Notes under the pieces: generated by a model
The model's database searches: none
The model's input: only the letters and a program-made list of their open reading frames with translations
What the model was told of the DNA's origin: nothing
Assembly (NCBI RefSeq): GCF_020616155.1
Contig: NZ_CP085530.1
Coordinates: 2,850,501 to 2,914,500 of the forward strand
DNA length: 64,000 bases
Reading direction: 5' to 3'
From: Vogesella sp. XCS3
GTDB taxonomy: Bacteria > Pseudomonadota > Gammaproteobacteria > Burkholderiales > Chromobacteriaceae
In this document: positions 1 through 64,000 of the stretch, piece after piece
Position numbering within the stretch: position 1 is the first letter of the stretch
How the letters are laid out: each line of letters begins with the position of its first letter
Made by a program: the position numbers and the translations under genes

Positions 1-325
1 GCAAGGTATGCAGCTTCAGCGGCAGCGGCTCGCCCAGCCAGCGCGCCGCCGTGGTGTGGCCAATCACTTCGTTGTCCAGCTCCGGGTGCAGCAGCACCGG
101 CAGGCCGTCGCGGTATTGTTCCAGCAGGGCGGTAACGGCCGGTAGCAGCGTCTCGGCAAAGTCGATCTCGAACATCGGCCGCGTGTGCGGGCCTACTTCG
201 CGCTCGATCAGCCGCCCTAGCCAGCAGCCGGCCGGCAGGCGCGGCGCCAGCGTGGCGTGCAGGGTGGCTGCTTGTGTGGTTTGTTCTGGCAGAAAATAAA
301 CATGGGCGTGATAAATAGTGGTCAT
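1..325 (-). CDS. DOPA 4,5-dioxygenase family protein (3' end cut by window edge)
   Basis: Reading leftwards from an ATG at 325, an open frame runs to the window edge (108 codons). It begins MTTIYHAHVYFLPEQTTQAA and later has GPHTRPMFEIDF, LPVLLHPELDNEVIGHTTAA and WLGEPLPLKL. The YHAHVYF start, the GPH and HPE patterns and the late WLG.PL.L segment are those of the small cytoplasmic DOPA 4,5-dioxygenase family (about 110-120 aa), so only a few C-terminal residues should be missing. Plant and fungal members cleave the DOPA ring; the substrate of the bacterial proteins is generally unknown, so function is by family only. No clear ribosome site is visible. It is divergent from the rarD-like gene, with about 170 bp of shared upstream DNA. 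Confidence 0.8.
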   Translation of the reverse strand, partial: MTTIYHAHVYFLPEQTTQAATLHATLAPRLPAGCWLGRLIEREVGPHTRPMFEIDFAETLLPAVTALLEQYRDGLPVLLHPELDNEVIGHTTAARWLGEPLPLKLHTL

Positions 326-495
326 TGTGTGCGTGTGATGTGGTTTTGGCGCCATGTTATCGCACGTGGCGGGGTTTTTGTAGCGGGTGGGTGCCGGTGG
401 CGACATGGTGTGCCGTGGGGTGGTGCTAGCACTGGCTAGCTGGCCGCCAGCCGCCATTTGCGGCACTATCACCGGGTATTCACTCGGGATTCGAT

Positions 496-1416
496 ATGAC
501 CACCCCTCAGGCGCCGTCCGGGCGCGGCATTGCGCTGTCGATCAGCGCCTCGCTGCTGTTTTCGCTGTTGCCGGCTTACGTTACCCAGTTGCGGCCGCTG
601 GATGGTCTGGGCATTTTTGCCTGGCGCATCCTGTGCACACTGCCCGGTGTGTTGCTGATCGTGCTGCTCACTGGCAAGCGCCAGGCGTTTGCCGATAGCT
701 GGCAGCGCATGTGGCGGCAACCGGCGCTGCTGGGGGCGGTGGCCGGTATGGCCGCGCTGATGGGGGTGCAGCTGTGGCTGTTCCTGTGGGCACCGCTGCA
801 CGGCCAGGTGATGGCGGTGTCGATGGGCTACTTTCTGGCGCCGCTGGTGATGGTGCTGGTGGGGCGGCTGTTGTACGGCGAGCGGCTGTACCGGCTGCAG
901 GCTATCGCCGTCGGCTTGGCGCTGCTGGGCGTGCTGCACGAGCTATGGCTGACGCGTGCCATTGCCTGGCCCACGCTGCTGGTGGTGCTGGGCTACCCGC
1001 CGTATTTTGTGTTGCGTCGCAAGAGCGGGCTGGACCCGGTGTGCGGCTTTGCGCTGGAAATGGCGCTGATGTTCCCGGTGGCGCTGGCCATGCTGTTGTG
1101 GCTGGGGCCGGCCGGCTGGGGCGTGCTGGACGAAGCGCGTTTCTGGTGGCTGCTGCCGGGGCTGGGCATCCTCAGCTCCATCGCGCTGCTGTGCAATATC
1201 GCCGCCAGCCACCTGCTGCCGATGGGGCTGTGGGGGCTGCTGGGTTATGTGGAGCCGGCGCTGCTGTTCGTGCTGGCCATCGCCTTTCTGGGCGAACCGC
1301 TGGGCGCCGACGGTTTGCTGACCTATGGCCCGATCTGGGGCGCGATTATCCTGGTTGCCATCCATACCCTGCGTCAGCAACGCAAGCTGGCGCTGTCTGT
1401 GAGGACGTCACCATGA
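496..1416 (+). CDS. rarD: RarD-type EamA/DMT superfamily permease
   Basis: 306-aa inner-membrane protein with about ten hydrophobic helices in two EamA repeats. The segment YFLAPLVMVLVGRLLYGERLYRLQ around residues 115-135 and the second-half GLLGYVEPALLFVLAIAFLGEPL are typical of the RarD branch (about 295-300 aa) of drug/metabolite transporters. The E. coli protein is called chloramphenicol-sensitive RarD, but its natural substrate is not established. The stop codon overlaps the ATG of the next gene (ATGA), so the two are probably translationally coupled. Family call is strong; substrate unknown. Confidence 0.85.
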   Translation: MTTPQAPSGRGIALSISASLLFSLLPAYVTQLRPLDGLGIFAWRILCTLPGVLLIVLLTGKRQAFADSWQRMWRQPALLGAVAGMAALMGVQLWLFLWAPLHGQVMAVSMGYFLAPLVMVLVGRLLYGERLYRLQAIAVGLALLGVLHELWLTRAIAWPTLLVVLGYPPYFVLRRKSGLDPVCGFALEMALMFPVALAMLLWLGPAGWGVLDEARFWWLLPGLGILSSIALLCNIAASHLLPMGLWGLLGYVEPALLFVLAIAFLGEPLGADGLLTYGPIWGAIILVAIHTLRQQRKLALSVRTSP

Positions 1417-1931
1417 AAAAGATTTTGCTGGCGCTGACCATGGCGGCCACGACCTTGGCTGCAGCAGCGCAAACCACGCTGGCGGTACCGGTGCGCCAGG
1501 GTTGGTTTGACGGCCAGCCGGTGTGGTACCTCACTACCGACGCCTCGCGCGCCGACGCCGCCATCGACAATGCGGCCAACCTGGTGCCACGGCTCGCCAA
1601 CGCCTTGCCGCTAAGCCGCCACGAGCCCAACCCGCGCTCGGTGCTGGACCGCATCTACAAGTTTGCCGCCCAGCCCAGCGTGCTGCCGTCCATTCCGCAG
1701 CCTTTGGGTGCGGCCAACCGTGACCGCGCCTACTCGCCGCTGTGGGACGTGATCATGGTGCACTGGCAGCCCGGCCGTACCGTGCGCGAGCTGCGTTCGG
1801 TGGACGAGGTGCTGGCGGCGGAGGATGCCGGCGATATCCGGCTGCAGCCGCTGGACCTGGTGGTGAACTGCCCGGTGCTGCAGGTTGGCCGCCAGGCGCT
1901 GCCCGGCATAACGCCACTGCCCTGGCCATAA
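1413..1931 (+). CDS. Small secreted protein of unknown function
   Basis: 172 aa starting MKKILLALTMAATTLAAAAQ, a clear Sec signal peptide with cleavage near AAAAQ, so the protein is probably periplasmic. The mature part has no motif I can assign with confidence; it contains WFDGQPVWYLTTDAS, a short DRIYKF segment and VIMVHWQPG, and ends ITPLPWP. Only one Cys is seen in the mature region (VVNCPVL). It starts inside the stop codon of the rarD-like gene (4-bp overlap) and was chosen over a much longer in-frame extension because that extension would lie entirely inside rarD while the signal peptide begins here. Coupling to a permease suggests a related role, which is inference. Confidence 0.75.
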   Translation: MKKILLALTMAATTLAAAAQTTLAVPVRQGWFDGQPVWYLTTDASRADAAIDNAANLVPRLANALPLSRHEPNPRSVLDRIYKFAAQPSVLPSIPQPLGAANRDRAYSPLWDVIMVHWQPGRTVRELRSVDEVLAAEDAGDIRLQPLDLVVNCPVLQVGRQALPGITPLPWP

Positions 1932-1954
1932 AAAAGCCCGGCGCAAGGCCGGGC
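1930..1954 (-). terminator. Rho-independent terminator of the TonB receptor gene
   Basis: GCCCGGC, five-base loop, GCCGGGC; on the minus strand it is followed by a T run. It lies directly after the receptor stop codon and overlaps the end of the convergent secreted-protein gene. Confidence 0.8.
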
Positions 1955-1979
1955 GGGTGTTGTCGGGTGGGCGCTGCGG

Positions 1980-4154
1980 CTAGAAGCGGTGTCCCACGCT
2001 GAGCTTGAGGTTGCGCCCCGGCGCGTATACGGCCTCGCTCATATAAGGCTGGTAGCTGCGGTTGAACACGTTGTCGATGCTGATGTCGGCAAAGTTGTCT
2101 TTCAAGGCACCTTGCCCCTGCCAGCGCGCAAACACGCTGTGCACGCTGTAACCCAGCGCGGTGGGCAGGGCATAGCTGGCGACCTGGTCGTTCGGCTCGC
2201 GGTCCTGCTTGCGCACGAACTTGCCCTGCCAGCCGATGGCCAGCCCCAGCGCCGGTAGCTTGCCGCCGACGGTCAGCACCGCTTTGCGCGGGCTGACGTC
2301 ACTGACTGGCTGGTTCTGGCCCCACGGGTTGCGCACCGAGCCGGTGTGCTGGCCGCGCATCCAGCTCAGCGCGGCGCTGGCAAACAGGCTGCGGCTGTCG
2401 TAATGCAGCTCCAGCTCCAGCCCTTCGGTACGGTAGCCGGGCAGGTTGCGGTAGAACGATTGCTTGCCGGGGTTGGGGGTGCCGGGTTCGTACATGACGC
2501 CAAAGCGCTTGTGGATATTGTCGTGCACGATGTTGCGGTAGGCGGTAACGGTGCCGACCAGGCTGTCGTCGCGGCTGAACAGGCCTTGTTCTTCCAGTTT
2601 CAGGCCGCCACGCAGGGCGGTCAGCCGTTCTTTGCGTAGCCCGCGGCTGCTCTTGGGCGCGCTGCTGGCGGTGCTTTGCACTTCGTACTGCTCGTCGATG
2701 ACCGGGGCACGCCAGGTGTGGCCTGCGTCGGCAAACAGGTTGAGGTTGCGTAGTGCTTGCAGGCTCAGGGCCAGGTGCTTGCTCCAGCCGCTGTAGCTGA
2801 CTGCGCGGTAATCGTGGCCGGCCTGCGGGTCGTTGTAGCGCGGTGCCAGGTTGGGCACGCCTTCGTTGTCTACCTTGTCGTAGCGCAGGCCGGGGGTGAC
2901 GCTGAGCGGGCCGTACTGCAGCTGGTATTCGGCGTAGCCGCCCAGCGTGTCCTGGAAGCCGGACGGCATGTAGTAGGGCTGCATCCAGCCGTAGTTGTAG
3001 CTGGCGTCGCTACTGCGGTTGCGCAGGTACATCAGCGTGTCGCGGCGCTGACGGTGGCTTTGCACGCCGATGGCCAGTTGCTGCGGCAGCGTGTCGCTGC
3101 CCAGCTGGGCGGTATTGCTCAACTCGAACTGCTCGTCGCGGTAGGCGGTGTGGCTCTGGTGACCCAGGCTGGCGGCAAAGTCGCTGCTGACGCTATCGGG
3201 GCGGCGGTCATCCTGCCGGCTGGCCGAGCGGCTATAGCGCAGGTTCAGCGCTAGCCACGGCAGTTCGGCCGGCGCGTACTGCCATTGTGCCACCCGCGTT
3301 TCGTCGCGCTGCTCGCGCCATAGCACCTTGCGGCGCCAGGCTTCTTCCAGGCCGTAGCGCTTGATGTCGGCCTGCGTCGGCGCCGGGATGTCGTCGCGCT
3401 TGGCGGCAAACGGCGACCATTCGGCGCTGTTGCTGTCTATCATCGACAGCGTCAAGCGGCTTTCGCCCAGCGGCAGCGCCAGTTTCAGCAGTGTGGATTC
3501 GCTGTTGGTGGCGGAAAACGGGTAGGCGGTGCCGTCGGCGCGGCGCTGGTTGTTGCCATCGCGGCGGGTCAGCGAGGCTAGCAGCTCGACAGGGAGTGCT
3601 TGTTGGCCGCGGGCAAACACTGTGGCGCTGCCCACGTGCTGGCCGTCGTTGTTGTGGCGGCCGAATTTCAGCAGGCCGCCGATGTGTTCTCCGGGGCGCA
3701 GCAGGTCGCGTGCGTCCTTGCTCTCGACGCGGATGGTACCGCCAAAGCCGCCATTGCCGTAGCGCACCGAGTGCGCACCCTTGTCCACGCTGACCTGTTT
3801 GATCAGTTCCGGCTCGATGAACAGCGAGCCCTGCCGGTATTTCTCGAAGCCCTTGTTGGCGCCATCCAGCTGTACCCGCACGTCTTCGGTATCGCCAAAA
3901 CCCCAGATGTTCAGCGACTGCCCACCTGGGCGCGAATTGCCGTTCAGGTCCACGCCGGGCAGGTTATCCAGCAGGTGCGGTACGCTGATCGCTTGCTGGC
4001 TGTCGATTTCATCCGGTGTGATGCTGGTCTTTCCTGGTGCAATTGGCCGCACTGCGGTGACGGTGACGGTTGGTAGTGTGATTTCTTCAGCGTTTGCCGG
4101 TATGAAAATGGCTTGTATGGCCAGTAGTGTTGGCAGAGTGTGTCGCATGCGCAT
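1980..4154 (-). CDS. TonB-dependent outer-membrane receptor, haem/haemoglobin type
   Basis: 724 aa. An N-terminal signal peptide (MRMRHTLPTLLAIQAIFIPANA) is followed by a TonB-box-like stretch (EEITLPTVTVTAVR), a plug domain with IDSQQAISVPHLLDNLPGVDLNG and VDKGAHSVRYGNGGFGGTIRVESKD (about residues 45-150), and a 22-strand barrel ending LKLSVGHRF with the C-terminal Phe needed for barrel assembly. The GNGGFGGTI plug motif is typical of the haemoglobin/haem/transferrin receptor branch. It should import an iron ligand, probably haem, using TonB energy. It stands alone: no tonB or haem ABC genes are nearby. A good Fur box lies just upstream, so iron repression is expected. The exact ligand cannot be read from sequence. 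Confidence 0.85.
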   Translation of the reverse strand: MRMRHTLPTLLAIQAIFIPANAEEITLPTVTVTAVRPIAPGKTSITPDEIDSQQAISVPHLLDNLPGVDLNGNSRPGGQSLNIWGFGDTEDVRVQLDGANKGFEKYRQGSLFIEPELIKQVSVDKGAHSVRYGNGGFGGTIRVESKDARDLLRPGEHIGGLLKFGRHNNDGQHVGSATVFARGQQALPVELLASLTRRDGNNQRRADGTAYPFSATNSESTLLKLALPLGESRLTLSMIDSNSAEWSPFAAKRDDIPAPTQADIKRYGLEEAWRRKVLWREQRDETRVAQWQYAPAELPWLALNLRYSRSASRQDDRRPDSVSSDFAASLGHQSHTAYRDEQFELSNTAQLGSDTLPQQLAIGVQSHRQRRDTLMYLRNRSSDASYNYGWMQPYYMPSGFQDTLGGYAEYQLQYGPLSVTPGLRYDKVDNEGVPNLAPRYNDPQAGHDYRAVSYSGWSKHLALSLQALRNLNLFADAGHTWRAPVIDEQYEVQSTASSAPKSSRGLRKERLTALRGGLKLEEQGLFSRDDSLVGTVTAYRNIVHDNIHKRFGVMYEPGTPNPGKQSFYRNLPGYRTEGLELELHYDSRSLFASAALSWMRGQHTGSVRNPWGQNQPVSDVSPRKAVLTVGGKLPALGLAIGWQGKFVRKQDREPNDQVASYALPTALGYSVHSVFARWQGQGALKDNFADISIDNVFNRSYQPYMSEAVYAPGRNLKLSVGHRF

Positions 4155-4173
4155 GATTTGTTGTGATTGTTTT

Positions 4174-4192
4174 GTTATTGATAATCATTATT
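4174..4192 (-). promoter_or_regulatory. Fur box of the TonB-dependent receptor
   Basis: The 19-mer GTTATTGATAATCATTATT matches the Fur consensus GATAATGATAATCATTATC at 16 of 19 positions and sits about 20-40 bp upstream of the receptor ATG, where it would cover the promoter. Iron-replete Fur should repress the gene. Confidence 0.85.
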
Positions 4193-4252
4193 ATTATAAA
4201 GTCAAAACAAAGCAGCAATCAAACTGTCATGTCGCCAGGGTGTGGCCTGCGC

Positions 4253-5452
4253 TCAGGCCTGCCAGCCGTCCGGCACGCGGCCAAAGCGCAATTGCGGCGT
4301 GCAGTGCCAGTCGGCGCACTGCTGTAGCGCTTTCAGGATGTCCTGCTGCAGGCGCTTGCCCGGCTTGATGCCGGGCTCCAGGTACAGCGCTTTCACCTCG
4401 AACACGCCCTGCGCGCGGTGCGCCTTGGCGTCCAGCCGCCCCACCAGTTGGCCGCGTACCAACAGCGGCAGCACAAAGTAGCCGTACTGGCGCTTGGGCG
4501 CCGGGGTATAGCACTCGATGCGGTAGTCAAAGCCGAACAGCTGGCTGGCGCGCGCGCGGTGCCACACCACCGGGTCGAACGGCGACAGCACGGTGCAGGC
4601 GCTGGCTTTCAGCTGGCCGTCTGCGGCCAACCTTAATGTGTCTTGCAGGCTGTGGTGCACGTAGCTGTCGCCTTTCAGACCTGCTACCTGTACCGGCAGC
4701 AGTTCGCCGCTGTCGACCAGCGGCGCCAGCTCGGCGGCGCTGACCTTGCCGCGCAGACGGAAGTAGTCGCCCACCCAGCCGGCTTGCACCAGGCCCAGCG
4801 CACGGCAGCTGGCGCGGATCATGTCGTGGCGGGCGCTGGCTGGCGTGGGCAGGTGCTGCGCGTCGTCCCAATGCGGCAGCACGCGCTCGGCCAGGTCGTA
4901 CACGCGCTGGAAGTTCTCGCGCTGGCGCACCATCAGTTGGCCGCTGGTGAACAGCACTTCCAGGTGGCGTTTTTCCGGCTTCCAGTCCCACCAGCCATTG
5001 CCCTTGCCGCCCTGGCGCGCAAAGTCGCGCGAGCGTACCGGGCCGTGCTGGCGGATGTGCGCCAGCAGCTGGTCGATGTCGGCGCGGTGTTTGTCCATCC
5101 AGCTGACCGAGTACTTCCAGCCCATGGCCGCCGGGTCCAGCATGCGGTGGCGCAGCAGGCGGTAGTCTTCTACCGGTACAAAGCAGGCCTCGTGCGCCCA
5201 GTACTCGAACAGCGCGCCGTCGGCCAGCAGGCTGTCCAGCCAGGCCGGGTCGTAGTGCCCCAGGCGGCTGTACAGCACCAGGTAGGGGCTGCGCGCCACT
5301 ACGCTGATGGTGTCGATCTGCAGCAGTGCCATGCGGCGGATGGCGGCCAGTACATCGTCGCGGCTGGCTTTGCGCCGTGGCGGGGTGAGCAGGCCCTGGG
5401 CGGCCAGGTGCAACGCGCGGGCGTCGGCAAGCGACAGGTGGGTGGTGGTCAT
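4253..5452 (-). CDS. ycaQ: Winged-helix DNA glycosylase, YcaQ/AlkX family
   Basis: 399 aa, close to E. coli YcaQ (410 aa). Begins MTTTHLSLADARALHLAAQGLL and shows LLQIDTISVVARSPYLVLYSRLGHYDPAWLD, then CFVPVEDYRLLRHRM. The family (HTH_42) uses tandem winged helices to open alkylated or cross-linked DNA. Residues 45-47, QID, form the Q-hydrophobic-D motif of the YcaQ/AlkX branch acting on interstrand crosslinks, as opposed to the QxQ motif of AlkZ. The start is the ATG at 5452; an in-frame extension to 5515 adds 21 residues (MTGSTGERLCCTHC...) with no family match. The last residues are VPDGWQA. Repair role is from family knowledge. Confidence 0.88.
   Translation of the reverse strand: MTTTHLSLADARALHLAAQGLLTPPRRKASRDDVLAAIRRMALLQIDTISVVARSPYLVLYSRLGHYDPAWLDSLLADGALFEYWAHEACFVPVEDYRLLRHRMLDPAAMGWKYSVSWMDKHRADIDQLLAHIRQHGPVRSRDFARQGGKGNGWWDWKPEKRHLEVLFTSGQLMVRQRENFQRVYDLAERVLPHWDDAQHLPTPASARHDMIRASCRALGLVQAGWVGDYFRLRGKVSAAELAPLVDSGELLPVQVAGLKGDSYVHHSLQDTLRLAADGQLKASACTVLSPFDPVVWHRARASQLFGFDYRIECYTPAPKRQYGYFVLPLLVRGQLVGRLDAKAHRAQGVFEVKALYLEPGIKPGKRLQQDILKALQQCADWHCTPQLRFGRVPDGWQA
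4623..4634 (+). repeat. Uptake-like 12-mer copy inside ycaQ
   Basis: Exact GCGGCCAACCTT within the coding region; one of eleven exact copies seen in the window. Confidence 0.75.
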
Positions 5453-5729
5453 GGCAATAAAATGACAGCGTGAACAGTGTGTACAGCATAGCCGTTCGCC
5501 AGTGCTGCCGGTCAACGGTAGAATGCTGTCGGCCTGTCACGACGGGCAGTTTCTTGTATGGCATTTTCATGCCATGGTGTACCGCCCGGCCAGTATTGGC
5601 AGGGCGTCTTGTTCTTTAAGTGCGCCAGCGCAGCGGCAGCCATTGCCGGGTGCGGCGCCACGTGGGCCCATGGCCTTTATACCAACCTGAACCGCGGCGG
5701 CGATCCCGCTACGGCAAGGAGCGATCTTT

Positions 5730-7595
5730 ATGTTGTTTTCCTGGTTTGAACGCCGGGTAGATGCCTACCCGGATACCCCCCCGCCACAACCCCCGAAAGG
5801 GTTTTTCCCGTTTGTCTGGTCGGCCACCGCCGGCATGCGCGGCCTGATTCTGGGCATGGCGCTGCTGACGGCCACCATCGGTGCGTTCGAGGCGCTGCTG
5901 TTTTCCATGCTGGGCTCGATTGTGGACTGGCTCAGCCACGTGCCACCAGCGCAGCTATGGGACAAGGAGCGCGACAACCTGCTGCTCTTGGCCGCCATCC
6001 TGCTGGCCAGCCCGCTGCTGATTGCGCTGCAGGCCATGGCCAAGTACCAGGGCCTGTTCGGTAATTTCCCTATGCGTTTGCGCTGGCATTTTCACCGCCA
6101 CCTGCTGAACCAGAGCATGGCCTTTTACCAGGACGAGTTTGCCGGCCGCGTGTCGGCCAAGGTGATGCAGACCGCACTGGCAGTGCGCGACACGGTGCTG
6201 ATCATTACCGACATCATGGTGTTTGTGGTGATCTACTTCATCACCATGGTGGCGGTGGTGGGCAGCTTCGACGCGGTGTTGCTGTGGCCCTTCCTGGCGT
6301 GGCTGGCGCTGTACGCGGTTACGCTGCGCTTCTTTGTGCCACGCCTCGGCCGTGCCGCCAGCCAGCAGGCCGACGCGCGCAGCCTGATGACCGGCCGCAT
6401 TACCGACGCCTACACCAATATCGCCACCGTCAAACTGTTCTCGCAGGGTAACCACGAGGCGCGTTTTGCCAAGGGCGCGATGCAGGAGTTCATGCAGACC
6501 GCCTACCGCCAGATGCGCTTGGTCAGCGGTTTCGAGATTGTTAACCACATTCTCAGCATGGGCCTGATTGCCAGCACCGCCGGCGCCACGCTGTGGCTGT
6601 GGAGCCGCGGCGAGGTGGGCGTGGGCGCAGTGGCGGCGGCTACGGCCATGGCGCTGCGCCTGAACGGTGTGTCGCACTGGATCATGTGGGAGATGTCCAG
6701 CCTGTTCGAGAACATCGGCACGGTGCAGGACGGCATTACCACGCTGTCGCGCCCGATTGCCATCCACGACGCGCCGGACGCCCGGCCGCTACAGGTTGGC
6801 CGCGGCGAGCTGCGTTTCGACAACGTGCGCTTCAGCTACGGCGGCGAAAAAGTGGTGATCGATGGCCTCAACCTCACCATCCGCCCCGGCGAGAAAATCG
6901 GCCTGGTTGGCCGCAGCGGCGCCGGCAAGTCCACCATCGTCAACCTGCTGCTGCGCTTTTACGAGCTGGAAAGCGGCCGCATCCTGATCGACGGCCAGGA
7001 CATCCGCCAGGTCACGCAGGACAGCCTGCGCGCGCAGGTGGGCATGGTGACGCAGGACACCTCGCTGCTGCACCGCTCGGTGCGCGACAACCTGTGTTAC
7101 GGCCGTATGCAGGCCAGCGACGAGGAAATGATCGCCGCCGCGCAAAAGGCCGAGGCGCACGAGTTCATCCTGCAGCTGACCGACCCCAAGGGCCGTACCG
7201 GCTACGACGCCCACGTGGGCGAGCGCGGCGTGAAGCTATCCGGCGGCCAGCGCCAGCGCGTGGCCATCGCCCGCGTGATGCTGAAGGACGCGCCCATCCT
7301 GCTGCTGGACGAAGCCACCAGCGCGCTGGATTCTGAGGTAGAAGCGGCCATCCAGAGCAGCCTGTACCGGCTGATGGAAGGCAAAACCGTGGTGGCCATC
7401 GCGCACCGCTTGTCCACCATCGCCGCCATGGACCGGCTGATCGTGCTGGACAAGGGCCGGGTGGTGGAAGAGGGCAGCCACGAGCAACTGCTGGCCAAGG
7501 GCGGCTTGTACGCCCGGCTGTGGGCGCACCAGAGCGGCGGTTTCCTCGGTGAGGAGATCGACCCGGAAGAAGAAGCCGCGCTGGCTGCCGGCTAA
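5730..7595 (+). CDS. ABC exporter, fused permease and ATPase
   Basis: 621 aa. Residues about 25-330 form a six-helix type-1 exporter domain with the long intracellular loops of this class (TGRITDAYTNIATVKLFSQGNHEARF). The ATPase half has Walker A GRSGAGKST, Q-loop, signature LSGGQRQRVAIARV, Walker B ILLLDEATSA and switch AHRLSTI. It should act as a homodimer exporting lipids, drugs or peptides; the substrate is not evident and no processing peptidase domain is present. A good ribosome site (AAGGAG) precedes the ATG. It is monocistronic, ends in TAAGG that forms part of an uptake-like 12-mer, and is followed by a strong terminator. Multidrug exporters and MsbA-like flippases are the alternatives. 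Confidence 0.9.
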   Translation: MLFSWFERRVDAYPDTPPPQPPKGFFPFVWSATAGMRGLILGMALLTATIGAFEALLFSMLGSIVDWLSHVPPAQLWDKERDNLLLLAAILLASPLLIALQAMAKYQGLFGNFPMRLRWHFHRHLLNQSMAFYQDEFAGRVSAKVMQTALAVRDTVLIITDIMVFVVIYFITMVAVVGSFDAVLLWPFLAWLALYAVTLRFFVPRLGRAASQQADARSLMTGRITDAYTNIATVKLFSQGNHEARFAKGAMQEFMQTAYRQMRLVSGFEIVNHILSMGLIASTAGATLWLWSRGEVGVGAVAAATAMALRLNGVSHWIMWEMSSLFENIGTVQDGITTLSRPIAIHDAPDARPLQVGRGELRFDNVRFSYGGEKVVIDGLNLTIRPGEKIGLVGRSGAGKSTIVNLLLRFYELESGRILIDGQDIRQVTQDSLRAQVGMVTQDTSLLHRSVRDNLCYGRMQASDEEMIAAAQKAEAHEFILQLTDPKGRTGYDAHVGERGVKLSGGQRQRVAIARVMLKDAPILLLDEATSALDSEVEAAIQSSLYRLMEGKTVVAIAHRLSTIAAMDRLIVLDKGRVVEEGSHEQLLAKGGLYARLWAHQSGGFLGEEIDPEEEAALAAG

Positions 7596-7605
7596 GGTTG
7601 GCCGC
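7594..7605 (-). repeat. Uptake-like 12-mer copy
   Basis: Exact AAGGTTGGCCGC; its first two bases are also the last two of the ABC exporter stop codon. Confidence 0.75.
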
Positions 7606-7617
7606 AGGCTGACAAAA

Positions 7618-7645
7618 GCCCCCTTCTGCGGAAGGGGGCTTTTTC
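7618..7645 (+). terminator. Rho-independent terminator after the ABC exporter
   Basis: Nine-pair stem GCCCCCTTC / GAAGGGGGC with a short loop and a T run. Confidence 0.9.
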
Positions 7646-7669
7646 TAGTGGCGGGGCGGGCGCAATAAA

Positions 7670-7685
7670 GTAGTTTTTACACTAC
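7670..7685. promoter_or_regulatory. GTAGT-N6-ACTAC palindrome upstream of pckG
   Basis: GTAGT-TTTTAC-ACTAC, perfect five-base arms, 229 bp before the pckG start. The same architecture precedes gap (28364) and recurs at 29769. Since pckA, gapA and tal form the classical HexR regulon in Proteobacteria, this may be the operator of a HexR-like regulator; that is inference, as the spacing differs from the known gammaproteobacterial HexR site. Confidence 0.45.
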
Positions 7686-7845
7686 GCCTTGCCGCCGATC
7701 AGCCAGCTGTTTGCGCTTTTTACGCAACAAAAAGGCGGATATCAATATCAAATTTTGATGGCAGTTGAGTTAAAGCAGACAGGGTTGTACCTAGTTGACT
7801 ACAGCTGCGCGATAATGCCGCAGCCCCCTCAGGGCGGCCTACCAG

Positions 7846-7878
7846 ACCCGCCCGGCCTTCGGGAAGGGGGCGGGTTTT
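7846..7878 (+). promoter_or_regulatory. GC-rich stem-loop with T run in the pckG leader
   Basis: CCCGCCC...GGGCGGG closes over an inner CCTT/AAGG stem and is followed by TTTTGT, 35-65 bp before the pckG ATG. It has the form of an intrinsic terminator but lies upstream of the gene, so it could be an attenuator or end read-through from upstream. The 318-bp gap from 7596 to 7913 holds no gene; it contains this hairpin, the exporter terminator and the palindrome at 7670. Confidence 0.5.
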
Positions 7879-7913
7879 GTCGGCTGCTCTGCCCAACTCA
7901 TGACGAGGTAGAC

Positions 7914-9737
7914 ATGACCCTGCAAGCCCCGAGCTTTGTTCGCCACCAGAAACTGATCGACTGGGTAGCCGAAGTGGCCGCCCTCACCAAACCGGCTGCC
8001 ATCCACTGGGTAGACGGCTCCGAAGCGGAAAACCAGCAGCTGCTGGCCAAGATGGTGGCCGCCGGCACCCTTACCGCGCTGAACCCGGAAAAACGCCCCA
8101 ACTCCTACGCCGCCTTCTCCGACCCGTCCGATGTGGCCCGCGTGGAAGACCGCACCTTTGTGTGCAGCGCCCGCCGCGAAGACGCCGGCCCTAACAATAA
8201 CTGGATGGACCCGGCCCAGATGCGCAGCACGCTGCACGGCCTGTTCGACGGCTGCATGGCCGGCCGCACCCTGTACGTGATTCCGTTCAGCATGGGCCCG
8301 CTGGGCTCGCCGATTGCGCATGTGGGCATCGAGCTGACCGACTCGCCGTACGTGGTGGCCTCGATGCGCATCATGACCCGCATGGGCCGTAACGTGTACG
8401 AAGTGCTGGGTGAAGACGGCCCGTTCGTGCCCTGCGTGCACTCGGTGGGCGCACCGTTGGCCGCAGGCGAGGCCGACAAGCCGTGGCCGTGCAACCCGGA
8501 CACCAAGTACATCGTGCATTACCCGGAAACCCGCGAAATCTGGTCGTACGGCTCCGGCTACGGCGGCAACGCGCTGCTGGGCAAGAAGTGCTTCGCGCTG
8601 CGCATTGCCTCCACCATGGGCCGCGACCAGGGCTGGCTGGCCGAACACATGCTGATCCTGGGCGTGGAAAGCCCGCAAGGCGACAAGCGCTACGTGGCCG
8701 CCGCCTTCCCTAGCGCCTGTGGCAAGACCAACTTCGCCATGCTGATTCCGCCGAAAACCTACGACGGCTGGAAAGTCACCACCGTGGGCGACGACATTGC
8801 CTGGATCAAGCCGGCGGCGGATGGCCAGCTGTACGCCATCAACCCGGAAAACGGCTATTTCGGCGTGGCACCGGGTACCTCGGTGAAGTCCAACCCCAAC
8901 GCTATGGCGATGCTGAACGAAGGCGTGATCTTTACCAACGTGGCGCTGACCGACGACGGCGACGTGTGGTGGGAAGGCATGAGCAAGGACATCCCGGCGC
9001 ACCTGACCGACTGGCAGGGCAAGGACTGGACGCCGGAAATCGCCAAGGAAACCGGCCGCAAGGCCGCGCACCCGAACGCGCGCTTTACCGTACCAGCCGC
9101 CAAGTGCCCGTCGCTGGACCCGGCCTGGAACGACCCGGCCGGCGTGCCGATCTCGGCCTTCATCTTTGGTGGTCGCCGCTCGTCCACCGTGCCGCTGGTG
9201 TTTGAAGCCGCCAGCTGGGAAGACGGCGTGTACATGGCCGCCACTATGGGCTCGGAAACCACCGCTGCCGCGTTTGGCGCGCAGGGCGTTACCCGCCGCG
9301 ACCCGTTTGCCATGCTGCCGTTCTGCGGCTACCACATGGGCGACTACTTCCAGCACTGGCTGGATATGGCGGGCAAAGTCAGCAAACTGCCGCGCATCTT
9401 CTGCGTGAACTGGTTCCGCACCGACGCCGACGGCAAGTTCATCTGGCCAGGCTTTGGCGACAATATGCGCGTGCTGGAATGGATAGTTGGCCGCGTGCAG
9501 GGCACTGCCCAGGCCGAAGATAGCCCGCTGGGCAAGGTGCCGGCTTACGCGCACCTGAACTGGACTGGCCTGGACGGCTTTACCGAGCAGCACTTCCAGC
9601 AGCTGATGGTGCTGGACGAAGCCGCCTGGCGCCACGAGCTGGCCGCCCACGACGAGTGGTTTGCCAAACTGGCCGACGCGCTGCCGGCCAGCCTGGCCGC
9701 CCGCCGCAGCACACTGGCGGCAGCACTGGGCGTGTAA
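7914..9737 (+). CDS. pckG: Phosphoenolpyruvate carboxykinase (GTP)
   Basis: 607 aa, standard for GTP-dependent PEPCK (EC 4.1.1.32), which converts oxaloacetate and GTP to PEP, CO2 and GDP at the start of gluconeogenesis. Seen: the substrate region [16 protein letters not shown], the kinase-1 P-loop [13 protein letters not shown] containing the reactive Cys, the metal-binding [13 protein letters not shown], and the guanine-binding end [16 protein letters not shown]. The start is the ATG at 7914, preceded by GAGGTAG; the open frame continues 75 codons further upstream, but those residues do not resemble the family. Monocistronic with its own terminator. A GTAGT-N6-ACTAC palindrome and a stem-loop lie upstream and may regulate it together with gap. 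Confidence 0.97.
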
Positions 9738-9760
9738 AACGGGTGTCTGGCTAAGATAAA

Positions 9761-9784
9761 GCCTGCCGCATGGCAGGCTTTTTT
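9761..9784 (+). terminator. Rho-independent terminator of pckG
   Basis: GCCTGCC, four-base loop, GGCAGGC, six T. Confidence 0.9.
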
Positions 9785-9790
9785 CATGCT

Positions 9791-9802
9791 GCGGCCAACC
9801 TT
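9791..9802 (+). repeat. Uptake-like 12-mer copy
   Basis: Exact GCGGCCAACCTT between the convergent pckG and qorA genes. Confidence 0.75.
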
Positions 9803-9822
9803 GCCGGCTTGGCCGCATGTTT

Positions 9823-10797
9823 TTACGGCAGCAGGATCAGCGAGCCGGTGGTGCGGCGCGCTTCCAGGTCGCGGTGCGCTTGCGCGGCGTCGGCCAGCGC
9901 GTAGCGCGCCGACGGCTGCACCTTCACGGTGCCGTTAGCGACTTGCCCGAACACCGCGCCGGCCAGCGCTTCCAGCTCGGCGCGGGTGGCAATGTAGTCG
10001 TGCAGGCGCGGGCGGGTGAAGAATAGCGAGCCTTTCTGCGCCAGCAGTAGCGGCGAGAATTCCGGCACTGCCCCGCTGGCGTTGCCGAAGCTGACAAACA
10101 TGCCGCGCGGCGCCAGACTGTTCAGCGACATCTCGAAGGTATCCTTGCCCACGCTGTCGTACACCACCGGCACACCGGCGCCACCGGTGAGCTCGCGCAC
10201 GCGTGCCGGTACATCTTCCTCGCGGTAGTTGATGACGTGGGCGCAGCCCAGCGCGTGCGCCAGCGCGGCTTTGTCGGCGCTGCCGACGGTGCCGATCACC
10301 GTCACGCCCATGGCCGATAGCCATTGCACTGCAATCTGGCCCACACCACCGGCAGCGGCGTGCCACAGCACGGTTTGCCCCGGCTGTACGCGGTAGGTGT
10401 GCAGGATCAGGTAGGCCACGGTCATGCCTTGCAGCATCAGGCAGGCGGCGGTGTCGTCGCTGACGCTGTCCGGCAGCTTCACCAGATGCTGTGCCGGCAT
10501 CACGCGCTGCTGGCTGTAGGCACCCAGCGGGCCACCGGCGTAGGCCACACGGTCGCCTGCGGCAAGATGGTTTACCCCTTCGCCTACCGCCAAGACGATA
10601 CCGGCGGCTTCACTGCCCAAACCCGAGGGTAGCGGGAGTGGATACAGGCCGCTACGATGGTAGGTGTCGATAAAATTTACCCCGATAGCCGTGTGTTGCA
10701 ATAGCACCTCGCCCTGGCCTGGCTGGCCGGGGATGACATGCTCGGTTTGCAATACGTCGGGGCCGCCGCTAATGTCAAAACGGATACGCTGGCTCAT
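9823..10797 (-). CDS. qorA: NADPH:quinone oxidoreductase
   Basis: 324 aa of the medium-chain dehydrogenase/reductase family, matching QorA (327 aa in E. coli). An N-terminal GroES-like domain (GVNFIDTYHRSGLYPLPLPSGLGSEAAGIV) is followed by a Rossmann domain with the NADPH-binding AAAGGVGQIAVQWLSAMG at about residues 150-170 and the C-terminal DAAQAHRDLEARRTTGSLILLP. It lacks the Cys/His zinc ligands of alcohol dehydrogenases, as expected for the zeta-crystallin branch. It reduces quinones with NADPH in the cytosol. Divergent from the H-NOX gene; the 112-bp spacer carries the tandem direct repeat TAGTGCA-GA-TAGTGCA at 10834-10849. Confidence 0.93.
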   Translation of the reverse strand: MSQRIRFDISGGPDVLQTEHVIPGQPGQGEVLLQHTAIGVNFIDTYHRSGLYPLPLPSGLGSEAAGIVLAVGEGVNHLAAGDRVAYAGGPLGAYSQQRVMPAQHLVKLPDSVSDDTAACLMLQGMTVAYLILHTYRVQPGQTVLWHAAAGGVGQIAVQWLSAMGVTVIGTVGSADKAALAHALGCAHVINYREEDVPARVRELTGGAGVPVVYDSVGKDTFEMSLNSLAPRGMFVSFGNASGAVPEFSPLLLAQKGSLFFTRPRLHDYIATRAELEALAGAVFGQVANGTVKVQPSARYALADAAQAHRDLEARRTTGSLILLP

Positions 10798-10909
10798 GGG
10801 CTTCCTTATCGAATAGAGTGGGTGGCTACGCGGTAGTGCAGATAGTGCACGAAAGCATGACTTGGCAGGTTAAACAGATTGTTCAGCGCGGTTCCTGGAA
10901 GGGGGGCGT

Positions 10910-11455
10910 ATGAAGGGCGTGGTGTTTACCGAATTTCTGGGTTTGGTGGAGCAGAAATTTTCTGCGGATATGGTGGACGACATCATCGACGATGCCGACC
11001 TGCCGCACGGCGGTGCCTATACCGCGGTGGGTACGTATCCTTTCCCCGAGATGGTGGCGTTGATCGTGGCGCTATCCAAGCGTACCGGGCTGGCGGTGCC
11101 GGTATTGATTCATACCTTTGGCCAGTACCTGTTCGGGCGCTTTTTCGTGCTGTACCCGGCTTTTATCAATGCCTGCGATAGCACTATCGAGCTGGTAAGC
11201 CATATCGAACAGGTGATTCATACCGAGGTGCGCAAACTGTACCCCGATGCCGAGCTGCCGTCGTTTGAGGTGGAATCGCACACCGCGCAGCGTTTGAGCG
11301 TGGTGTACCGTTCGCCGCGCTGCCTGGCGGATCTGGCGGTGGGTCTGATTGACGGGGCGGTAGCGCATTACGGTGAGCAGGGCCATCTGCATCTGACACG
11401 GGAGGCGCTGGATGCCGAGGGCACCGCGGTGAGATTCATCCTGGAAAAAACATGA
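10910..11455 (+). CDS. hnoX: H-NOX haem-based NO sensor
   Basis: 181 aa, the usual length of stand-alone bacterial H-NOX proteins. The haem ligand is His104 in [17 protein letters not shown], and the haem-propionate clamp Y-x-S-x-R is present as YRSPR (residues 133-137). N-terminal [17 protein letters not shown] is also characteristic. It should bind a b-type haem and NO in the cytosol and modulate its partner kinase. Ribosome site GGAAGGGGGG precedes the ATG. Its stop overlaps the start of the histidine kinase by 4 bp, the classic hnoX-hnoK arrangement. Family and partner are well supported; the physiological output (biofilm, c-di-GMP or quorum signalling in other bacteria) cannot be read here. 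Confidence 0.93.
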
Positions 11456-12813
11456 GCGACGCGGACATTATCCAGCGGCTGGAAAAACGGCTGGCTCGCG
11501 AGCACGCGGCCCGTCAGGAGGCCGAACGCCTGCTGGAGGCCAAAAGCCTGGAGCTCTATACCACCAACTGCGAGCTGGCCGATGCCAAGCATCAGCTGGA
11601 AGAAAAGGTGGCTGAGCGCACGCTGGAGCTGAGCCAGGCACTGGCACTGGCCGAGGCGGGCGTGCGCGCCAAGACCGAGTTCCTGGCAGTGATGAGCCAC
11701 GAGCTGCGCACGCCGATGAATGGTGTGATGGGTATGGCCGAGCTGCTGGCCGCCACGCCCTTGTCGCCGGCGCAGCGCGAGCTGCTGCATACCCTGCAGG
11801 AAAGTGCAGAAGCGCAAATGGTGCTGATCAGCGACATTCTGGATTTGTCGTCTATCGAGAATGGCAACCTTACCTTGCGGCGTGACCCGGTAGACATGGT
11901 GGCGCTGCTGGATGGCTTGCTGGCGCAGTACCGTATCAGCGCCAATGCCAAAGGTCTAAGCCTGTGGCTGGAGCGCCCGGATAACCTGCCCTGGCTGAAA
12001 GGGGACGCCGACCGTTTGCGCCAGGTGCTGGGCAACCTGCTATCCAATGCATTGAAATTTACGGCCGAGGGGCAAATCAGCTTGCGGGTCACGCTGGACA
12101 AGCAGGCCGATGGCCACGGCCACTGGCACGTGGCGGTCAGTGATACCGGTATCGGCATGAGCCCGCAGCTGATTGGCCGCCTGTTTCGTACTTTCGAAAT
12201 GGCCGATAGCTCACCTACCCGGCGCTACGGTGGCACGGGCGTGGGCTTGGCGATCAGCCGCCGTCTGGCGCAGGCCATGCAGGGCGATATCAGCGTAAGC
12301 AGCCAGGTGGGCGAAGGGAGCTGCTTTACCTTTAGCTGGCGGGCCGAGACGGTGGCAGCGCCGGTGCTGGCGCCCAGCAGTACGCTATCGGCCATCGAGC
12401 TGCCAGGCCCTGCCCGCGAGCTGCGGGTGCTGGTGGCCGAGGACAACGCGATCAACCAGAAACTGATCGTGAAAATGCTGGAGCGGCTGGGCTTAAGCCG
12501 GATTACCCTGGCAGATGACGGCGTACAGGCGGTGGCCGTGATGCAAACCGGCAGTGTCGATTTGGTACTAATGGATATGCAGATGCCCAATATGACAGGG
12601 GTAGAGGCCACGCAAACCATACGCCGCCAGGATTTGCCGGTACAGCCGGATATCGTGGCGCTCACCGCCAATGCCTTCGAAGAAGACCGCCAGGCGTGCA
12701 TGCAGGCAGGGATGGATGATTTTCTGACCAAGCCGCTGAAGCTGGACTTGCTGGCCAGCGTGCTGTGCCATGCCGCCCGTGGCGACTACGCCAACCAGCG
12801 CGATAGTCACTGA
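11452..12813 (+). CDS. hnoK: H-NOX-associated hybrid histidine kinase
   Basis: 453 aa, soluble, with no transmembrane helix. Residues about 1-70 are a coiled coil rich in E/R/L; the HisKA site is His83 in [12 protein letters not shown]; the ATPase domain has [15 protein letters not shown] and [14 protein letters not shown]; a C-terminal receiver (about residues 324-445) has EDN, phospho-acceptor Asp375 in LVLMDMQMP, and the FLTKPL lysine. There is no sensor domain and no Hpt domain, so sensing should come from the adjacent H-NOX protein and phosphotransfer must use an Hpt protein encoded elsewhere. Start ATG overlaps the hnoX stop. Confidence 0.93.
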
Positions 12814-12848
12814 AACACGGCCATGCCAGCTTCGCCTGGCCGTACCGC

Positions 12849-13439
12849 TTAAATGCCGGCTTGGCGCTGCGCCAGCTTGCCTGCTACGCCTAGCAGGCCA
12901 GGTAGGCATTGCGGCCAACCTTGCAGGCGATGATCATCGCCATTCAACACCGTGGTGCGGGCGCCGGCGTAGTGCCGTACCGCCTCGCGCCAGTCCAGTA
13001 CCTCGTCTGCCGTGCCCAGTACCAGCCAGTAGTTGGCCGCATGCAGCCGGGCCGGGCGTAGGGCAATCAGCTCGTCCATATGTTGCGGCCCCAGCGTGTA
13101 GTGTTCGCCGGTGTAGGGGTTGTGCAGCGGGCCCATGAAGCGTGCCAGGTCGGCTTCCGGGCGAATGGCCGGGTTGATCAGTACGGCGGGCAGGCCGAAG
13201 CGTTCGGCCAGGCAGGTAGCGTAATAGCCGCCCAGCGAGCTGCCTATCAGCACCAGTGGTTGCTTGATGCTATCGATCAGGGCCTCGACTTGCGCGATGG
13301 CCTGCGCCGGGTAGGGCGACAGCTGCGGGCTGCTGAAGCTGGCCTCGGGGGCGATGGCGTGCAGGTAAGCTTGCGTTTCGCGTGCCTTGAGCGATTGCGG
13401 GCCAGACTGGAAGCCGTGCAGGTACAGGTAATGGGTCAT
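12849..13439 (-). CDS. yqiA: YqiA-family alpha/beta-hydrolase esterase
   Basis: 196 aa from the ATG at 13439 (MTHYLYLHGFQSGPQSLKARE), matching the UPF0227/YqiA esterase family (about 190 aa). The LHGF oxyanion region, the nucleophile elbow LIGSSLGGYYA (Ser of GSSLGG) and the late ENGDDH-like segment LNGDDHRLQGW with the catalytic His are visible. E. coli YqiA has acyl-CoA/ester hydrolase activity in vitro; the natural substrate is unknown. Eleven extra codons upstream to 13472 are possible but do not match the family. The gene carries an exact uptake-like 12-mer near its 3' end. Convergent with hnoK. Confidence 0.88.
   Translation of the reverse strand: MTHYLYLHGFQSGPQSLKARETQAYLHAIAPEASFSSPQLSPYPAQAIAQVEALIDSIKQPLVLIGSSLGGYYATCLAERFGLPAVLINPAIRPEADLARFMGPLHNPYTGEHYTLGPQHMDELIALRPARLHAANYWLVLGTADEVLDWREAVRHYAGARTTVLNGDDHRLQGWPQCLPGLLGVAGKLAQRQAGI
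12911..12922 (+). repeat. Uptake-like 12-mer copy inside yqiA
   Basis: Exact GCGGCCAACCTT within the coding region. Confidence 0.75.
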
Positions 13440-13502
13440 GGTAGGTAGCGACAGGTAGCAAGCCGTCAGCATAGCGGGCTCGTGGCTGGCGTCAACCGCG
13501 TG

Positions 13503-14258
13503 CTAGCTGGTTTTCCAGCTGTAGTTTTGCAGGATGCGTCTGGTTTTACCCTGTTTTTCCAGCAGGCTGATTGCCTGGTTCAGCTGCGCTACCGAATAGT
13601 GGCTGAGCGGGGCAACAGCGCAGCGTGTCTGCAGCACCGACACCACCCAGGGCTGCATGCGTAACTGCTGGCCTGGCTGCGGGTTGCGCTTTACCCATGC
13701 GGCCAACTCCAGCTCCGAGCTGATAACGGCATCGATCATCCCCAACTGTAATGCCTTCAGGCCAGAGTCCAGATGCGGGTGGTCTACCCGGATGCCGCCG
13801 CTGTTTTGCCATAGCGGTATCAGCGCCGGGTAGTGGTAGCCGCGTATCACGCCCACCCGTTGCGCGGCCAGGTCCTGGCTGCCATGTACGGTACGCAGGT
13901 GGCTGGCGAGGGTCACCACCCGCTCGATCTGGGGGTAGAAGTCCTGCGTCCAGCCAAGCTTGGCGGCGTTGCTGAACCAGGCCGGGTTGGCATTGCACAC
14001 CACATCTACCTTGCTTTGCTCCAGCGCCGGTTCGATACGGTTGCGTGACAGCACGCTGAAGCGGGCACTACTACCCAGTGCCTGGGCCAGTGCCAGGCCC
14101 AGGTCTTTTGACAGGCCGCTTTCCAGCTGGCGCTGTGCATCCAGCACGACAATGGGGGCAGCGTCTGACTCCGCTACGCCAATGTGCAGGGGCGGGGCGG
14201 CCTGGGCTGTGCTGGCAGCCAGCAGTAGCCAGCCCGGGCGGCAGAAAGGCGTAGACAT
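13503..14258 (-). CDS. Periplasmic solute-binding protein, family 3 type
   Basis: 251 aa beginning MSTPFCRPGWLLLAASTAQAAP, a signal peptide; the start at 14258 is chosen because AAGGGAG lies seven bases upstream, although in-frame ATGs exist at 14276 and 14318. The mature part follows the bacterial extracellular solute-binding protein family 3 fold: LHIGVAESDAAPIVVLD, SGLSKDLGLALAQALG, VDVVCNANPAW, VGVIRGYHYPALIPLW, LGMIDAVISSELELA. Such proteins bind amino acids or related small molecules, but no permease or ATPase genes are adjacent, so it may be an orphan binding protein or sensor. A second protein of this class lies at 46071. Confidence 0.8.
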   Translation of the reverse strand: MSTPFCRPGWLLLAASTAQAAPPLHIGVAESDAAPIVVLDAQRQLESGLSKDLGLALAQALGSSARFSVLSRNRIEPALEQSKVDVVCNANPAWFSNAAKLGWTQDFYPQIERVVTLASHLRTVHGSQDLAAQRVGVIRGYHYPALIPLWQNSGGIRVDHPHLDSGLKALQLGMIDAVISSELELAAWVKRNPQPGQQLRMQPWVVSVLQTRCAVAPLSHYSVAQLNQAISLLEKQGKTRRILQNYSWKTS

Positions 14259-14382
14259 ATACAGCTCCCTTGGCATTGTTATGCTCTCTTGTTCTATAGG
14301 ATGACCCGCTCGGGCCAAAATGCGATGATAAGATTAAGCTCTTGTGTCTACGTAGTTTTACTTAATTAAAGCCGCCTTTGCC

Positions 14383-18111
<3,729 letters not shown>

Positions 18112-18116
18112 AACGT

Positions 18117-18134
18117 GCGGCCAACGTTGGCCGC
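18117..18134. repeat. Inverted pair of the uptake-like core after metH
   Basis: GCGGCCAAC and GTTGGCCGC meet head to head to make an 18-bp perfect palindrome six bases after the metH stop. Paired, inverted uptake sequences at gene ends are a hallmark of Neisseria DUS. Confidence 0.7.
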
Positions 18135-18143
18135 GCCAGCGCC

Positions 18144-18172
18144 AAGGGCAAGCCTGCGGGCTTGCCCTTTTT
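18144..18172 (+). terminator. Rho-independent terminator of metH
   Basis: AAGGGCAAGC, six-base loop, GCTTGCCCTT followed by T residues. Confidence 0.92.
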
Positions 18173-18314
18173 ATATGGTTATTAAAGCGGGTGGCGATCT
18201 GATAGCGGATGCCGGTTTTTTCCAGCAAGTCGTGCTTTCCGTTATATAGAAACCGCAGCTACGTGCCATTCCGAAAGCAGCGGCCTCGTCGGGGCCGCCT
18301 GGCAAGGGGAGGGC

Positions 18315-18953
18315 ATGATGGACGAACTACTGGGCGTGATTACGGGTGAAGGCTACGAGTGCAAGATCTGGCAAGACGCCAGCCTGCGCGTGTATTTCAT
18401 GGCGGATGCCGATATCGATGCCGATGGCGCCAATGGCCAGCACGGGGCGCCGGCGGCCTACCGCGAAGATGACCAGGGGCTGGAGTGGCTGGCCAACGGT
18501 GGCATGCGGCGGGTGAATGGCAAGGTGGTGTGCCTGCACGATTGGGCGCGGCAGATTGTATTGCTGGATACCGATAACGAGCCACGGGTGTTTCCCGGCG
18601 GCATCATTGCGTCCACTACCTGGTACCGCCACCCCGGCATGGCCGCGGATGACCCCGCAGCGTACGTCGATTCCGCTACCGAGCCCTATATCGTGGTACC
18701 GCCGTTGGTGATCCAGCGCACGCAGGGCATTGTGCGTGGTTGCATGGCACGCGTGAGTTATCAGGGGAAAAGCGTGGATTGCGTGGTGGCAGACCGTGGC
18801 CCGAAAAACCTGGCGGGCGAGCTGAGCATTGCTGCGGCCACGCAGCTGGGCATACCCGCCAGCCCCAGGCATGGCGGGGTAGACACGCCACAGGTGCTGT
18901 ACGAGCTGTGGCCCGGTATCCCGGCCCCGGGCTACGAGTTGCAGCCGGCATAG
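18315..18953 (+). CDS. GH75 (chitosanase)-like protein, no signal peptide
   Basis: 212 aa. The pattern VYFMADADIDADG, FPGGIIASTTW, YVDSATEPYIVVPPLVI, GCMARVSYQGKSVDCVVADRGPKNLAGELSIAAATQLGI and PRHGG follows glycoside hydrolase family 75: a DxDxDG segment, the PY-V-P strand, and the catalytic D...GE-S block (Asp160 and Glu169 here). Fungal GH75 enzymes are endo-chitosanases. Unlike them this protein has no signal peptide, so it may act in the cytoplasm or be an effector or immunity-like fold rather than a secreted enzyme. The ribosome site GGGGAGGG precedes the ATG; a second ATG follows one codon later. Flanked by metH and a DUF2306 gene with no operon link. Confidence 0.7.
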   Translation: MMDELLGVITGEGYECKIWQDASLRVYFMADADIDADGANGQHGAPAAYREDDQGLEWLANGGMRRVNGKVVCLHDWARQIVLLDTDNEPRVFPGGIIASTTWYRHPGMAADDPAAYVDSATEPYIVVPPLVIQRTQGIVRGCMARVSYQGKSVDCVVADRGPKNLAGELSIAAATQLGIPASPRHGGVDTPQVLYELWPGIPAPGYELQPA

Positions 18954-19039
18954 TGGCCTGACCTGTCGAACAGGCAGCCCGGCCTGTTATTTGCTGCGGG
19001 CTTGCGGCAAGATGGCTAGCCACACTTTCGGGCCCCACC

Positions 19040-19432
19040 ATGTTCGACTATACCCTGCTAGCTTATTTGCACCTGGCAACGGTGCTACCTGCTTTTGTAC
19101 TGGGCACAGCCCTGCTTTGCTGGCGCCAGAAAGGCTCGCCGGCGCATCGGCGCTGGGGGCGGTGCTATATGGTGCTGATGCTGTTGACGGCTTTGCTGTC
19201 GCTGGCCATGCCGGCACGGGTGGGGCCGGCGCTGTTCGGGCATTTCGGCTTTATCCATCTGCTAAGTGTGCTGGTGCTCTATAGCGTACCGCAGGCTTGG
19301 CAGGCTGCCAGACAGGGCAGGGTTCGGGCCCACCGTTCTGCCATGGTGAGTTTGTACGTGGGCGGCTTGCTGGTGGCCGGTGCGCTGGCCTGGATGCCTG
19401 GGCGCATGCTGCACGGCTGGCTGTTTGGCTAG
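19040..19432 (+). CDS. DUF2306-type four-helix membrane protein
   Basis: 130 aa with four hydrophobic helices. It shows LAYLHLATVLPAFVLGTALL, KGSPAHRRWGRCYMVLML, FGHFGFIHLLSVLVLYSVPQAW and RAHRSAMVSLYVGGLLVAGALAWMPGRM; the two HR motifs after helices 1 and 3 and the PGR near the C-terminus are typical of the DUF2306 family. The family function is unknown; conserved His and Arg near membrane faces have suggested redox or haem links elsewhere, but nothing here supports that. About 240 bp follow without a gene; they contain a nine-pair stem GCCCGACAA/TTGTCGGGC near 19507-19540 not followed by T residues. Confidence 0.75.
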   Translation: MFDYTLLAYLHLATVLPAFVLGTALLCWRQKGSPAHRRWGRCYMVLMLLTALLSLAMPARVGPALFGHFGFIHLLSVLVLYSVPQAWQAARQGRVRAHRSAMVSLYVGGLLVAGALAWMPGRMLHGWLFG

Positions 19433-19675
19433 CCCCTGGCTGGCCTGGGGCTTGTTAGCACTATTTCTTGCTAAGTCGCAGGCTCGAGAGGTTTGCCAGC
19501 GCAAGCCCGACAACGGCGCAGTGGGAAGCTTGTCGGGCCTGCCCTTCGGGGCGCTTGCCATGCGCCGCTGCAGCAGAAAGAGCGTTAACAGGCCCTAGAA
19601 CAGGCTTTTCAGTTTTCCCCTCTTGTATTCGTCATTTACAGCAGGCATGTTGCGGGTCTACACAGGAAACCCGCC

Positions 19676-20557
19676 ATGACGCTCAGTACCCACCAGCTCA
19701 AGCTGCTCGCCGCTTTTTTTGCCCTGTATGTGATCTGGGGCTCGACCTACTTTGCCATCCGTGTCGGGGTAGAGTACTGGCCGCCCTTCATGATGGCCGG
19801 CGTGCGTTTTACTGTGGCCGGTGCCCTGATGTATGCCTGGCTGCGCTGGCGCGGCGATGCCAACCCTAGCTGGCAGGAGTGGCGCGGCGGCGCGATTCTT
19901 GGCGTGCTGATGCCGGCTATCGGTAACGGCTTCGTCACCTTGGCCGAAAAAGACGTGTCGTCCGGTGTAGCGGCGCTGGTCGTGGCCACCGTGCCGCTGT
20001 TTGCCACCCTGTTTGCCCGCTTTTTTGGCCATGTGCCGCGCAAGATGGAAGTGGCCGGCATTTTGCTGGGTATCGTCGGCATGGTGGTATTGAATATGGG
20101 CGCTAACTTGCAGGCCTCGCCTGCCGGTGCGGCGGCCTTGCTGTTTGCCTCGGCTGGCTGGGCGTTTGGTTCGGCGTGGAGCAAGCATCTTGTGCAGCCC
20201 AAGGGGCTGATGTCCAGCGCGGTGATGATGCTTTCCGGCGGGGTGGCGCTACTGCTCGGCAGTACCGCCGTGGGCGAGCAGCTGGTGGCCACGCCGCCCC
20301 TTGCCGGCTGGCTGGCGGTCGCTTATCTGGCGTTTTTTGGCTCTATGGTGGCCTATACCGCGTATCTGTTTCTGCTGAAAAACGTCAGCGCGGCGGCAGC
20401 TACCAGCTATGCCTATGTGAACCCGGTGATTGCCGTCTTGCTGGGGGTATGGCTGCTGGGCGAGCACGTCGGTATTCACGAAATGGGGGCCATGGGCATT
20501 ATTGTATTGGCCGTTGTATTGATCGGCTGGCGCCCCAAACCACGCGCCGGCGGCTGA
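19676..20557 (+). CDS. yedA: YedA-like drug/metabolite exporter (EamA)
   Basis: 293 aa, ten transmembrane helices in two EamA repeats. N-terminal FFALYVIWGSTYFAIRVGVEYWPPFMMAGVRF is close to E. coli YedA (306 aa); the second repeat includes SAVMMLSGGVALLL and AAATSYAYVNPVIAVLLGVWLLGEHVG. It should be an inner-membrane exporter of small metabolites; the natural substrate is not known. Monocistronic, with its own terminator immediately downstream. It differs from the two other EamA proteins in this window (496-1416 RarD type and 42892-43782). Confidence 0.85.
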   Translation: MTLSTHQLKLLAAFFALYVIWGSTYFAIRVGVEYWPPFMMAGVRFTVAGALMYAWLRWRGDANPSWQEWRGGAILGVLMPAIGNGFVTLAEKDVSSGVAALVVATVPLFATLFARFFGHVPRKMEVAGILLGIVGMVVLNMGANLQASPAGAAALLFASAGWAFGSAWSKHLVQPKGLMSSAVMMLSGGVALLLGSTAVGEQLVATPPLAGWLAVAYLAFFGSMVAYTAYLFLLKNVSAAAATSYAYVNPVIAVLLGVWLLGEHVGIHEMGAMGIIVLAVVLIGWRPKPRAGG

Positions 20558-20577
20558 TATCTGTCGCGCTTCTGCCA

Positions 20578-20603
20578 AAGCCCGCGTATTGCGGGCTTTT
20601 TTT
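20578..20603 (+). terminator. Rho-independent terminator after yedA
   Basis: GCCCGC, five-base loop, GCGGGC, seven T. Confidence 0.92.
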
Positions 20604-20627
20604 ATTGTCTTTTTAATGAGCCAGATT

Positions 20628-20800
20628 AATACCACTTTATGGTCATAAAAATGCCAATTTTTAACAGTCTTATGGCATTTTGCACTGCGGCAAATCTGGA
20701 GGCTGCGGAAAGCAATACATTTCAGGGTGTTGCATTTATTGCAAATGCGCAGCGAACAAGTAAATTGGTATTGACGTGGTTTTGTAGTGGTATTACTTTT
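20628..20800. promoter_or_regulatory. Cluster of TGGTATT sites upstream of the nag operon
   Basis: Three related sites precede the GntR gene: AATACCACT at 20628-20636 (AGTGGTATT on the other strand), ATTGGTATTGACGTGG at 20764-20779, and AGTGGTATTACTTTT at 20786-20800. The middle one resembles the ATTGGTATAGAccaat-type operator of NagR/DasR regulators of the GntR/HutC family. The same TGGTATT word occurs three times before the sugar ABC operon (54891-54919). Likely the operator of the adjacent regulator, which would then be autoregulated. Confidence 0.6.
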
Positions 20801-20888
20801 GCGGCTGTGGCGTGTCGTGTTGTGCTTCGGCAGGAAAAGACAGGGTTCTACAATGGCGCCTTTGAATGACCACTTGCAGGGTAGCCAT

Positions 20889-21623
20889 ATGGATAGCCGC
20901 TGGAACGCATTAAAGCCGGAAGAGACTTCCACTACACCTTTGTACTTGCAGTTTTCACGCAAGCTGGCCGAGGCAATACACGCTGGCTGGTGGCAGGCCG
21001 ATGAAGCACTGCCTTCGGAACGTACCTTTTCCGAAGAGCTGGGCATCTCGCGGGTGACCGCGCGCAAGGCACTGGATGTGCTGCTGGAGCAAGGCCTGAT
21101 TCGCCGCCGTCACGGCTCGGGTACCTTTATTACCCCGCGCCTGGAGCAGCCGCTATCGCGCCTGACCAGTTTTACCGAAATGTTGAAGATGAAGGGCTTC
21201 GAGCCTTCATCGGTGTGGTTGTCGCGTGGTATCGCCACGCCCACCCACGAAGAAGTGATCAAGCTGGGTTTGTCGCCCAATGCCCAGGTGGCCAGGCTGA
21301 AACGCCAGCGCCTGGCAGACGGGGTGGTGATGGCTATCGAGCAAAGCTCGTTGCCGCTCACCTACCTGCCAGACCCGCAGGCGGTGGGCAGCTCCTTGTA
21401 CGCCTACCTGGATACGATGGGCCACCCGATTGTGCGGGCACTGCAGCATATCCGCGCGGTGAATGCGAACCCGGATATTGCCGCCATTGCCGGTATCAAG
21501 CCTGGCGAAGCCATGCTGCTGATAACCCGTATCGGCTACACGGCAGATAACGTGGCCATCGAGCTGACTGACACCTGGTGTCGTAACGATTACTACGACT
21601 TTGTCGCTGAACTGAGACGATGA
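20889..21623 (+). CDS. nagR: GntR/HutC-family regulator of amino-sugar use (NagR/NagQ-like)
   Basis: 244 aa. The N-terminal winged helix (about 16-85) has PLYLQFSRKLAEAIHAGWW, LPSERTFSEELGISRVTARKALDVLLEQGLIRRRHGSGTF; residues about 95-240 form the UTRA effector domain (SRLTSFTEMLKMKGFEPSSVWLSR, VARLKRQRLADGVVMAIEQSSLP, IELTDTWCRNDYYDFVAELRR). Related proteins sense GlcNAc-6-P or GlcN-6-P and control nag genes. It is the first gene of the operon and overlaps nagA by 4 bp (ATGA). The start at 20889 follows AGGG; ATG 20853 is a possible alternative. Putative TGGTATT operators lie upstream. Confidence 0.88.
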   Translation: MDSRWNALKPEETSTTPLYLQFSRKLAEAIHAGWWQADEALPSERTFSEELGISRVTARKALDVLLEQGLIRRRHGSGTFITPRLEQPLSRLTSFTEMLKMKGFEPSSVWLSRGIATPTHEEVIKLGLSPNAQVARLKRQRLADGVVMAIEQSSLPLTYLPDPQAVGSSLYAYLDTMGHPIVRALQHIRAVNANPDIAAIAGIKPGEAMLLITRIGYTADNVAIELTDTWCRNDYYDFVAELRR

Positions 21624-22741
21624 ACGCAACACGAGTTTTGCAAGGCCGCATGCTGACCAGCGCAGGCTGGATGGACGGCGAGCTGCAGATAGGTGACGAC
21701 GGCAAGATTGCCGCCATACAAGGCAGGTTGGCCGCAGCCGGCGACGCCGAGCGCTATATCCTGCCCGGCTTTATCGACCTGCACGTCCATGGCGGCGGCG
21801 GTGTAGACATCATGGAAGCGGGCCGCGCAGCCCAGCATGTGGCCAGTACGCATGCCCGCTTTGGTACCACCTCGCTGCTGGCCACCACCATGACGGCCCC
21901 GCGCGAGGCGCTGCAAGCCGTACTGGCCGCCCTGGGCGACGCCAGCCGCAGCCGGCAGCCTGGCAGCGCACGCATTCTCGGTGTGCATCTGGAAGGCCCT
22001 TACATCAATAAGGGCAAGCTGGGTGCGCAGCCGGACAACGCGGTGGAAGCCGCGATGGCAGAAATCAACCACTACCGGTCGCTTGCCCCGATCAGCCTGG
22101 TTACCCTCGCGCCCGAAGTGGCCGGTCACATGGAAGTGATCCGCGAGCTAAGCCGGCAGGGCGTACGCGTACAGCTGGGCCACACGCTGGGCAGCTACGA
22201 AGACGGTGTAACGGCGCTGGAAAACGGCGCCAGCGGGTTTACCCATTTGTTTAACGCGATGACCGGCTTGCACCACCGCGAGCCGGGCATGGTAGGGGCG
22301 GCACTGGCTCACGCCGAGTACGCCGAGCTGATACCTGACCTGCTGCACGTGCACCCCGGTGCCATGCGCGCCGCCATGCGCGCCATCCCCCGACTGTTCT
22401 GTGTCACCGATTCCACGGCTGCCGCCGGGATGCCGGACGGCCAGTACAAGCTGGGCTCGCAGACAGTGACCAAGTGCCTGGGCGGTGTGCGCCTGGCCGA
22501 CGGTACGCTGGCAGGCAGCACCCTTACCATGGATCAGGCCCTGCGCAACCTGGTAGAGATCGGCGTGCCGCTGGCCAGCGCCAGCAACCGCCTGTCGCTG
22601 TACCCCGCCGACTATCTGGGCGTACACGACCGAGGCAGGCTGGAAGAGGGCGCGTGGGCTGACATCGTGGTGATGGATTCAAACCTGCAGTTGCAACGCG
22701 TATTCGTAGAAGGAGAGTGTCTTGAGCTCGTTAATGCTTGA
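21620..22741 (+). CDS. nagA: N-acetylglucosamine-6-phosphate deacetylase
   Basis: 373 aa, amidohydrolase family (EC 3.5.1.25). Visible: LPGFIDLHVHGGGGVDIMEA (metal-binding HxH), VHLEGPYINKGKLGAQP, GHTLGSYEDGVTALENGASGFTHLFNAMTGLHHREPGMVGAAL with metal His residues, and the catalytic Asp in VTDSTAAAGMPDG. It hydrolyses GlcNAc-6-P to GlcN-6-P plus acetate in the cytosol. Its start overlaps the regulator stop and the SIS deaminase begins inside its 3' end, so the three genes are translationally coupled. Confidence 0.96.
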   Translation: MNATRVLQGRMLTSAGWMDGELQIGDDGKIAAIQGRLAAAGDAERYILPGFIDLHVHGGGGVDIMEAGRAAQHVASTHARFGTTSLLATTMTAPREALQAVLAALGDASRSRQPGSARILGVHLEGPYINKGKLGAQPDNAVEAAMAEINHYRSLAPISLVTLAPEVAGHMEVIRELSRQGVRVQLGHTLGSYEDGVTALENGASGFTHLFNAMTGLHHREPGMVGAALAHAEYAELIPDLLHVHPGAMRAAMRAIPRLFCVTDSTAAAGMPDGQYKLGSQTVTKCLGGVRLADGTLAGSTLTMDQALRNLVEIGVPLASASNRLSLYPADYLGVHDRGRLEEGAWADIVVMDSNLQLQRVFVEGECLELVNA

Positions 22742-23744
22742 TGAAGCCCTGTTTGCCGCCCAGGCGGTAGCCGCCCAGCATATGTATGCCGATGAAGGGC
22801 TGGCTGTCCTGGCGCGCGAACTGGCCAAAGCGCCGCCACAGTTGGCCCTGACTGTGGCGCGCGGCAGCTCGGATCATGCGGCCAACTATTTCGCCTACCT
22901 GGCGATGCAGCGCACCGGCACGCCGGTGGTATCGCTGCCCATGTCGCTGCTCACGCTGCATCAAGCACCGCTCAATGTAAAAGGCCAGCTGGCCGTGGCC
23001 CTGTCGCAATCCGGCCGCAGCCCTGACCTGATCGACACCATGACCGCCCTGGGCGCAGCCGGTGCCCGCACCGTGGCGCTGGTGAACAAACCCGACTCCC
23101 CGCTGGCTGCTGCCTGCGAATGGTCGGTACCGCTGTGTGCCGGCGAAGAAAAAAGTGTCGCCGCCACCAAAAGCTATATCGCCACCCTGTCCGCGGTAGC
23201 CCGCCTGGTGGCGCACTGGCAGCAGGACACCGCCCTGCTGGCCGCCCTGAACGACCTGCCGGATCACCTGACCGAAGCCACCCGCCAGGACTGGAGCAGC
23301 GCGCTGGACGTGCTGGTACCGGCCGAGCGCATCATGGTGGTAGGCCGTGGCCTGGGCTTTGCCGTGGCGCTGGAAGCCGCGCTGAAGTTCAAGGAAACCT
23401 GCGTGATCCAGGCAGAAGCTTTCTCCGGCGCCGAAATCAAACACGGCCCGATGGCACTGGTGGACGATGGCTACCCGCTGCTGATTTTCGCCCCGCGTGG
23501 CCCGGAACAAGCCGGCCTGGTAGCCCTGGCCGACGAAATGCGTGGCCGTGGTGCCAACGTACTGTTGGCCGCACCGGCCGACGTGGCCAGCCGCAACCTT
23601 ACCCTGGCTACCGCCGGTGACGAAGCGCTGGACCCGCTGCTGGCGATCCAGAGCTTCTACCTGATGGCCGCCCGCCTGTCGGTAGCGCGTGGCCTGAACC
23701 CTGACACGCCGCGCCACCTGAAAAAAGAAACACTCACGGTATAA
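22722..23744 (+). CDS. nagB-II: SIS-domain glucosamine-6-phosphate deaminase (NagB-II type)
   Basis: 340 aa with two SIS domains: TVARGSSDHAANYFAYLAMQ, VALSQSGRSPDLIDTM, EEKSVAATKSYIATL, then MVVGRGLGFAVALEAALKFKETCVIQAEAFSGAEIKHGPMALV and the C-terminal LNPDTPRHLKKETLTV. The order resembles the isomerase half of GlmS without the glutaminase domain, as in NagB-II deaminases that turn GlcN-6-P into Fru-6-P and ammonia. The start used is TTG at 22722 because AAGGAGAG lies five bases upstream; ATG 22734 is 16 bases from it. It overlaps the end of nagA by 20 bp. No classical NagB is seen, so this gene should do that step. Confidence 0.9.
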   Translation: MSSLMLDEALFAAQAVAAQHMYADEGLAVLARELAKAPPQLALTVARGSSDHAANYFAYLAMQRTGTPVVSLPMSLLTLHQAPLNVKGQLAVALSQSGRSPDLIDTMTALGAAGARTVALVNKPDSPLAAACEWSVPLCAGEEKSVAATKSYIATLSAVARLVAHWQQDTALLAALNDLPDHLTEATRQDWSSALDVLVPAERIMVVGRGLGFAVALEAALKFKETCVIQAEAFSGAEIKHGPMALVDDGYPLLIFAPRGPEQAGLVALADEMRGRGANVLLAAPADVASRNLTLATAGDEALDPLLAIQSFYLMAARLSVARGLNPDTPRHLKKETLTV

Positions 23745-23893
23745 ACCGTGGCTGCCGGGCGGCCGCCCGGCAGTGTTGGCAACACCCATAAAACGATCCC
23801 GATGCCGGGGCCATGACCCACGGCACGTATCCAGCATGACTTACGCGCATGGCTGCGGGGCAGCGTGCGCGCTTTCAGAGAGAAGGAAACCCG

Positions 23894-26395
23894 ATGTCTG
23901 CAACCGTTACCCTGCAAGCGCCGCTGTCCGGCGTGGTATTGCCGCTGTCTGCCGTACCCGACCCGGTATTTTCCGGCGGTCTGATGGGCCAGGGTCTGGC
24001 TATTGAGCCGCTGTCTTCCACCCTGCTGTCCCCTTGCGATGGCCAGGTAAGCCAGGTGTCCAGTACCGGCCACGCCGTGACCGTGCGTGCGGCCAACGGT
24101 GCCGAGATCCTGATGCACATCGGCATCGACACCGTAAAGCTGGGTGGCAGCGGCTTTGCTACCCGCGTACAGAAAGGCCAGCAGGTCAGCGCGGGCCAGC
24201 CGCTGGTGGATATCGATATCGATAGCGTGGCCCGCCGCGCGCCTTCTCTCATTACCGTCGTTGTGGTGACCAACAGCGACGACATGGCTCTCTCCCTCGA
24301 TGCATCCGGACTTGTGGAAGCCGGTGCGTCGTGTTTTCTGACCGTGACGGCTCAGGGTGCTATCTCCCTCCCTGACGCCGTCCACGGCGCAGAACTGTCC
24401 GTTACCGCCGTTGTGGCGCACGAAGGCGGCTTGCACGCCCGCCCCAGCGCGCTGGTGCAGTCGGTAGCCCGCCGCTATCAAAGCCACATCGACATCGGCT
24501 TTGCCGGCCAGCGCGCCAATGCACGCAGCGTGGTCAGCATGATGGGCCTGGGCGTGGGCGAAAACGACACGGTTACCCTGTATGCCAAAGGTGAAGACGC
24601 CGACGCCGCGCTGGCCGCGTTGGTAGAAGCACTGCAAACCCATACCCACGCCGGCCATGCGCCAGCGCCTGCTGCGGTCGTAGCAAGCCGCGACGATGGC
24701 AAGCTGGGCGGCGTGTGCGCGGCCCCCGGCCTGGCAGTGGGGACGCTGGTATTGCTGGCCGAGCAGGTGCGTGCGGTGCCTGAGCGCGGCCATGGCGTAG
24801 AGCCGGAGTTGGCCGCACTGCATGGCGCCCTGAAAAAAGTGCGCGAGACGGTGGCCGCCGACGTGGCGCAGGCCGACAAGCGCGGCGCGCACGCCGAAAG
24901 CGAGATCTTTGGCGCCCACCTGGCGCTGCTGGACGACCCCGAGCTGGCGCAAGCCGCCGAGCGCTACATTCTGGATGGCCGCAGCGCCGCCTACGCCTAC
25001 CGCAGCGCCATCAGCGCGCAGAGCGAGGTGTTGCTGGGCCTGGGCAATGCGTTGCTGGCCGAACGCGTAGCCGACCTGAAAGACCTGGAACGCCGCGTGC
25101 TGGACGTGCTGCTGGGCGGCGAAGAAGCTGCCCCCGAGCTGCCGGCACAAGCCATCGTGGTGGCCGACGACCTGACCCCATCGCAGCTGACCCGCCTGCC
25201 GCGCGAACAGCTGGCCGGCGTGGTGCTGGCGCGTGGCGGTGCCACCAACCACGTGGCCATCCTGTGCCGTGCGTTGGCTATTCCGGCGCTGGTGGCGTGT
25301 GGCCCGGCTGCGCTGGCACTGGCTGCCGGCCGTGACGCGCTGCTGAACGCTGGCGAGGGCTGGCTGGATAGCGATGCGGATGCCGCCGCGCTAGACGCCG
25401 CGCGTCAGGACATTGCCCAGCGTGAACAGCGCCGCCGCACGCTGCGCGAGCAGTCTGCCGGCCAGGCGCGTACCCGCGATGGCCTGGCTATCGAGGTGGC
25501 GGCCAACATTGCCAACGCCGCCGAGGCGCGCGACGCGGTGCTGAACGGCGCCGATGGCGTGGGCCTGCTGCGTACCGAATTCCTCTTCATTGACCGTCAC
25601 GACTCCCCTAGCGAAGACGAACAGCGCGCCGCCTGCCAGGACGTGCTGGACGCGCTGGAAGGCCGCACCGCCATCATCCGTACGCTGGACGCCGGTGGCG
25701 ACAAGGACGTGCCTTACCTGCCGCTGCCTGCCGAAGACAACCCGGCGCTGGGCCTGCGCGGTATCCGCACCGGCTTTGCCATGCCGGCGGTGCTGGACGC
25801 GCAGCTGCGTGCGCTGCTGCAAGTGAAGCCGCTGTCGCGCCTGCGCATCCTGCTGCCCATGGTGGCCGACGTGGCCGACCTGCAGCGCGTGCGCCAGCGC
25901 CTGGACGAGCTGGCCGCCGAGCTGGGCGTAGCCGAGCGCCCGCAGCTGGGCGTGATGATCGAAGTGCCGTCGGCCGCGCTGTTGGCCGACCAGCTGGCCG
26001 AGTACGCCGACTTCCTGTCCATCGGTACCAACGATCTTACCCAGTACACGCTGGCGATGGACCGCTGCCACCCGGCGCTGGCTGCCAGGCTGGACGCGCT
26101 GCACCCGTCGCTGTTGCGCCTGATCGCGCTGACCGTGCACGGCGCGGCCAAGCACGGCAAGTGGGTAGGGGTGTGCGGCGCGCTGGCGTCCGACCCGCAA
26201 GCCACGCCGGTGCTGGTGGGCCTGGGCGTCACCGAGCTGTCCGTGAGCCCGTCGCTTGTGCCGGAAATCAAGGACACCGTGCGCCGCCTGGATAGCACGG
26301 CCTGCCAGCAGCTGGCGCTGGACCTGCAGTCGCTGAATTCGGCGCAACAAGTGCGGGCGCGGTTACAAGCCGACGCCGCGGCCTTGCTGCGCTGA
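23894..26395 (+). CDS. nagF: PTS triple fusion EIIA(Glc)-HPr-EI
   Basis: 833 aa. Residues 1-145 are an EIIA of the glucose class, with His60 (STGHAVTV) and active His75 (LMHIGIDTV). Residues about 166-250 are HPr, with active His181 in HEGGLHARPSA. Residues about 270-833 are enzyme I, with active His453 in RGGATNHVAIL, the PEP-binding LLRTEFLFIDR, FLSIGTNDLTQYTLAMDR and the cysteine region GVCGALASDP. One polypeptide thus carries phosphate from PEP to NagE, which lacks an EIIA. Ribosome site GAAGGA precedes the ATG; an in-frame start at 23849 is less likely. Known in GlcNAc PTS operons of Pseudomonas and Xanthomonas relatives. Confidence 0.95.
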   Translation: MSATVTLQAPLSGVVLPLSAVPDPVFSGGLMGQGLAIEPLSSTLLSPCDGQVSQVSSTGHAVTVRAANGAEILMHIGIDTVKLGGSGFATRVQKGQQVSAGQPLVDIDIDSVARRAPSLITVVVVTNSDDMALSLDASGLVEAGASCFLTVTAQGAISLPDAVHGAELSVTAVVAHEGGLHARPSALVQSVARRYQSHIDIGFAGQRANARSVVSMMGLGVGENDTVTLYAKGEDADAALAALVEALQTHTHAGHAPAPAAVVASRDDGKLGGVCAAPGLAVGTLVLLAEQVRAVPERGHGVEPELAALHGALKKVRETVAADVAQADKRGAHAESEIFGAHLALLDDPELAQAAERYILDGRSAAYAYRSAISAQSEVLLGLGNALLAERVADLKDLERRVLDVLLGGEEAAPELPAQAIVVADDLTPSQLTRLPREQLAGVVLARGGATNHVAILCRALAIPALVACGPAALALAAGRDALLNAGEGWLDSDADAAALDAARQDIAQREQRRRTLREQSAGQARTRDGLAIEVAANIANAAEARDAVLNGADGVGLLRTEFLFIDRHDSPSEDEQRAACQDVLDALEGRTAIIRTLDAGGDKDVPYLPLPAEDNPALGLRGIRTGFAMPAVLDAQLRALLQVKPLSRLRILLPMVADVADLQRVRQRLDELAAELGVAERPQLGVMIEVPSAALLADQLAEYADFLSIGTNDLTQYTLAMDRCHPALAARLDALHPSLLRLIALTVHGAAKHGKWVGVCGALASDPQATPVLVGLGVTELSVSPSLVPEIKDTVRRLDSTACQQLALDLQSLNSAQQVRARLQADAAALLR

Positions 26396-26458
26396 CCTGG
26401 TCAGGCCGCCGCATCCTCCCAACTGGCGGCCTGCATTAAAACGAAGAGGAGAAACACA

Positions 26459-28096
26459 GTGAGTACTTCAAGCAAGTTCGCCGGCGTACAGCAGCTGGGC
26501 CGTGCCCTGATGCTGCCTATCGCCGTCCTGCCAGTGGCAGGCCTGCTACTGCGCCTGGGTCAGCCCGACCTGATGGGCATTCCGGTCATGGCGCAAGCCG
26601 GGGATGCCATTTTCGGCAACCTGGCACTGCTGTTTGCCATCGGTGTCGCCGTGGGTTTTGCCAAGGATAACAACGGTGCTTCCGGCCTGGCCGGTGCCAT
26701 CGGTTACTTGGTGCTGACCGCGGTGCTGAAAGTGATCGACGCCAAGATCAATATGGGCGTACTGGCCGGCATTACCGCCGGTATCAGCGCCGGCCTGCTG
26801 TACAACCGCTACAAGGACATCGCACTGCCGTCCTACCTGGCCTTCTTTGGTGGCCGCCGTTTTGTGCCTATCGTTACCGGCTTTGCCATGCTGCTGGCCG
26901 GCGTGGTGCTGGGCTATATCTGGCCGCCTATCCAGCAGGGTATCGACGCGGTAGGCCACTGGGTCATCGGCGCGGGCGAGTTCGGCCTGTTCGTGTACGG
27001 CGTGCTCAACCGTATCCTGATCGTCACCGGCCTGCACCACATCATCAACACCTTTGCCTGGTTCCAGCTGGGTGACTTTACCGACGCCGCCGGCAAGGTG
27101 GTGCACGGTGACCTGACCCGCTTCTTTGCCGGCGACAAGACCGCAGGCATGTTCATGTCCGGCTTCTTCCCGGTGATGATGTTCGGCCTGCCGGCTGCCT
27201 GCCTGGCCATGTACCGCGCCGCGCGTCCGGAAAACAAGGCTGCTGTGGGTGGCGTGCTGCTGTCCATGGGCCTGACCGCCGCGCTGACCGGCGTGACCGA
27301 GCCGGTAGAGTTCGCCTTCATGTTCCTGGCCCCGGCGCTGTACGCCATCCACGCGGTGCTCACCGGCATCTCGATGGCGCTGATGCACACCCTGGGCGTG
27401 AAGCTGGGCTTTGGCTTCTCCGCTGGCCTGTTCGACTACGTGCTGAACTTTGGTATCGCGCAGAAACCGCTGCTGCTGATCCCTATCGGCCTGGCCTACT
27501 TTGCCGTGTACTACGTGCTGTTCACCTTCTTCATCAAGAAATTCAACCTGATGACCATGGGCCGCGAAGAAGTGGCCGCCGGTAGCAGCGCGGCTGCCAG
27601 CCTGGGTGGCAAAGGTAGCGACCGTGCGCGTGGCTTCATCGGGGCGCTGGGCGGTGCGGCCAACCTGAAAAGCGTAGACGCGTGCACCACCCGCCTGCGC
27701 CTGCAGGTTGTCAGCAACGATGCAGTAGATGAAGCCGCGCTGAAAGCACTGGGTTCGCGCGGCATGATCAAGCCGGCAGCCGGTAGCGTACAAGTGGTAC
27801 TCGGCCCCGAGGCCGAGCTGGTAGCCGACGAAATCCGCGCTGCGTTGGCGAACCCGCAAGCTGCCGCCGCCGATAGCGGTGCACTGAAAGACGCGCTGGG
27901 TGGTGCAGCCAACATCCGCGCCGTGGAAGTGGTCGCCGGTAGCCGCCTGCGTGTAGAGCTGGCCGACGCCAGCCGCGTGAACGAAGGCAGCCTGAAGGCC
28001 CTGGGCGTGAGCGGCATCATGGCCATGCCTGGCAACCTGGTGCATCTGGTCGTGGAAGGCGGCGACCCCGCTGCCCTGGCCAGCCAGCTGCAATAA
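26459..28096 (+). CDS. nagE: PTS N-acetylglucosamine transporter EIIBC with a second, degenerate IIB domain
   Basis: 545 aa; GTG start with GAGGAG upstream. Residues 1-370 are the membrane IIC domain of the glucose/GlcNAc class (LHHIINTFAWFQLGDFTD, TGVTEPVEFAFMFLAP). Residues about 390-460 are IIB with the phosphorylated Cys409 in KSVDACTTRLRL. Residues about 474-545 repeat the IIB fold (LGGAANIRAVEVVAGSRLRVEL...LGVSGIMAMPGN) but carry Val492 where the active Cys should be, so this copy cannot be phosphorylated. No IIA domain; that is supplied by the upstream fusion. It imports and phosphorylates GlcNAc. Confidence 0.94.
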   Translation: MSTSSKFAGVQQLGRALMLPIAVLPVAGLLLRLGQPDLMGIPVMAQAGDAIFGNLALLFAIGVAVGFAKDNNGASGLAGAIGYLVLTAVLKVIDAKINMGVLAGITAGISAGLLYNRYKDIALPSYLAFFGGRRFVPIVTGFAMLLAGVVLGYIWPPIQQGIDAVGHWVIGAGEFGLFVYGVLNRILIVTGLHHIINTFAWFQLGDFTDAAGKVVHGDLTRFFAGDKTAGMFMSGFFPVMMFGLPAACLAMYRAARPENKAAVGGVLLSMGLTAALTGVTEPVEFAFMFLAPALYAIHAVLTGISMALMHTLGVKLGFGFSAGLFDYVLNFGIAQKPLLLIPIGLAYFAVYYVLFTFFIKKFNLMTMGREEVAAGSSAAASLGGKGSDRARGFIGALGGAANLKSVDACTTRLRLQVVSNDAVDEAALKALGSRGMIKPAAGSVQVVLGPEAELVADEIRAALANPQAAAADSGALKDALGGAANIRAVEVVAGSRLRVELADASRVNEGSLKALGVSGIMAMPGNLVHLVVEGGDPAALASQLQ

Positions 28097-28219
28097 GCAT
28101 GGCGCTTTCACCCCGCTGCCCCAGGTAGCGGGGCAAGACAAGGCCTGCGCGTGTCGTTTGGCGGCACGCGCAGCCAGTGGTAAGCCAGGGTGACCTGACC
28201 TGTGGCTTTGCTCTCCTTC

Positions 28220-28246
28220 TACCCCGGCCATGCCGGGGTATTTTTT
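28220..28246 (+). terminator. Rho-independent terminator of the nag operon
   Basis: TACCCCGGC/GCCGGGGTA stem with a very short loop, followed by six T. It separates the nag operon from gap. Confidence 0.88.
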
Positions 28247-28363
28247 GCGCTATATTGGAATCGATCCCACTTCGGTTAACGCGGTAGCCGACGTGCTGGC
28301 GTCTGGCAATCCATGTTGGCCGCAAGCGCCGTACGGCGCGGCCAGGCCAGGCAAAAAGTGTTG

Positions 28364-28379
28364 GTAGTACGCACACTAC
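28364..28379. promoter_or_regulatory. GTAGT-N6-ACTAC palindrome upstream of gap
   Basis: GTAGT-ACGCAC-ACTAC, 104 bp before the gap ATG. Same layout as the site before pckG at 7670. Possible HexR-like operator (inference). Confidence 0.5.
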
Positions 28380-28482
28380 ATAACTGTAAGGGATTGAGTA
28401 CAAGCCCGATTGGGACAAGGATGTACCCATAGCAAGCGTGCAGCTGGCACGCAGGATTCACCCGATAATCAGGAGACACAAT

Positions 28483-29493
28483 ATGGCACTGAAACTCGCC
28501 ATCAACGGGTACGGCCGCATCGGCCGCATGGTATTGCGCGCCTGGCAAGAACGTTTTGCCGATAAAGATATTGAAATCGTTGCCATCAACGATCTGGGCA
28601 ACCCGGAACTGCACGCCCACCTGACCAAATACGACTCCATCCACGGCCCTTTCCCTGGCACCGTGGCGCTAGAAGGCGACAAGCTGGTGATCAACGGCAA
28701 GCCTATCCAGCTGCTGTCGGTACGCAACCCGGCCGAGCTGCCGTGGGGCGACATGGGCGTGGACATCGTGCTGGAATGTACCGGCATCTTCACCAAACGC
28801 GACAAGGCTGGTCTGCACCTGCAAGCCGGCGCCAAGAAAGTGCTGATCTCTGCCCCGGCAGACGACGCTGACGCCACCATCGTGTACGGCGTAAACCACG
28901 ACACCCTGCGCGCCGACATGAGCATCGTGTCCAACGCCAGCTGCACCACCAACTGCCTGGCCCCGCTGGTAAAACCGCTGAACGACGCCATCGGCGTGGC
29001 GCACGGCCTGATGACCACCGTGCACTCCTACACCAACGACCAGGTGCTGCTGGACACCGAGCACAGCGACCTGCGCCGTGCCCGTTCCGCCGCGCTGTCG
29101 ATGATCCCGACCAAGACCGGCGCCGCTGCCGCCGTGGGCCTGGTACTGCCACAGCTGAAAGGCAAGCTGGACGGTTTTGCCGTGCGCGTGCCTACCGCCA
29201 ACGTATCGCTGGTCGATCTCACCTTCACCGCCCAGCGTGACACCACGGTGGCCGAAGTGAACGAACTGGTCACCGCCGCGGCCAACGGCCCGCTCAAAGG
29301 CGTGCTGGCGGTGAACACCCTGCCGCTGGTGTCGATCGACTTCATGCACAACCCGGCGTCCAGCGTGTTTGACGCCACGCTGACCCGCGTGATCGAAGGC
29401 CGCCAGGTGAAAGTGCTGTCGTGGTACGACAACGAATGGGGCTTCTCCAACCGCATGCTGGATACCGCCCAGGCCTGGGTGGCTGCCAAGTAA
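28483..29493 (+). CDS. gap: Glyceraldehyde-3-phosphate dehydrogenase
   Basis: 336 aa (EC 1.2.1.12). N-terminal [17 protein letters not shown] binds NAD; the catalytic Cys154 lies in [15 protein letters not shown]; the His-containing [14 protein letters not shown], the [14 protein letters not shown] phosphate site and the C-terminal [17 protein letters not shown] are all present. AGGAGA precedes the ATG; the upstream in-frame ATG at 28438 is less likely. It serves glycolysis and gluconeogenesis. It follows the nag operon but has its own upstream region with a putative operator, and a terminator after the previous gene, so it is likely transcribed separately. Confidence 0.96.
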
Positions 29494-29661
29494 GTAGCGG
29501 CCGCAGTCTGCTAGCGTGCCGATGTTGGCCGCAAAGCAGCCCGCGGGCCGGTGCTGAAGGCTGCGGCGGCATGAGCTGCCGCACCGATTTACCGGTACCC
29601 GTGTGGAGACGGGTACCTCGTTCTTTAGGTGTATTCTGTTGCTTCTTTGTGCATAGTTCCG

Positions 29662-29692
29662 GCCTGCCCCTGCAAGGGCAGGCTGTTTTTTT
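29662..29692 (+). terminator. Rho-independent terminator of gap
   Basis: GCCTGCCC, six-base loop, GGGCAGGC, then TG and seven T. It lies 170 bp after the stop; a second nine-pair hairpin (GGTACCCGT/ACGGGTACC, about 29593-29617) sits between them. Confidence 0.85.
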
Positions 29693-29724
29693 GCCTGTAG
29701 CGCCGCCAGGCCACGCGTGGCGTG

Positions 29725-29738
29725 TTGATCTGCATCAG
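29725..29738. promoter_or_regulatory. FNR/CRP-family box with no assigned gene
   Basis: TTGATCTGCATCAG differs from the FNR consensus TTGAT-N4-ATCAA by one base. It lies between the 3' ends of gap and a convergent lrp gene, so it heads no annotated gene. Confidence 0.45.
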
Positions 29739-29764
29739 GTAAGGCGCGGCTACATTGCGGCGTT

Positions 29765-29788
29765 GCGTGTAGTGTCTGTACTACACGC
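29765..29788. repeat. Perfect 9-bp-arm inverted repeat containing GTAGT-N6-ACTAC
   Basis: GCGTGTAGT, six bases, ACTACACGC. The inner 16 bp share the layout of the pckG and gap sites. It lies in the gap/lrp convergent region and is not followed by T residues, so it is not an ordinary terminator. Confidence 0.6.
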
Positions 29789-29820
29789 TGACAGGCGGTG
29801 TGGCGGGTGTGTCGGGCGGG

Positions 29821-30264
29821 CTAGTCTTCTTCCGGCAGCGGGGGCAGGCGGTGGCTGACCGGGGTGTCGATCACCATCGAGGTTTTGGTGTCGCCGTACT
29901 GCATCAGGCGGGCGATCAGCGCCTGCAGCGTGCCCATGCTGTCCACCGCCACGCGGATCATCAGCCCGCTGCTGCCGGTGATGGAATCGCAGTGCACGAT
30001 TTCCGGCATGGCTTTGAGCAGCTCCAGCACGGCGTAGTATTCTTGGTTTTTTACCGTCAGCTCGATCAGGCACTGTATCGGGCAACCCAGCGCTTCCGGG
30101 CGGATGATTGCGCGATAGCCGGCTATCACGCCCGATCGTTCCAGCTTTTCCACGCGGTCGGCAACGGCCGGTGCGGACAGGTTCACCCGGCGGGCCAGCT
30201 CGGCAAAGCTGAGGCGGCCGTTTTCGTGCAGCGCAGCGATAATCTTGCGGTCAAACTTGTCCAT
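29821..30264 (-). CDS. Lrp/AsnC-family transcriptional regulator
   Basis: 147 aa. The N-terminal helix-turn-helix (MDKFDRKIIAALHENGRLSFAELARRVNLSAPAVADRVEKLERSGVIAGY) and the C-terminal RAM/AsnC_trans_reg domain (IELTVKNQEYYAVLELLKAMPEIVHCDSITGSSGLMIRVAVDSMGTLQALI) match the family, which forms octamers and senses amino acids or related compounds. The target genes are not evident; the upstream neighbour in the same direction is another Lrp-type gene beyond a putative small-RNA locus. A perfect palindrome TTGTATACAA at 30299-30308, about 35 bp upstream, is a candidate autoregulatory site. Confidence 0.9.
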   Translation of the reverse strand: MDKFDRKIIAALHENGRLSFAELARRVNLSAPAVADRVEKLERSGVIAGYRAIIRPEALGCPIQCLIELTVKNQEYYAVLELLKAMPEIVHCDSITGSSGLMIRVAVDSMGTLQALIARLMQYGDTKTSMVIDTPVSHRLPPLPEED

Positions 30265-30298
30265 TTTTCGATTCGAAGGTCAAAGTGGCGTAAATACA

Positions 30299-30308
30299 TT
30301 GTATACAA
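30299..30308. promoter_or_regulatory. Palindrome upstream of the first lrp-type gene
   Basis: TTGTATACAA, perfect 10-bp palindrome 35 bp before the start codon in an AT-rich stretch; possible autoregulatory operator. Confidence 0.35.
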
Positions 30309-30340
30309 AGTTATGACGGCTTATAAGCTTCGAATGCCTA

Positions 30341-30369
30341 TTAATAAGCCCGGTTAACCCCCGTACAAT
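30341..30369 (+). promoter_or_regulatory. Putative promoter of the 30.4-kb small RNA
   Basis: TTAATA (-35, 4 of 6) and TACAAT (-10, 5 of 6) separated by 17 bp, placing a start near 30377. Confidence 0.45.
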
Positions 30370-30376
30370 TCGCCCC

Positions 30377-30566
30377 GTGTTGAAGCCGCCGGGTCCGCGC
30401 CCGAGGCTTTGACTTCTGGATCCGTTATGAGGGTGCCTGAGCAATCGGCATCTTTGGAACTGTTCTGGTGATCTCTTTGTCCCTGGTCTTAAGTGTTCTT
30501 GGCCCCCATGTGTGGCCGGGAACCGACCCTTAGTGGCCTGTCCCCAACCGGACAGGCCTTTTTTTT
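30377..30566 (+). ncRNA. Candidate structured small RNA, about 190 nt, unassigned
   Basis: Between two leftward lrp-type genes a rightward unit has a sigma70-like promoter, no open reading frame of note and a very strong terminator. Structure seen by eye: a 5' hairpin AAGCC-gc-CGGG...CCCG-a-GGCTT (30383-30409), a middle hairpin GGTGCC...GGCATC (about 30432-30452), and the terminator stem GGCCTGTCC/GGACAGGCC with eight T (30535-30566). Size is like 6S RNA, but I find no closing stem joining the two ends, and the SRP-RNA and tmRNA signatures are absent. It may be an Hfq-type regulatory RNA or a leader fragment. Evidence is structural only. Confidence 0.5.
30535..30566 (+). terminator. Strong rho-independent terminator of the small-RNA unit
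   Basis: Nine perfect G/C-rich pairs, six-base loop, eight T; it points away from both neighbouring genes, which run leftwards, so it must end a rightward transcript. Confidence 0.85.
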
Positions 30567-30582
30567 GCGCTTTTTTTGCGGC

Positions 30583-31011
30583 TTACACCTTGTGGGTGGA
30601 CAGCAGCAGGCTGGTTTCGCTGGCGGTAATGCCCGGGATCAGGCGGATGCGGCCCAGCACGCGGTCAAACTGCTCCAGCGAGTCGGCGCGCAGCTCGGTG
30701 ACGATATCCCAGCGCCCGTTGGTGGAGTGCAGCGCGTACACGTGCGGCTCGCCACGTAAGGCCTGCAGTACGGCCGGGGTCTTGTTGCCTTCTACCGCAA
30801 TGCCCATCCAGGCGCGGATGCGCTGGGCCTCGGCCTGCGGTTTCAGCCGCACGGTATAGCCGATGATGATGCCGGCTTGCTCCAGCTTGCTGATGTGCTT
30901 TTGTACGGTGGTACGTGATACGCGTAGCCGTGTGGCCAGCTCGGTGACCGGGGTGCGGGCGTTGTCACGCAGCAGGGCAATAAGCTGCAGGTCGGTGTCG
31001 TCAAGTTGCAT
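30583..31011 (-). CDS. Lrp/AsnC-family regulator, divergent from ctlX
   Basis: 142 aa from ATG 31011 (MQLDDTDLQLIALLRDNARTPVTELATRLRVSRTTVQKHISKLEQAGIIIGYTVRL), followed by an AsnC-type ligand domain (IRAWMGIAVEGNKTPAVLQALRGEPHVYALHSTNGRWDIVTELRADSLEQFDRVLGRIRLIPGITASETSLLLSTH). A 40-codon upstream extension exists but lies in the shared promoter region. It is divergent from the CtlX-type hydrolase, a common layout for an Lrp regulator of amino-acid catabolism, so it probably controls ctlX in response to citrulline or arginine (inference). A perfect inverted repeat lies in the 118-bp intergenic space. Confidence 0.9.
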   Translation of the reverse strand: MQLDDTDLQLIALLRDNARTPVTELATRLRVSRTTVQKHISKLEQAGIIIGYTVRLKPQAEAQRIRAWMGIAVEGNKTPAVLQALRGEPHVYALHSTNGRWDIVTELRADSLEQFDRVLGRIRLIPGITASETSLLLSTHKV

Positions 31012-31034
31012 AGTGCTGGCCCGGGTTATCAATA

Positions 31035-31061
31035 TGTGCAGTCTAGCGATAAAACTGCACA
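31035..31061. promoter_or_regulatory. Inverted repeat between lrp-type gene and ctlX
   Basis: TGTGCAGT, 11 bases, ACTGCACA: perfect eight-base arms in the divergent promoter region, a plausible Lrp-type operator. Confidence 0.5.
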
Positions 31062-31129
31062 GGGTGCCAACTACAAAGTGGCCGCCGCCACCGCCACAAT
31101 TTCTCCTGCTACCCGACCCAGGAGAAACC

Positions 31130-32095
31130 ATGTCACAGCCTGCCTCGCATGTACTGATGGTGCGTCCCGCCCGTTTTCATGCCAACCCGCAAACCCTTGC
31201 CAGCAACCATTTCCAGCAGCCTGCGGCCAACGCGGGGGCCAGCGTTACACTGGCTGCCCAGCGCGAGTTTGACGGCTACGTCGCAGCCTTGCAGCACGCC
31301 GGGGTGCGCGTGCAGGTGTTCCGCCAGCCAGCGGGGCTGGATACGCCGGATGCCGTGTTTCCCAATAACTGGTTTTCAACCCATGCCAAAGGCATGCTGG
31401 TGCTGTACCCGATGGCTGCGGCCAACCGTAGGCTGGAGCGCCGCGCCGATATCGTGGCCTGGCTACAGCAGCAGTTTGCCGTGCGCGAGCTGCTGGACCT
31501 CAGCCCGCACGAGGCGCAGGGGCAGTATCTGGAAGGGACAGGTGCGATTGTGTTCGACCACGCGGCACGGCGAGCCTGGCTGTGCCGCTCCGGCCGCAGC
31601 CAGCCGGTGTTGCTGGCGCCGCTGGCCGCCAGGCTGGGCTACCAGATGCAGGTGTTTGACGCGGTGGATGCTGCCGGCCGTGCCATTTATCACAGCAATG
31701 TGATGATGGCCATCGGCCCGCGCTTTGCGGTGGTGTGTCTGCCGGCGATTCGCGATGTCGGCGAGCGCCAGCGGGTGCAGGCGCAGCTGCGGCGCGATGG
31801 CAAGCAGGTGATCAGCATCAGCCTGGCGCAGATGGCCAGCTTCTGCGGCAATATCCTTGCCCTGCGCAGTGTGGACGGCAGCGCGGTGATCGCGATGTCC
31901 AGCCGCGCCTGGGCGGCCTTCAGTGTGCAGCAGCAGGCGATGTTGGCCGCACACGGGCGCATCGTGCACACCCCGCTGGATACCATTGAAAGCCATGGCG
32001 GCGGCGGGGCGCGCTGCATGGTGGCCGAGCTGTATTTGCCTAGTGCCCCGGCGCACTGCTCAGCAGCTGGCCACGCTGTTGTAGCTGCAGGCTGA
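31130..32095 (+). CDS. ctlX: CtlX-type citrulline-utilisation hydrolase / arginine-deiminase-fold protein
   Basis: 321 aa. N-terminal HVLMVRPARFHANPQTLASNHFQQ, then VFPNNWFSTHAKGMLVLYPM, LEGTGAIVFDH, YHSNVMMAIG and the end TIESHGGGGARCMVAELYLP with the catalytic Cys and nearby His of the amidinotransferase/deiminase fold. These match the CtlX group linked to citrulline utilisation, related to dimethylarginine hydrolases. GGAGA precedes the ATG. The usual end is near ELYLP; here about 18 further residues extend it so that it overlaps the convergent BCCT gene by 56 bp. Divergent Lrp-type regulator upstream. The reaction has not been deduced beyond family level. Confidence 0.85.
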   Translation: MSQPASHVLMVRPARFHANPQTLASNHFQQPAANAGASVTLAAQREFDGYVAALQHAGVRVQVFRQPAGLDTPDAVFPNNWFSTHAKGMLVLYPMAAANRRLERRADIVAWLQQQFAVRELLDLSPHEAQGQYLEGTGAIVFDHAARRAWLCRSGRSQPVLLAPLAARLGYQMQVFDAVDAAGRAIYHSNVMMAIGPRFAVVCLPAIRDVGERQRVQAQLRRDGKQVISISLAQMASFCGNILALRSVDGSAVIAMSSRAWAAFSVQQQAMLAAHGRIVHTPLDTIESHGGGGARCMVAELYLPSAPAHCSAAGHAVVAAG

Positions 32096-34031
32096 GGTAG
32101 CGTTCGTATTGCTTGAGCACGTCGGCAATGATCTCGCTCTGGCGCAGATAGCGGATGTCGTAGCCTTCGCGGCCATCGGCAAAGCCGGTTTGTGCCAGGT
32201 ACTGCATATCGGCATCGCTGCGGCTGGCCGGCAGGAAGGCCGGCAGCGGCTTGCCGTGGCACTGCACGCTGTAGACAAAGTCGCGCTGCCCAGGCTGGTC
32301 TATACGCAGGGTAACCGCGCCGTCTGCCCCCCGGCTGACCTGGGCGGCCACGCCGTTGTTGCGCAGCTCGGCCGCGACGGTATCCAGCGCCGGGCTGACC
32401 TCGGTATCAATGAAATGCTGCACGTTGGCCGCATCCGGGCGCTGTACCAGCTGGCGCAGGCGTTGCTGCCAGTGGTGGCCGCTCCAGAACTGCGTGGCCG
32501 GTGCCGGCTGCTGCGCCTGGTGGCACTGGTCGGACTGCAGGCCGCGCCACAGGCTGTAGCACAGCAGCAGCATGATGGCGGTGAAAGGCAGGGCGCTGAG
32601 CAGGGTCATGGCTTGCAGCGCTTTCAGGCCGCCGGCGCTCAGTAGCGCGGCAGCGGTGGCACCCAGCAAGGCAGCCCAGAACAGGCGCTGCCATAGCGGC
32701 GAGTGCTCCGCCCCCACGCTGGCAATGCTGTCCAGCACCATGGCGCCGGAGTCGGCCGAGGTCACGAAGAACACGGCAATCAGCAGAATGGCCACCGCGC
32801 TGGTGAGCTGCGTCAGCGGCAGGTAATCAAAGAAGCGGAACAGCAGGCTGTCTACGTTGGCCGCGGTGGCGCCCAGTGCGCCGCCTGCCACGTGCAGGTC
32901 CAGCCAGATGGCGCTGTTACCGAATACCGTCATCCACAGCAGGTTGAACAGCGTTGGGGCCAGCAGCACGCCCACGATGAATTCGCGGATGGTGCGCCCG
33001 CGCGAAATGCGTGCAATGAACAGGCCGACAAACGGCGACCACGACACCCACCACGCCCAGTACAGCAGCGTCCAGCCGCCCAGCCAGTCTTGTTGTGCCT
33101 GTGTACCGTAGCTGAAGGTACGGAAGGTCATGGCCACCAGGCCGGAAAAATAGCTGCCCAGGTTGTCGCTAAAGGCCAGCAGCAGGTACACGGTAGGGCC
33201 GGCCAGCAGCACAAACAGCAGCAAGGCCAGCGCCAGGCTCAGGTTGAGCTCGCTCAGGCGGCGCACGCCTTTGTCCAGGCCGGTGGCGGCCGATAGCCCG
33301 GCCAGGCCCATCACCACGGCAATCAGCCCCAGCTTGAAGCCGATACCGCTGCTGTCGATACCCGCTACCTGCTGCAGGCCTGCGGCCAGCTGCATCACGC
33401 CGTAGCCCAGCGTGGTGGCGATGCCAAAGACGGTGGAAACCAGCGCGAAGACGTCCACGGCATGGCCCCACGGCCCGTGGATGCGCTCGCCCAGTATCGG
33501 GTACAGGCCGGCACGCAAGCTTAGCGGTAGCTGGTAGCGAAAGCCGAAATAAGCCAGCACCAGCCCCACCACGCCATAAATCGCCCAGGCGTGCAGGCCC
33601 CAGTGGTGGAAAGTCAGGTTCATGGCTTGCTGGGCGGCTGCTTGCGGGTTGGCCGCAGCCAGCGGCGGGCTCAGATAATGTTGCAGCGGCTCGCCTACGC
33701 CAAAGTACATCAGGCCTATGCCCATGCCGGCCGCAAACAGCATGGCCAGCCACGACGTCATGCTGAAGGCCGGCTGCGCGTCGTCCGGCCCCAGTTTGAT
33801 GTCGCCGTAGCGGCTGGCGGCAATGCCCAGCAGGCTGATCAGGAACACCGCAACAGCCAGAATATAAAACCAGCCGAATTGTTGGCTGATGGCGCGCTGG
33901 GCACCGCCTAGCAAGCTTTCGGCTGAAGCGGGCGCGAGCGTGGCCCACGCAAGGATGGTGGCAATCAGCAGCAGGCCAGGCAAGAACACAGGCCAGGCCA
34001 ATGTGGTACGGAAGGTACGGACGGACTCCAT
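32040..34031 (-). CDS. betT: BCCT-family transporter, BetT type
   Basis: 663 aa, close to E. coli BetT (677 aa). Twelve helices occupy about residues 10-500; the signature WAWWVSWSPFVGLFIARISRGRTIREF and the MGIGLMYFGVGEPL segment, plus FVTSADSGAMVLDSIAS, mark the betaine/choline/carnitine family. A cytosolic tail of about 150 residues (from QPAPATQFWSGHHWQQR) is typical of the BetT subgroup, which takes up choline by proton symport and whose tail affects osmotic response. No bet biosynthesis genes are nearby. AAAGGG precedes the ATG. Choline is the likely but not proven substrate. Confidence 0.88.
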   Translation of the reverse strand: MESVRTFRTTLAWPVFLPGLLLIATILAWATLAPASAESLLGGAQRAISQQFGWFYILAVAVFLISLLGIAASRYGDIKLGPDDAQPAFSMTSWLAMLFAAGMGIGLMYFGVGEPLQHYLSPPLAAANPQAAAQQAMNLTFHHWGLHAWAIYGVVGLVLAYFGFRYQLPLSLRAGLYPILGERIHGPWGHAVDVFALVSTVFGIATTLGYGVMQLAAGLQQVAGIDSSGIGFKLGLIAVVMGLAGLSAATGLDKGVRRLSELNLSLALALLLFVLLAGPTVYLLLAFSDNLGSYFSGLVAMTFRTFSYGTQAQQDWLGGWTLLYWAWWVSWSPFVGLFIARISRGRTIREFIVGVLLAPTLFNLLWMTVFGNSAIWLDLHVAGGALGATAANVDSLLFRFFDYLPLTQLTSAVAILLIAVFFVTSADSGAMVLDSIASVGAEHSPLWQRLFWAALLGATAAALLSAGGLKALQAMTLLSALPFTAIMLLLCYSLWRGLQSDQCHQAQQPAPATQFWSGHHWQQRLRQLVQRPDAANVQHFIDTEVSPALDTVAAELRNNGVAAQVSRGADGAVTLRIDQPGQRDFVYSVQCHGKPLPAFLPASRSDADMQYLAQTGFADGREGYDIRYLRQSEIIADVLKQYERYLSLQLQQRGQLLSSAPGH

Positions 34032-34119
34032 GCTTTCCCTTTCATGTATCGAAGGTGGCAGGCGTTCCGGGGCAGGGGCGTGAGGGGTGCCAGGTGCGGC
34101 GCGGCAGGCGGGGTAAGCA

Positions 34120-34131
34120 AAGGTTGGCCGC
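34120..34131 (-). repeat. Uptake-like 12-mer copy
   Basis: Exact AAGGTTGGCCGC in the betT-phoB intergenic region. Confidence 0.75.
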
Positions 34132-34342
34132 AGACAAGCTGGCCCGAAACAGATTAAGACGAGTATAACCGAAAATACTTTTGTATCAAAATAAAATACA
34201 AATGCAATAAGCGGTTACAAAGCGCTATGGCCGCCAGAAAACGCAAAATGCTTGTACACTGCGGGCGGTATTTTTGGCATAAATCACCTGTTACGCGACA
34301 GCGGCAGCCTATTTTGGCTTTGTTTATCGAAAGCCGCGTGAA

Positions 34343-34360
34343 GTGTCACATTTCTGTAAC
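34343..34360 (+). promoter_or_regulatory. Pho box of phoBR
   Basis: GTGTCACATTTCTGTAAC fits the Pho box consensus CTGTCAT-A/T4-CTGTCAY at about 15 of 18 positions. A -10-like TATCCT begins 11 bp downstream at 34371, the spacing used at PhoB-activated promoters, so phoBR should be autoactivated under phosphate starvation. Confidence 0.8.
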
Positions 34361-34408
34361 CGCTTTTTTCTATCCTTGCCATAATCGTACATGGAAGGAT
34401 TCCGCCAC

Positions 34409-35098
34409 ATGCCCGCCAATATTCTGCTTGTAGAAGACGAACCAGCGATTCAAGAGCTGATCGCGTTCAATCTGGTCCAGGCCGGACACCATGTGCTGCG
34501 TGCCAGCACCGCCGAAGTGGCGCTGACCCTGGTGAAAAATGCCCTGCCGGACCTGGTGCTGCTGGACTGGATGCTGCCCGGCGCATCCGGCGTGGAAATC
34601 GCGCGCAAGCTGCGCGCCGACGAACGCACGCGCCAGATCCCCATCATCATGCTGACCGCCCGCTCCGAAGAGCAGGACAAGGTGCAGGGCCTGGAAGCCG
34701 GCGCCGACGACTACATCACCAAGCCGTTTTCGCCGCGCGAGCTGCTGGCGCGCATCAAGGCGGTACTGCGCCGCCGCGCCCCGCAAATGACCGACGACGC
34801 GGTAGAAGTGAAAGGCCTGCGCCTGGACCCGGTTACCCACCGTGTACAAGGCAACGGCGAGACCGTGGACCTGGGGCCAACCGAATTCCGCCTGCTGCAT
34901 TTCTTCATGACCCACGCTGAGCGCGTGCACTCGCGTACCCAGCTGCTGGACCAGGTGTGGGGCGACCACGTCTTTGTGGAAGAGCGCACCGTAGACGTAC
35001 ACATCCGCCGCCTGCGCAGCGCACTGGAACCCACCGGCCACGATGGCCTGATCCAGACCGTGCGTGGTACCGGCTACCGCTTCTCGGCGCAGGGGTAA
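34409..35098 (+). CDS. phoB: Phosphate regulon response regulator PhoB
   Basis: 229 aa from ATG 34409, which has GGAAGGA upstream (the in-frame ATG at 34391 is too close to the promoter). Receiver domain with LLVEDEPAIQ, phospho-acceptor Asp53 in LVLLDWMLPG, MLTAR and the KPFSPRELLARI lysine; OmpR-type winged helix at about residues 130-229 (LGPTEFRLLHFFMTHAERVHSRTQLLDQVWGDHVFVEERTVDVHIRRLRSALEP, VRGTGYRFS). It binds Pho boxes; one lies in its own promoter. Followed after three bases by phoR. Confidence 0.95.
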   Translation: MPANILLVEDEPAIQELIAFNLVQAGHHVLRASTAEVALTLVKNALPDLVLLDWMLPGASGVEIARKLRADERTRQIPIIMLTARSEEQDKVQGLEAGADDYITKPFSPRELLARIKAVLRRRAPQMTDDAVEVKGLRLDPVTHRVQGNGETVDLGPTEFRLLHFFMTHAERVHSRTQLLDQVWGDHVFVEERTVDVHIRRLRSALEPTGHDGLIQTVRGTGYRFSAQG

Positions 35099-35101
35099 GT
35101 C

Positions 35102-36406
35102 TTGGCCGAGTTTCTCAAGCGTACGCTGGGCTGGCTGATTGCCATGGTGGTAGTCAGCATGGCCTTTGGCCTGGTGTTTGGCCTGGTCACCGGCCTGGCA
35201 TTGTTGCTGGGCCTGCTGTTGTTGTGGCTGGCCTTTCACCTGTACCACATTGCCCTGTTGCTGCGCTGGCTGGGCCACCCGGTACCGGGGCGCGTGCCGG
35301 ACGGTTTTGGCTCCTGGCACGGCATTTTCATGACGCTGTACCGCCAGGCGCGCAAGCAAAAGCAAAGCAAGAAACGCCTGGCCGGCGTGCTGGACCGCTT
35401 TGTGAACGCCGGCGAAGCCATGCCGGACGGCGTGGTGGTGCTGGACGAATATGACCACATCGAGTGGATCAACCCGATGGCCGTGGAGCATCTGGGGCTG
35501 AACCGCAAAACCGACGTCGGCAGCCAGATACTGAACCTGGTGCGCCAGCCGGCGTTTCACGACTATATGGCTTCGCAAAGCTATAGCCAGCCGCTGATCC
35601 TGCATAGCGGCACCAGCAGCGAGCTGGTGCTATCCATCCAGCTGGTGCCGTTCGACACCACGCGCAAGCTATTGCTTTCCCGCGACATTACCCAGCTGGA
35701 ACGCGTGCAAACCGTGCACCGCGACTTTGTGGCCAACGTATCGCACGAACTGCGTACCCCGCTCACCGTGGTAGGCGGCTTTCTGGAAACCCTGTCCGAA
35801 ATGCCGCAGGTAGAAGACGCGACCCTGCGCCAGTTTCTGCCCATGATGCTGGAGCAATCGCGCCGCATGCACAGCCTGGTAGAAGACCTGCTGACGCTGT
35901 CGCGCATCGAAAACGGCCCGCGCACCATGCTGCAAGACCGCGTACATATGGCCGCGCTGCTGGACACCATGGTGGTAGAGGCAGAAGGCCTGTCGCAAGG
36001 CCGCCACCGTATCGTGGTGAAGAACACCTGCCCGCACGACCTGTGGGGCAATGCACAGGAGCTGCACTCGGCCTTTGGCAACCTGGTGTCCAACGCGGTG
36101 CGCTATACACCGGAAGGCGGCAGCATCTACCTGCGCTGGACGCAAGACGACGAAGGCCGCGTAGCCTTTACCGTGGCCGATACCGGTATCGGCATCCCGC
36201 GCGAGCACCTGCCGCGCCTGACCGAACGCTTCTATCGCGTAGACCGTGGCCGCTCGCGCGGTAATGGTGGCACCGGCCTGGGCCTGGCCATCGTCAAGCA
36301 CGTGCTGGCGCGCCACCACGCCAAGCTGGATATCCAGAGCGAGCCGGACAAAGGCAGTGTGTTCAGTGTGATCTTCAACGCCGAGCAGGTCGCCCATAAT
36401 GATTGA
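35102..36406 (+). CDS. phoR: Phosphate regulon sensor histidine kinase PhoR
   Basis: 434 aa; TTG start at 35102, three bases after phoB, with AGGGG upstream. Two hydrophobic helices (about residues 10-55) are followed by a PAS domain (GEAMPDGVVVLDEYDHIEWINPMAVEHLGL), a HisKA domain with His215 in NVSHELRTPLTVVGGF, and an ATPase domain with NLVSNAVRYTPEGG, DTGIGIPREHL and GGTGLGLAIVKHVL. Layout matches PhoR (431 aa in E. coli). It phosphorylates PhoB when phosphate is low. No pst or phoU genes are adjacent in this window. The next gene overlaps its end by 8 bp. Confidence 0.94.
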   Translation: MAEFLKRTLGWLIAMVVVSMAFGLVFGLVTGLALLLGLLLLWLAFHLYHIALLLRWLGHPVPGRVPDGFGSWHGIFMTLYRQARKQKQSKKRLAGVLDRFVNAGEAMPDGVVVLDEYDHIEWINPMAVEHLGLNRKTDVGSQILNLVRQPAFHDYMASQSYSQPLILHSGTSSELVLSIQLVPFDTTRKLLLSRDITQLERVQTVHRDFVANVSHELRTPLTVVGGFLETLSEMPQVEDATLRQFLPMMLEQSRRMHSLVEDLLTLSRIENGPRTMLQDRVHMAALLDTMVVEAEGLSQGRHRIVVKNTCPHDLWGNAQELHSAFGNLVSNAVRYTPEGGSIYLRWTQDDEGRVAFTVADTGIGIPREHLPRLTERFYRVDRGRSRGNGGTGLGLAIVKHVLARHHAKLDIQSEPDKGSVFSVIFNAEQVAHND

Positions 36407-36704
36407 ACACATCGTGCTGTTCCGCTTTGCCCCCCACGCCAGCCGTGCCGATACCGACGCTGTGCTGGCGGCTTTTGCCGCACTGCCGGCAGCGATCGCG
36501 CAGGTACGCGACTTTCGCGCCGGCACCGACATCAGCCCGGAAAATCTGGCCCAGGGCTATACCCACGGCTGGCTGCTACGCTTTGACGACGCCGCCGCGC
36601 TGCGCCACTACCTGGCCCACCCGGCGCACCAGGCGTTTGTGGCGCAGGTTCAGCCCTTGCTGGCGCAGGCACTGGTGTTCGATTTTGACAGCGGGCACGC
36701 CTGA
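36399..36704 (+). CDS. Dabb (stress-responsive alpha/beta barrel) domain protein
   Basis: 101 aa. N-terminal MIEHIVLFRFAP, then AAFAALPAAIAQVRDFRAGTDISPENLAQGYTHGWLLRFDDAAALRHYLAHPAHQAFV and a final VFDFDSG: the pattern of the Dabb domain, a dimeric ferredoxin-like barrel related to antibiotic monooxygenases. Bacterial members are mostly uncharacterised. It overlaps the 3' end of phoR by 8 bp, so it is likely part of the phoBR transcript. A role in phosphate stress is suggested only by location. Confidence 0.85.
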   Translation: MIEHIVLFRFAPHASRADTDAVLAAFAALPAAIAQVRDFRAGTDISPENLAQGYTHGWLLRFDDAAALRHYLAHPAHQAFVAQVQPLLAQALVFDFDSGHA

Positions 36705-36875
36705 TTTTCTGCATGCGGATGTGCTGTGCTGAGCATTGCTGTCGGGCACGCTTGTGCCATGTCTGGCAGCGTGGCCATGCACTCGTGCCACTGTCTGGCT
36801 GACTAAGGGTGATTTGTACCGCCTGGCCGCGTTGTTGCCAGGCGTGTAATGGCTTTGCTACAGCCAGCGGGCAAG

Positions 36876-36894
36876 GTAGCATGTGCCGTACTAC
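36876..36894 (+). promoter_or_regulatory. Imperfect GTAG...ACTAC element upstream of tal
   Basis: GTAGC, nine bases, ACTAC, about 45-65 bp before the transaldolase start. One half-site matches the pckG/gap palindrome but the spacing does not, so this is a weak candidate for the same regulator. Confidence 0.25.
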
Positions 36895-36939
36895 ATAAGC
36901 GGCGCATCATGTCTGCACCGCCCCACACTTACGAGCAAC

Positions 36940-38007
36940 ATGCCCATGAACCGACTACAAGCCATCCGCCCTTTTGGCCAGCGCATCTGGCTGGATAACC
37001 TGTCCCGTGAACTGCTGCAAACCGGCGAGCTGGCGCGCCTGCTGGCCGACGACGGCATTGCCGGTGTGACCTCCAACCCGGCCATTTTCCACAAAGCCAT
37101 CAGCACCGACCCACGCTACCAGGACGAGTTGGCCGCATTGAAAACCGACGCCAGCCTCAGCGCCGAGCAGCGTTACGAAACGCTGGTAATTGCTGACATC
37201 CAGGCCGCCTGCGACCTGACCCTGCCGCAGTACCAGGCTACCGCTGGCGACGACGGCTACGTATCGCTGGAGGTTTCCCCGGCGCTGTCGCGCGACGAAG
37301 CCGGTACCCTGGCCGCCGCGCGCCGCCTGTGGGCTGCCATTAACCGCCCCAACGCCATGATCAAGATTCCGGCCACGCCGGAAGGTATTGCCGCTTTCGG
37401 CCAGCTCACCGCCGAGGGCATCAATGTCAACATCACGCTGCTGTTCTCGCTGCCGCAAGTAGAAGCGGTGTGGGACGCCTACATCGCCGGCCTCTCCGCG
37501 CGTCACGCCGCCGGCCAGCCGCTGCGCCACGTCAAGGCCGTGGCCAGCTTCTTCCTGTCGCGCGTGGACAGCCTGCTGGACGCGCAGCTGCCGGCCGAGC
37601 TGCAGGGCAAGGCAGCGGTATCGCTGTCCAAGGTGGCCTACCAGCGTTATCTGGCACGCTTCCACGGTGAAGAATTTGCCGTGCTGAAAGCCGCCGGCGC
37701 TCGCCCGCAGTTCCTGCTGTGGGCGTCTACCGGCACCAAGAACAAGGCCTATTCCGACGTGCTGTACGTGGAAAGCCTGATCGGCGACGAAACCGTCAAC
37801 ACCGTGCCGGACGCCACGCTGGCGCTGTTCCGCGACCATGGCAACGCCGCCGCCACGCTGGCGCAGGGTGCCGACGAGGCGCGTGCGGTGCTGGCAGCAG
37901 CGGCCGCCGCCGGTGTGGATTTCAACGCGGCCGGCGAACAGCTGCAGCGCGACGGCCTGGTGCTGTTCGAAAAAGCCTTTGCCGAGCTGCTGGTATTGAC
38001 TGCCTGA
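36940..38007 (+). CDS. tal: Transaldolase
   Basis: 355 aa, the length of the TalB-unlike (cyanobacterial/actinobacterial-type) class rather than the 317-aa E. coli enzyme. Seen: IRPFGQRIWLDNLSRELL, GVTSNPAIFHKAI, SLEVSPALSRDEAGTLAAARRLWAAINRPNAMIKIPATPEG with the Schiff-base Lys142, INVNITLLFSLPQ, ASFFLSRVDSLLD and RPQFLLWASTGTKNKAYSDVLYVESLIG. It transfers dihydroxyacetone units between sedoheptulose-7-P and GAP in the pentose phosphate pathway. The start may be ATG 36940 or 36946; a short GAG lies just upstream of both. Confidence 0.93.
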   Translation: MPMNRLQAIRPFGQRIWLDNLSRELLQTGELARLLADDGIAGVTSNPAIFHKAISTDPRYQDELAALKTDASLSAEQRYETLVIADIQAACDLTLPQYQATAGDDGYVSLEVSPALSRDEAGTLAAARRLWAAINRPNAMIKIPATPEGIAAFGQLTAEGINVNITLLFSLPQVEAVWDAYIAGLSARHAAGQPLRHVKAVASFFLSRVDSLLDAQLPAELQGKAAVSLSKVAYQRYLARFHGEEFAVLKAAGARPQFLLWASTGTKNKAYSDVLYVESLIGDETVNTVPDATLALFRDHGNAAATLAQGADEARAVLAAAAAAGVDFNAAGEQLQRDGLVLFEKAFAELLVLTA

Positions 38008-38026
38008 TCGCCAAACAGGCCAATCC

Positions 38027-38425
38027 AAAAGCGCCCTGCGGGGTAATGCCTGTCAGTTAAGCGAATGTGCTTGGTTTTCACGTAGCAAGACGTGAGTGAA
38101 GCGCCCTATCCCGTTGGCGCGAGCCGGTCAAAATGGTGCGCCCCAGGTTTTAAGACGCCGATTTGTTTGAGCCCCGAGCCGTTAGCGAGGGGCGAGTTCG
38201 GCGGCGCCTGGGGCGTGCCATTTTGGACGGGGTTTCGAGCAGCCCCGGGTTGCGGGGGAATGAAAAGGGGGCGGCAATCCGCCCCCTTTCCCGTCTGCCG
38301 GGCGGAACCGGCATTTAATCATCGTCCGCATAGCGGACACACTAGCGTACTTCAACGCAACAAACCCTAAACAAAAAACGCCAGTCAGCGTTAACTGACT
38401 GGCATTAGCCCTGCGGGGCGCTTTT
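38027..38425. mobile_element. 0.4-kb element bounded by inverted repeats (MITE-like or REP composite)
   Basis: The segment between tal and the SDR gene starts with AAAAGCGCCCTGCGGGGTAA (38027) and ends with a near reverse complement of the same 37 bp (about 38389-38425; both contain GTCAGTTAA and TAATGCC). Inside are a long imperfect hairpin with 18-base arms (38130-38147 and 38207-38224, 16 of 18 pairs) closing over inner stems, a perfect 11-pair hairpin AAAGGGGGCGG...CCGCCCCCTTT (38264-38289), a small GTCCGC/GCGGAC stem, and GCCAGTCAG/CTGACTGGC (38380-38403). No convincing coding frame. No transposase and no clear target duplication, so mobility is inferred. Confidence 0.5.
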
Positions 38426-38433
38426 TTATTGTT

Positions 38434-38445
38434 GCGGCCAACCTT
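38434..38445 (+). repeat. Uptake-like 12-mer copy
   Basis: Exact GCGGCCAACCTT directly after the inverted-repeat element and eight bases from the SDR stop codon. Confidence 0.75.
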
Positions 38446-38452
38446 GCCGCGC

Positions 38453-39175
38453 TCAGGCCGGCTGGTGGGTAGCGGCCAGCACGATCTCGCGGATGCATAC
38501 GTTTTGCGGCGCTTCGTAGGCGTAGCGGATGGCGTCGGCCACGTCTTCGGCGCGCAGTACCGGGCCCATGGTGCGTTTCCATGCTTCGTAGCCTTCGCGG
38601 ATGCTGGCGCTGGTGGTGTGGCCCAGCAGCTCGGTTTCCACCGCGCCGGGGGCGATGGTGATTACCCGCACGTTATGGCTGCTCACTTCTTCGCGCAGGT
38701 TTTCGCTGATGGCGTGTACGGCAAACTTGCTGCCGCAATAAGCCACGTGGTCGGGGAAGGTCTTGCGCCCGGCGATGGAGCTGACGTTGATGATGGTGCC
38801 GTGGCGGCGCGCCAGCATGCCGGCCAGCACGGCGTGGATACCGTTGAGCACGCCGCGCACGTTCACGTCCAGCATGCGCTGCCATTCGGCCGGGTCCTGT
38901 TCGTGCATGCGTCCTAGCAGCATCACGCCGGCGTTGTTCACCAGCGCGTCGGCCGCGCCGTATAGCGCCTCGGCCTCGGCTACCGCGGCGTTCAGCGCGG
39001 CGGCATCGGTGACGTCTACCTGGCGGCACAGCGCCTGTGGCAGCGCCAGCGCTTGCAGGCGTTCGATGCGGCGTGCCAGCAGCAGCAGCGGGTGGCCCAG
39101 GGCGGACAGCTGGCGGGCGGTGGCCTCGCCTATGCCGGAGCTGGCGCCGGTAATAATGATCAGGGGTTTGCGCAT
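38453..39175 (-). CDS. Short-chain dehydrogenase/reductase
   Basis: 240 aa from ATG 39175 (MRKPLIIITGASSGIGEATARQLSALGHPLLLLARR). Classical SDR: cofactor motif TGASSGIG, ARR after strand 2 suggesting NADP(H), NNAGV, catalytic Ser in INVSSIAGRK and YCGSK (Tyr-x-x-x-Lys). Closest in pattern to the YdfG/serine-3-dehydrogenase-like oxidoreductases (EAWKRTMGPVLRAEDVADAIRYAYEAPQNVCIREIVLAATHQ). Substrate not deducible. Divergent from a LysR-type gene with about 100 bp between them, the usual layout for a LysR regulator and its target. A 30-codon upstream extension is not family-like. Confidence 0.9.
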   Translation of the reverse strand: MRKPLIIITGASSGIGEATARQLSALGHPLLLLARRIERLQALALPQALCRQVDVTDAAALNAAVAEAEALYGAADALVNNAGVMLLGRMHEQDPAEWQRMLDVNVRGVLNGIHAVLAGMLARRHGTIINVSSIAGRKTFPDHVAYCGSKFAVHAISENLREEVSSHNVRVITIAPGAVETELLGHTTSASIREGYEAWKRTMGPVLRAEDVADAIRYAYEAPQNVCIREIVLAATHQPA

Positions 39176-39276
39176 GATAGGGTGCCTTTCATGTGATGAT
39201 TCGATGGCTGCTAGTCTATGGCACCCTTTTGGGCGCGAAAAATGATAAATTTCGCTGTCAATCATCGAGAAAATCT

Positions 39277-40116
39277 ATGGATACGCGTCAGCTCAAGGCT
39301 TTTATCGCCGTGTTCGAAGAGCGCAACATCACCCGCGCCGCTGCGCGGCTGCACCTGACCCAGCCTACGCTGTCGGTGACCATCCGCCAGTTGGAGGACG
39401 AGCTGGGTACGCCGCTATTCGGGCGCGAGGCGCGCGGGGTGATCGTAAGCGACGCCGCGCGCCGGCTATACCCGCAGGCGCAGCAGTTGCTGGCGCAAAT
39501 GACGCAGCTGAAGGCGCAGTTTGCCGCGCCGCAGGGCTGTTTGCCGCTAGCGTTGGGGGTAGAGGCCGACCTGGGGGCGGCGCAGCGTGTAGCCTTGCTG
39601 GCGCATTGCCGTCAGGCGCTGCCGCAGCTGCTGTTGCAGGTGTTGCCCGGCTGTAGCGGCGAGCTGCGGCTGGCCAGCGAAGAGCTGCGCTGCGAGGACG
39701 AGCTGTTCCTGCCCTTGTGGGAAGAGACCTTCGTGCTGGCTTTGCCGCAGGCCGCTGCCGAGGCGGGTGGCATTACCCGCTTGCAGGCGATGGCGCTGGA
39801 CTGGGTGGTGTGCCCGTCGCATCCGTCGCACCAGCGTCTGCTGGCGTGGCTGGATGGGGGCGGCACGGCGCTGGCCAGCGCGCATCAGGCCGGGAGCCTG
39901 GCGCTGGCACGCGATATGGTACAGGCCGGGCTGGGCGTGGCCTTGCTGCCGCCTGGCCTGTTGTTGCCGGGCATGGGCTGGCAGCCGCTGCAGGGGGCGG
40001 CGCCGTCGCGCCGCGTGGGGCTGTGTTATGCGGCCAACGTGGCCAGCCAGCCGGCAGTGGCAGCCTTGCTGCACAGCCTGCAGGGTTGGCCGCAGGCGGC
40101 GGGCAGGGTGGTTTAG
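39277..40116 (+). CDS. LysR-family transcriptional regulator
   Basis: 279 aa from ATG 39277. N-terminal winged helix MDTRQLKAFIAVFEERNITRAAARLHLTQPTLSVTIRQLEDELGTPLFGREARGVIVSDAARRLYPQA is unmistakable; the rest is a shortened LysR substrate domain (LPLALGVEADLGAAQRVALLAHCR, EETFVLALPQAAA, GLGVALLPPGLLLPG). It is somewhat shorter than the usual 295-310 aa. Divergent from the SDR gene, which it probably regulates; the inducer is unknown. Its stop overlaps the convergent hemerythrin gene by 4 bp. Confidence 0.9.
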   Translation: MDTRQLKAFIAVFEERNITRAAARLHLTQPTLSVTIRQLEDELGTPLFGREARGVIVSDAARRLYPQAQQLLAQMTQLKAQFAAPQGCLPLALGVEADLGAAQRVALLAHCRQALPQLLLQVLPGCSGELRLASEELRCEDELFLPLWEETFVLALPQAAAEAGGITRLQAMALDWVVCPSHPSHQRLLAWLDGGGTALASAHQAGSLALARDMVQAGLGVALLPPGLLLPGMGWQPLQGAAPSRRVGLCYAANVASQPAVAALLHSLQGWPQAAGRVV

Positions 40117-40652
40117 GCCGCCGGTTTCAGCGTGCGGCGTGCGGCCATGCGCTGGCCGGCGTCGGCCAGCTCTTTGTCGTTGATCAGCGCGGCCGCGGTG
40201 GGGAACAGCCACTGTTCTTCGCGCGAGGCGTGTTCGCGGTACAGGCGGGCAAACTCGTGTACTTCTTCGGCGCTGATGTCGTCCAGCGCGGCGGCGTTGT
40301 AGGCCAGCAGGTCATCGCGGATGGCGTTCCAGCGCGAATGCAGGTAGCCGTGCTCGCCCAGCAGCTGCTCGATCTTGGGCGTCGCGTCCGGCTGGCGTGC
40401 CAGAATCAGCGGAAACAGCTCGTCTTCCTCGTCCTGATGGTGCGCCGGGCCGGCCAGGTCGAAGTAGCGCACGATGCCGGCAATGGTATTGATCACCGCC
40501 TGGTTGCGGCCATGCTCGGCAATATAGGCTGGCAGCGCGTCCAGCTGGTCGCAAAAGCGGCGCACCTTGTCGTGGCAGGCGTACAGCATGTCCAGCGGTT
40601 CGTCGAACGAGGGGGCGGCTGCCGAGGCAGTCAGGGCGTCTAGGCTAAGCAT
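40113..40652 (-). CDS. Hemerythrin-domain protein
   Basis: 179 aa from ATG 40652, chosen because GGAG lies six bases upstream; the ATG at 40658 has no spacing from it. All-helical, with the di-iron ligand pattern: LDMLYACHDKVRRFCDQLDAL (His), FDLAGPAHHQDEEDELFPLIL (HH..E), LLGEHGYLHSRW, and FARLYREHASREEQWLFPTA (H..E). Hemerythrin-like proteins bind O2, NO or handle peroxide and iron-sulfur stress. Isolated, convergent with the LysR gene and divergent from the GNAT-AmpD gene. The specific role is unknown. Confidence 0.85.
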   Translation of the reverse strand: MLSLDALTASAAAPSFDEPLDMLYACHDKVRRFCDQLDALPAYIAEHGRNQAVINTIAGIVRYFDLAGPAHHQDEEDELFPLILARQPDATPKIEQLLGEHGYLHSRWNAIRDDLLAYNAAALDDISAEEVHEFARLYREHASREEQWLFPTAAALINDKELADAGQRMAARRTLKPAA

Positions 40653-40799
40653 GGCCATCTCCTGGGTAAGGGTTGTGGGCAGTATGGGTGGCTTTGCTGC
40701 ATTTGCACATGATGTTGCTCAAGCGCCTGCCAGATAGGGCACTCGCGGCAGGCCGCCAGCATGCGGTAAAGTGACGCACCCCTGTTGCCGGAGCACGCC

Positions 40800-41834
40800 A
40801 TGCCTGTGCCGTTTTGCGTATCCCCCCTGCCGCACGATGCGGCCAACCTGGCCGCTGCACTGGCGCTGCACGACGCTGCCCACGCGCTGGAAGTAGGCTG
40901 GCTGGACGGCTACCGGCTGCCACGGCTGTGGCGCAGCGCAGACGACATCAAGACCAGCCCCTTGCAGATTCTGGCGGCGTGGGACGAGGTCGGTACCCTG
41001 TGCGGTTTGCTGACCCTGGGGCGCTACAAGGATGGCCGCGCCGAAATTGCCCGCACGCTGGTGCACCCGCAAAGGCTGGGCGAGGGCTGGGCCGGCCGCC
41101 TGCTAAGCTTCGCGCTACAGCACGAACAGGGCGCCACAGTCATGACGGCTGCGGCCAACCGTGCGGCGGTGCGCTGTTACCAGAAGGCCGGCTTTGTAGA
41201 AAGCAAACGCTTTGCCGCGCCGGACGGCCTGCCGCTGCTGCGCCTGTCGTGGGCGAGGGACGACAGCCCGCTGCCGCTGAGCCTGGGCGACGACGGCTGG
41301 GTGAGCGAGGCGCAGCGCATCCCGTCGCCCAACTGCGACGACTACCCGGCGCCGGCCGCTACGCCCTTGCTGGTGGTGCACAATATCAGCCTGCCACCGT
41401 ACCGTTACGGCGGCAGCGGCGTGGCCGAGCTGTTTACCAATACGCTGGACCCCGCCGCGCACCCGTTTTACGCCGAGATTGCGCACTTGCGCGTGTCCTG
41501 CCACTTTTTCATCCGCCGCGACGGCAGCCTGTTGCAGTTTGTGCCGGTGCACCGCCGCGCCTGGCACGCCGGTGCCTCGCAGTGGCAGGGGCGCGAGCGC
41601 TGTAATGACTTTGCCCTGGGGGTGGAGCTGGAAGGCTGCGATTTCGAGCCCTTCGCCCCCGCCCAGTACCGTACCCTCACCGCGCTGGCGCAGCTGCTGC
41701 AGCAGCGTTGCGGCGTGCAGGCCATTAGCGGCCACGAGCACATCGCGCCAGGGCGCAAGACCGACCCCGGGCCGTATTTCGACTGGCTGCGGCTATCTGC
41801 CGCGCTGGGCCGCAGCCTGCCAGACCCGGCCTGA
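40800..41834 (+). CDS. GNAT acetyltransferase-AmpD amidase fusion
   Basis: 344 aa from ATG 40800, with GGAG six bases upstream. Residues 1-155 look like a GNAT acetyltransferase (LWRSADDIKTSPLQILAAWDEVGTLCGLLTLGRY, ARTLVHPQRLGEGWAGRLLSFAL, ANRAAVRCYQKAGFVE). Residues about 166-344 are a complete AmpD (1,6-anhydro-N-acetylmuramoyl-L-alanine amidase): RIPSPNCDDYP, zinc ligands His194 (LVVHNISLPP), His312 (SGHEHIAPGRKTDPGP) and Asp322, with Lys320. The frame is continuous, but a GTG at residue 167 could start AmpD separately. It should cleave stem peptide from anhydro-muropeptides during recycling; the acetyltransferase substrate is unknown. Confidence 0.85.
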   Translation: MPVPFCVSPLPHDAANLAAALALHDAAHALEVGWLDGYRLPRLWRSADDIKTSPLQILAAWDEVGTLCGLLTLGRYKDGRAEIARTLVHPQRLGEGWAGRLLSFALQHEQGATVMTAAANRAAVRCYQKAGFVESKRFAAPDGLPLLRLSWARDDSPLPLSLGDDGWVSEAQRIPSPNCDDYPAPAATPLLVVHNISLPPYRYGGSGVAELFTNTLDPAAHPFYAEIAHLRVSCHFFIRRDGSLLQFVPVHRRAWHAGASQWQGRERCNDFALGVELEGCDFEPFAPAQYRTLTALAQLLQQRCGVQAISGHEHIAPGRKTDPGPYFDWLRLSAALGRSLPDPA

Positions 41835-41912
41835 CGGGGCTGCCCCGCATTGCCAGCCAGGGGCTGCCTTCTTATGATGGTGGCCTTGCCTACCTGCTGG
41901 TCTGTTTCCCCC

Positions 41913-42824
41913 ATGATTGTTCTTCCCCGCTATAACTGGCTGCGCCTGCTGTTTGTCTGGCACGGCTCGGTGTTGCCACGCATCGTGTCGCGGCTGGCCA
42001 TCGTGTTTTCGCTGTCGCTGTTATCGGCAGTGCTGGATGGCTGGTGGCTGAGCCAGCACGCCGACTCGGCGCTGAACGTCAGCATCTTTACGCTGATGGG
42101 CGTGTCGCTGGCCATCTTTCTGGGCTTTCGCAACTCGGCCAGTTACGAGCGCTTCTGGGAGGCGCGCAAGTTGTGGGGCGGCCTGCTGATTGTGAGCCGC
42201 TCGCTCACCGGCAAGCTGCAGCCGGTAGCCGCGCCACAGGTGCGGCCCATGCTGTACGCCGTCTGTGCGCTGACCTATGCGCTGAAAGGCCAGCTGCGCG
42301 ACGACGATACCCACCCGCACCTGGTGCGCCTGCTACCGGCGGACCTGGCCGAGCAGCTGCGTAGCGGCCGCAACATCCCGGCGCGACTATTGGCCTGGCT
42401 GCACGCGCAAAACCACCAGCTGCTGCGCGACGGTCACCTCACCGAACAGCAGTGGCTGTCGGTAGACCGCAACCTGGACACGCTGGGCGAGGTGGTGGGC
42501 GGCTGTGAACGCATCCGCAATACGCCGATTCCGTTTACCTACCGCGTGCTGCTGAACCGCACCGTGACCGGCTACTGTCTGTTGCTGCCGCTGGGCCTGG
42601 TCACCACCATCGGCTGGCTCACGCCCATCATCGCCGTGTTCATTGCCTATACCTATCTGGCGCTGGACAGCCTGGGCGACGAGCTGGAAGAGCCGTTCGG
42701 CAAGGAAGGCAACGACTTGCCGCTGTCGGCGCTGTGTTACGGCATCGAGCAGTCGGTGCGCGACATGCTGGGCGAGGCCATGCCGGTCGAGCCGCCGCCA
42801 CGGCAGGGCATTTACCAGTTCTAG
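41913..42824 (+). CDS. Bestrophin/UPF0187-family membrane channel
   Basis: 303 aa. MIVLPRYNWLRLLFVWHGSVLPRIVSRLAIVFSLSLLSAVLDGWW, LMGVSLAIFLGFRNSASYERFWEARKLWGGLLIVSRSLT, and the C-terminal RIRNTPIPFTYRVLLNRTVTGYCLLLPLGL...YTYLALDSLGDELEEPFGKEGNDLPLSALC match the bacterial bestrophin homologues (YneE family), pentameric ion channels related to eukaryotic bestrophins. Four helices are visible. The start at 41913 fits family alignments although its ribosome site is weak; ATG 41874 is an alternative. Physiological ion is uncertain. Confidence 0.88.
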   Translation: MIVLPRYNWLRLLFVWHGSVLPRIVSRLAIVFSLSLLSAVLDGWWLSQHADSALNVSIFTLMGVSLAIFLGFRNSASYERFWEARKLWGGLLIVSRSLTGKLQPVAAPQVRPMLYAVCALTYALKGQLRDDDTHPHLVRLLPADLAEQLRSGRNIPARLLAWLHAQNHQLLRDGHLTEQQWLSVDRNLDTLGEVVGGCERIRNTPIPFTYRVLLNRTVTGYCLLLPLGLVTTIGWLTPIIAVFIAYTYLALDSLGDELEEPFGKEGNDLPLSALCYGIEQSVRDMLGEAMPVEPPPRQGIYQF

Positions 42825-42891
42825 CAATAATCGGGTTGCCGTGCCTGCGGCCAACCCGCATGCTGGCGCCTCGTCTACACAGGGGTTTGCC

Positions 42892-43782
42892 ATGGCACTG
42901 CCTTCGCTGCTTCGTCTGATTCTGCTGGCTGCCATCTGGGGCAGCAGCTTTTTGTTCATGCGCGTGCTGTCGCCGGTGCTGGGGGCCTTGCCGGTGGCAA
43001 CGGGGCGCGTGGCCTTTGCCAGCCTGGGTTTGTGGCTGCTGTTGCGCTGGTGGCGCTTGGCTATTCCCGCCGGCCCGCGCTGGCGTGCGGCGCTGTGGCT
43101 GGGCGTGATCAGCTCGGCTGTGCCTTTCCTGATGTATTCGCTGGCCGCGCGGGTGCTGCCTGCCGGCTACAGCGCCATGTTCAACGCCACCACGCCGCTG
43201 ATGGCGGTGGTGGTGGGCGGGCTGGCGTTTGGCGAGCGTCTGGCCCCGGCGCGGCTGGCCGGGCTGATGCTGGGCCTGGCTGGCGTGGCGGTGCTGTTGC
43301 AGACCGGCCCGGTAGCGTTGACGCCGGTGGTGCTGCTGGGTGGGGACATGTGTTTGCTGGCTACCACCTGTTATGCCTTGTCCGGCTACCTGACCCGGCG
43401 CTGGATCAGCGAGCAGGGCGGCATGGACAGCCGCCTGGTGGCGCTGGGCAGCCAGCTGGGCGCCACGGCGGCCTTGTTGCCGCTGTTCCTGCTGAGCCTC
43501 GCCTGGCAGCCTTTGCCGCTGGGGGTGCTGGATGCCGGCCACTGGCTGGCCTGGCTGGCGCTGGGCCTGCTGTGTACCGCCGCGGCCTATGTGCTGTACT
43601 TCCGCCTGATCGCCGACGAAGGCCCGCTAAAGGCCATGAGCGTGACCTTTGTGATTCCGGTGTTCGGTGTGTTGTGGGGCGTGTTGTTCCTGCACGAAAC
43701 GCTCAGCCGCGCGCACCTGGCCGGTGGCGTGCTGATCGCGCTGGCGCTGTGGCTGGTGGTGCGCCAGCCGGCCAGGCAATAA
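42892..43782 (+). CDS. EamA-family drug/metabolite transporter
   Basis: 296 aa from ATG 42892 with AGGGG upstream. Ten helices in two EamA repeats: LLAAIWGSSFLFMRVLSPVLGALPVATGRVAFA, RVLPAGYSAMFNATTPLMAVVVGGLAFGERL, CLLATTCYALSGYLTRRWI and GPLKAMSVTFVIPVFGVLWGVLFLHETL. Permease of unknown substrate in the inner membrane. A bidirectional terminator made of two uptake-like 12-mers follows the stop and is shared with the convergent kup gene. Confidence 0.87.
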   Translation: MALPSLLRLILLAAIWGSSFLFMRVLSPVLGALPVATGRVAFASLGLWLLLRWWRLAIPAGPRWRAALWLGVISSAVPFLMYSLAARVLPAGYSAMFNATTPLMAVVVGGLAFGERLAPARLAGLMLGLAGVAVLLQTGPVALTPVVLLGGDMCLLATTCYALSGYLTRRWISEQGGMDSRLVALGSQLGATAALLPLFLLSLAWQPLPLGVLDAGHWLAWLALGLLCTAAAYVLYFRLIADEGPLKAMSVTFVIPVFGVLWGVLFLHETLSRAHLAGGVLIALALWLVVRQPARQ

Positions 43783-43810
43783 AAAAAGGTTGGCCGCGGC
43801 CAACCTTTTT
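43781..43810. terminator. Bidirectional terminator built from two inverted uptake-like 12-mers
   Basis: AAGGTTGGCCGC (43786-43797) and GCGGCCAACCTT (43796-43807) form a perfect 22-bp palindrome flanked by A and T runs, between the convergent EamA permease and kup genes. This is how inverted DUS pairs act as terminators in Neisseria. Confidence 0.88.
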
Positions 43811-43828
43811 GTTTGTGCTGCGCAGGTT

Positions 43829-45694
43829 TTACAGCTCGACCTGGGCGCCCATCTCCACCACGCGGTTGGACGGAATCTGGAAGAAGTCGGTGGCGCGCAG
43901 CGCGTTGCGGCTCATCCACACGAACAGCTTTTCACGCCACGGTGCCAGGCCGTCGCGGTCGGTCTGGATCAGCGTCTCGCGCGACAGGAAGAACGAGGTG
44001 TCCATCAGCTCGAACTGCATGCCCTGTGTTTCGCACAGGTCCAGCACCTCTTGCACGCTAGGCGTTTCCTTGAAGCCGTAGTAGGCCATCACGCGCCAGA
44101 AGCTATTGGACAGGCGTTCGATCTCGATACGCTTTTCTGTTTCGATATAAGGCACTTCCTCGCTGCGTATCGTCATCAGCACGATGCGCTCGTGCAGCAC
44201 CTTGTTGTGCTTCAGGTTGTGCAGCAGCGCGTGCGGTACGCCGTGGGTGGAGTTGGTCAGGAACACGGCGGTGCCCTGTACGCGGTCAGGCGAGTACGAT
44301 TCCATGTTCTCGATAAAACCATCCAGCGGGATGGCCATCTCGTTCAGGCGGCTCATCAGCAGCTTGCGGCCCTGGCGCCAGGTGCTCATCAGGATGAAGG
44401 CGATGACACCGATCAGCAGCGGCAGCCAGCCACCGGCAAAAATCTTCACCACGTTGGCCGCAAACAGCGGGATATCCACGCACAGCAGGGCTACCAGCAG
44501 CGGTGCCACCACCCATACCGGCCATTTCCACTGTTTCAGCGCCACGGTGCAGGCCAGGATGGAGGTAATCACCATGGTGCCGGTCACGGCAATACCGTAG
44601 GCGCCGGCCAGCGCGCTGGAGGTCTGGAACATCACCACCACGGCAATCACGGCAAACAGCAGGCCCCAGTTCACCAGCGGAATGTAAATCTGGCCGATTT
44701 CCTTGTCCGAGGTGTGGGTGATCTCCATGCGCGGCAAGAAGCCCAGCTGTACTGCCTGGCGGGTCAGCGAGAACACGCCGGAAATCACGGCTTGCGACGC
44801 AATGACCGTGGCAGCGGTAGACAGGATCACCATGGGCAGCAATGCCCACTGCGGCGCCAGGTGGAAGAAAGGGTTGGCGCGCGCGGCCGGGTCGGCCAGG
44901 ATTTCGGCACCCTGGCCGAAGTAGTTCAGCATCAGCGCGGGCAGCACATAAAAGAACCACGCCAGGCGGATGGGTTTGGGGCCGAAATGGCCCATGTCGG
45001 CGTATAGCGCCTCGGCACCGGTTAGCGCCAGCACCACCGAGCCCAGCGCCAGAAAGCCTACCGCCTGGTGTTCCAGCATGAAGGCGATGCCCCAGGCCGG
45101 GTTCAGCGCGGACAACACCGCCGGGTTACCCAGGATGCCATGCACGCCCAGCGCAGCCAGGGCAGCAAACCACAGCATCATCACCGGGCCAAACAGCTTG
45201 CCCACGCTGGCGGTACCGTGTTTCTGGATGACAAACAGCCCCACCAGCACCGCAATGGCGATAGGCAGTACGTAAGGCTTGAAGCTGGGGGTAATCACCT
45301 CCAGGCCTTCCAGCGCCGACAGCACCGATACCGCCGGGGTAATCACCACTTCGCCATAGAAAAAGCCGCCGCCCATCAGGCCCAGGGCAGCCAGCAGCCA
45401 GCCTTTGCTGCCGATCGCGCGCCGTGCCAGCGCCATCAGGGTAAGGATGCCGCCTTCGCCACGGTTATCGGCACGCAGCACGAAGGCCAGGTATTTGAGC
45501 GAGACCACCAGAATCAGCCCCCACACGATCAGGGACAGGATGCCCAGCACGTTGGCTTCGTTTGGCAGCAGCCCCAGGTGCGGGCTGAAACACTCTTTCA
45601 GGGTATAGAGCGGGCTGGTGCCGATGTCGCCATAGACCACGCCCAGGGCGGCCAGGGTAATGCCCGCCATTGCTTGTTTGTTATGCGCTTGCAT
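43829..45694 (-). CDS. kup: Low-affinity potassium uptake protein Kup
   Basis: 621 aa, matching Kup/TrkD (622 aa in E. coli). N-terminal [28 protein letters not shown], then [91 protein letters not shown], and the cytosolic C-terminal domain (about 460-621). Twelve helices. It imports K+ with protons. The start is ATG 45694; a 75-codon upstream extension is not family-like. It ends at the shared bidirectional terminator. Confidence 0.95.
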
Positions 45695-46070
45695 GATGCT
45701 TTGTATTGTTGTTTGAGGGTTTTGCACAGCTGTTTTGCTGCATTGCAAAAGTAAGGCACAGGTGAGCGCGCAGATTACTCCGCTGGCGGCCAAAAGACCA
45801 TGCGGCCAACCCGGCCTGTGCTGCTTTATGCGTATCGTGTAGATGCTTTGCCACAATTGTGCGCAGGTGTGGCTTTTGTGTCGGCCACGGCAAGGCAGGC
45901 GTGACATTTGTCGCGGCAAATCGAATATTTCGATAAATTAACTTGCATATATGCCGGCATTTTTTTAGCGTCATCTTAATGAATGGCTATGGGCAGTAAG
46001 GTACTGGCCAGATTGACACAAACCCTGTGCGCTAGCGAGTGCCGCGATGAATCGTCATGAAAGGGCTGTA
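45695..46070. other. kup upstream region
   Basis: 376 bp without a gene. It contains an uptake-like core GCGGCCAAC near 45801, the palindrome TCGAATATTTCGA at 45921-45933 and an AT-rich stretch. I see no riboswitch or clear RNA gene. Confidence 0.5.
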
Positions 46071-46772
46071 ATGAAACGATGGCTGCTGTGGCTGGCGGTG
46101 GGCTGCGCTCCTGCTCTTGCACTGGCCGCCACGCCGCTGCACTTGCTGACCCAGGCGCAAGACCCTTACGCGGTACAGCTTGCTAGCGGGGCGCAAGCCG
46201 GCCTGGCGGTAGAGGCGGTGCGCTGTGCACTGGATAGCCTGGCCCTCCCTGCCAAAGTACAGTTTGTGGCGTGGGCGCGAGCACAGCGGCGAGTGGAAAG
46301 TGGCGAGGCCGATGGCTACTTTCCGGCGTCGCGCAATCCGCAACGCGATAGCCTGTCGCAGTGGTTTGGCCCGGTAGCACCGCAGCAATGGCGCTGGTAC
46401 TTGCGCCGTGACAGCCGCATGGACCCGCTGGCGCCAGGCTTTCGCGAGTACGCCCGCGTGGGCGCGTATGCCGGCTCCAATATGCTGGCCTGGCTGCAGG
46501 CACAGCATTATCAGGTGACCGTGTCGCCGCCGGAGCACGACCAGATGCTGGATGTGCTGCTGGCCGGGCGTGCCGATGCGGTGCTGGCGGCCGACCTGGC
46601 CATGGACAAACTGGTGGCGCAGCGTGGTGCGGCAAACCGGGTGCGCTCGGTGCTGGCGCAAGACAAGCCGCTGGGCCTGTACCTGTCGCACCGTTTTCTG
46701 GCGCAACAGCCGCCTGCTTTTGCCGCCAGGCTACAGCAGGCGCTGGCCAGTTGCCGGCCGGCTACGCCGTAG
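46071..46772 (+). CDS. Periplasmic amino-acid-type binding protein
   Basis: 233 aa from ATG 46071 with AAGGG five bases upstream; the in-frame ATG at 46047 lacks this. Signal peptide MKRWLLWLAVGCAPALALAA, then a family-3-like binding fold: GLAVEAVRCALDSLALPAKVQFVAWARAQRRVESGEADGYFPASRN, WYLRRDS, VGAYAGSNMLAWLQAQ, MLDVLLAGRADAVLAADLAMDKLV, LGLYLSHRFLAQQPPAFAARLQQAL. No ABC permease genes are adjacent. Its 3' end overlaps the convergent nagK by 11 bp. Ligand unknown. Confidence 0.8.
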   Translation: MKRWLLWLAVGCAPALALAATPLHLLTQAQDPYAVQLASGAQAGLAVEAVRCALDSLALPAKVQFVAWARAQRRVESGEADGYFPASRNPQRDSLSQWFGPVAPQQWRWYLRRDSRMDPLAPGFREYARVGAYAGSNMLAWLQAQHYQVTVSPPEHDQMLDVLLAGRADAVLAADLAMDKLVAQRGAANRVRSVLAQDKPLGLYLSHRFLAQQPPAFAARLQQALASCRPATP

Positions 46773-47688
46773 TGCCGGCGTGGCTGCCCAGTGGCAAAAA
46801 GGCGGCACCGCGTACACCGCCCGCGTCGCCATGGCGGGCTTTTTCTATGCGCGGTACACGGGCGAATTTCAGCATATAGCGCGGCAGGCGTTTGGGCAGC
46901 TCGCGGTACAGCTCGTCAAAATTGGATAAGCCGCCGCCCAGTACGATCAGCTCCGGGTCCAGTATGGCCAGGTAGCCGGCAAAGCAGCAGGCGGTCAGCT
47001 CGAAGAATTGCTCGACAAACACCACGGTAGACGGGTGGCCTTCGCGGTAGCGCTGGATGATGTCCTGAGCGGCGAGCCTTTCGCTAAAACGGTGGAAGAA
47101 CAGCTGCTCGAAGCCGCGGCCGGACAGGTAGTTATCGATGCAGCCACGTTGGCCGCAGCCGCAGGCAAATACCGGCAAGTCGCCGCCAAACGCCTGCAGG
47201 GCATCGATAGGCAGGCGCATATGGCCCAGCTCGCCTGCCACGTGGTTCAGGCCGTTGTGGATCTGGCCGCGGAAAATCATGCCGGACCCTACGCCGGTAC
47301 CCAGAATGATGCCCAGTACCGAAGCCACGCCATGGTTGGCCGCGTCCATGGCCTCGGAGAGCGCAAAGCAGTTGGCGTCGTTATCAATATGGACCGCCCG
47401 GCCCAGGCGCTCTTGCAGGTCTTCCCGCAGGCGGCGGCCATTGGCTGCCGGCACGTTGGCCGCCAGCAGGCTGCCGCTGATGCTGTCGATAATGCCGGGA
47501 ATACCCAGGCCGACGCTGCCCTGGCTGCCCAGTGCGCTATCGGCTTGCTGTACGGTATGGCACAGCTCGTCCAGCAGGCTGGCGTAATCTTTGGGGGTGG
47601 CAAAGCGGTGCTGGCGTACGCGCCGTAGCGAGGCGTCGAATGCGCCGAACTCTATCTTGGTACCGCCGATGTCAAATCCATAAAGCAT
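46762..47688 (-). CDS. nagK: N-acetylglucosamine kinase (ROK family)
   Basis: 308 aa, close to E. coli NagK (303 aa, EC 2.7.1.59). MLYGFDIGGTKIEFGAFDASLRRVRQHRFATPKDYASLLD (ATP loop DIGGTK), HIDNDANCFALSEA with the catalytic Asp, GTGVGSGMIFRGQIHNGLNHVAGELGHM, and the zinc motif CGCGQRGCIDNYLSGRGFE. It phosphorylates free GlcNAc in the cytosol to GlcNAc-6-P. It lies downstream of the porin and sugar ABC operon, from which it is separated by a terminator at 47751, and complements NagZ in that operon. In-frame ATG at 47778 is less likely. Confidence 0.92.
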   Translation of the reverse strand: MLYGFDIGGTKIEFGAFDASLRRVRQHRFATPKDYASLLDELCHTVQQADSALGSQGSVGLGIPGIIDSISGSLLAANVPAANGRRLREDLQERLGRAVHIDNDANCFALSEAMDAANHGVASVLGIILGTGVGSGMIFRGQIHNGLNHVAGELGHMRLPIDALQAFGGDLPVFACGCGQRGCIDNYLSGRGFEQLFFHRFSERLAAQDIIQRYREGHPSTVVFVEQFFELTACCFAGYLAILDPELIVLGGGLSNFDELYRELPKRLPRYMLKFARVPRIEKARHGDAGGVRGAAFLPLGSHAGTTA

Positions 47689-47750
47689 GGTGAAGTCAGT
47701 CTTGGCTAGGAGGCCTGGCGTGCCTGCGGTTGGTGTCTGGGAGGCGGAGC

Positions 47751-47782
47751 AAAAAAGTGCCGTTGCCCGTAAAGGCAACGGC
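47751..47782 (-). terminator. Rho-independent terminator of the porin gene
   Basis: GCCGTTGCC, six-base loop, GGCAACGGC; on the minus strand followed by a T run. Confidence 0.88.
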
Positions 47783-47882
47783 CAAGCTCTGCATGACCTC
47801 TCCAGAGGTTGGCAAGGTAGGATTCTACCTCACCTGCCCTGAAAAACCGGGCTTGCGCCCGGGTACTACCATTCGGTTTGGT

Positions 47883-48911
47883 TTAGAAACCGATCCACAC
47901 GCCAGTCAGGAACTGGTTGGTGTCTTTTGCGCCGCTGGCTTTCGGGGCTACCTTGGTCAGACGGGCGTACCACTCGGCGCCACCGCCGATATCACGGCCG
48001 TACTGCACGGCGAAGCGGCTGTAGTCGTCAGCCACGCCGGTGTTGTTCTGGTTCATGTAGGCAGCCTTGATGTAGCCGGCTTTGCCCATGGTGTAAGTCA
48101 GGCCCAGCGAGGTTTCGCTACCCTTGTTGGTTTGCTTGCCGGCTTTTTCCTGTTTGTAGGATTGCACCATGGCGCGCAGGGTCAGGTCGTCGCTTACGCC
48201 TACCGAGGCGGCCAGGTATTGCTGGCTGTTTTCGGTGTCGTTAGTCACGGTGGTGGTGGTGCTAACCACGCCTGTGGTCAGGTCGGCCTTGGTGGTGCTG
48301 GTTTTGGTGGCTGGCTTGCCGCCCAGTACACCGGCGTAAATAGTGGCTTTGCCCAGTGCCAGGGTACCGGCCAGGTCGTATACGCTGTCTTTGTTGTGCT
48401 TCTCGTTACCCCAGCCGTGCTGTGCGCTGAAGCTGAAGTTGCCCAGTGCCGGCGACTGGTAGCTCAGGGTGTTCGGCAGGTACACCTTGCTGGTGACTTT
48501 ACCGGCACCGCCTTCGGCCACAGGCCAGAAGCCGACTTGGCCAAATGGCCAGTCCAGGGTCAGGTAGCTGTTGATGAAGGCACGGCCGGCCTTCACGGTA
48601 CCGAAATCACCAGACAGCGATACATACGCTTCGCGGCTGCCGATACCTACCTTGTTTTCTACCGTTTCGCCAGTGGCGATTTTTTGCGAGATGCGTGCGC
48701 CCAGCTTGTTACCGCCGGCGATTTCTTTGCTGGCGTCGATGTTCAGCAGCAGGGCACGATCCAGCTCGCTGCTGGTGGTCTTGCCGTTATCGGTCACGAT
48801 GTAGTTGGCTTCTGCCGAGCCGCTCAGTTTGAACACATCGGTCCAGCCATCGGCAAAAGCCGGGGTAGAGGCGAGCGAGGCGATGATCAGTGCCAGGGTT
48901 TTGCGTTGCAT
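47883..48911 (-). CDS. Gram-negative trimeric porin
   Basis: 342 aa from ATG 48911 with GGAGA upstream. Signal peptide MQRKTLALIIASLASTPAFA, then a barrel of the betaproteobacterial porin family: FKLSGSAEANYIVTDNG, GARISQKIATGE, GIGSREAYVSLSGDFGTVKAGRAFINSYL, LPNTLSYQSPALGNFSFSAQHGWG, and the final GVWIGF with terminal Phe for BAM recognition. A Thr-rich loop (KTSTTKADLTTGVVSTTTTVTNDTENS) is surface-like. Its place between the sugar ABC operon and nagK suggests a role in outer-membrane entry of amino-sugar oligomers, like chitoporin, but this is contextual. Confidence 0.85.
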   Translation of the reverse strand: MQRKTLALIIASLASTPAFADGWTDVFKLSGSAEANYIVTDNGKTTSSELDRALLLNIDASKEIAGGNKLGARISQKIATGETVENKVGIGSREAYVSLSGDFGTVKAGRAFINSYLTLDWPFGQVGFWPVAEGGAGKVTSKVYLPNTLSYQSPALGNFSFSAQHGWGNEKHNKDSVYDLAGTLALGKATIYAGVLGGKPATKTSTTKADLTTGVVSTTTTVTNDTENSQQYLAASVGVSDDLTLRAMVQSYKQEKAGKQTNKGSETSLGLTYTMGKAGYIKAAYMNQNNTGVADDYSRFAVQYGRDIGGGAEWYARLTKVAPKASGAKDTNQFLTGVWIGF

Positions 48912-49019
48912 TTGGTGTTCTCCGTTGGTCGTGTTGACGTTTTCGCCCATGCCTATGTCATTTAAATGGGGCGTGACACGGCATTTCTCTGTTGAGCGTG
49001 GTTTTTCGCCCGTTAAAAA

Positions 49020-50099
<1,080 letters not shown>

Positions 50100-50119
50100 G
50101 TTCTTTTCCTTGGTGCGGC

Positions 50120-51604
50120 TCAGGCCAGGCGGGCCGGCATGCGGCCGGTGGCGTCCAGCGTGCCCTGCAGCCAGTCGCTGACGGCGTGCAGTGCTGCATC
50201 GGCAAAGCCGTAGGTCAGCAGGGCGGGGGCGTTCAGGTCGGCGGCGGCGTAGGGGTTCCACAGCGCCAGGTGCAGGTCGGGCTGCCAGCTGGCGGCCTCG
50301 CGCGCGCCGTAGCGTTCGCGGGTGGTGGAGGCCAGCACGGTGTAGCGGCCATCCTGCGGCAGCGTGGCCCAGTCCAGCGCCTGGCGGCTGGCAAAGGTCA
50401 CCACGTCCAGCTCGAAGTGCTGGCGCAGCACGCTAATCAGGGTGTCGGCCGACAGGCCGGCTTCGGATACGCCGTCGGACGGCGCCTGCTGCTGCAAGAC
50501 CAGGCGCAGCTGGCGCGAGGTTGGCCGCAGCGGCTGGCCGTGGGCGGTGAGGGCGCGGCGCCAGGCGCTGGCAAACAGCGCCACGTCGGCGGCTTCCTGT
50601 GCCGGGCTGTAGTCGCGGGTGCGGCTGGGGTGACGGGCCACCAGGGCGTTGACGCGCTGCTCGGCCTCGGCCAGGCGCTCGCTGCTCAGGCTGCCGTCGT
50701 GGACGGCGTGTTCCAGCGCCTGGCGGCTGGCGACCATTTCATCGACAAACTGCAGCACCAGCGACAGGTCGGCGCCAGCGCGCAGCGCTTGTGCCGTACC
50801 GGCGGCCTGGCCCCAGCGTTCGCGGATGGCTTTCATGTTCATGCCGTCGGTAATGGCCACGCCCTGGTAGCCCCATTGCTGGCGCAGCAGGGTGCCGAGG
50901 ATGGCCGGCGACAGTGTGGCCGGCCACGCTTCGTCCAGCTGCGGGAACAGGATGTGCGCGCTCATCAGCGAGGCGCTGTGTGGCAGCAGGGCGCGGAACG
51001 GCGCCAGCTCGTAGTCGTCCAGCGCGGCGCGGCTCTTGTCTACCACCGGCAGGTCCAGGTGCGAGTCGGTATGGGTATCGCCGTGGCCGGGGAAGTGCTT
51101 CACACAGCAGGCAATGTTTTCCTGCTGGTGGCCGCGCATCCAGGCGGCGGCCAACCTTACGGCGCTTTCCGGGTGCTCGCCAAAGCTGCGCTCGCCGATT
51201 ACCGGGTTTTGCGGGTTGTTGTTCAGATCCAGTACCGGGCCGTAGTTCAGGTTGATGCCCAGCGAGGCCAGGCCACGCGCCAGCGCGGCGCCTACGTCGT
51301 GCGCCAGCTGCTCGTCGCCCACCGCGCCCAGCGCCATGGCCGACGGTGCTTGCGGCAGGAACAGCGTGCGCATCACGGCGCCGCCTTCCTGGTCGATGCC
51401 GATCAGCACGTCGTCGCCGCAGGCTTCGCGCAGCTGGGCAACCAGCGCACGGGTCTGGGCTGCGTCCTGCACGTTGCGGCGGAACAGGCAGATGGCGCGG
51501 ATATGGTTATCACGCAGGAAAGTCTTTTCTGTGTCGGTCAGGGCGGTGCCGGCGACATCTACCATCAGGGCACGGCCGGCCAGGCGGCTCAGGTCTTGGC
51601 TCAT
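50120..51604 (-). CDS. nagZ: GH3 beta-N-acetylhexosaminidase, NagZ type, two-domain
   Basis: 494 aa, no signal peptide. The GH3 barrel (about 1-340) has IGIDQEGGAVMR, NLNYGPVLDLNNNPQNPVIGERSFGE, the NagZ motif KHFPGHGDTHTDSHLDLP with the catalytic Asp180-His182 pair, and the nucleophile Asp253 in AITDGMNMKAI. A second domain of about 150 residues follows, absent from the 341-aa E. coli NagZ but known in longer Gram-positive-like forms. It should split GlcNAc from GlcNAc-anhydroMurNAc or chitobiose in the cytosol. It overlaps the upstream permease gene by 4 bp and sits inside the ABC operon, so imported disaccharides are its likely substrates. Confidence 0.93.
   Translation of the reverse strand: MSQDLSRLAGRALMVDVAGTALTDTEKTFLRDNHIRAICLFRRNVQDAAQTRALVAQLREACGDDVLIGIDQEGGAVMRTLFLPQAPSAMALGAVGDEQLAHDVGAALARGLASLGINLNYGPVLDLNNNPQNPVIGERSFGEHPESAVRLAAAWMRGHQQENIACCVKHFPGHGDTHTDSHLDLPVVDKSRAALDDYELAPFRALLPHSASLMSAHILFPQLDEAWPATLSPAILGTLLRQQWGYQGVAITDGMNMKAIRERWGQAAGTAQALRAGADLSLVLQFVDEMVASRQALEHAVHDGSLSSERLAEAEQRVNALVARHPSRTRDYSPAQEAADVALFASAWRRALTAHGQPLRPTSRQLRLVLQQQAPSDGVSEAGLSADTLISVLRQHFELDVVTFASRQALDWATLPQDGRYTVLASTTRERYGAREAASWQPDLHLALWNPYAAADLNAPALLTYGFADAALHAVSDWLQGTLDATGRMPARLA
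51147..51158 (+). repeat. Uptake-like 12-mer copy inside nagZ
   Basis: Exact GCGGCCAACCTT within the coding region. Confidence 0.75.
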
Positions 51605-52467
51605 TTCACAGCTCCATCAAAGCCACGCAGGAAGTAGCGCTGGGTAAACAGGAACACAATCAGGATGGGCAGCACGGTGAGCACCGCACCGGCGGCCACC
51701 ACGCGAATCTTGAAGCTGAAGGCACCGGACAGGTACAGCACGCCCACCGACAGCGGGAACTTGTCCGGGCTGGCCATCACGATGGACGGCCAGATGTACT
51801 GGTTCCACGCCGCCACCAGGGTCAGGATGGTCAACGCGGCCAGCGCCGGGCGCGCCAGCGGCAGCATGATGTGCCAGAAGATCTGCCATTCGGTGGCACC
51901 GTCCACGCGGGCGGCGTCCACCAGGTCGTTCGGTACCGCCTCGAAGGCCTGCTTCATCAGGAAGATGCCCACCGCGCCAGCCAGGCCCGGCAGCACTACG
52001 CCGGTATAGGTATCGCCCATGCCCAGCTTGGACACGGTGATGAAGTTCACCAGGAAGTTCACCTCCGACGGCAGGATCATGGTGGCCAGAATGGCGCCAA
52101 ACACGATATTGCGGCCCGGGAACTGCATGCGCGCCAGCGGGTAGGCCGCCATGCTGCACACAATCAGCGTGCCGGCCACGGTCAGCACCGAGATGATGAT
52201 GGAGTTCTTGTAGAACGCGATCACATCAATGGTCTTGAACACTTCGATGAAGTTGTCCAGGCCCGGGTTTTCCGGCCACATGCGCGGCGGGTAGGTAAAC
52301 ACGTCGCCGCTGGTAGACAGCGCCGTTACCAGCGTCCACCAGAACGGGTACACGGTAATCACCGCCAGCAGGGTCAGCACCAGGTAGTGCAGCGTGCGGT
52401 TGGCCAGCTTGTTCATATTGATTTTCTTTGCCGTGGCAGCCCGCGGCAGGGTCAGGGTCTTTTCCAT
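51601..52467 (-). CDS. Sugar ABC transporter permease, MalG type
   Basis: 288 aa, six helices. N-terminal MEKTLTLPRAATAKKINMNKLANRTLHYLVLTLLAVITVYPFWWTLVTALST, and the EAA loop EAVPNDLVDAARVDGATEWQIFWHIMLPLARPALA that contacts the ATPase. The ATG at 52467 is preferred because GAGG lies six bases upstream; the ATG at 52479 overlaps the stop of the preceding gene. CUT1 family. Its stop overlaps the nagZ start by 4 bp. Confidence 0.92.
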   Translation of the reverse strand: MEKTLTLPRAATAKKINMNKLANRTLHYLVLTLLAVITVYPFWWTLVTALSTSGDVFTYPPRMWPENPGLDNFIEVFKTIDVIAFYKNSIIISVLTVAGTLIVCSMAAYPLARMQFPGRNIVFGAILATMILPSEVNFLVNFITVSKLGMGDTYTGVVLPGLAGAVGIFLMKQAFEAVPNDLVDAARVDGATEWQIFWHIMLPLARPALAALTILTLVAAWNQYIWPSIVMASPDKFPLSVGVLYLSGAFSFKIRVVAAGAVLTVLPILIVFLFTQRYFLRGFDGAVK

Positions 52468-52475
52468 GGCTGGCC

Positions 52476-53345
52476 TCATTTCTTGCGCGGTTGCAGGTAG
52501 CGGAAGTTCAGCCAGGCCAGCGCCACGCAGAACACGGACATCACCAGGCTGGCAGCCAGCGCACGGCCAAAGTTCAGCGACTTGATACCGAACTCGTAGG
52601 CGTAGAACAGCGCGGTATAGGTAGACTGCATCGGGCCGCCCTTGGTCATGATCTGCACTTCTTCAAAGCACTTCACTGCGGCCAACATGGACATCACCGA
52701 GCACAGCAGGATGGTGGGCATCAGCAGCGGCACGGTGATCTTCCAGAAGCGCTGCCAGGCGTTGGCACCGTCCAGCACCGCTGCTTCGTACACGTCTTGC
52801 GGCACGCTTTGCAGGCCGGCCAGGTACAGCACCATGTACCAGCCCAGGCCGCGCCAGATGGTGACGAACATCACGGCAAACAGCGCGATGCGGTCGTCGC
52901 TGAGCCAGCCGATAGGCTCGTTGATCACGTGCAGCCAGCGCAGCACCGAGTTCAGCGCGCCGTCGTCGGTGTACATGAAGTTCCAGATCACGCCGATCAC
53001 CGACACCGTGGTGACTACCGGCAGGTAGTAGGCCGCGCGGTAAAACTTGATGCCGGGCAGCTGGTTGTTCACCAGCACCGCCAGCAGAATGGCCAGCACC
53101 TGGATGGCAGGCACCACCAGCAGGTACAGCGCCGAGTTTTTCAGCGAGCTGATGAACAGCTCGTCGGCGAACAGCTCGCGAAAGTTATCCAGACCGACCC
53201 ACACCGGGGCGTCGATCAGGTTGTATTGCGTAAACGCCAGGTAGGAACCGAACCCTACCGGCCAGAAAGAAAACGCCAGTAACAGCAGCAGCGCCGGGGC
53301 GAGAAACAGCCAGGCCTGCAGTGTGTTTTTCTTGGAAGCACTCAT
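52476..53345 (-). CDS. Sugar ABC transporter permease, MalF type
   Basis: 289 aa, six helices. MSASKKNTLQAWLFLAPALLLLLAFSFWPVGFGSYLAFTQYNLIDAPVWVGLDNFRELF is the usual N-terminus of MalF/UgpA permeases, and the EAA loop reads SVPQDVYEAAVLDGANAWQRFWKITVPLLMPTILL. Forms the transmembrane pore with the MalG-type partner. A 20-codon upstream extension is not family-like. A stable hairpin separates it from the binding-protein gene. Confidence 0.92.
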   Translation of the reverse strand: MSASKKNTLQAWLFLAPALLLLLAFSFWPVGFGSYLAFTQYNLIDAPVWVGLDNFRELFADELFISSLKNSALYLLVVPAIQVLAILLAVLVNNQLPGIKFYRAAYYLPVVTTVSVIGVIWNFMYTDDGALNSVLRWLHVINEPIGWLSDDRIALFAVMFVTIWRGLGWYMVLYLAGLQSVPQDVYEAAVLDGANAWQRFWKITVPLLMPTILLCSVMSMLAAVKCFEEVQIMTKGGPMQSTYTALFYAYEFGIKSLNFGRALAASLVMSVFCVALAWLNFRYLQPRKK

Positions 53346-53446
53346 ACTCACCGCACTTTGCAAACTTGATCCAATACCCGTTGGCCGCAGGCAAAGCCTG
53401 GCCACCCCTGCCAGCGCCAGGGGCGCAGGCAGGGCGGGGGCGTGGT

Positions 53447-53466
53447 GCTGCTACCGGGGTAGCAGC
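53447..53466. promoter_or_regulatory. Stem-loop between binding protein and permease genes
   Basis: GCTGCTAC, four-base loop, GTAGCAGC, without a T run. Such intercistronic hairpins after binding-protein genes commonly stabilise the upstream mRNA so that binding protein exceeds permease; inferred here from position. Confidence 0.6.
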
Positions 53467-53484
53467 CCGACGGTCACACGGGCA

Positions 53485-54738
53485 TTACAGCTTGCTGTTC
53501 CAGAAAGCAGCGGCTTCATCCAGCGCGGCTTTCGGGTCTTTACGGCCGGTCACGGCTTGCTCTACTGCCGCAGCCAGCTTGTTGGACAGCACTTCCGGGT
53601 CTTTCACGCCAGACAGGAAGATGGTGCGGGTGCTATCCAGGCTGGAAGCCGCCACCGCTACCGCCTGCTCTACTGCGCCGCCAGGGGCAGCTACAGTCTG
53701 GAAGTGCGGGTCTTTGGCAGCCTTGCCGCTGGTCGGCAGGGTGCCGGCCAGTTTGGAGAACGCCAGCTGGTTGGCGTCGTTGGTCAGGTAGTTAGCGAAC
53801 TTGCCCACTTCCGGCAGCAGCGCCTTGTCTACGTTCTTCGCCACGGCAAAGTTGAACATCCAGCCGCCGGAGGCAATGCCGGTCGGGCCGACCGGGGCAG
53901 CGGCCACGGCGGTGGATTTGTACAGCACCGGCGCTTCGTCACGGATGCGGGTCAGCGAGGTAGGGGTGGAAACCAGCATGGCCATCTTGCCGGCGTTGTA
54001 GGCCTGCATCTGCACCTGGAAGTTATCCTGGGCAAACAGGTTGTCTTTCAGCAGCGCGCCGGCCTTGTAGGCGTCGGCCAGCTTTTTCATCATGGCCACG
54101 TGTGCCGGGCTGTTGAACACCGCCTTGCCGCCTTTCACCACGTCCAGGCCGTTCTGGATCAGGAAGCCTTCAATCTTGGTGGGGCCCAGGGTCGGGGCAA
54201 AGCCGGCCACGCCGGTTTTGGCCTTGATCGCCTTGGAGAACGACAGCTGCTCGTCAAAGGTCTTCGGCGCGGCTTTCAGGCCGGCGCGGGCAAAGATGTC
54301 CTTGTTGTAGGCAATCACGTTGGCGCCGTTGTAGTGCGGGAAGGCGTAGGTTTTGCCTTCGAAGGTCACGTCAGCCAGCGCGCCTTTCACGAACTGCGCC
54401 TTGTTGATGATGCCGTCTACCGGCTGGATCAGGCCGTCCTGCTTGTAGTCATACGCCCAAGGCACGTTCAGGTTCACCAGTGCCGGCGGCTTGCCAGCGC
54501 CTACCGCGGCGGTGAATTTGGCCTGGATCACGTCCCACGGGTAGTCCGTCCACTTCACTTCCACGCCAGGGTTCTGCGCGTTGTACTTGCCCACCAGGTC
54601 TTTGAAGTAGCCGTCGAATTTTGGCGACAGGCTCATGGTCCACACTTCGATCACCGGCTTGTCGGCGGCAAAGGCGCTAAAAGAGGCAGTCAGGCCAACG
54701 GCCAGCAGCGTAGCGCTGGCAATAGATTTCAGTTTCAT
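53485..54738 (-). CDS. Sugar-binding protein of the ABC transporter (family 1)
   Basis: 417 aa. Signal peptide MKLKSIASATLLAVGLTASFSAFA, then DKPVIEVWTMSLSPKFDGYFKDLVGKYNAQNPGVEVKWTDYPWDVIQAKFTAAVGAGKPPALVNLN, AFPHYNGANVIAYNKDIFARAGL, APVGPTGIASGGWMFNFAVAKN and the C-terminal DEAAAFWNSKL: the extracellular solute-binding protein family 1 fold used by CUT1 oligosaccharide importers. Several Trp/Tyr residues fit sugar stacking. First gene of the operon, with three phased TGGTATT sites upstream. With NagZ inside the operon, a GlcNAc-containing disaccharide is the probable ligand (inference). Confidence 0.92.
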   Translation of the reverse strand: MKLKSIASATLLAVGLTASFSAFAADKPVIEVWTMSLSPKFDGYFKDLVGKYNAQNPGVEVKWTDYPWDVIQAKFTAAVGAGKPPALVNLNVPWAYDYKQDGLIQPVDGIINKAQFVKGALADVTFEGKTYAFPHYNGANVIAYNKDIFARAGLKAAPKTFDEQLSFSKAIKAKTGVAGFAPTLGPTKIEGFLIQNGLDVVKGGKAVFNSPAHVAMMKKLADAYKAGALLKDNLFAQDNFQVQMQAYNAGKMAMLVSTPTSLTRIRDEAPVLYKSTAVAAAPVGPTGIASGGWMFNFAVAKNVDKALLPEVGKFANYLTNDANQLAFSKLAGTLPTSGKAAKDPHFQTVAAPGGAVEQAVAVAASSLDSTRTIFLSGVKDPEVLSNKLAAAVEQAVTGRKDPKAALDEAAAFWNSKL

Positions 54739-55323
54739 GCTCGGACTCTCGTTCGGGTTGTGTTGTGGTTGCGGCCGCCCTGCGTGTGTGACTCCTGGCG
54801 TCCCTTTGGCAGCACACGGCTACCTGTCTCTCGTTGGCAGCAGCACTTGGCGGTTGTTATAAGGCCTTGGTGCGGCGGCGAAGCCAATCTAATACCAGCG
54901 AAATACCAGAGCAATACCAATGTGAAACCTTTATCGAATGTTGCGGCGCAACTACATCAAAAATGCAACAGAAGCTTATTGGGATCGATACCAAACTGCT
55001 AAAAATCAGTAATTTGATAACGTGCGTTATTATTTTGCACATAACCATTTCAAAGCACTTTTAAGCCATCATTTCTCTTAATCGTGGTATGTCATGCTGA
55101 TGTCGATAATGGCTAACACGTAATCAGCACCGTGCTGCACTGCCGCCAACAGGAGCCAGGCAGGTGGCCTGGATTGGTATGCTTGCTGGTGTGCTAGTGG
55201 TCTGGTGGTGGGTGCCTGGCGAGAGTTGGACGCAGGGCGGGTGGGGGTAGTTGGCAGCAGGGCGCGGCCAACCCTGCAACAGCCGCATGGCATACTGTGC
55301 GCCTGCCCCACAGGTAAAACGCC
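54739..55323. other. Divergent region between the sugar ABC operon and the KAP gene
   Basis: 585 bp without a gene I can support. It holds the three TGGTATT repeats at 54891-54919, a clearly AT-rich stretch (about 54900-55080) unlike the rest of the window, and an uptake-like core GCGGCCAAC near 55264. Confidence 0.7.
54891..54919 (-). promoter_or_regulatory. Three phased TGGTATT sites upstream of the sugar ABC operon
   Basis: AATACCA starts at 54891, 54902 and 54913 (TGGTATT on the operon's coding strand), an exact 11-bp period that places all three on the same face of the helix, about 155-180 bp before the binding-protein start. The same word lies upstream of nagR, suggesting control by the GntR regulator. 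Confidence 0.65.
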
Positions 55324-57390
55324 ATGACCGATACCGCTATTGATTTGCCCCATTTGCTGACCGACGCCCCCGCTAGGACAGACTTGCTAGGCTTTAAGCC
55401 GCACGCTGAAAGGTTGGCCGCATTAATCCAGAAACAGATTCCGGACAAAGCCAGTTTTGTCATCGGTATTGAAGGCGAATGGGGCGAGGGCAAGTCCAGC
55501 TTCATTAACCTGCTGAAAGACGCGTTTCCTGCGGAGAAGACAGATGAGACGCGGCCAACCATTGTTGACTTCAACCCGTGGTGGTTTGAAGGCTCCGACC
55601 AGCTACTGCGGCACTTCTTCGATGAGTTATTGGGGCAGATCGACTGGACACGTGGTGACGGAGAGAAGCTGTTTGACAGCGTCAGCAAGCTGGCTGCCTT
55701 TGCCGGGCGGGTTGGCAAGCTGATGCAGCTGGCACCCGAGCCGATGTTGCAAACAGCGGGCAAAGTCGCCGAGGGGGTAGGGCAGGCTTTCGGTGGTGGT
55801 AGCAAGCCGGAGTCGTTCCGCAAGCTGCGAGATGCTGCCGCTGAGACGCTGGCCGTGCTCAGTTTCAAAACCATCGTCTTCATCGATGACCTCGATCGCC
55901 TGCCGGCGCGCGAGATTGTCGAGCTGTTCCGCGTCATCAAGGCGGTAGCCGACCTGCCCAATATCGTCTACGTCATCGCCTACGACCGCGCCATCGTGGC
56001 GTCGGCGCTGGATGAGGTACATAAGGGCAGGGGCGAGGCGTATCTGGAGAAAATCGTACAGCTGCCGTATCGTTTGCCGAAGCCGACTCTTAAAAAGTGG
56101 CATACCTATAATTTTGATACGCTCATTACGACCTTGCGTTTGCTACACGGTACGCCGAGTGACCAAGAAGCACAGGATTCTTTCCGAGTGATTTGCAGCG
56201 CCTTCCTGCAGTTGCCTCGCGACGCCAAACGTTTGCTGTCCAGCGTGCATGTTTATCAACTGATACCCGAGCAGATACGGATTGACCCGGTGGACTTTCT
56301 GTTTCTGGAAGCAATGCGGCTGAAAGACCGCCGCCTTTGGGAGCAATTGCTGTCAGCCATTTTGTCCATACGTGAGTTGATGCTGATGTCCACCGGTGGC
56401 AAGAATGATGATGCGCGTTTTACCAGTTGGCTGCAGGGCTATATGCCTGCGTTAGAAACTGCCAAGCCTGCAGTGAAAGACGCGATACAGCATTTTACTG
56501 GCTGGCCGGTCGGAAAGAATAAAGGCCTGAAAGAGCGAATGGTGACACCACAACGCCTGTCACGCCTTGTCAGCCGGGTGCAGATCCATCTGGGCTACCG
56601 TTCTTGGGACGAAGAGATCGATGTGCTGCTGAATATGATGAGGGCCTATAGGCAAGTGAAACCATCAGAGAACCAGTTCTCGAATGAGGCCATCGAACAG
56701 TTCTTACAGGCTGATACATTGCCAGAGTTGGCCGCAGCTTTGCCAAGCCAGGGGATGAAACCGACTTTCTTTTACGAAGTCATTGGCTTTCTGCAGCATC
56801 GCCTTAACCTTGCGTTTGACCCACTACAACATGCCACTTTGGTTGCTGAACTCCTGGAAGATGGGCCATTGGAAGAAACTGCTTTGCTGGGCTACCTACA
56901 GGATTTTTTGGCTTGTGTTTTCCTTGGTGAGATCAGATCCACCTTTGCAGAGCTGAATGACGAGGCCAAAGCAATGGTGACGGATTGGCTGGTCGGTAAT
57001 ACGGCAAAGAAAATGGCTTTGTTGATAGGCTTTAGTCAGCCAGGTGATTGGGATAACTTCAAAGCGTTAGCAGTGGAAAAATGTCTACAGATGAGTTTAA
57101 TGGAGCTGCTGACCATCCCTAACCCGATGGTGACGGCGCAGGTACTGGACGTAATTGGTCGGGGCGAGCCCAGTAAAGTTGAGGTATGGGAGGCTGCTTT
57201 GCCAGAAGTATTGCCAGATGCTGCTGTACCTCGTTTGTCTTTATTGTTTACCAGCAATGGCAAAATGGTAATGACCAACAGTGCTTGGCTGTACAAATCC
57301 AAGCGCTTTGTGAATTTGGTTCGGCAGCTACCCACTAGCAGTCTGAGAGCCCCTGACTGGGACGCTTTCCTGCAAAAAGCCACCGTCTAA
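55324..57390 (+). CDS. KAP-family P-loop NTPase
   Basis: 688 aa. The Walker A motif GEWGEGKSS (51-59) in [24 protein letters not shown], the KAP-typical [10 protein letters not shown] (81-90), and Walker [12 protein letters not shown] (183-192) followed by [13 protein letters not shown] define the family (named for Kidins220 and plasmid PifA). An amphipathic insert (about 115-160) sits where other members have membrane helices. The C-terminal 350 residues are helical with no recognised domain. Some KAP proteins act in phage exclusion or defence, but no partner gene is adjacent. Base composition is more AT-rich than its neighbours, hinting at acquisition, yet it carries several uptake-like words. 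Confidence 0.85.
55410..55421 (-). repeat. Uptake-like 12-mer copy inside the KAP gene
   Basis: Exact AAGGTTGGCCGC within the coding region. Confidence 0.75.
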
Positions 57391-57424
57391 ACTGCACCAA
57401 GGGGCGGTCGCTGGCCGGCCCGTT

Positions 57425-57436
57425 GCGGCCAACCTT
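57425..57436 (+). repeat. Uptake-like 12-mer copy
   Basis: Exact GCGGCCAACCTT between the KAP gene and proS. Confidence 0.75.
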
Positions 57437-57500
57437 CCCCCCGCCCGCTGCTACCCGCTACAATCAACCCCATTTCGCAGAATTTCCAAGGAACCCGCTC

Positions 57501-59207
57501 ATGCGTGCCTCGCAGTTTTTCATCTCTACCCAGAAAGAAGCCCCCGCCGACGCGGATATCGTTAGCCAGAAGCTGATGCTGCGCGCCGGTTTTATCCGCA
57601 AGGTTGCCGCCGGTGTGTACAACTGGATGCCGATGGGCCTGCGCAGCCTGAAGAAGGTGGAAAACATCGTGCGCGAAGAGATGAACCGCGCGGGTGCCAT
57701 CGAGCTGGTGATGCCTATCGTGCAGCCGGCCGGCCTGTGGCAGGAAACCGGCCGCTTCGACGGCATGGGCGCCGAGCTGCTGCGCTTTAAAGACCGCCAC
57801 GACCGCGACTTCGTGATTCAGCCGACGTCCGAAGAAGTGATTACCGACATCGCCCGCGCCGAGCTGCGCAGCTACCGCGCGCTGCCGAAAAACTTCTACC
57901 AGATCCAGACCAAGTTCCGCGACGAGCGCCGCCCGCGCTTTGGCGTGATGCGTGGCCGCGAATTCACCATGAAGGATGCGTACTCGTTTGACCGCACCGC
58001 CGAAGACGCCGGCAAGAGCTACGACAATATGTTCGCCGCCTACTGCCGCATCTTCGACCGCCTGGGCCTGACCTACCGCGCCGTGGCGGCCGATACTGGC
58101 GCCATCGGTGGCGACCGTTCGCACGAGTTCCAGGTGATTGCCGAAACCGGCGAAGACGCCATCGTGTACTGCCCGGATAGCGACTACGCGGCCAACATCG
58201 AGCTGGCCGAAGCGCTGGCCCCGGCTGGCGAGCGCGCTGCGGCTGCTGCCGAGCTGGCCAAGGTGCATACGCCTGGCGTGAAGACCATTGCCGACCTGGT
58301 GAGCTTCCTGAATGTGGACATCACCCGCACCGTGAAGGCGGTGGTGGTGGAAGGCGAAGAGGGCGACGCGGTACTGATGCTGGTACGCGGCGACCACGAG
58401 CTGAATGAAGTGAAGGCCGAAAAAGTGGCCGGCATCAAGAAGCCGCTGACCATGGCCAGCCCGGCGCTGATCAAGGACGCGTTTGGTGCCAACCCTGGCT
58501 CGCTGGGCCCGGTAGGCTTCAAAGGCCGCGTGGTAGCCGACCGCACCGTGGCGCTGATGGCGGACTTCGTGATCGGTGCCAACGAAGATCACTACCACTA
58601 CACCGGTGCCAACTTTGTGCGCGATTGCGCCGAGCCGGAAGTGGCCGACATCCGCAATGTGGTGGTGGGCGACCCGTCGCCGTGCGGCAAGGGCGTGCTG
58701 GCGATTCAGCGCGGTATCGAGGTGGGCCACGTGTTCTACCTGGGCACCAAGTACTCCCAGGCCATGAACGCTACCTTCCTGGACGAAGACGGCAAGCCGA
58801 AGCACTTCGAAATGGGCTGCTACGGTATCGGCGTCAGCCGCATTCTGGGCGCCGCCATCGAGCAGAACTTTGACGACAAGGGCATGATCTGGCCGGACGC
58901 CATCGCGCCGTTTGCCGTGGTGATCTGCCCGGTAGGCTACGATCGCTCGGAAGGCGTGAAAGCCGCCGCCGACGCACTGTACGCCGGCCTGCAGGCGCAG
59001 GGCGTGGACGTGATCATCGACGACCGTGGCGAGCGCCCTGGCGCGATGTTTGCCGACTGGGAGCTGATTGGCGCGCCGCACCGCGTGACCATTGGCGACC
59101 GTGGCCTGAAAGAAGGCAAGGTGGAATACCAGCATCGCCGCGATAGCGAATCTACCGCGGTAGCGCCGGACGCCATTCTGGCCCACGTACTGGCCAAGCT
59201 GGCCTGA
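57501..59207 (+). CDS. proS: Prolyl-tRNA synthetase
   Basis: 568 aa from ATG 57501 with AAGGA upstream, matching bacterial-type ProRS (572 aa in E. coli). [61 protein letters not shown], motif 2 [26 protein letters not shown], an editing (INS) domain at about 225-400, motif 3 [19 protein letters not shown], and the anticodon-binding domain ([15 protein letters not shown]...[28 protein letters not shown]). An in-frame ATG at 57423 is not family-like. The SLT gene follows after 8 bp. Confidence 0.97.
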
Positions 59208-59215
59208 TTACGGCC

Positions 59216-59854
59216 ATGACCCCGCTGCGCTTTGCCTTGCCCCTGCTGTTGGCCGCCCTGGTGGCGGTACCGGCGTGGGCGGGTGCGCAGCGCGAGGAGG
59301 CGCTGGCGGCCAACGTGGCCAGCGCCATGTCGCGCAGCATTGCCGATGTAAACGCGCCGCGGCTGGTGTTTGAAGACCCGCGCGAAGGCCCGTTGTGGCT
59401 GGCCGAGATGTCGCGCCGGCTGGAAAAACGCATTCCGGACCAGTGGACGCGCGAGCGCCTGCTGACGGCGATTCATTACGAAGCCACCCGCGCCGGGCTG
59501 GACCCGCAGATGGTGCTGGGGCTGATCCAGGTGGAAAGCGGCTTCAAGAAGTACGCCATTTCGCCGGTAGGCGCGCGCGGGCTGATGCAGGTGATGCCGT
59601 TCTGGGTGCGCAGCATCGGTGCCAGCGGGCATAACCTGTTCGACCTCACCACCAACCTGCGCTATGGCTGCACCATTTTGCGGCATTACCTGGATATCGA
59701 GCGCGGCAACCTGTTTCGTGCACTGGGCCGCTACAACGGCAGCCTGGGTCGCGCCGAGTACCCCAACCTGGTGGTAGGCGCGTGGAAAGCCAACTGGCAG
59801 TGGCAGCAGCCTGCTGGCCAGCTGCGTACGGGCTACCAGCCGGCCAGCCGCTAG
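59216..59854 (+). CDS. Lytic transglycosylase, SLT family
   Basis: 212 aa. Signal peptide MTPLRFALPLLLAALVAVPAWA; SLT domain with catalytic Glu107 in QMVLGLIQVESGFKKYAISPVGARGLMQVMPFWVRSIG, followed by NLRYGCTILRHYLDIERGNLFRALGRYNGSLG. It should cleave peptidoglycan to 1,6-anhydro-muropeptides in the periplasm. It is eight bases after proS and likely co-transcribed with it, then ends at a terminator. Its products are the type that AmpD and NagZ, also in this window, recycle. Confidence 0.92.
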   Translation: MTPLRFALPLLLAALVAVPAWAGAQREEALAANVASAMSRSIADVNAPRLVFEDPREGPLWLAEMSRRLEKRIPDQWTRERLLTAIHYEATRAGLDPQMVLGLIQVESGFKKYAISPVGARGLMQVMPFWVRSIGASGHNLFDLTTNLRYGCTILRHYLDIERGNLFRALGRYNGSLGRAEYPNLVVGAWKANWQWQQPAGQLRTGYQPASR

Positions 59855-59878
59855 TTGGCCGCAAGTGTTTGCGTGCCA

Positions 59879-59907
59879 TAAAAAAACCGCCTTTGGGCGG
59901 TTTTTTT
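59879..59907. terminator. Bidirectional rho-independent terminator
   Basis: A run, CCGCC, four-base loop TTTG, GGCGG, seven T; serves the proS-SLT unit and the convergent RDD gene. Confidence 0.92.
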
Positions 59908-59924
59908 ATTAGCGCTGTGCCGGT

Positions 59925-60440
59925 TCAGGCGCGTTCGCCTTTGGCAAGCAGGAAGATGCGCGTACCGGCCAGGCGGTCGTGCAGGAATTGCTTGTCGTTA
60001 TCCATGAACACCCACAGCAAAGGCAGCAGCCACCACGCCAACGCCGCCCACGCAGCCAGTTTGGGCGAGCCCAGCGAGGGCAGCCAGGTAATGTAGGACA
60101 GCACCGGTACACCGACAAACAGCACCATGGCTACGCCAAAACGTACGCCGGCTTGCAGCCACGATAGCGGGCGGCCATCGGGCATGGCCACTTTCAGCCG
60201 CCAGGGTTTCATGGCCAGGGTTTGCCCGCTTTTGACCCAGCAATAGCCAAAGTAGCCAAACAGCACGCCCGCCACAAACAGGCGGTGCAGCCATTCCAGC
60301 AGCGGGGCGTGGTTGCCCATGGCCAGAATCGGCGTGAAGGCGGCAACAGCCACCAGCCACAGGGTGCCAACCAGCAGGGATTCATACATCAGGCTGGCCA
60401 GGCGGCGTGTCAGGCCGGGAAAGTCGGTAGAGCGGGTCAT
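59925..60440 (-). CDS. RDD-family membrane protein
   Basis: 171 aa with four hydrophobic helices: GLTRRLASLMYESLLVGTLWLVAVAAFTPIL, LFVAGVLFGYFGYCWVKSGQTLAMKPWRLKV, AGVRFGVAMVLFVGVPVLSYITWLPSLG, AALAWWLLPLLWVFMDNDKQFLHDRLAGTRIFLL. The R-D-D pattern is present as R in helix 1, MKPW and the late DKQFLHDRLAGT. RDD proteins are often fusion or accessory membrane proteins, some linked to ion exchange. No informative neighbours; function unknown. Confidence 0.87.
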   Translation of the reverse strand: MTRSTDFPGLTRRLASLMYESLLVGTLWLVAVAAFTPILAMGNHAPLLEWLHRLFVAGVLFGYFGYCWVKSGQTLAMKPWRLKVAMPDGRPLSWLQAGVRFGVAMVLFVGVPVLSYITWLPSLGSPKLAAWAALAWWLLPLLWVFMDNDKQFLHDRLAGTRIFLLAKGERA

Positions 60441-60575
60441 GATGATAGGGAAAAACTGGGGAACAGCCTTGCGGCCAACTCAGCATCTTACCAAAGCCCC
60501 CGTGTGCCGCCTACCCCCATAAAAGTGGCTGTTTTTGCTGGTTTTTGCCCTTTTTTTGCACCTGCACAAAAGCGC

Positions 60576-60604
60576 TTGACCGACTTTGGTGCTTCGGCTA
60601 AGTT
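60576..60604 (+). promoter_or_regulatory. Putative sigma70 promoter of ilvBHC
   Basis: TTGACC and TAAGTT with a 17-bp spacer, about 50 bp before the ilvB start. I see no leader peptide rich in branched-chain residues and no attenuator. Confidence 0.55.
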
Positions 60605-60653
60605 CGTTCATCACGGGACAAAAAATTAATACCTGAATTAAGAAGAGGCAAAG

Positions 60654-62420
60654 ATGCAGATATCGGGCGCGGAGATCCTGGTTCGCAGCTTGCAGGAAGA
60701 AGGAGTCGAATTCGTTTTCGGCTACCCCGGCGGCGCGGTCCTTGAGATATATGATGCTATTTTCCGGCAGCAGCAGTTCAAACACGTACTGGTGCGCCAC
60801 GAACAGGCGGCGGTACACGCTGCTGACGCTTACTCGCGTTCCAGTAACAAGGTGGGTGTCGCCCTGGTGACATCCGGCCCTGGCGCGACCAATGCTGTCA
60901 CCGGCATTGCGACGGCGTACATGGATTCCATCCCCATGGTGGTGATTTCGGGCCAGGTGTCCACACCGGCCATCGGCATGGATGCTTTCCAGGAAGTGGA
61001 CATGGTGGGTATTACCCGCCCGTGCGTGAAGCACAACTTCCTGGTGAAAGACATCAACGAGCTGGCATCTACCATCAAGAAGGCGTTCTACATTGCCGCG
61101 TCCGGCCGCCCGGGCCCGGTGGTGGTAGACATCCCGAAAGACGTGACCCAGCGTCTGGCCGAGTTCCACTACCCGGAAAGCGTGAGCATCCGCTCCTACG
61201 TGCCGGTAACACGTGGCCACCCCGGCCAGATCAAAAAGGCTGTGAACCTGCTGGCCGAAGCCAAGCGCCCGTACATTTACGTGGGTGGCGGCGCGGTGCA
61301 GGGCAATGCCTCGGCCGAAGTCACCGAGCTGGTGAAAATGCTGGGTGTGCCATGTACCAACACCCTGATGGGCCTGGGTGCCTATCCGGGTCAGGATCAG
61401 CAGTTCCTGGGCATGCTGGGCATGCACGGCACCTACGAAGCCAATATGGCCATGCAGTACTGTGATGTGCTGATTGCCGTGGGCGCGCGTTTTGACGACC
61501 GCGTGATCAGCGTGCCGTCGCACTTCCTGTCGCAGCCGAAAAAGATCGTGCACATCGACGTAGACCCGTCTTCCATCGCCAAACGCGTGAAGGTAGACGT
61601 GCCTATCGTGGGCGATGTGAAACACGTGCTGCGCGACATGATCGACCTGTTCAAGCAAACCGGCCAGCAAGTGCCACAGCAGCATCTGGCCAACTGGTGG
61701 AAGCAGATCGAAGAATGGCGCAGCTACAACAGCCTGCTGTACACCCCGTCTACCGAGTTCATCAAGCCGCAGTACGTGGTGCAGAAGCTGTATGAAATTA
61801 CCGGCGGCGATGCCATCATCACCTCCGACGTGGGCCAGCACCAGATGTGGGCTGCACAGTACTACCCGTTCAAGCGCCCGAAACAGTGGCTGAACTCCGG
61901 TGGCCTGGGCACCATGGGTTTTGGTCTGCCTGCCGCCATTGGCGCGCAGCTGGCCAACCCGGATGCACAAGTAGCGTGCATTACTGGTGAAGGCTCGATC
62001 CAGATGAACATCCAGGAGCTGTCTACTGCCAAGCAGTACCACACCCCGGTGAAGGTGATTGCGCTGAACAACCGCTACCTGGGCATGGTGCGCCAGTGGC
62101 AGGAGTTCTTCTACGGTACCCGCTACTCCGAGTCGTACATGGATGCGCTGCCGGACTTCGTGAAAATTGCCGAAGCCTACGGCCACGTGGGTATCAAGGT
62201 GGAAAACCCGGCCGACGTGGAACCGGTGCTGCGCGAAGCGTTCAGCCCGGCACTGAAAGAGCGCCTGGTATTCCTGGATTTCCGTACCGACCAGTCCGAA
62301 AACGTGTTCCCGATGATCCAGAACGGCAAAGGTCTGGACCAGATGGATCTGCCGCCGCACATGCGCGACCTGCAGATTGCCCCGTTCGAGAACAACCGTG
62401 ACTACGGCAACATGTGTTAA
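60654..62420 (+). CDS. ilvB: Acetolactate synthase, large catalytic subunit
   Basis: 588 aa (EC 2.2.1.6; ilvI/ilvB type). MQISGAEILVRSLQEEGVEFVFGYPGGAVLEIYDAIF, the catalytic Glu in VRHEQAAVHAADAYSRSSNKVG, QVSTPAIGMDAFQEVDMVGITRPCVKHNFLV, and the ThDP/Mg site GEGSIQMNIQELSTAKQYHTPVKVIALNNRYLGMVRQWQE. It condenses pyruvate with pyruvate or 2-oxobutyrate in branched-chain amino-acid synthesis. A promoter and GAAGAGG ribosome site lie upstream. First gene of ilvBHC; 11 bp separate it from ilvH. Confidence 0.96.
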   Translation: MQISGAEILVRSLQEEGVEFVFGYPGGAVLEIYDAIFRQQQFKHVLVRHEQAAVHAADAYSRSSNKVGVALVTSGPGATNAVTGIATAYMDSIPMVVISGQVSTPAIGMDAFQEVDMVGITRPCVKHNFLVKDINELASTIKKAFYIAASGRPGPVVVDIPKDVTQRLAEFHYPESVSIRSYVPVTRGHPGQIKKAVNLLAEAKRPYIYVGGGAVQGNASAEVTELVKMLGVPCTNTLMGLGAYPGQDQQFLGMLGMHGTYEANMAMQYCDVLIAVGARFDDRVISVPSHFLSQPKKIVHIDVDPSSIAKRVKVDVPIVGDVKHVLRDMIDLFKQTGQQVPQQHLANWWKQIEEWRSYNSLLYTPSTEFIKPQYVVQKLYEITGGDAIITSDVGQHQMWAAQYYPFKRPKQWLNSGGLGTMGFGLPAAIGAQLANPDAQVACITGEGSIQMNIQELSTAKQYHTPVKVIALNNRYLGMVRQWQEFFYGTRYSESYMDALPDFVKIAEAYGHVGIKVENPADVEPVLREAFSPALKERLVFLDFRTDQSENVFPMIQNGKGLDQMDLPPHMRDLQIAPFENNRDYGNMC

Positions 62421-62431
62421 GGCCTAGCAGC

Positions 62432-62923
62432 ATGCGACATATTCTTTCTATTTTGCTGGAAAACGAAGCGGGCGCCCTGTCACGAGTAGTGGGACTTTTT
62501 TCCGCGCGCGCATACAATATCGATTCGCTGACCGTGTCGACTACCGAAGACCCGACACTGTCGCGCATGACCATCGTCACCCACGGGTCTGACGAAGTCA
62601 TCGAGCAGATCACCAAGCAGCTCAACAAGCTGATCGAGGTGGTCAAGGTGATTGACCTCAACGAGTCCGACCATATCGAACGCGAGATGATGCTGATCAA
62701 GGTCCGTGCCACCGGCAAGGACCGTGAAGAGATGAAGCGCATGGCTGATATCTTCCGCGGCCGCATCATCGACGTGACGGAAAAGACCTACACCATCGAG
62801 CTCACTGGTACCAGCGAAAAGCTCAACGCCTTTATCGAGGCGATCGACCGTTCAGTGATCCTGGAAACGGTGCGTACCGGTGCATCCGGAATTGGTCGCG
62901 GCGAACGTATTCTGAAGATCTGA
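62432..62923 (+). CDS. ilvH: Acetolactate synthase, small regulatory subunit
   Basis: 163 aa, the same length as E. coli IlvH. MRHILSILLENEAGALSRVVGLFSARAYNIDSLTVSTTEDPTLSRMTIVT is the N-terminal ACT domain that binds valine (NEAGALSRV), followed by a second ACT-like domain (EMMLIKVRATGKDREEMKRMADIFRGRIIDVTEKTYTIELTGTSEKLNAFIEAI). It activates IlvB and confers valine inhibition. The upstream in-frame ATG at 62414 overlaps ilvB and is less likely. Confidence 0.95.
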   Translation: MRHILSILLENEAGALSRVVGLFSARAYNIDSLTVSTTEDPTLSRMTIVTHGSDEVIEQITKQLNKLIEVVKVIDLNESDHIEREMMLIKVRATGKDREEMKRMADIFRGRIIDVTEKTYTIELTGTSEKLNAFIEAIDRSVILETVRTGASGIGRGERILKI

Positions 62924-62962
62924 TATCACCAGGGCGGCTACCCGCTGCCCGAGAACAACTAG

Positions 62963-63988
<1,026 letters not shown>

Positions 63989-64000
63989 GCCCTGCGGCAT

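Follow-up and report, generated by a model that had tools for sequence, protein, structure and literature searches.

A DUS-like unit recurs throughout the window

The window, a 64,000-nucleotide stretch of Vogesella sp. XCS3 DNA that includes a methionine synthase open reading frame (ORF) at 14383-18111, contains 66 copies of the 9-mer GCGGCCAAC, with 32 on the plus and 34 on the minus strand, where shuffles of the same sequence held 2.33 on average and 7 at most. The first-pass annotation had put this core at 50 to 60 copies in similar numbers in both orientations; the abundance and the balance held, while the figure was too low. It had also listed eleven exact copies of the 12-mer GCGGCCAACCTT, and every one (11/11) was recovered at its position, compared with a mean of 0.05 and a maximum of 1 in 100 shuffles. 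Against an order-3 Markov model, this word and its register shifts were the top-ranked 8- to 12-mers in the window. GCGGCCAACCTT itself is not the natural unit, since the best 10-mer was GTTGGCCGCA (44 exact copies; reversed control, 0) and the best 12-mer AGGTTGGCCGCA (13 copies in the window, and 112 observed versus 0.54 expected in 400 kb sampled elsewhere), with the opposite strand preferred.

On that strand, the unit reads AG-GTTGGCCGCA, with two semi-conserved bases on the 5′ side of a 10-mer, which is the layout of the DNA uptake sequence (DUS) of the Neisseriaceae. A logo built from 552 TTGGCCG sites gave flanking G at 78%, C at 80%, and A at 56%, followed by the 5′ A at 45% and G at 50%. 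A single copy of the 10-mer is non-palindromic. Its +5 base is G, and CCG occupies positions +6 to +8 both here and in the sister words described below, at odds with the CTG rule for DUS; at +10, the Vogesella and GAA words have A and the g4 word has G. A longer repeat family was rejected, because positions outside the unit carry at most 0.13 bits each, and neither Rfam (at the gathering threshold) nor ARAGORN returned a match on the window.

Full units that contain GCGGCCAACCTT lie at 7594-7606 (12-mer at 7594, overlapping the stop codon of the ORF at 5730-7595), 34120-34132 (34120), and 55410-55422 (55410) on the plus strand and at 4622-4634 (4623), 9790-9802 (9791), 12910-12922 (12911), 38433-38445 (38434), and 57424-57436 (57425) on the minus strand. 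The 12-mer at 51147-51158 (minus) holds the 9-mer core and no exact 10-mer. Other full units AG-GTTGGCCGCA were located at 21725-21736 and 50518-50529 (plus) and at 1571-1582, 27655-27666, and 40838-40849 (minus). The 10-mer occurs on the plus strand at 6906-6915, 8456-8465, 13032-13041, 23564-23573, 24808-24817, 28315-28324, 29524-29533, 31942-31951, 32424-32433, 33648-33657, 37128-37137, 44453-44462 (where the core is altered in V. aquatica), 47148-47157, 53380-53389, 56727-56736, and 59854-59863 and on the minus strand at 1709-1718, 13698-13707, 17538-17547 (within the methionine synthase ORF), 22877-22886, 24088-24097, 31222-31231, 31417-31426, 41150-41159, 42846-42855, 45801-45810, 52677-52686, and 60470-60479. 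Four inverted arrangements complete the set: a word pair at 18116-18134, 5 bp past the methionine synthase stop; a 10-mer pair at 40029-40094 (40029 minus, 40085 plus) and a pair of 9-mer cores at 59248-59314 (59248 and 59306), both within called genes; and the overlapping pair AAGGTTGGCCGCGGCCAACCTT at 43786-43807, which is flanked by an A-run on the 5′ side and a T-run on the 3′ side and forms a terminator-like hairpin readable both ways.

Genome-wide distribution and placement relative to genes

In Vogesella, the word is present in about two thousand copies per chromosome. GCGGCCAACCTT was found 262 times forward and 286 times reverse (548 exact copies in 3.89 Mb), and its reversed-word control was found 0 times in either orientation over the same 3.89 Mb. 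Across 400 kb of samples from the chromosome, the word ranked first against the Markov background at k = 9, 10, and 12, its frequency far exceeding expectation. The copies are spread in a manner close to Poisson (mean of 13.9 and variance of 14.0 per 20 kb), and they are split 175:147 between the replication strands (P = 0.13), without significant bias. On the second contig the word is nearly absent.

The word is enriched directly 3′ of stop codons and scarce in divergent gaps, in line with the early remark that it lies in genes and especially after stops. Among 322 copies, 217 are not intergenic (edge cases counted in) and 105 are intergenic, a share that is an upper bound because the gene caller misses genes (337 in 464 kb, 0.73 per kb); 15 of the 105 lack a called neighboring gene on one side and were assigned to no gap class. 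Within genes the word is far denser than the Markov model predicts, and between genes it is denser still. Codon or amino-acid bias was rejected as a source of the word, since all six frames are used, sense and antisense genic copies are nearly equal in number (113 and 101), and the density is higher between genes. Two reading frames, x-LAA and x-AAN in our own translation, dominate among the genic words. All close pairs (34/34 within 60 bp) are inverted, and 27 of the 34 are not wholly within one called gene; with 34 pairs among 446 cores, most copies are without a partner within 60 bp. By analogy with reports for the Neisseriaceae, the inverted pairs after genes may double as hairpin terminators.

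Conservation and sister words in related genera

Of 41 words in a 42.6-kb alignment with V. aquatica, 40 are retained in position; in the other direction the figure is 40 of 44, versus 70% of control 9-mers. At one 8-kb locus, the words are kept in V. aquatica (9/9), L13 (9/9), a MAG (7/7), V. urethralis (4/6), and V. margarita (0/5), with 67, 67, 50, 33, and 28% of control 9-mers kept in the same order. The 0/5 in V. margarita disfavors long-term conservation of individual sites.

Sister words, GTTGGCCGAA and GTTGGCCGAG, are dense in genomes of six further genera; from one genus to the next the word differs at one or two positions, a pattern shared with DUS dialects. Overall, 23 of the 61 family genomes are carriers and 38 are word free; carrier status was assigned by 10-mer counts in the first genomes and by GTTGGCCG alone in the 24 that were added later, and the weakest calls are G029 (183 copies, 84% complete) and G023 (579 copies). 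A 20-kb sample of G023 held one copy, compatible with a low density. No other dense word was seen in samples of the word-free genomes G035 (140 kb), G030 (120 kb), G032 (60 kb), and G051 (60 kb); the further word-free genomes G027, G028, G020, G019, and G040 were also ranked by samples. A weak word from the G035 and G028 samples, GCTGACCGAG, was rejected as a lost dialect and not taken as a DUS, given counts of 17 to 178 versus 4 to 49 for reversed controls and no genus to which it is special among 37 family genomes. NCBI taxonomy places Vogesella in the Chromobacteriaceae. It puts Crenobacter in the Neisseriaceae, so the family-wide argument depends on the genome grouping used.

A ComP-like minor pilin is encoded in carrier genomes

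The first-pass annotation had suggested looking for a ComP-type minor pilin, and a candidate was identified outside the window (G000 C1, about 3106142-3106555) by sequence and predicted structure. The protein is a predicted type IV prepilin, and both by sequence and in Foldseek it is matched best by the Neisseria ComP DUS receptors (5HZ7, 2M3K, and 2NBA). Its modeled globular domain is nearer to the solved ComPs than to other pilins; with a second aligner, 5hz7 was separated in the ranking from the other two ComPs by PilV, PilX, and a Shewanella pilin. Stretches of the form LLxxAxFxExxY and W-P-x-L-P are shared with Neisseria ComP. Unlike the latter, with its two cysteine pairs, Vogesella ComP has one (two cysteines, not four), and 2 cysteine columns are invariant in the 26 alignment rows; according to PMC12061091, both ComP disulfides are crucial for DUS binding. 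The electropositive N. meningitidis ComP residues R78, K94, and K108, which are reported to matter for DNA binding, align with Gly, Arg, and Glu, with numbering mapped from alignment spacing; K94 alone is matched by a basic residue, and R78 and K108 are not kept. The DNA contacts of ComP may shift along with the word.

A ComP-like minor pilin is predicted in 23/23 carriers; the comP frame lacks internal stops in 13/13 Vogesella genomes, and ComEC and DprA domains are encoded in uninterrupted frames. ComP-like genes extend beyond the carriers: among the 38 word-free family genomes, 24 give a match of at least 140 bits and 10 more give one at 88 to 126 bits, a range also reached by second paralogues, with only four genomes of genus g9 dropping to 61 to 71 bits. 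The Pfam ComP_DUS model also matches PilE-like pilins here. Two of these were rejected as receptors, L147 being closest to P. aeruginosa PilE (4noa), and L152 having the N-terminal helices of general pilins as its best matches.

A loop, N-x-D-x-[GD], is present in ComP of 22/23 carriers versus 0/11 word-free genomes examined; a Fisher P value overstates this association because the loop was picked post hoc from the alignment, 34 of 61 family genomes were examined, and the 11 word-free genomes come from three genera. G010 and G001 have the loop, and G021 lacks it; in genus g7, ComP shows N-x-D without the Gly. The alignment (A1) covers 26 of 30 ComP loci; L160 and L153 are one gene, represented in A1 by L153, L185 belongs to another family and stands outside it, and L166, L167, and L181, whose ORFs were mis-picked for A1, were re-read separately for the loop.

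Comparison with known repeated words

HIP1 of cyanobacteria is also a hyper-abundant short word; it is palindromic, whereas the Vogesella word is not. The uptake signal sequences of Pasteurellaceae (AAGTGCGGT and ACAAGCGGT types) are dense on both strands with many genic copies, and they differ from the Vogesella word in sequence and in clade.

With the Neisseriaceae DUS dialects (AT-DUS, AG-DUS, AG-mucDUS, AG-kingDUS, AG-simDUS, and AA-king3DUS), as described in PMC3630211 and PMC10715097, the word has in common a 10-mer with a semi-conserved 5′ AG, some two thousand or more copies per genome on near-equal strands, inverted pairs downstream of genes, a single dialect for each species group, and a ComP homologue. 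It differs in having CCG instead of CTG at +6 to +8 and G at +5; CTG at these positions is, according to PMC3630211, kept in every described dialect. The initial reading that known dialects share a CTG core was therefore sound, and its statement that they look nothing like this word was not: AGGTTGGCCGCA is identical to AG-simDUS and AG-mucDUS at 8/12 positions and the sister word AGGTTGGCCGAA at 9/12, in a comparison over six dialects that left out eikDUS and wadDUS and used AG-DUS and AG-mucDUS as composed from descriptions. Our literature search, which covered article text, found no paper linking "DNA uptake sequence" with Vogesella and no match to GTTGGCCGAA, TTCGGCCAAC, TTGGCCGAA, or GTTGGCCGAG as whole words; as a substring, the Vogesella word gave unrelated titles among the matches listed.

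The word as a probable uptake sequence

We consider it quite likely that AG-GTTGGCCGCA serves Vogesella as its DNA uptake sequence, bound by the ComP-type minor pilin in the type IV pilus pathway. ComP on the pilus would bind free DNA at the word, that DNA would be imported by retraction of the pilus followed by ComEC-type transport, and recombination of self DNA would maintain and spread the word. We judged the word to be a new, non-CTG class of DUS, predicted to be read by a ComP orthologue. The first rank among k-mers, the near-Poisson spread, the 40/41 words kept in V. aquatica, the ComP homologue, and the absence of significant strand bias support the uptake reading, as first proposed for the 12-mer; neither a frequency near Markov expectation nor a strong replication-strand bias, both named at the outset as refuting outcomes, was found. 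In this system Vogesella ComP would read the Vogesella word, the word would raise DNA uptake, and the machinery probably shares ancestry with that of Neisseriaceae DUS. Counted against the uptake reading are the ComP-like genes beyond the carriers, the loss of CTG, the 0/5 words in V. margarita, the two cysteines, the changed R78 and K108, the Pfam matches to PilE-like pilins, and the second-aligner order.

A dispersed transcription terminator or REP-like mRNA-end element without any uptake role would explain the enrichment past stops, the scarcity in divergent gaps, the uniformly inverted close pairs lying mostly outside single genes, and the hairpin with its A and T runs at 43786-43807. We regard it as improbable, because two-thirds of the copies are not intergenic and their genic density far exceeds expectation, most are unpaired, sense copies are about as numerous as antisense copies and a single copy is non-palindromic, and sister words shift by one or two bases between genera in the manner of DUS dialects. 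Chances are slimmer still for a chromosome-maintenance signal (Chi-like or KOPS-like) or a methylation or restriction target: the dense, near-even chromosomal spread and the scarcity on the second contig suit it, but Chi and KOPS are strand-biased and the word is not significantly so, the 10-mer is non-palindromic and changes between genera, and neither inverted pairs nor placement at stop codons would be expected.

The word could also be a relic, persisting after uptake or its specificity was lost. ComP-like genes kept in word-free genera mean that word and receptor can part, and, judged from titles, no report of natural transformation of Vogesella was found in the literature search. We nevertheless hold this to be very unlikely, as words are kept above control 9-mers in close species, comP is free of internal stops in all 13 Vogesella genomes, and the ComEC and DprA frames are open.

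Beyond Vogesella, we give an even chance to a scenario in which ComP-mediated specific uptake predates the divergence of the Vogesella-Chromobacterium side of the Neisseriales from the classical DUS-bearing Neisseriaceae. The core would have switched from CTG to CCG, or the reverse, with a compensating change in ComP; at least three dialects (ending in GCA, GAA, and GAG) would exist on the Vogesella-Chromobacterium side, the word would have been lost in the largest genera with the ComP-like gene often kept, and the N-x-D-x-[GD] loop would be part of the reading head. The published view (PMC3630211 and PMC12061091) is that DUS arose after the split from Chromobacterium and that the CTG core is essential. 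A CCG-core word with its own ComP in Vogesella and related genera would push the origin of DUS back or reveal a second origin, and natural ComP-word pairs differing in the "fixed" core would become available. How ComP reads DNA would then be testable by swapping loops and words, and the word would aid in transforming environmental Vogesella and in spotting foreign DNA in such genomes.

Frye et al. described genomes near Vogesella as being without an obvious DUS. Table S1D of PMC3630211 covers five genomes (Laribacter, Lutiella, Pseudogulbenkiania, and two of Chromobacterium) and gives the 10-mers over-represented in them; it may already list a sister word, not named as a DUS. Possible new dialects are mentioned in PMC11316581 for its own data set.

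Abundance, unit and placement of the word

All eleven copies of GCGGCCAACCTT counted in the first-pass annotation were found at their positions in the window, versus 0.05 expected, and the word and its register shifts headed the lists of 8- to 12-mers under an order-3 Markov model. The nine-base core was indeed abundant, but the earlier estimate of some 50 to 60 copies was low: the window holds 66 versus 2.3 expected, 32 on the plus and 34 on the minus strand, in keeping with the similar numbers reported for both orientations. In the whole genome (3.89 Mb, two contigs), there are 262 + 286 copies of GCGGCCAACCTT and none of the reversed control. When k-mers were ranked in 400 kb of this genome, taken as 20 stretches, the 10-mer GTTGGCCGCA (278 copies versus 6.8) and the 12-mer AGGTTGGCCGCA (112 versus 0.54) both ranked first, far above the order-4 expectation. 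In a logo of 552 TTGGCCG sites, G precedes TTGGCCG at 78%, followed by C (80%) and A (56%), with A (45%) and G (50%) lying 5′ of the 10-mer; outside this unit the information is at most 0.13 bits per position. The layout matches that of the DNA uptake sequence (DUS) of the Neisseriaceae, in which two semi-conserved bases precede a 10-mer on its 5′ side (PMC3630211).

Spacing along the chromosome, proposed earlier as a check, was close to Poisson, with a mean of 13.9 and a variance of 14.0 copies per 20 kb. A strand bias with respect to replication, named earlier as evidence against such a role, was not significant (175 copies on the G-rich strand, 147 on the C-rich strand; P = 0.13). On the second contig (164 kb), only 4 copies were found in 160 kb versus 111 expected; its GC content is 0.52 versus 0.62 for the chromosome, and it is presumably a plasmid. 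At about 55,300 to 56,000 of this contig (locus L212, from about 15341, some 600 bases) lie 16 head-to-tail copies of a 37-bp unit that contains a perfect hairpin (GTGTGCTATTAGCACAC), an array that may supply the replicon with iterons or a partition site.

With genes called by our own simple caller (337 in 464 kb, some being missed), 105 of 322 10-mers were intergenic, at a density of 1.2 per kb versus 0.58 in genes. Their distribution over convergent (40), tandem (44) and divergent (6) gaps, with 15 unclassified, departed from that of gap length (chi-square P = 2e-6), and 67 of the 84 tandem- or convergent-gap copies lay at most 60 bp past a stop codon, the enrichment first noticed from the sequence alone. 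Genic copies were 113 sense and 101 antisense. Neighboring 9-mers at most 60 bp apart were inverted in 34 of 34 cases and never direct, and 27 of these pairs extended, wholly or partly, beyond any single called gene. One such pair, AAGGTTGGCCGCGGCCAACCTT at 43786-43807, has an A-run and a T-run on its flanks. The window also carries, at 55324-57390, a gene for a KAP-family P-loop NTPase, a family frequent in phage defence.

Conservation of word positions

Conservation of position, also proposed earlier, was evident in 42.6 kb aligned with V. aquatica at 94.5% identity: 40 of 41 words were kept, versus 70% of control 9-mers of equal GC (P = 8e-6). In the reverse direction, four words were private to V. 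aquatica, so that 40 of 44 were shared (control, 70%; P = 9e-4). At one 8-kb locus the kept share dropped with distance, to 4/6 in V. urethralis and 0/5 in V. margarita. Since the genome-wide density in V. margarita is still high (2044), word positions turn over while density stays.

Sister words in related genera

GCGGCCAACCTT is dense in all 13 Vogesella genomes (485 to 1050 copies) and occurs 0 to 9 times in the other 48 of the 61 genomes of the family, as delimited by our tool (genera g1 to g10, g1 being Vogesella). A sister word, GTTGGCCGAA, was found in g2 (1104, 893 and 183 copies), g3 (2168 and 579), g5 (1245), g10 (1851) and a single g6 genome, G017 (1368); another, GTTGGCCGAG, marks g4 (1590 and 1940). 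The carrier call, in which GTTGGCCG was counted against its reverse, covered the 61 genomes returned for the family and gave 23 carriers: g1 13/13, g2 3/3, g3 2/2, g4 2/2, g5 1/1, g10 1/1 and g6 1/10. By the same count there were none in g7 (0/19), g8 (0/6) or g9 (0/4). GTTGGCCG nevertheless exceeded its reverse 1.4- to 2.4-fold in 19 of 19 g7 genomes (e.g., G035), though no dense word was seen, and about twofold in the g8 genomes G027 and G036; these mild excesses are possibly decaying words. In 24 order-level genomes, all three words were at background; six genomes of Chitinibacter, Chitinilyticum and Deefgea had 12 to 26 copies of the Vogesella 10-mer. A sample of G021 (L103/L104) showed a run of a ACACCAACA-type repeat unrelated to the word (about 18 to 20 copies in 40 kb), perhaps one repetitive gene.

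A BCCT transporter encoded in the window shares 99% identity with its V. aquatica counterpart, 97% with that of strain L13 and 86% with that of V. urethralis, which points to the genus Vogesella. NCBI places Vogesella in the Chromobacteriaceae, Neisseriales. The ComP of G001 contains, letter for letter, a protein named for Vogesella sp. LIG4, and identical ComP proteins name G024 as Crenobacter cavernae, G015 as C. luteus and G023 as Crenobacter sp. SG2303; Crenobacter is assigned to the Neisseriaceae by NCBI and grouped with Vogesella by our tool. The genomes of g7, the largest genus, are probably Chromobacterium, and those of g6 probably Aquitalea.

Relation to described DUS and to ComP

We consider it quite likely that the word serves, or until recently served, as a DUS, that it belongs to a new class without CTG, and that its reader is an orthologue of ComP, the DUS receptor minor pilin of the type IV pilus. 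CTG occupies +6 to +8 in all dialects described by Frye et al. (PMC3630211), and this core is termed essential in PMC12061091. In contrast, the Vogesella and sister words have CCG there throughout, and the Vogesella word was thus not classed among the CTG dialects. In fixed register, the described dialects AG-simDUS and AG-mucDUS agree with AGGTTGGCCGCA at 8 of 12 positions and with the sister unit AGGTTGGCCGAA at 9. For random words of like composition, P is 0.02 to 0.03 for 8/12 in the same register and 0.06 to 0.07 with offsets up to 4, and 0.003 to 0.005 and 0.007 to 0.012, respectively, for 9/12. This modest likeness and the shared ComP suggest that Vogesella-type words and Neisseriaceae DUS likely have a common ancestry.

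Frye et al. (PMC3630211) report that an obvious DUS was not seen in Laribacter, Lutiella, Pseudogulbenkiania and two genomes of Chromobacterium, and that BLAST found no ComP in C. violaceum; they conclude that the DUS system arose after the split from those genera. Because ComP-profile matches were found across the family, we would argue for an older system, later lost in part of it. Each of the 23 carriers yields a match scoring at least 126 bits. Among the 38 word-free genomes, 24 reach at least 140 bits and 10 score 88 to 126, one with an in-frame TGA; this range is ambiguous because second paralogues in g6 reach 107 to 115. The four g9 genomes score only 61 to 71 at best. A ComP-like gene is thus present wherever the word occurs, and the converse is false. 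Two further minor pilins of the Vogesella sp. XCS3 genome, L147 and L152, were rejected as ComP: both match Pfam ComP_DUS, but their best structural matches are not ComP, so a hit to this Pfam family is not specific enough to identify a DUS receptor.

Comparison of individual ComP residues in 34 genomes revealed a loop, N-x-D-x-[GD], past the first strand: 22 of the 23 carriers have it and none of the 11 word-free genomes does, counts that ignore kinship for a motif chosen after the alignment was viewed. Its link to word carriage may be taken as a lead, not proof. Inside g6, the loop is present in the word-rich G017 and absent from the five other genomes examined, making G017 and its relatives a natural pair for gain or loss of the word.
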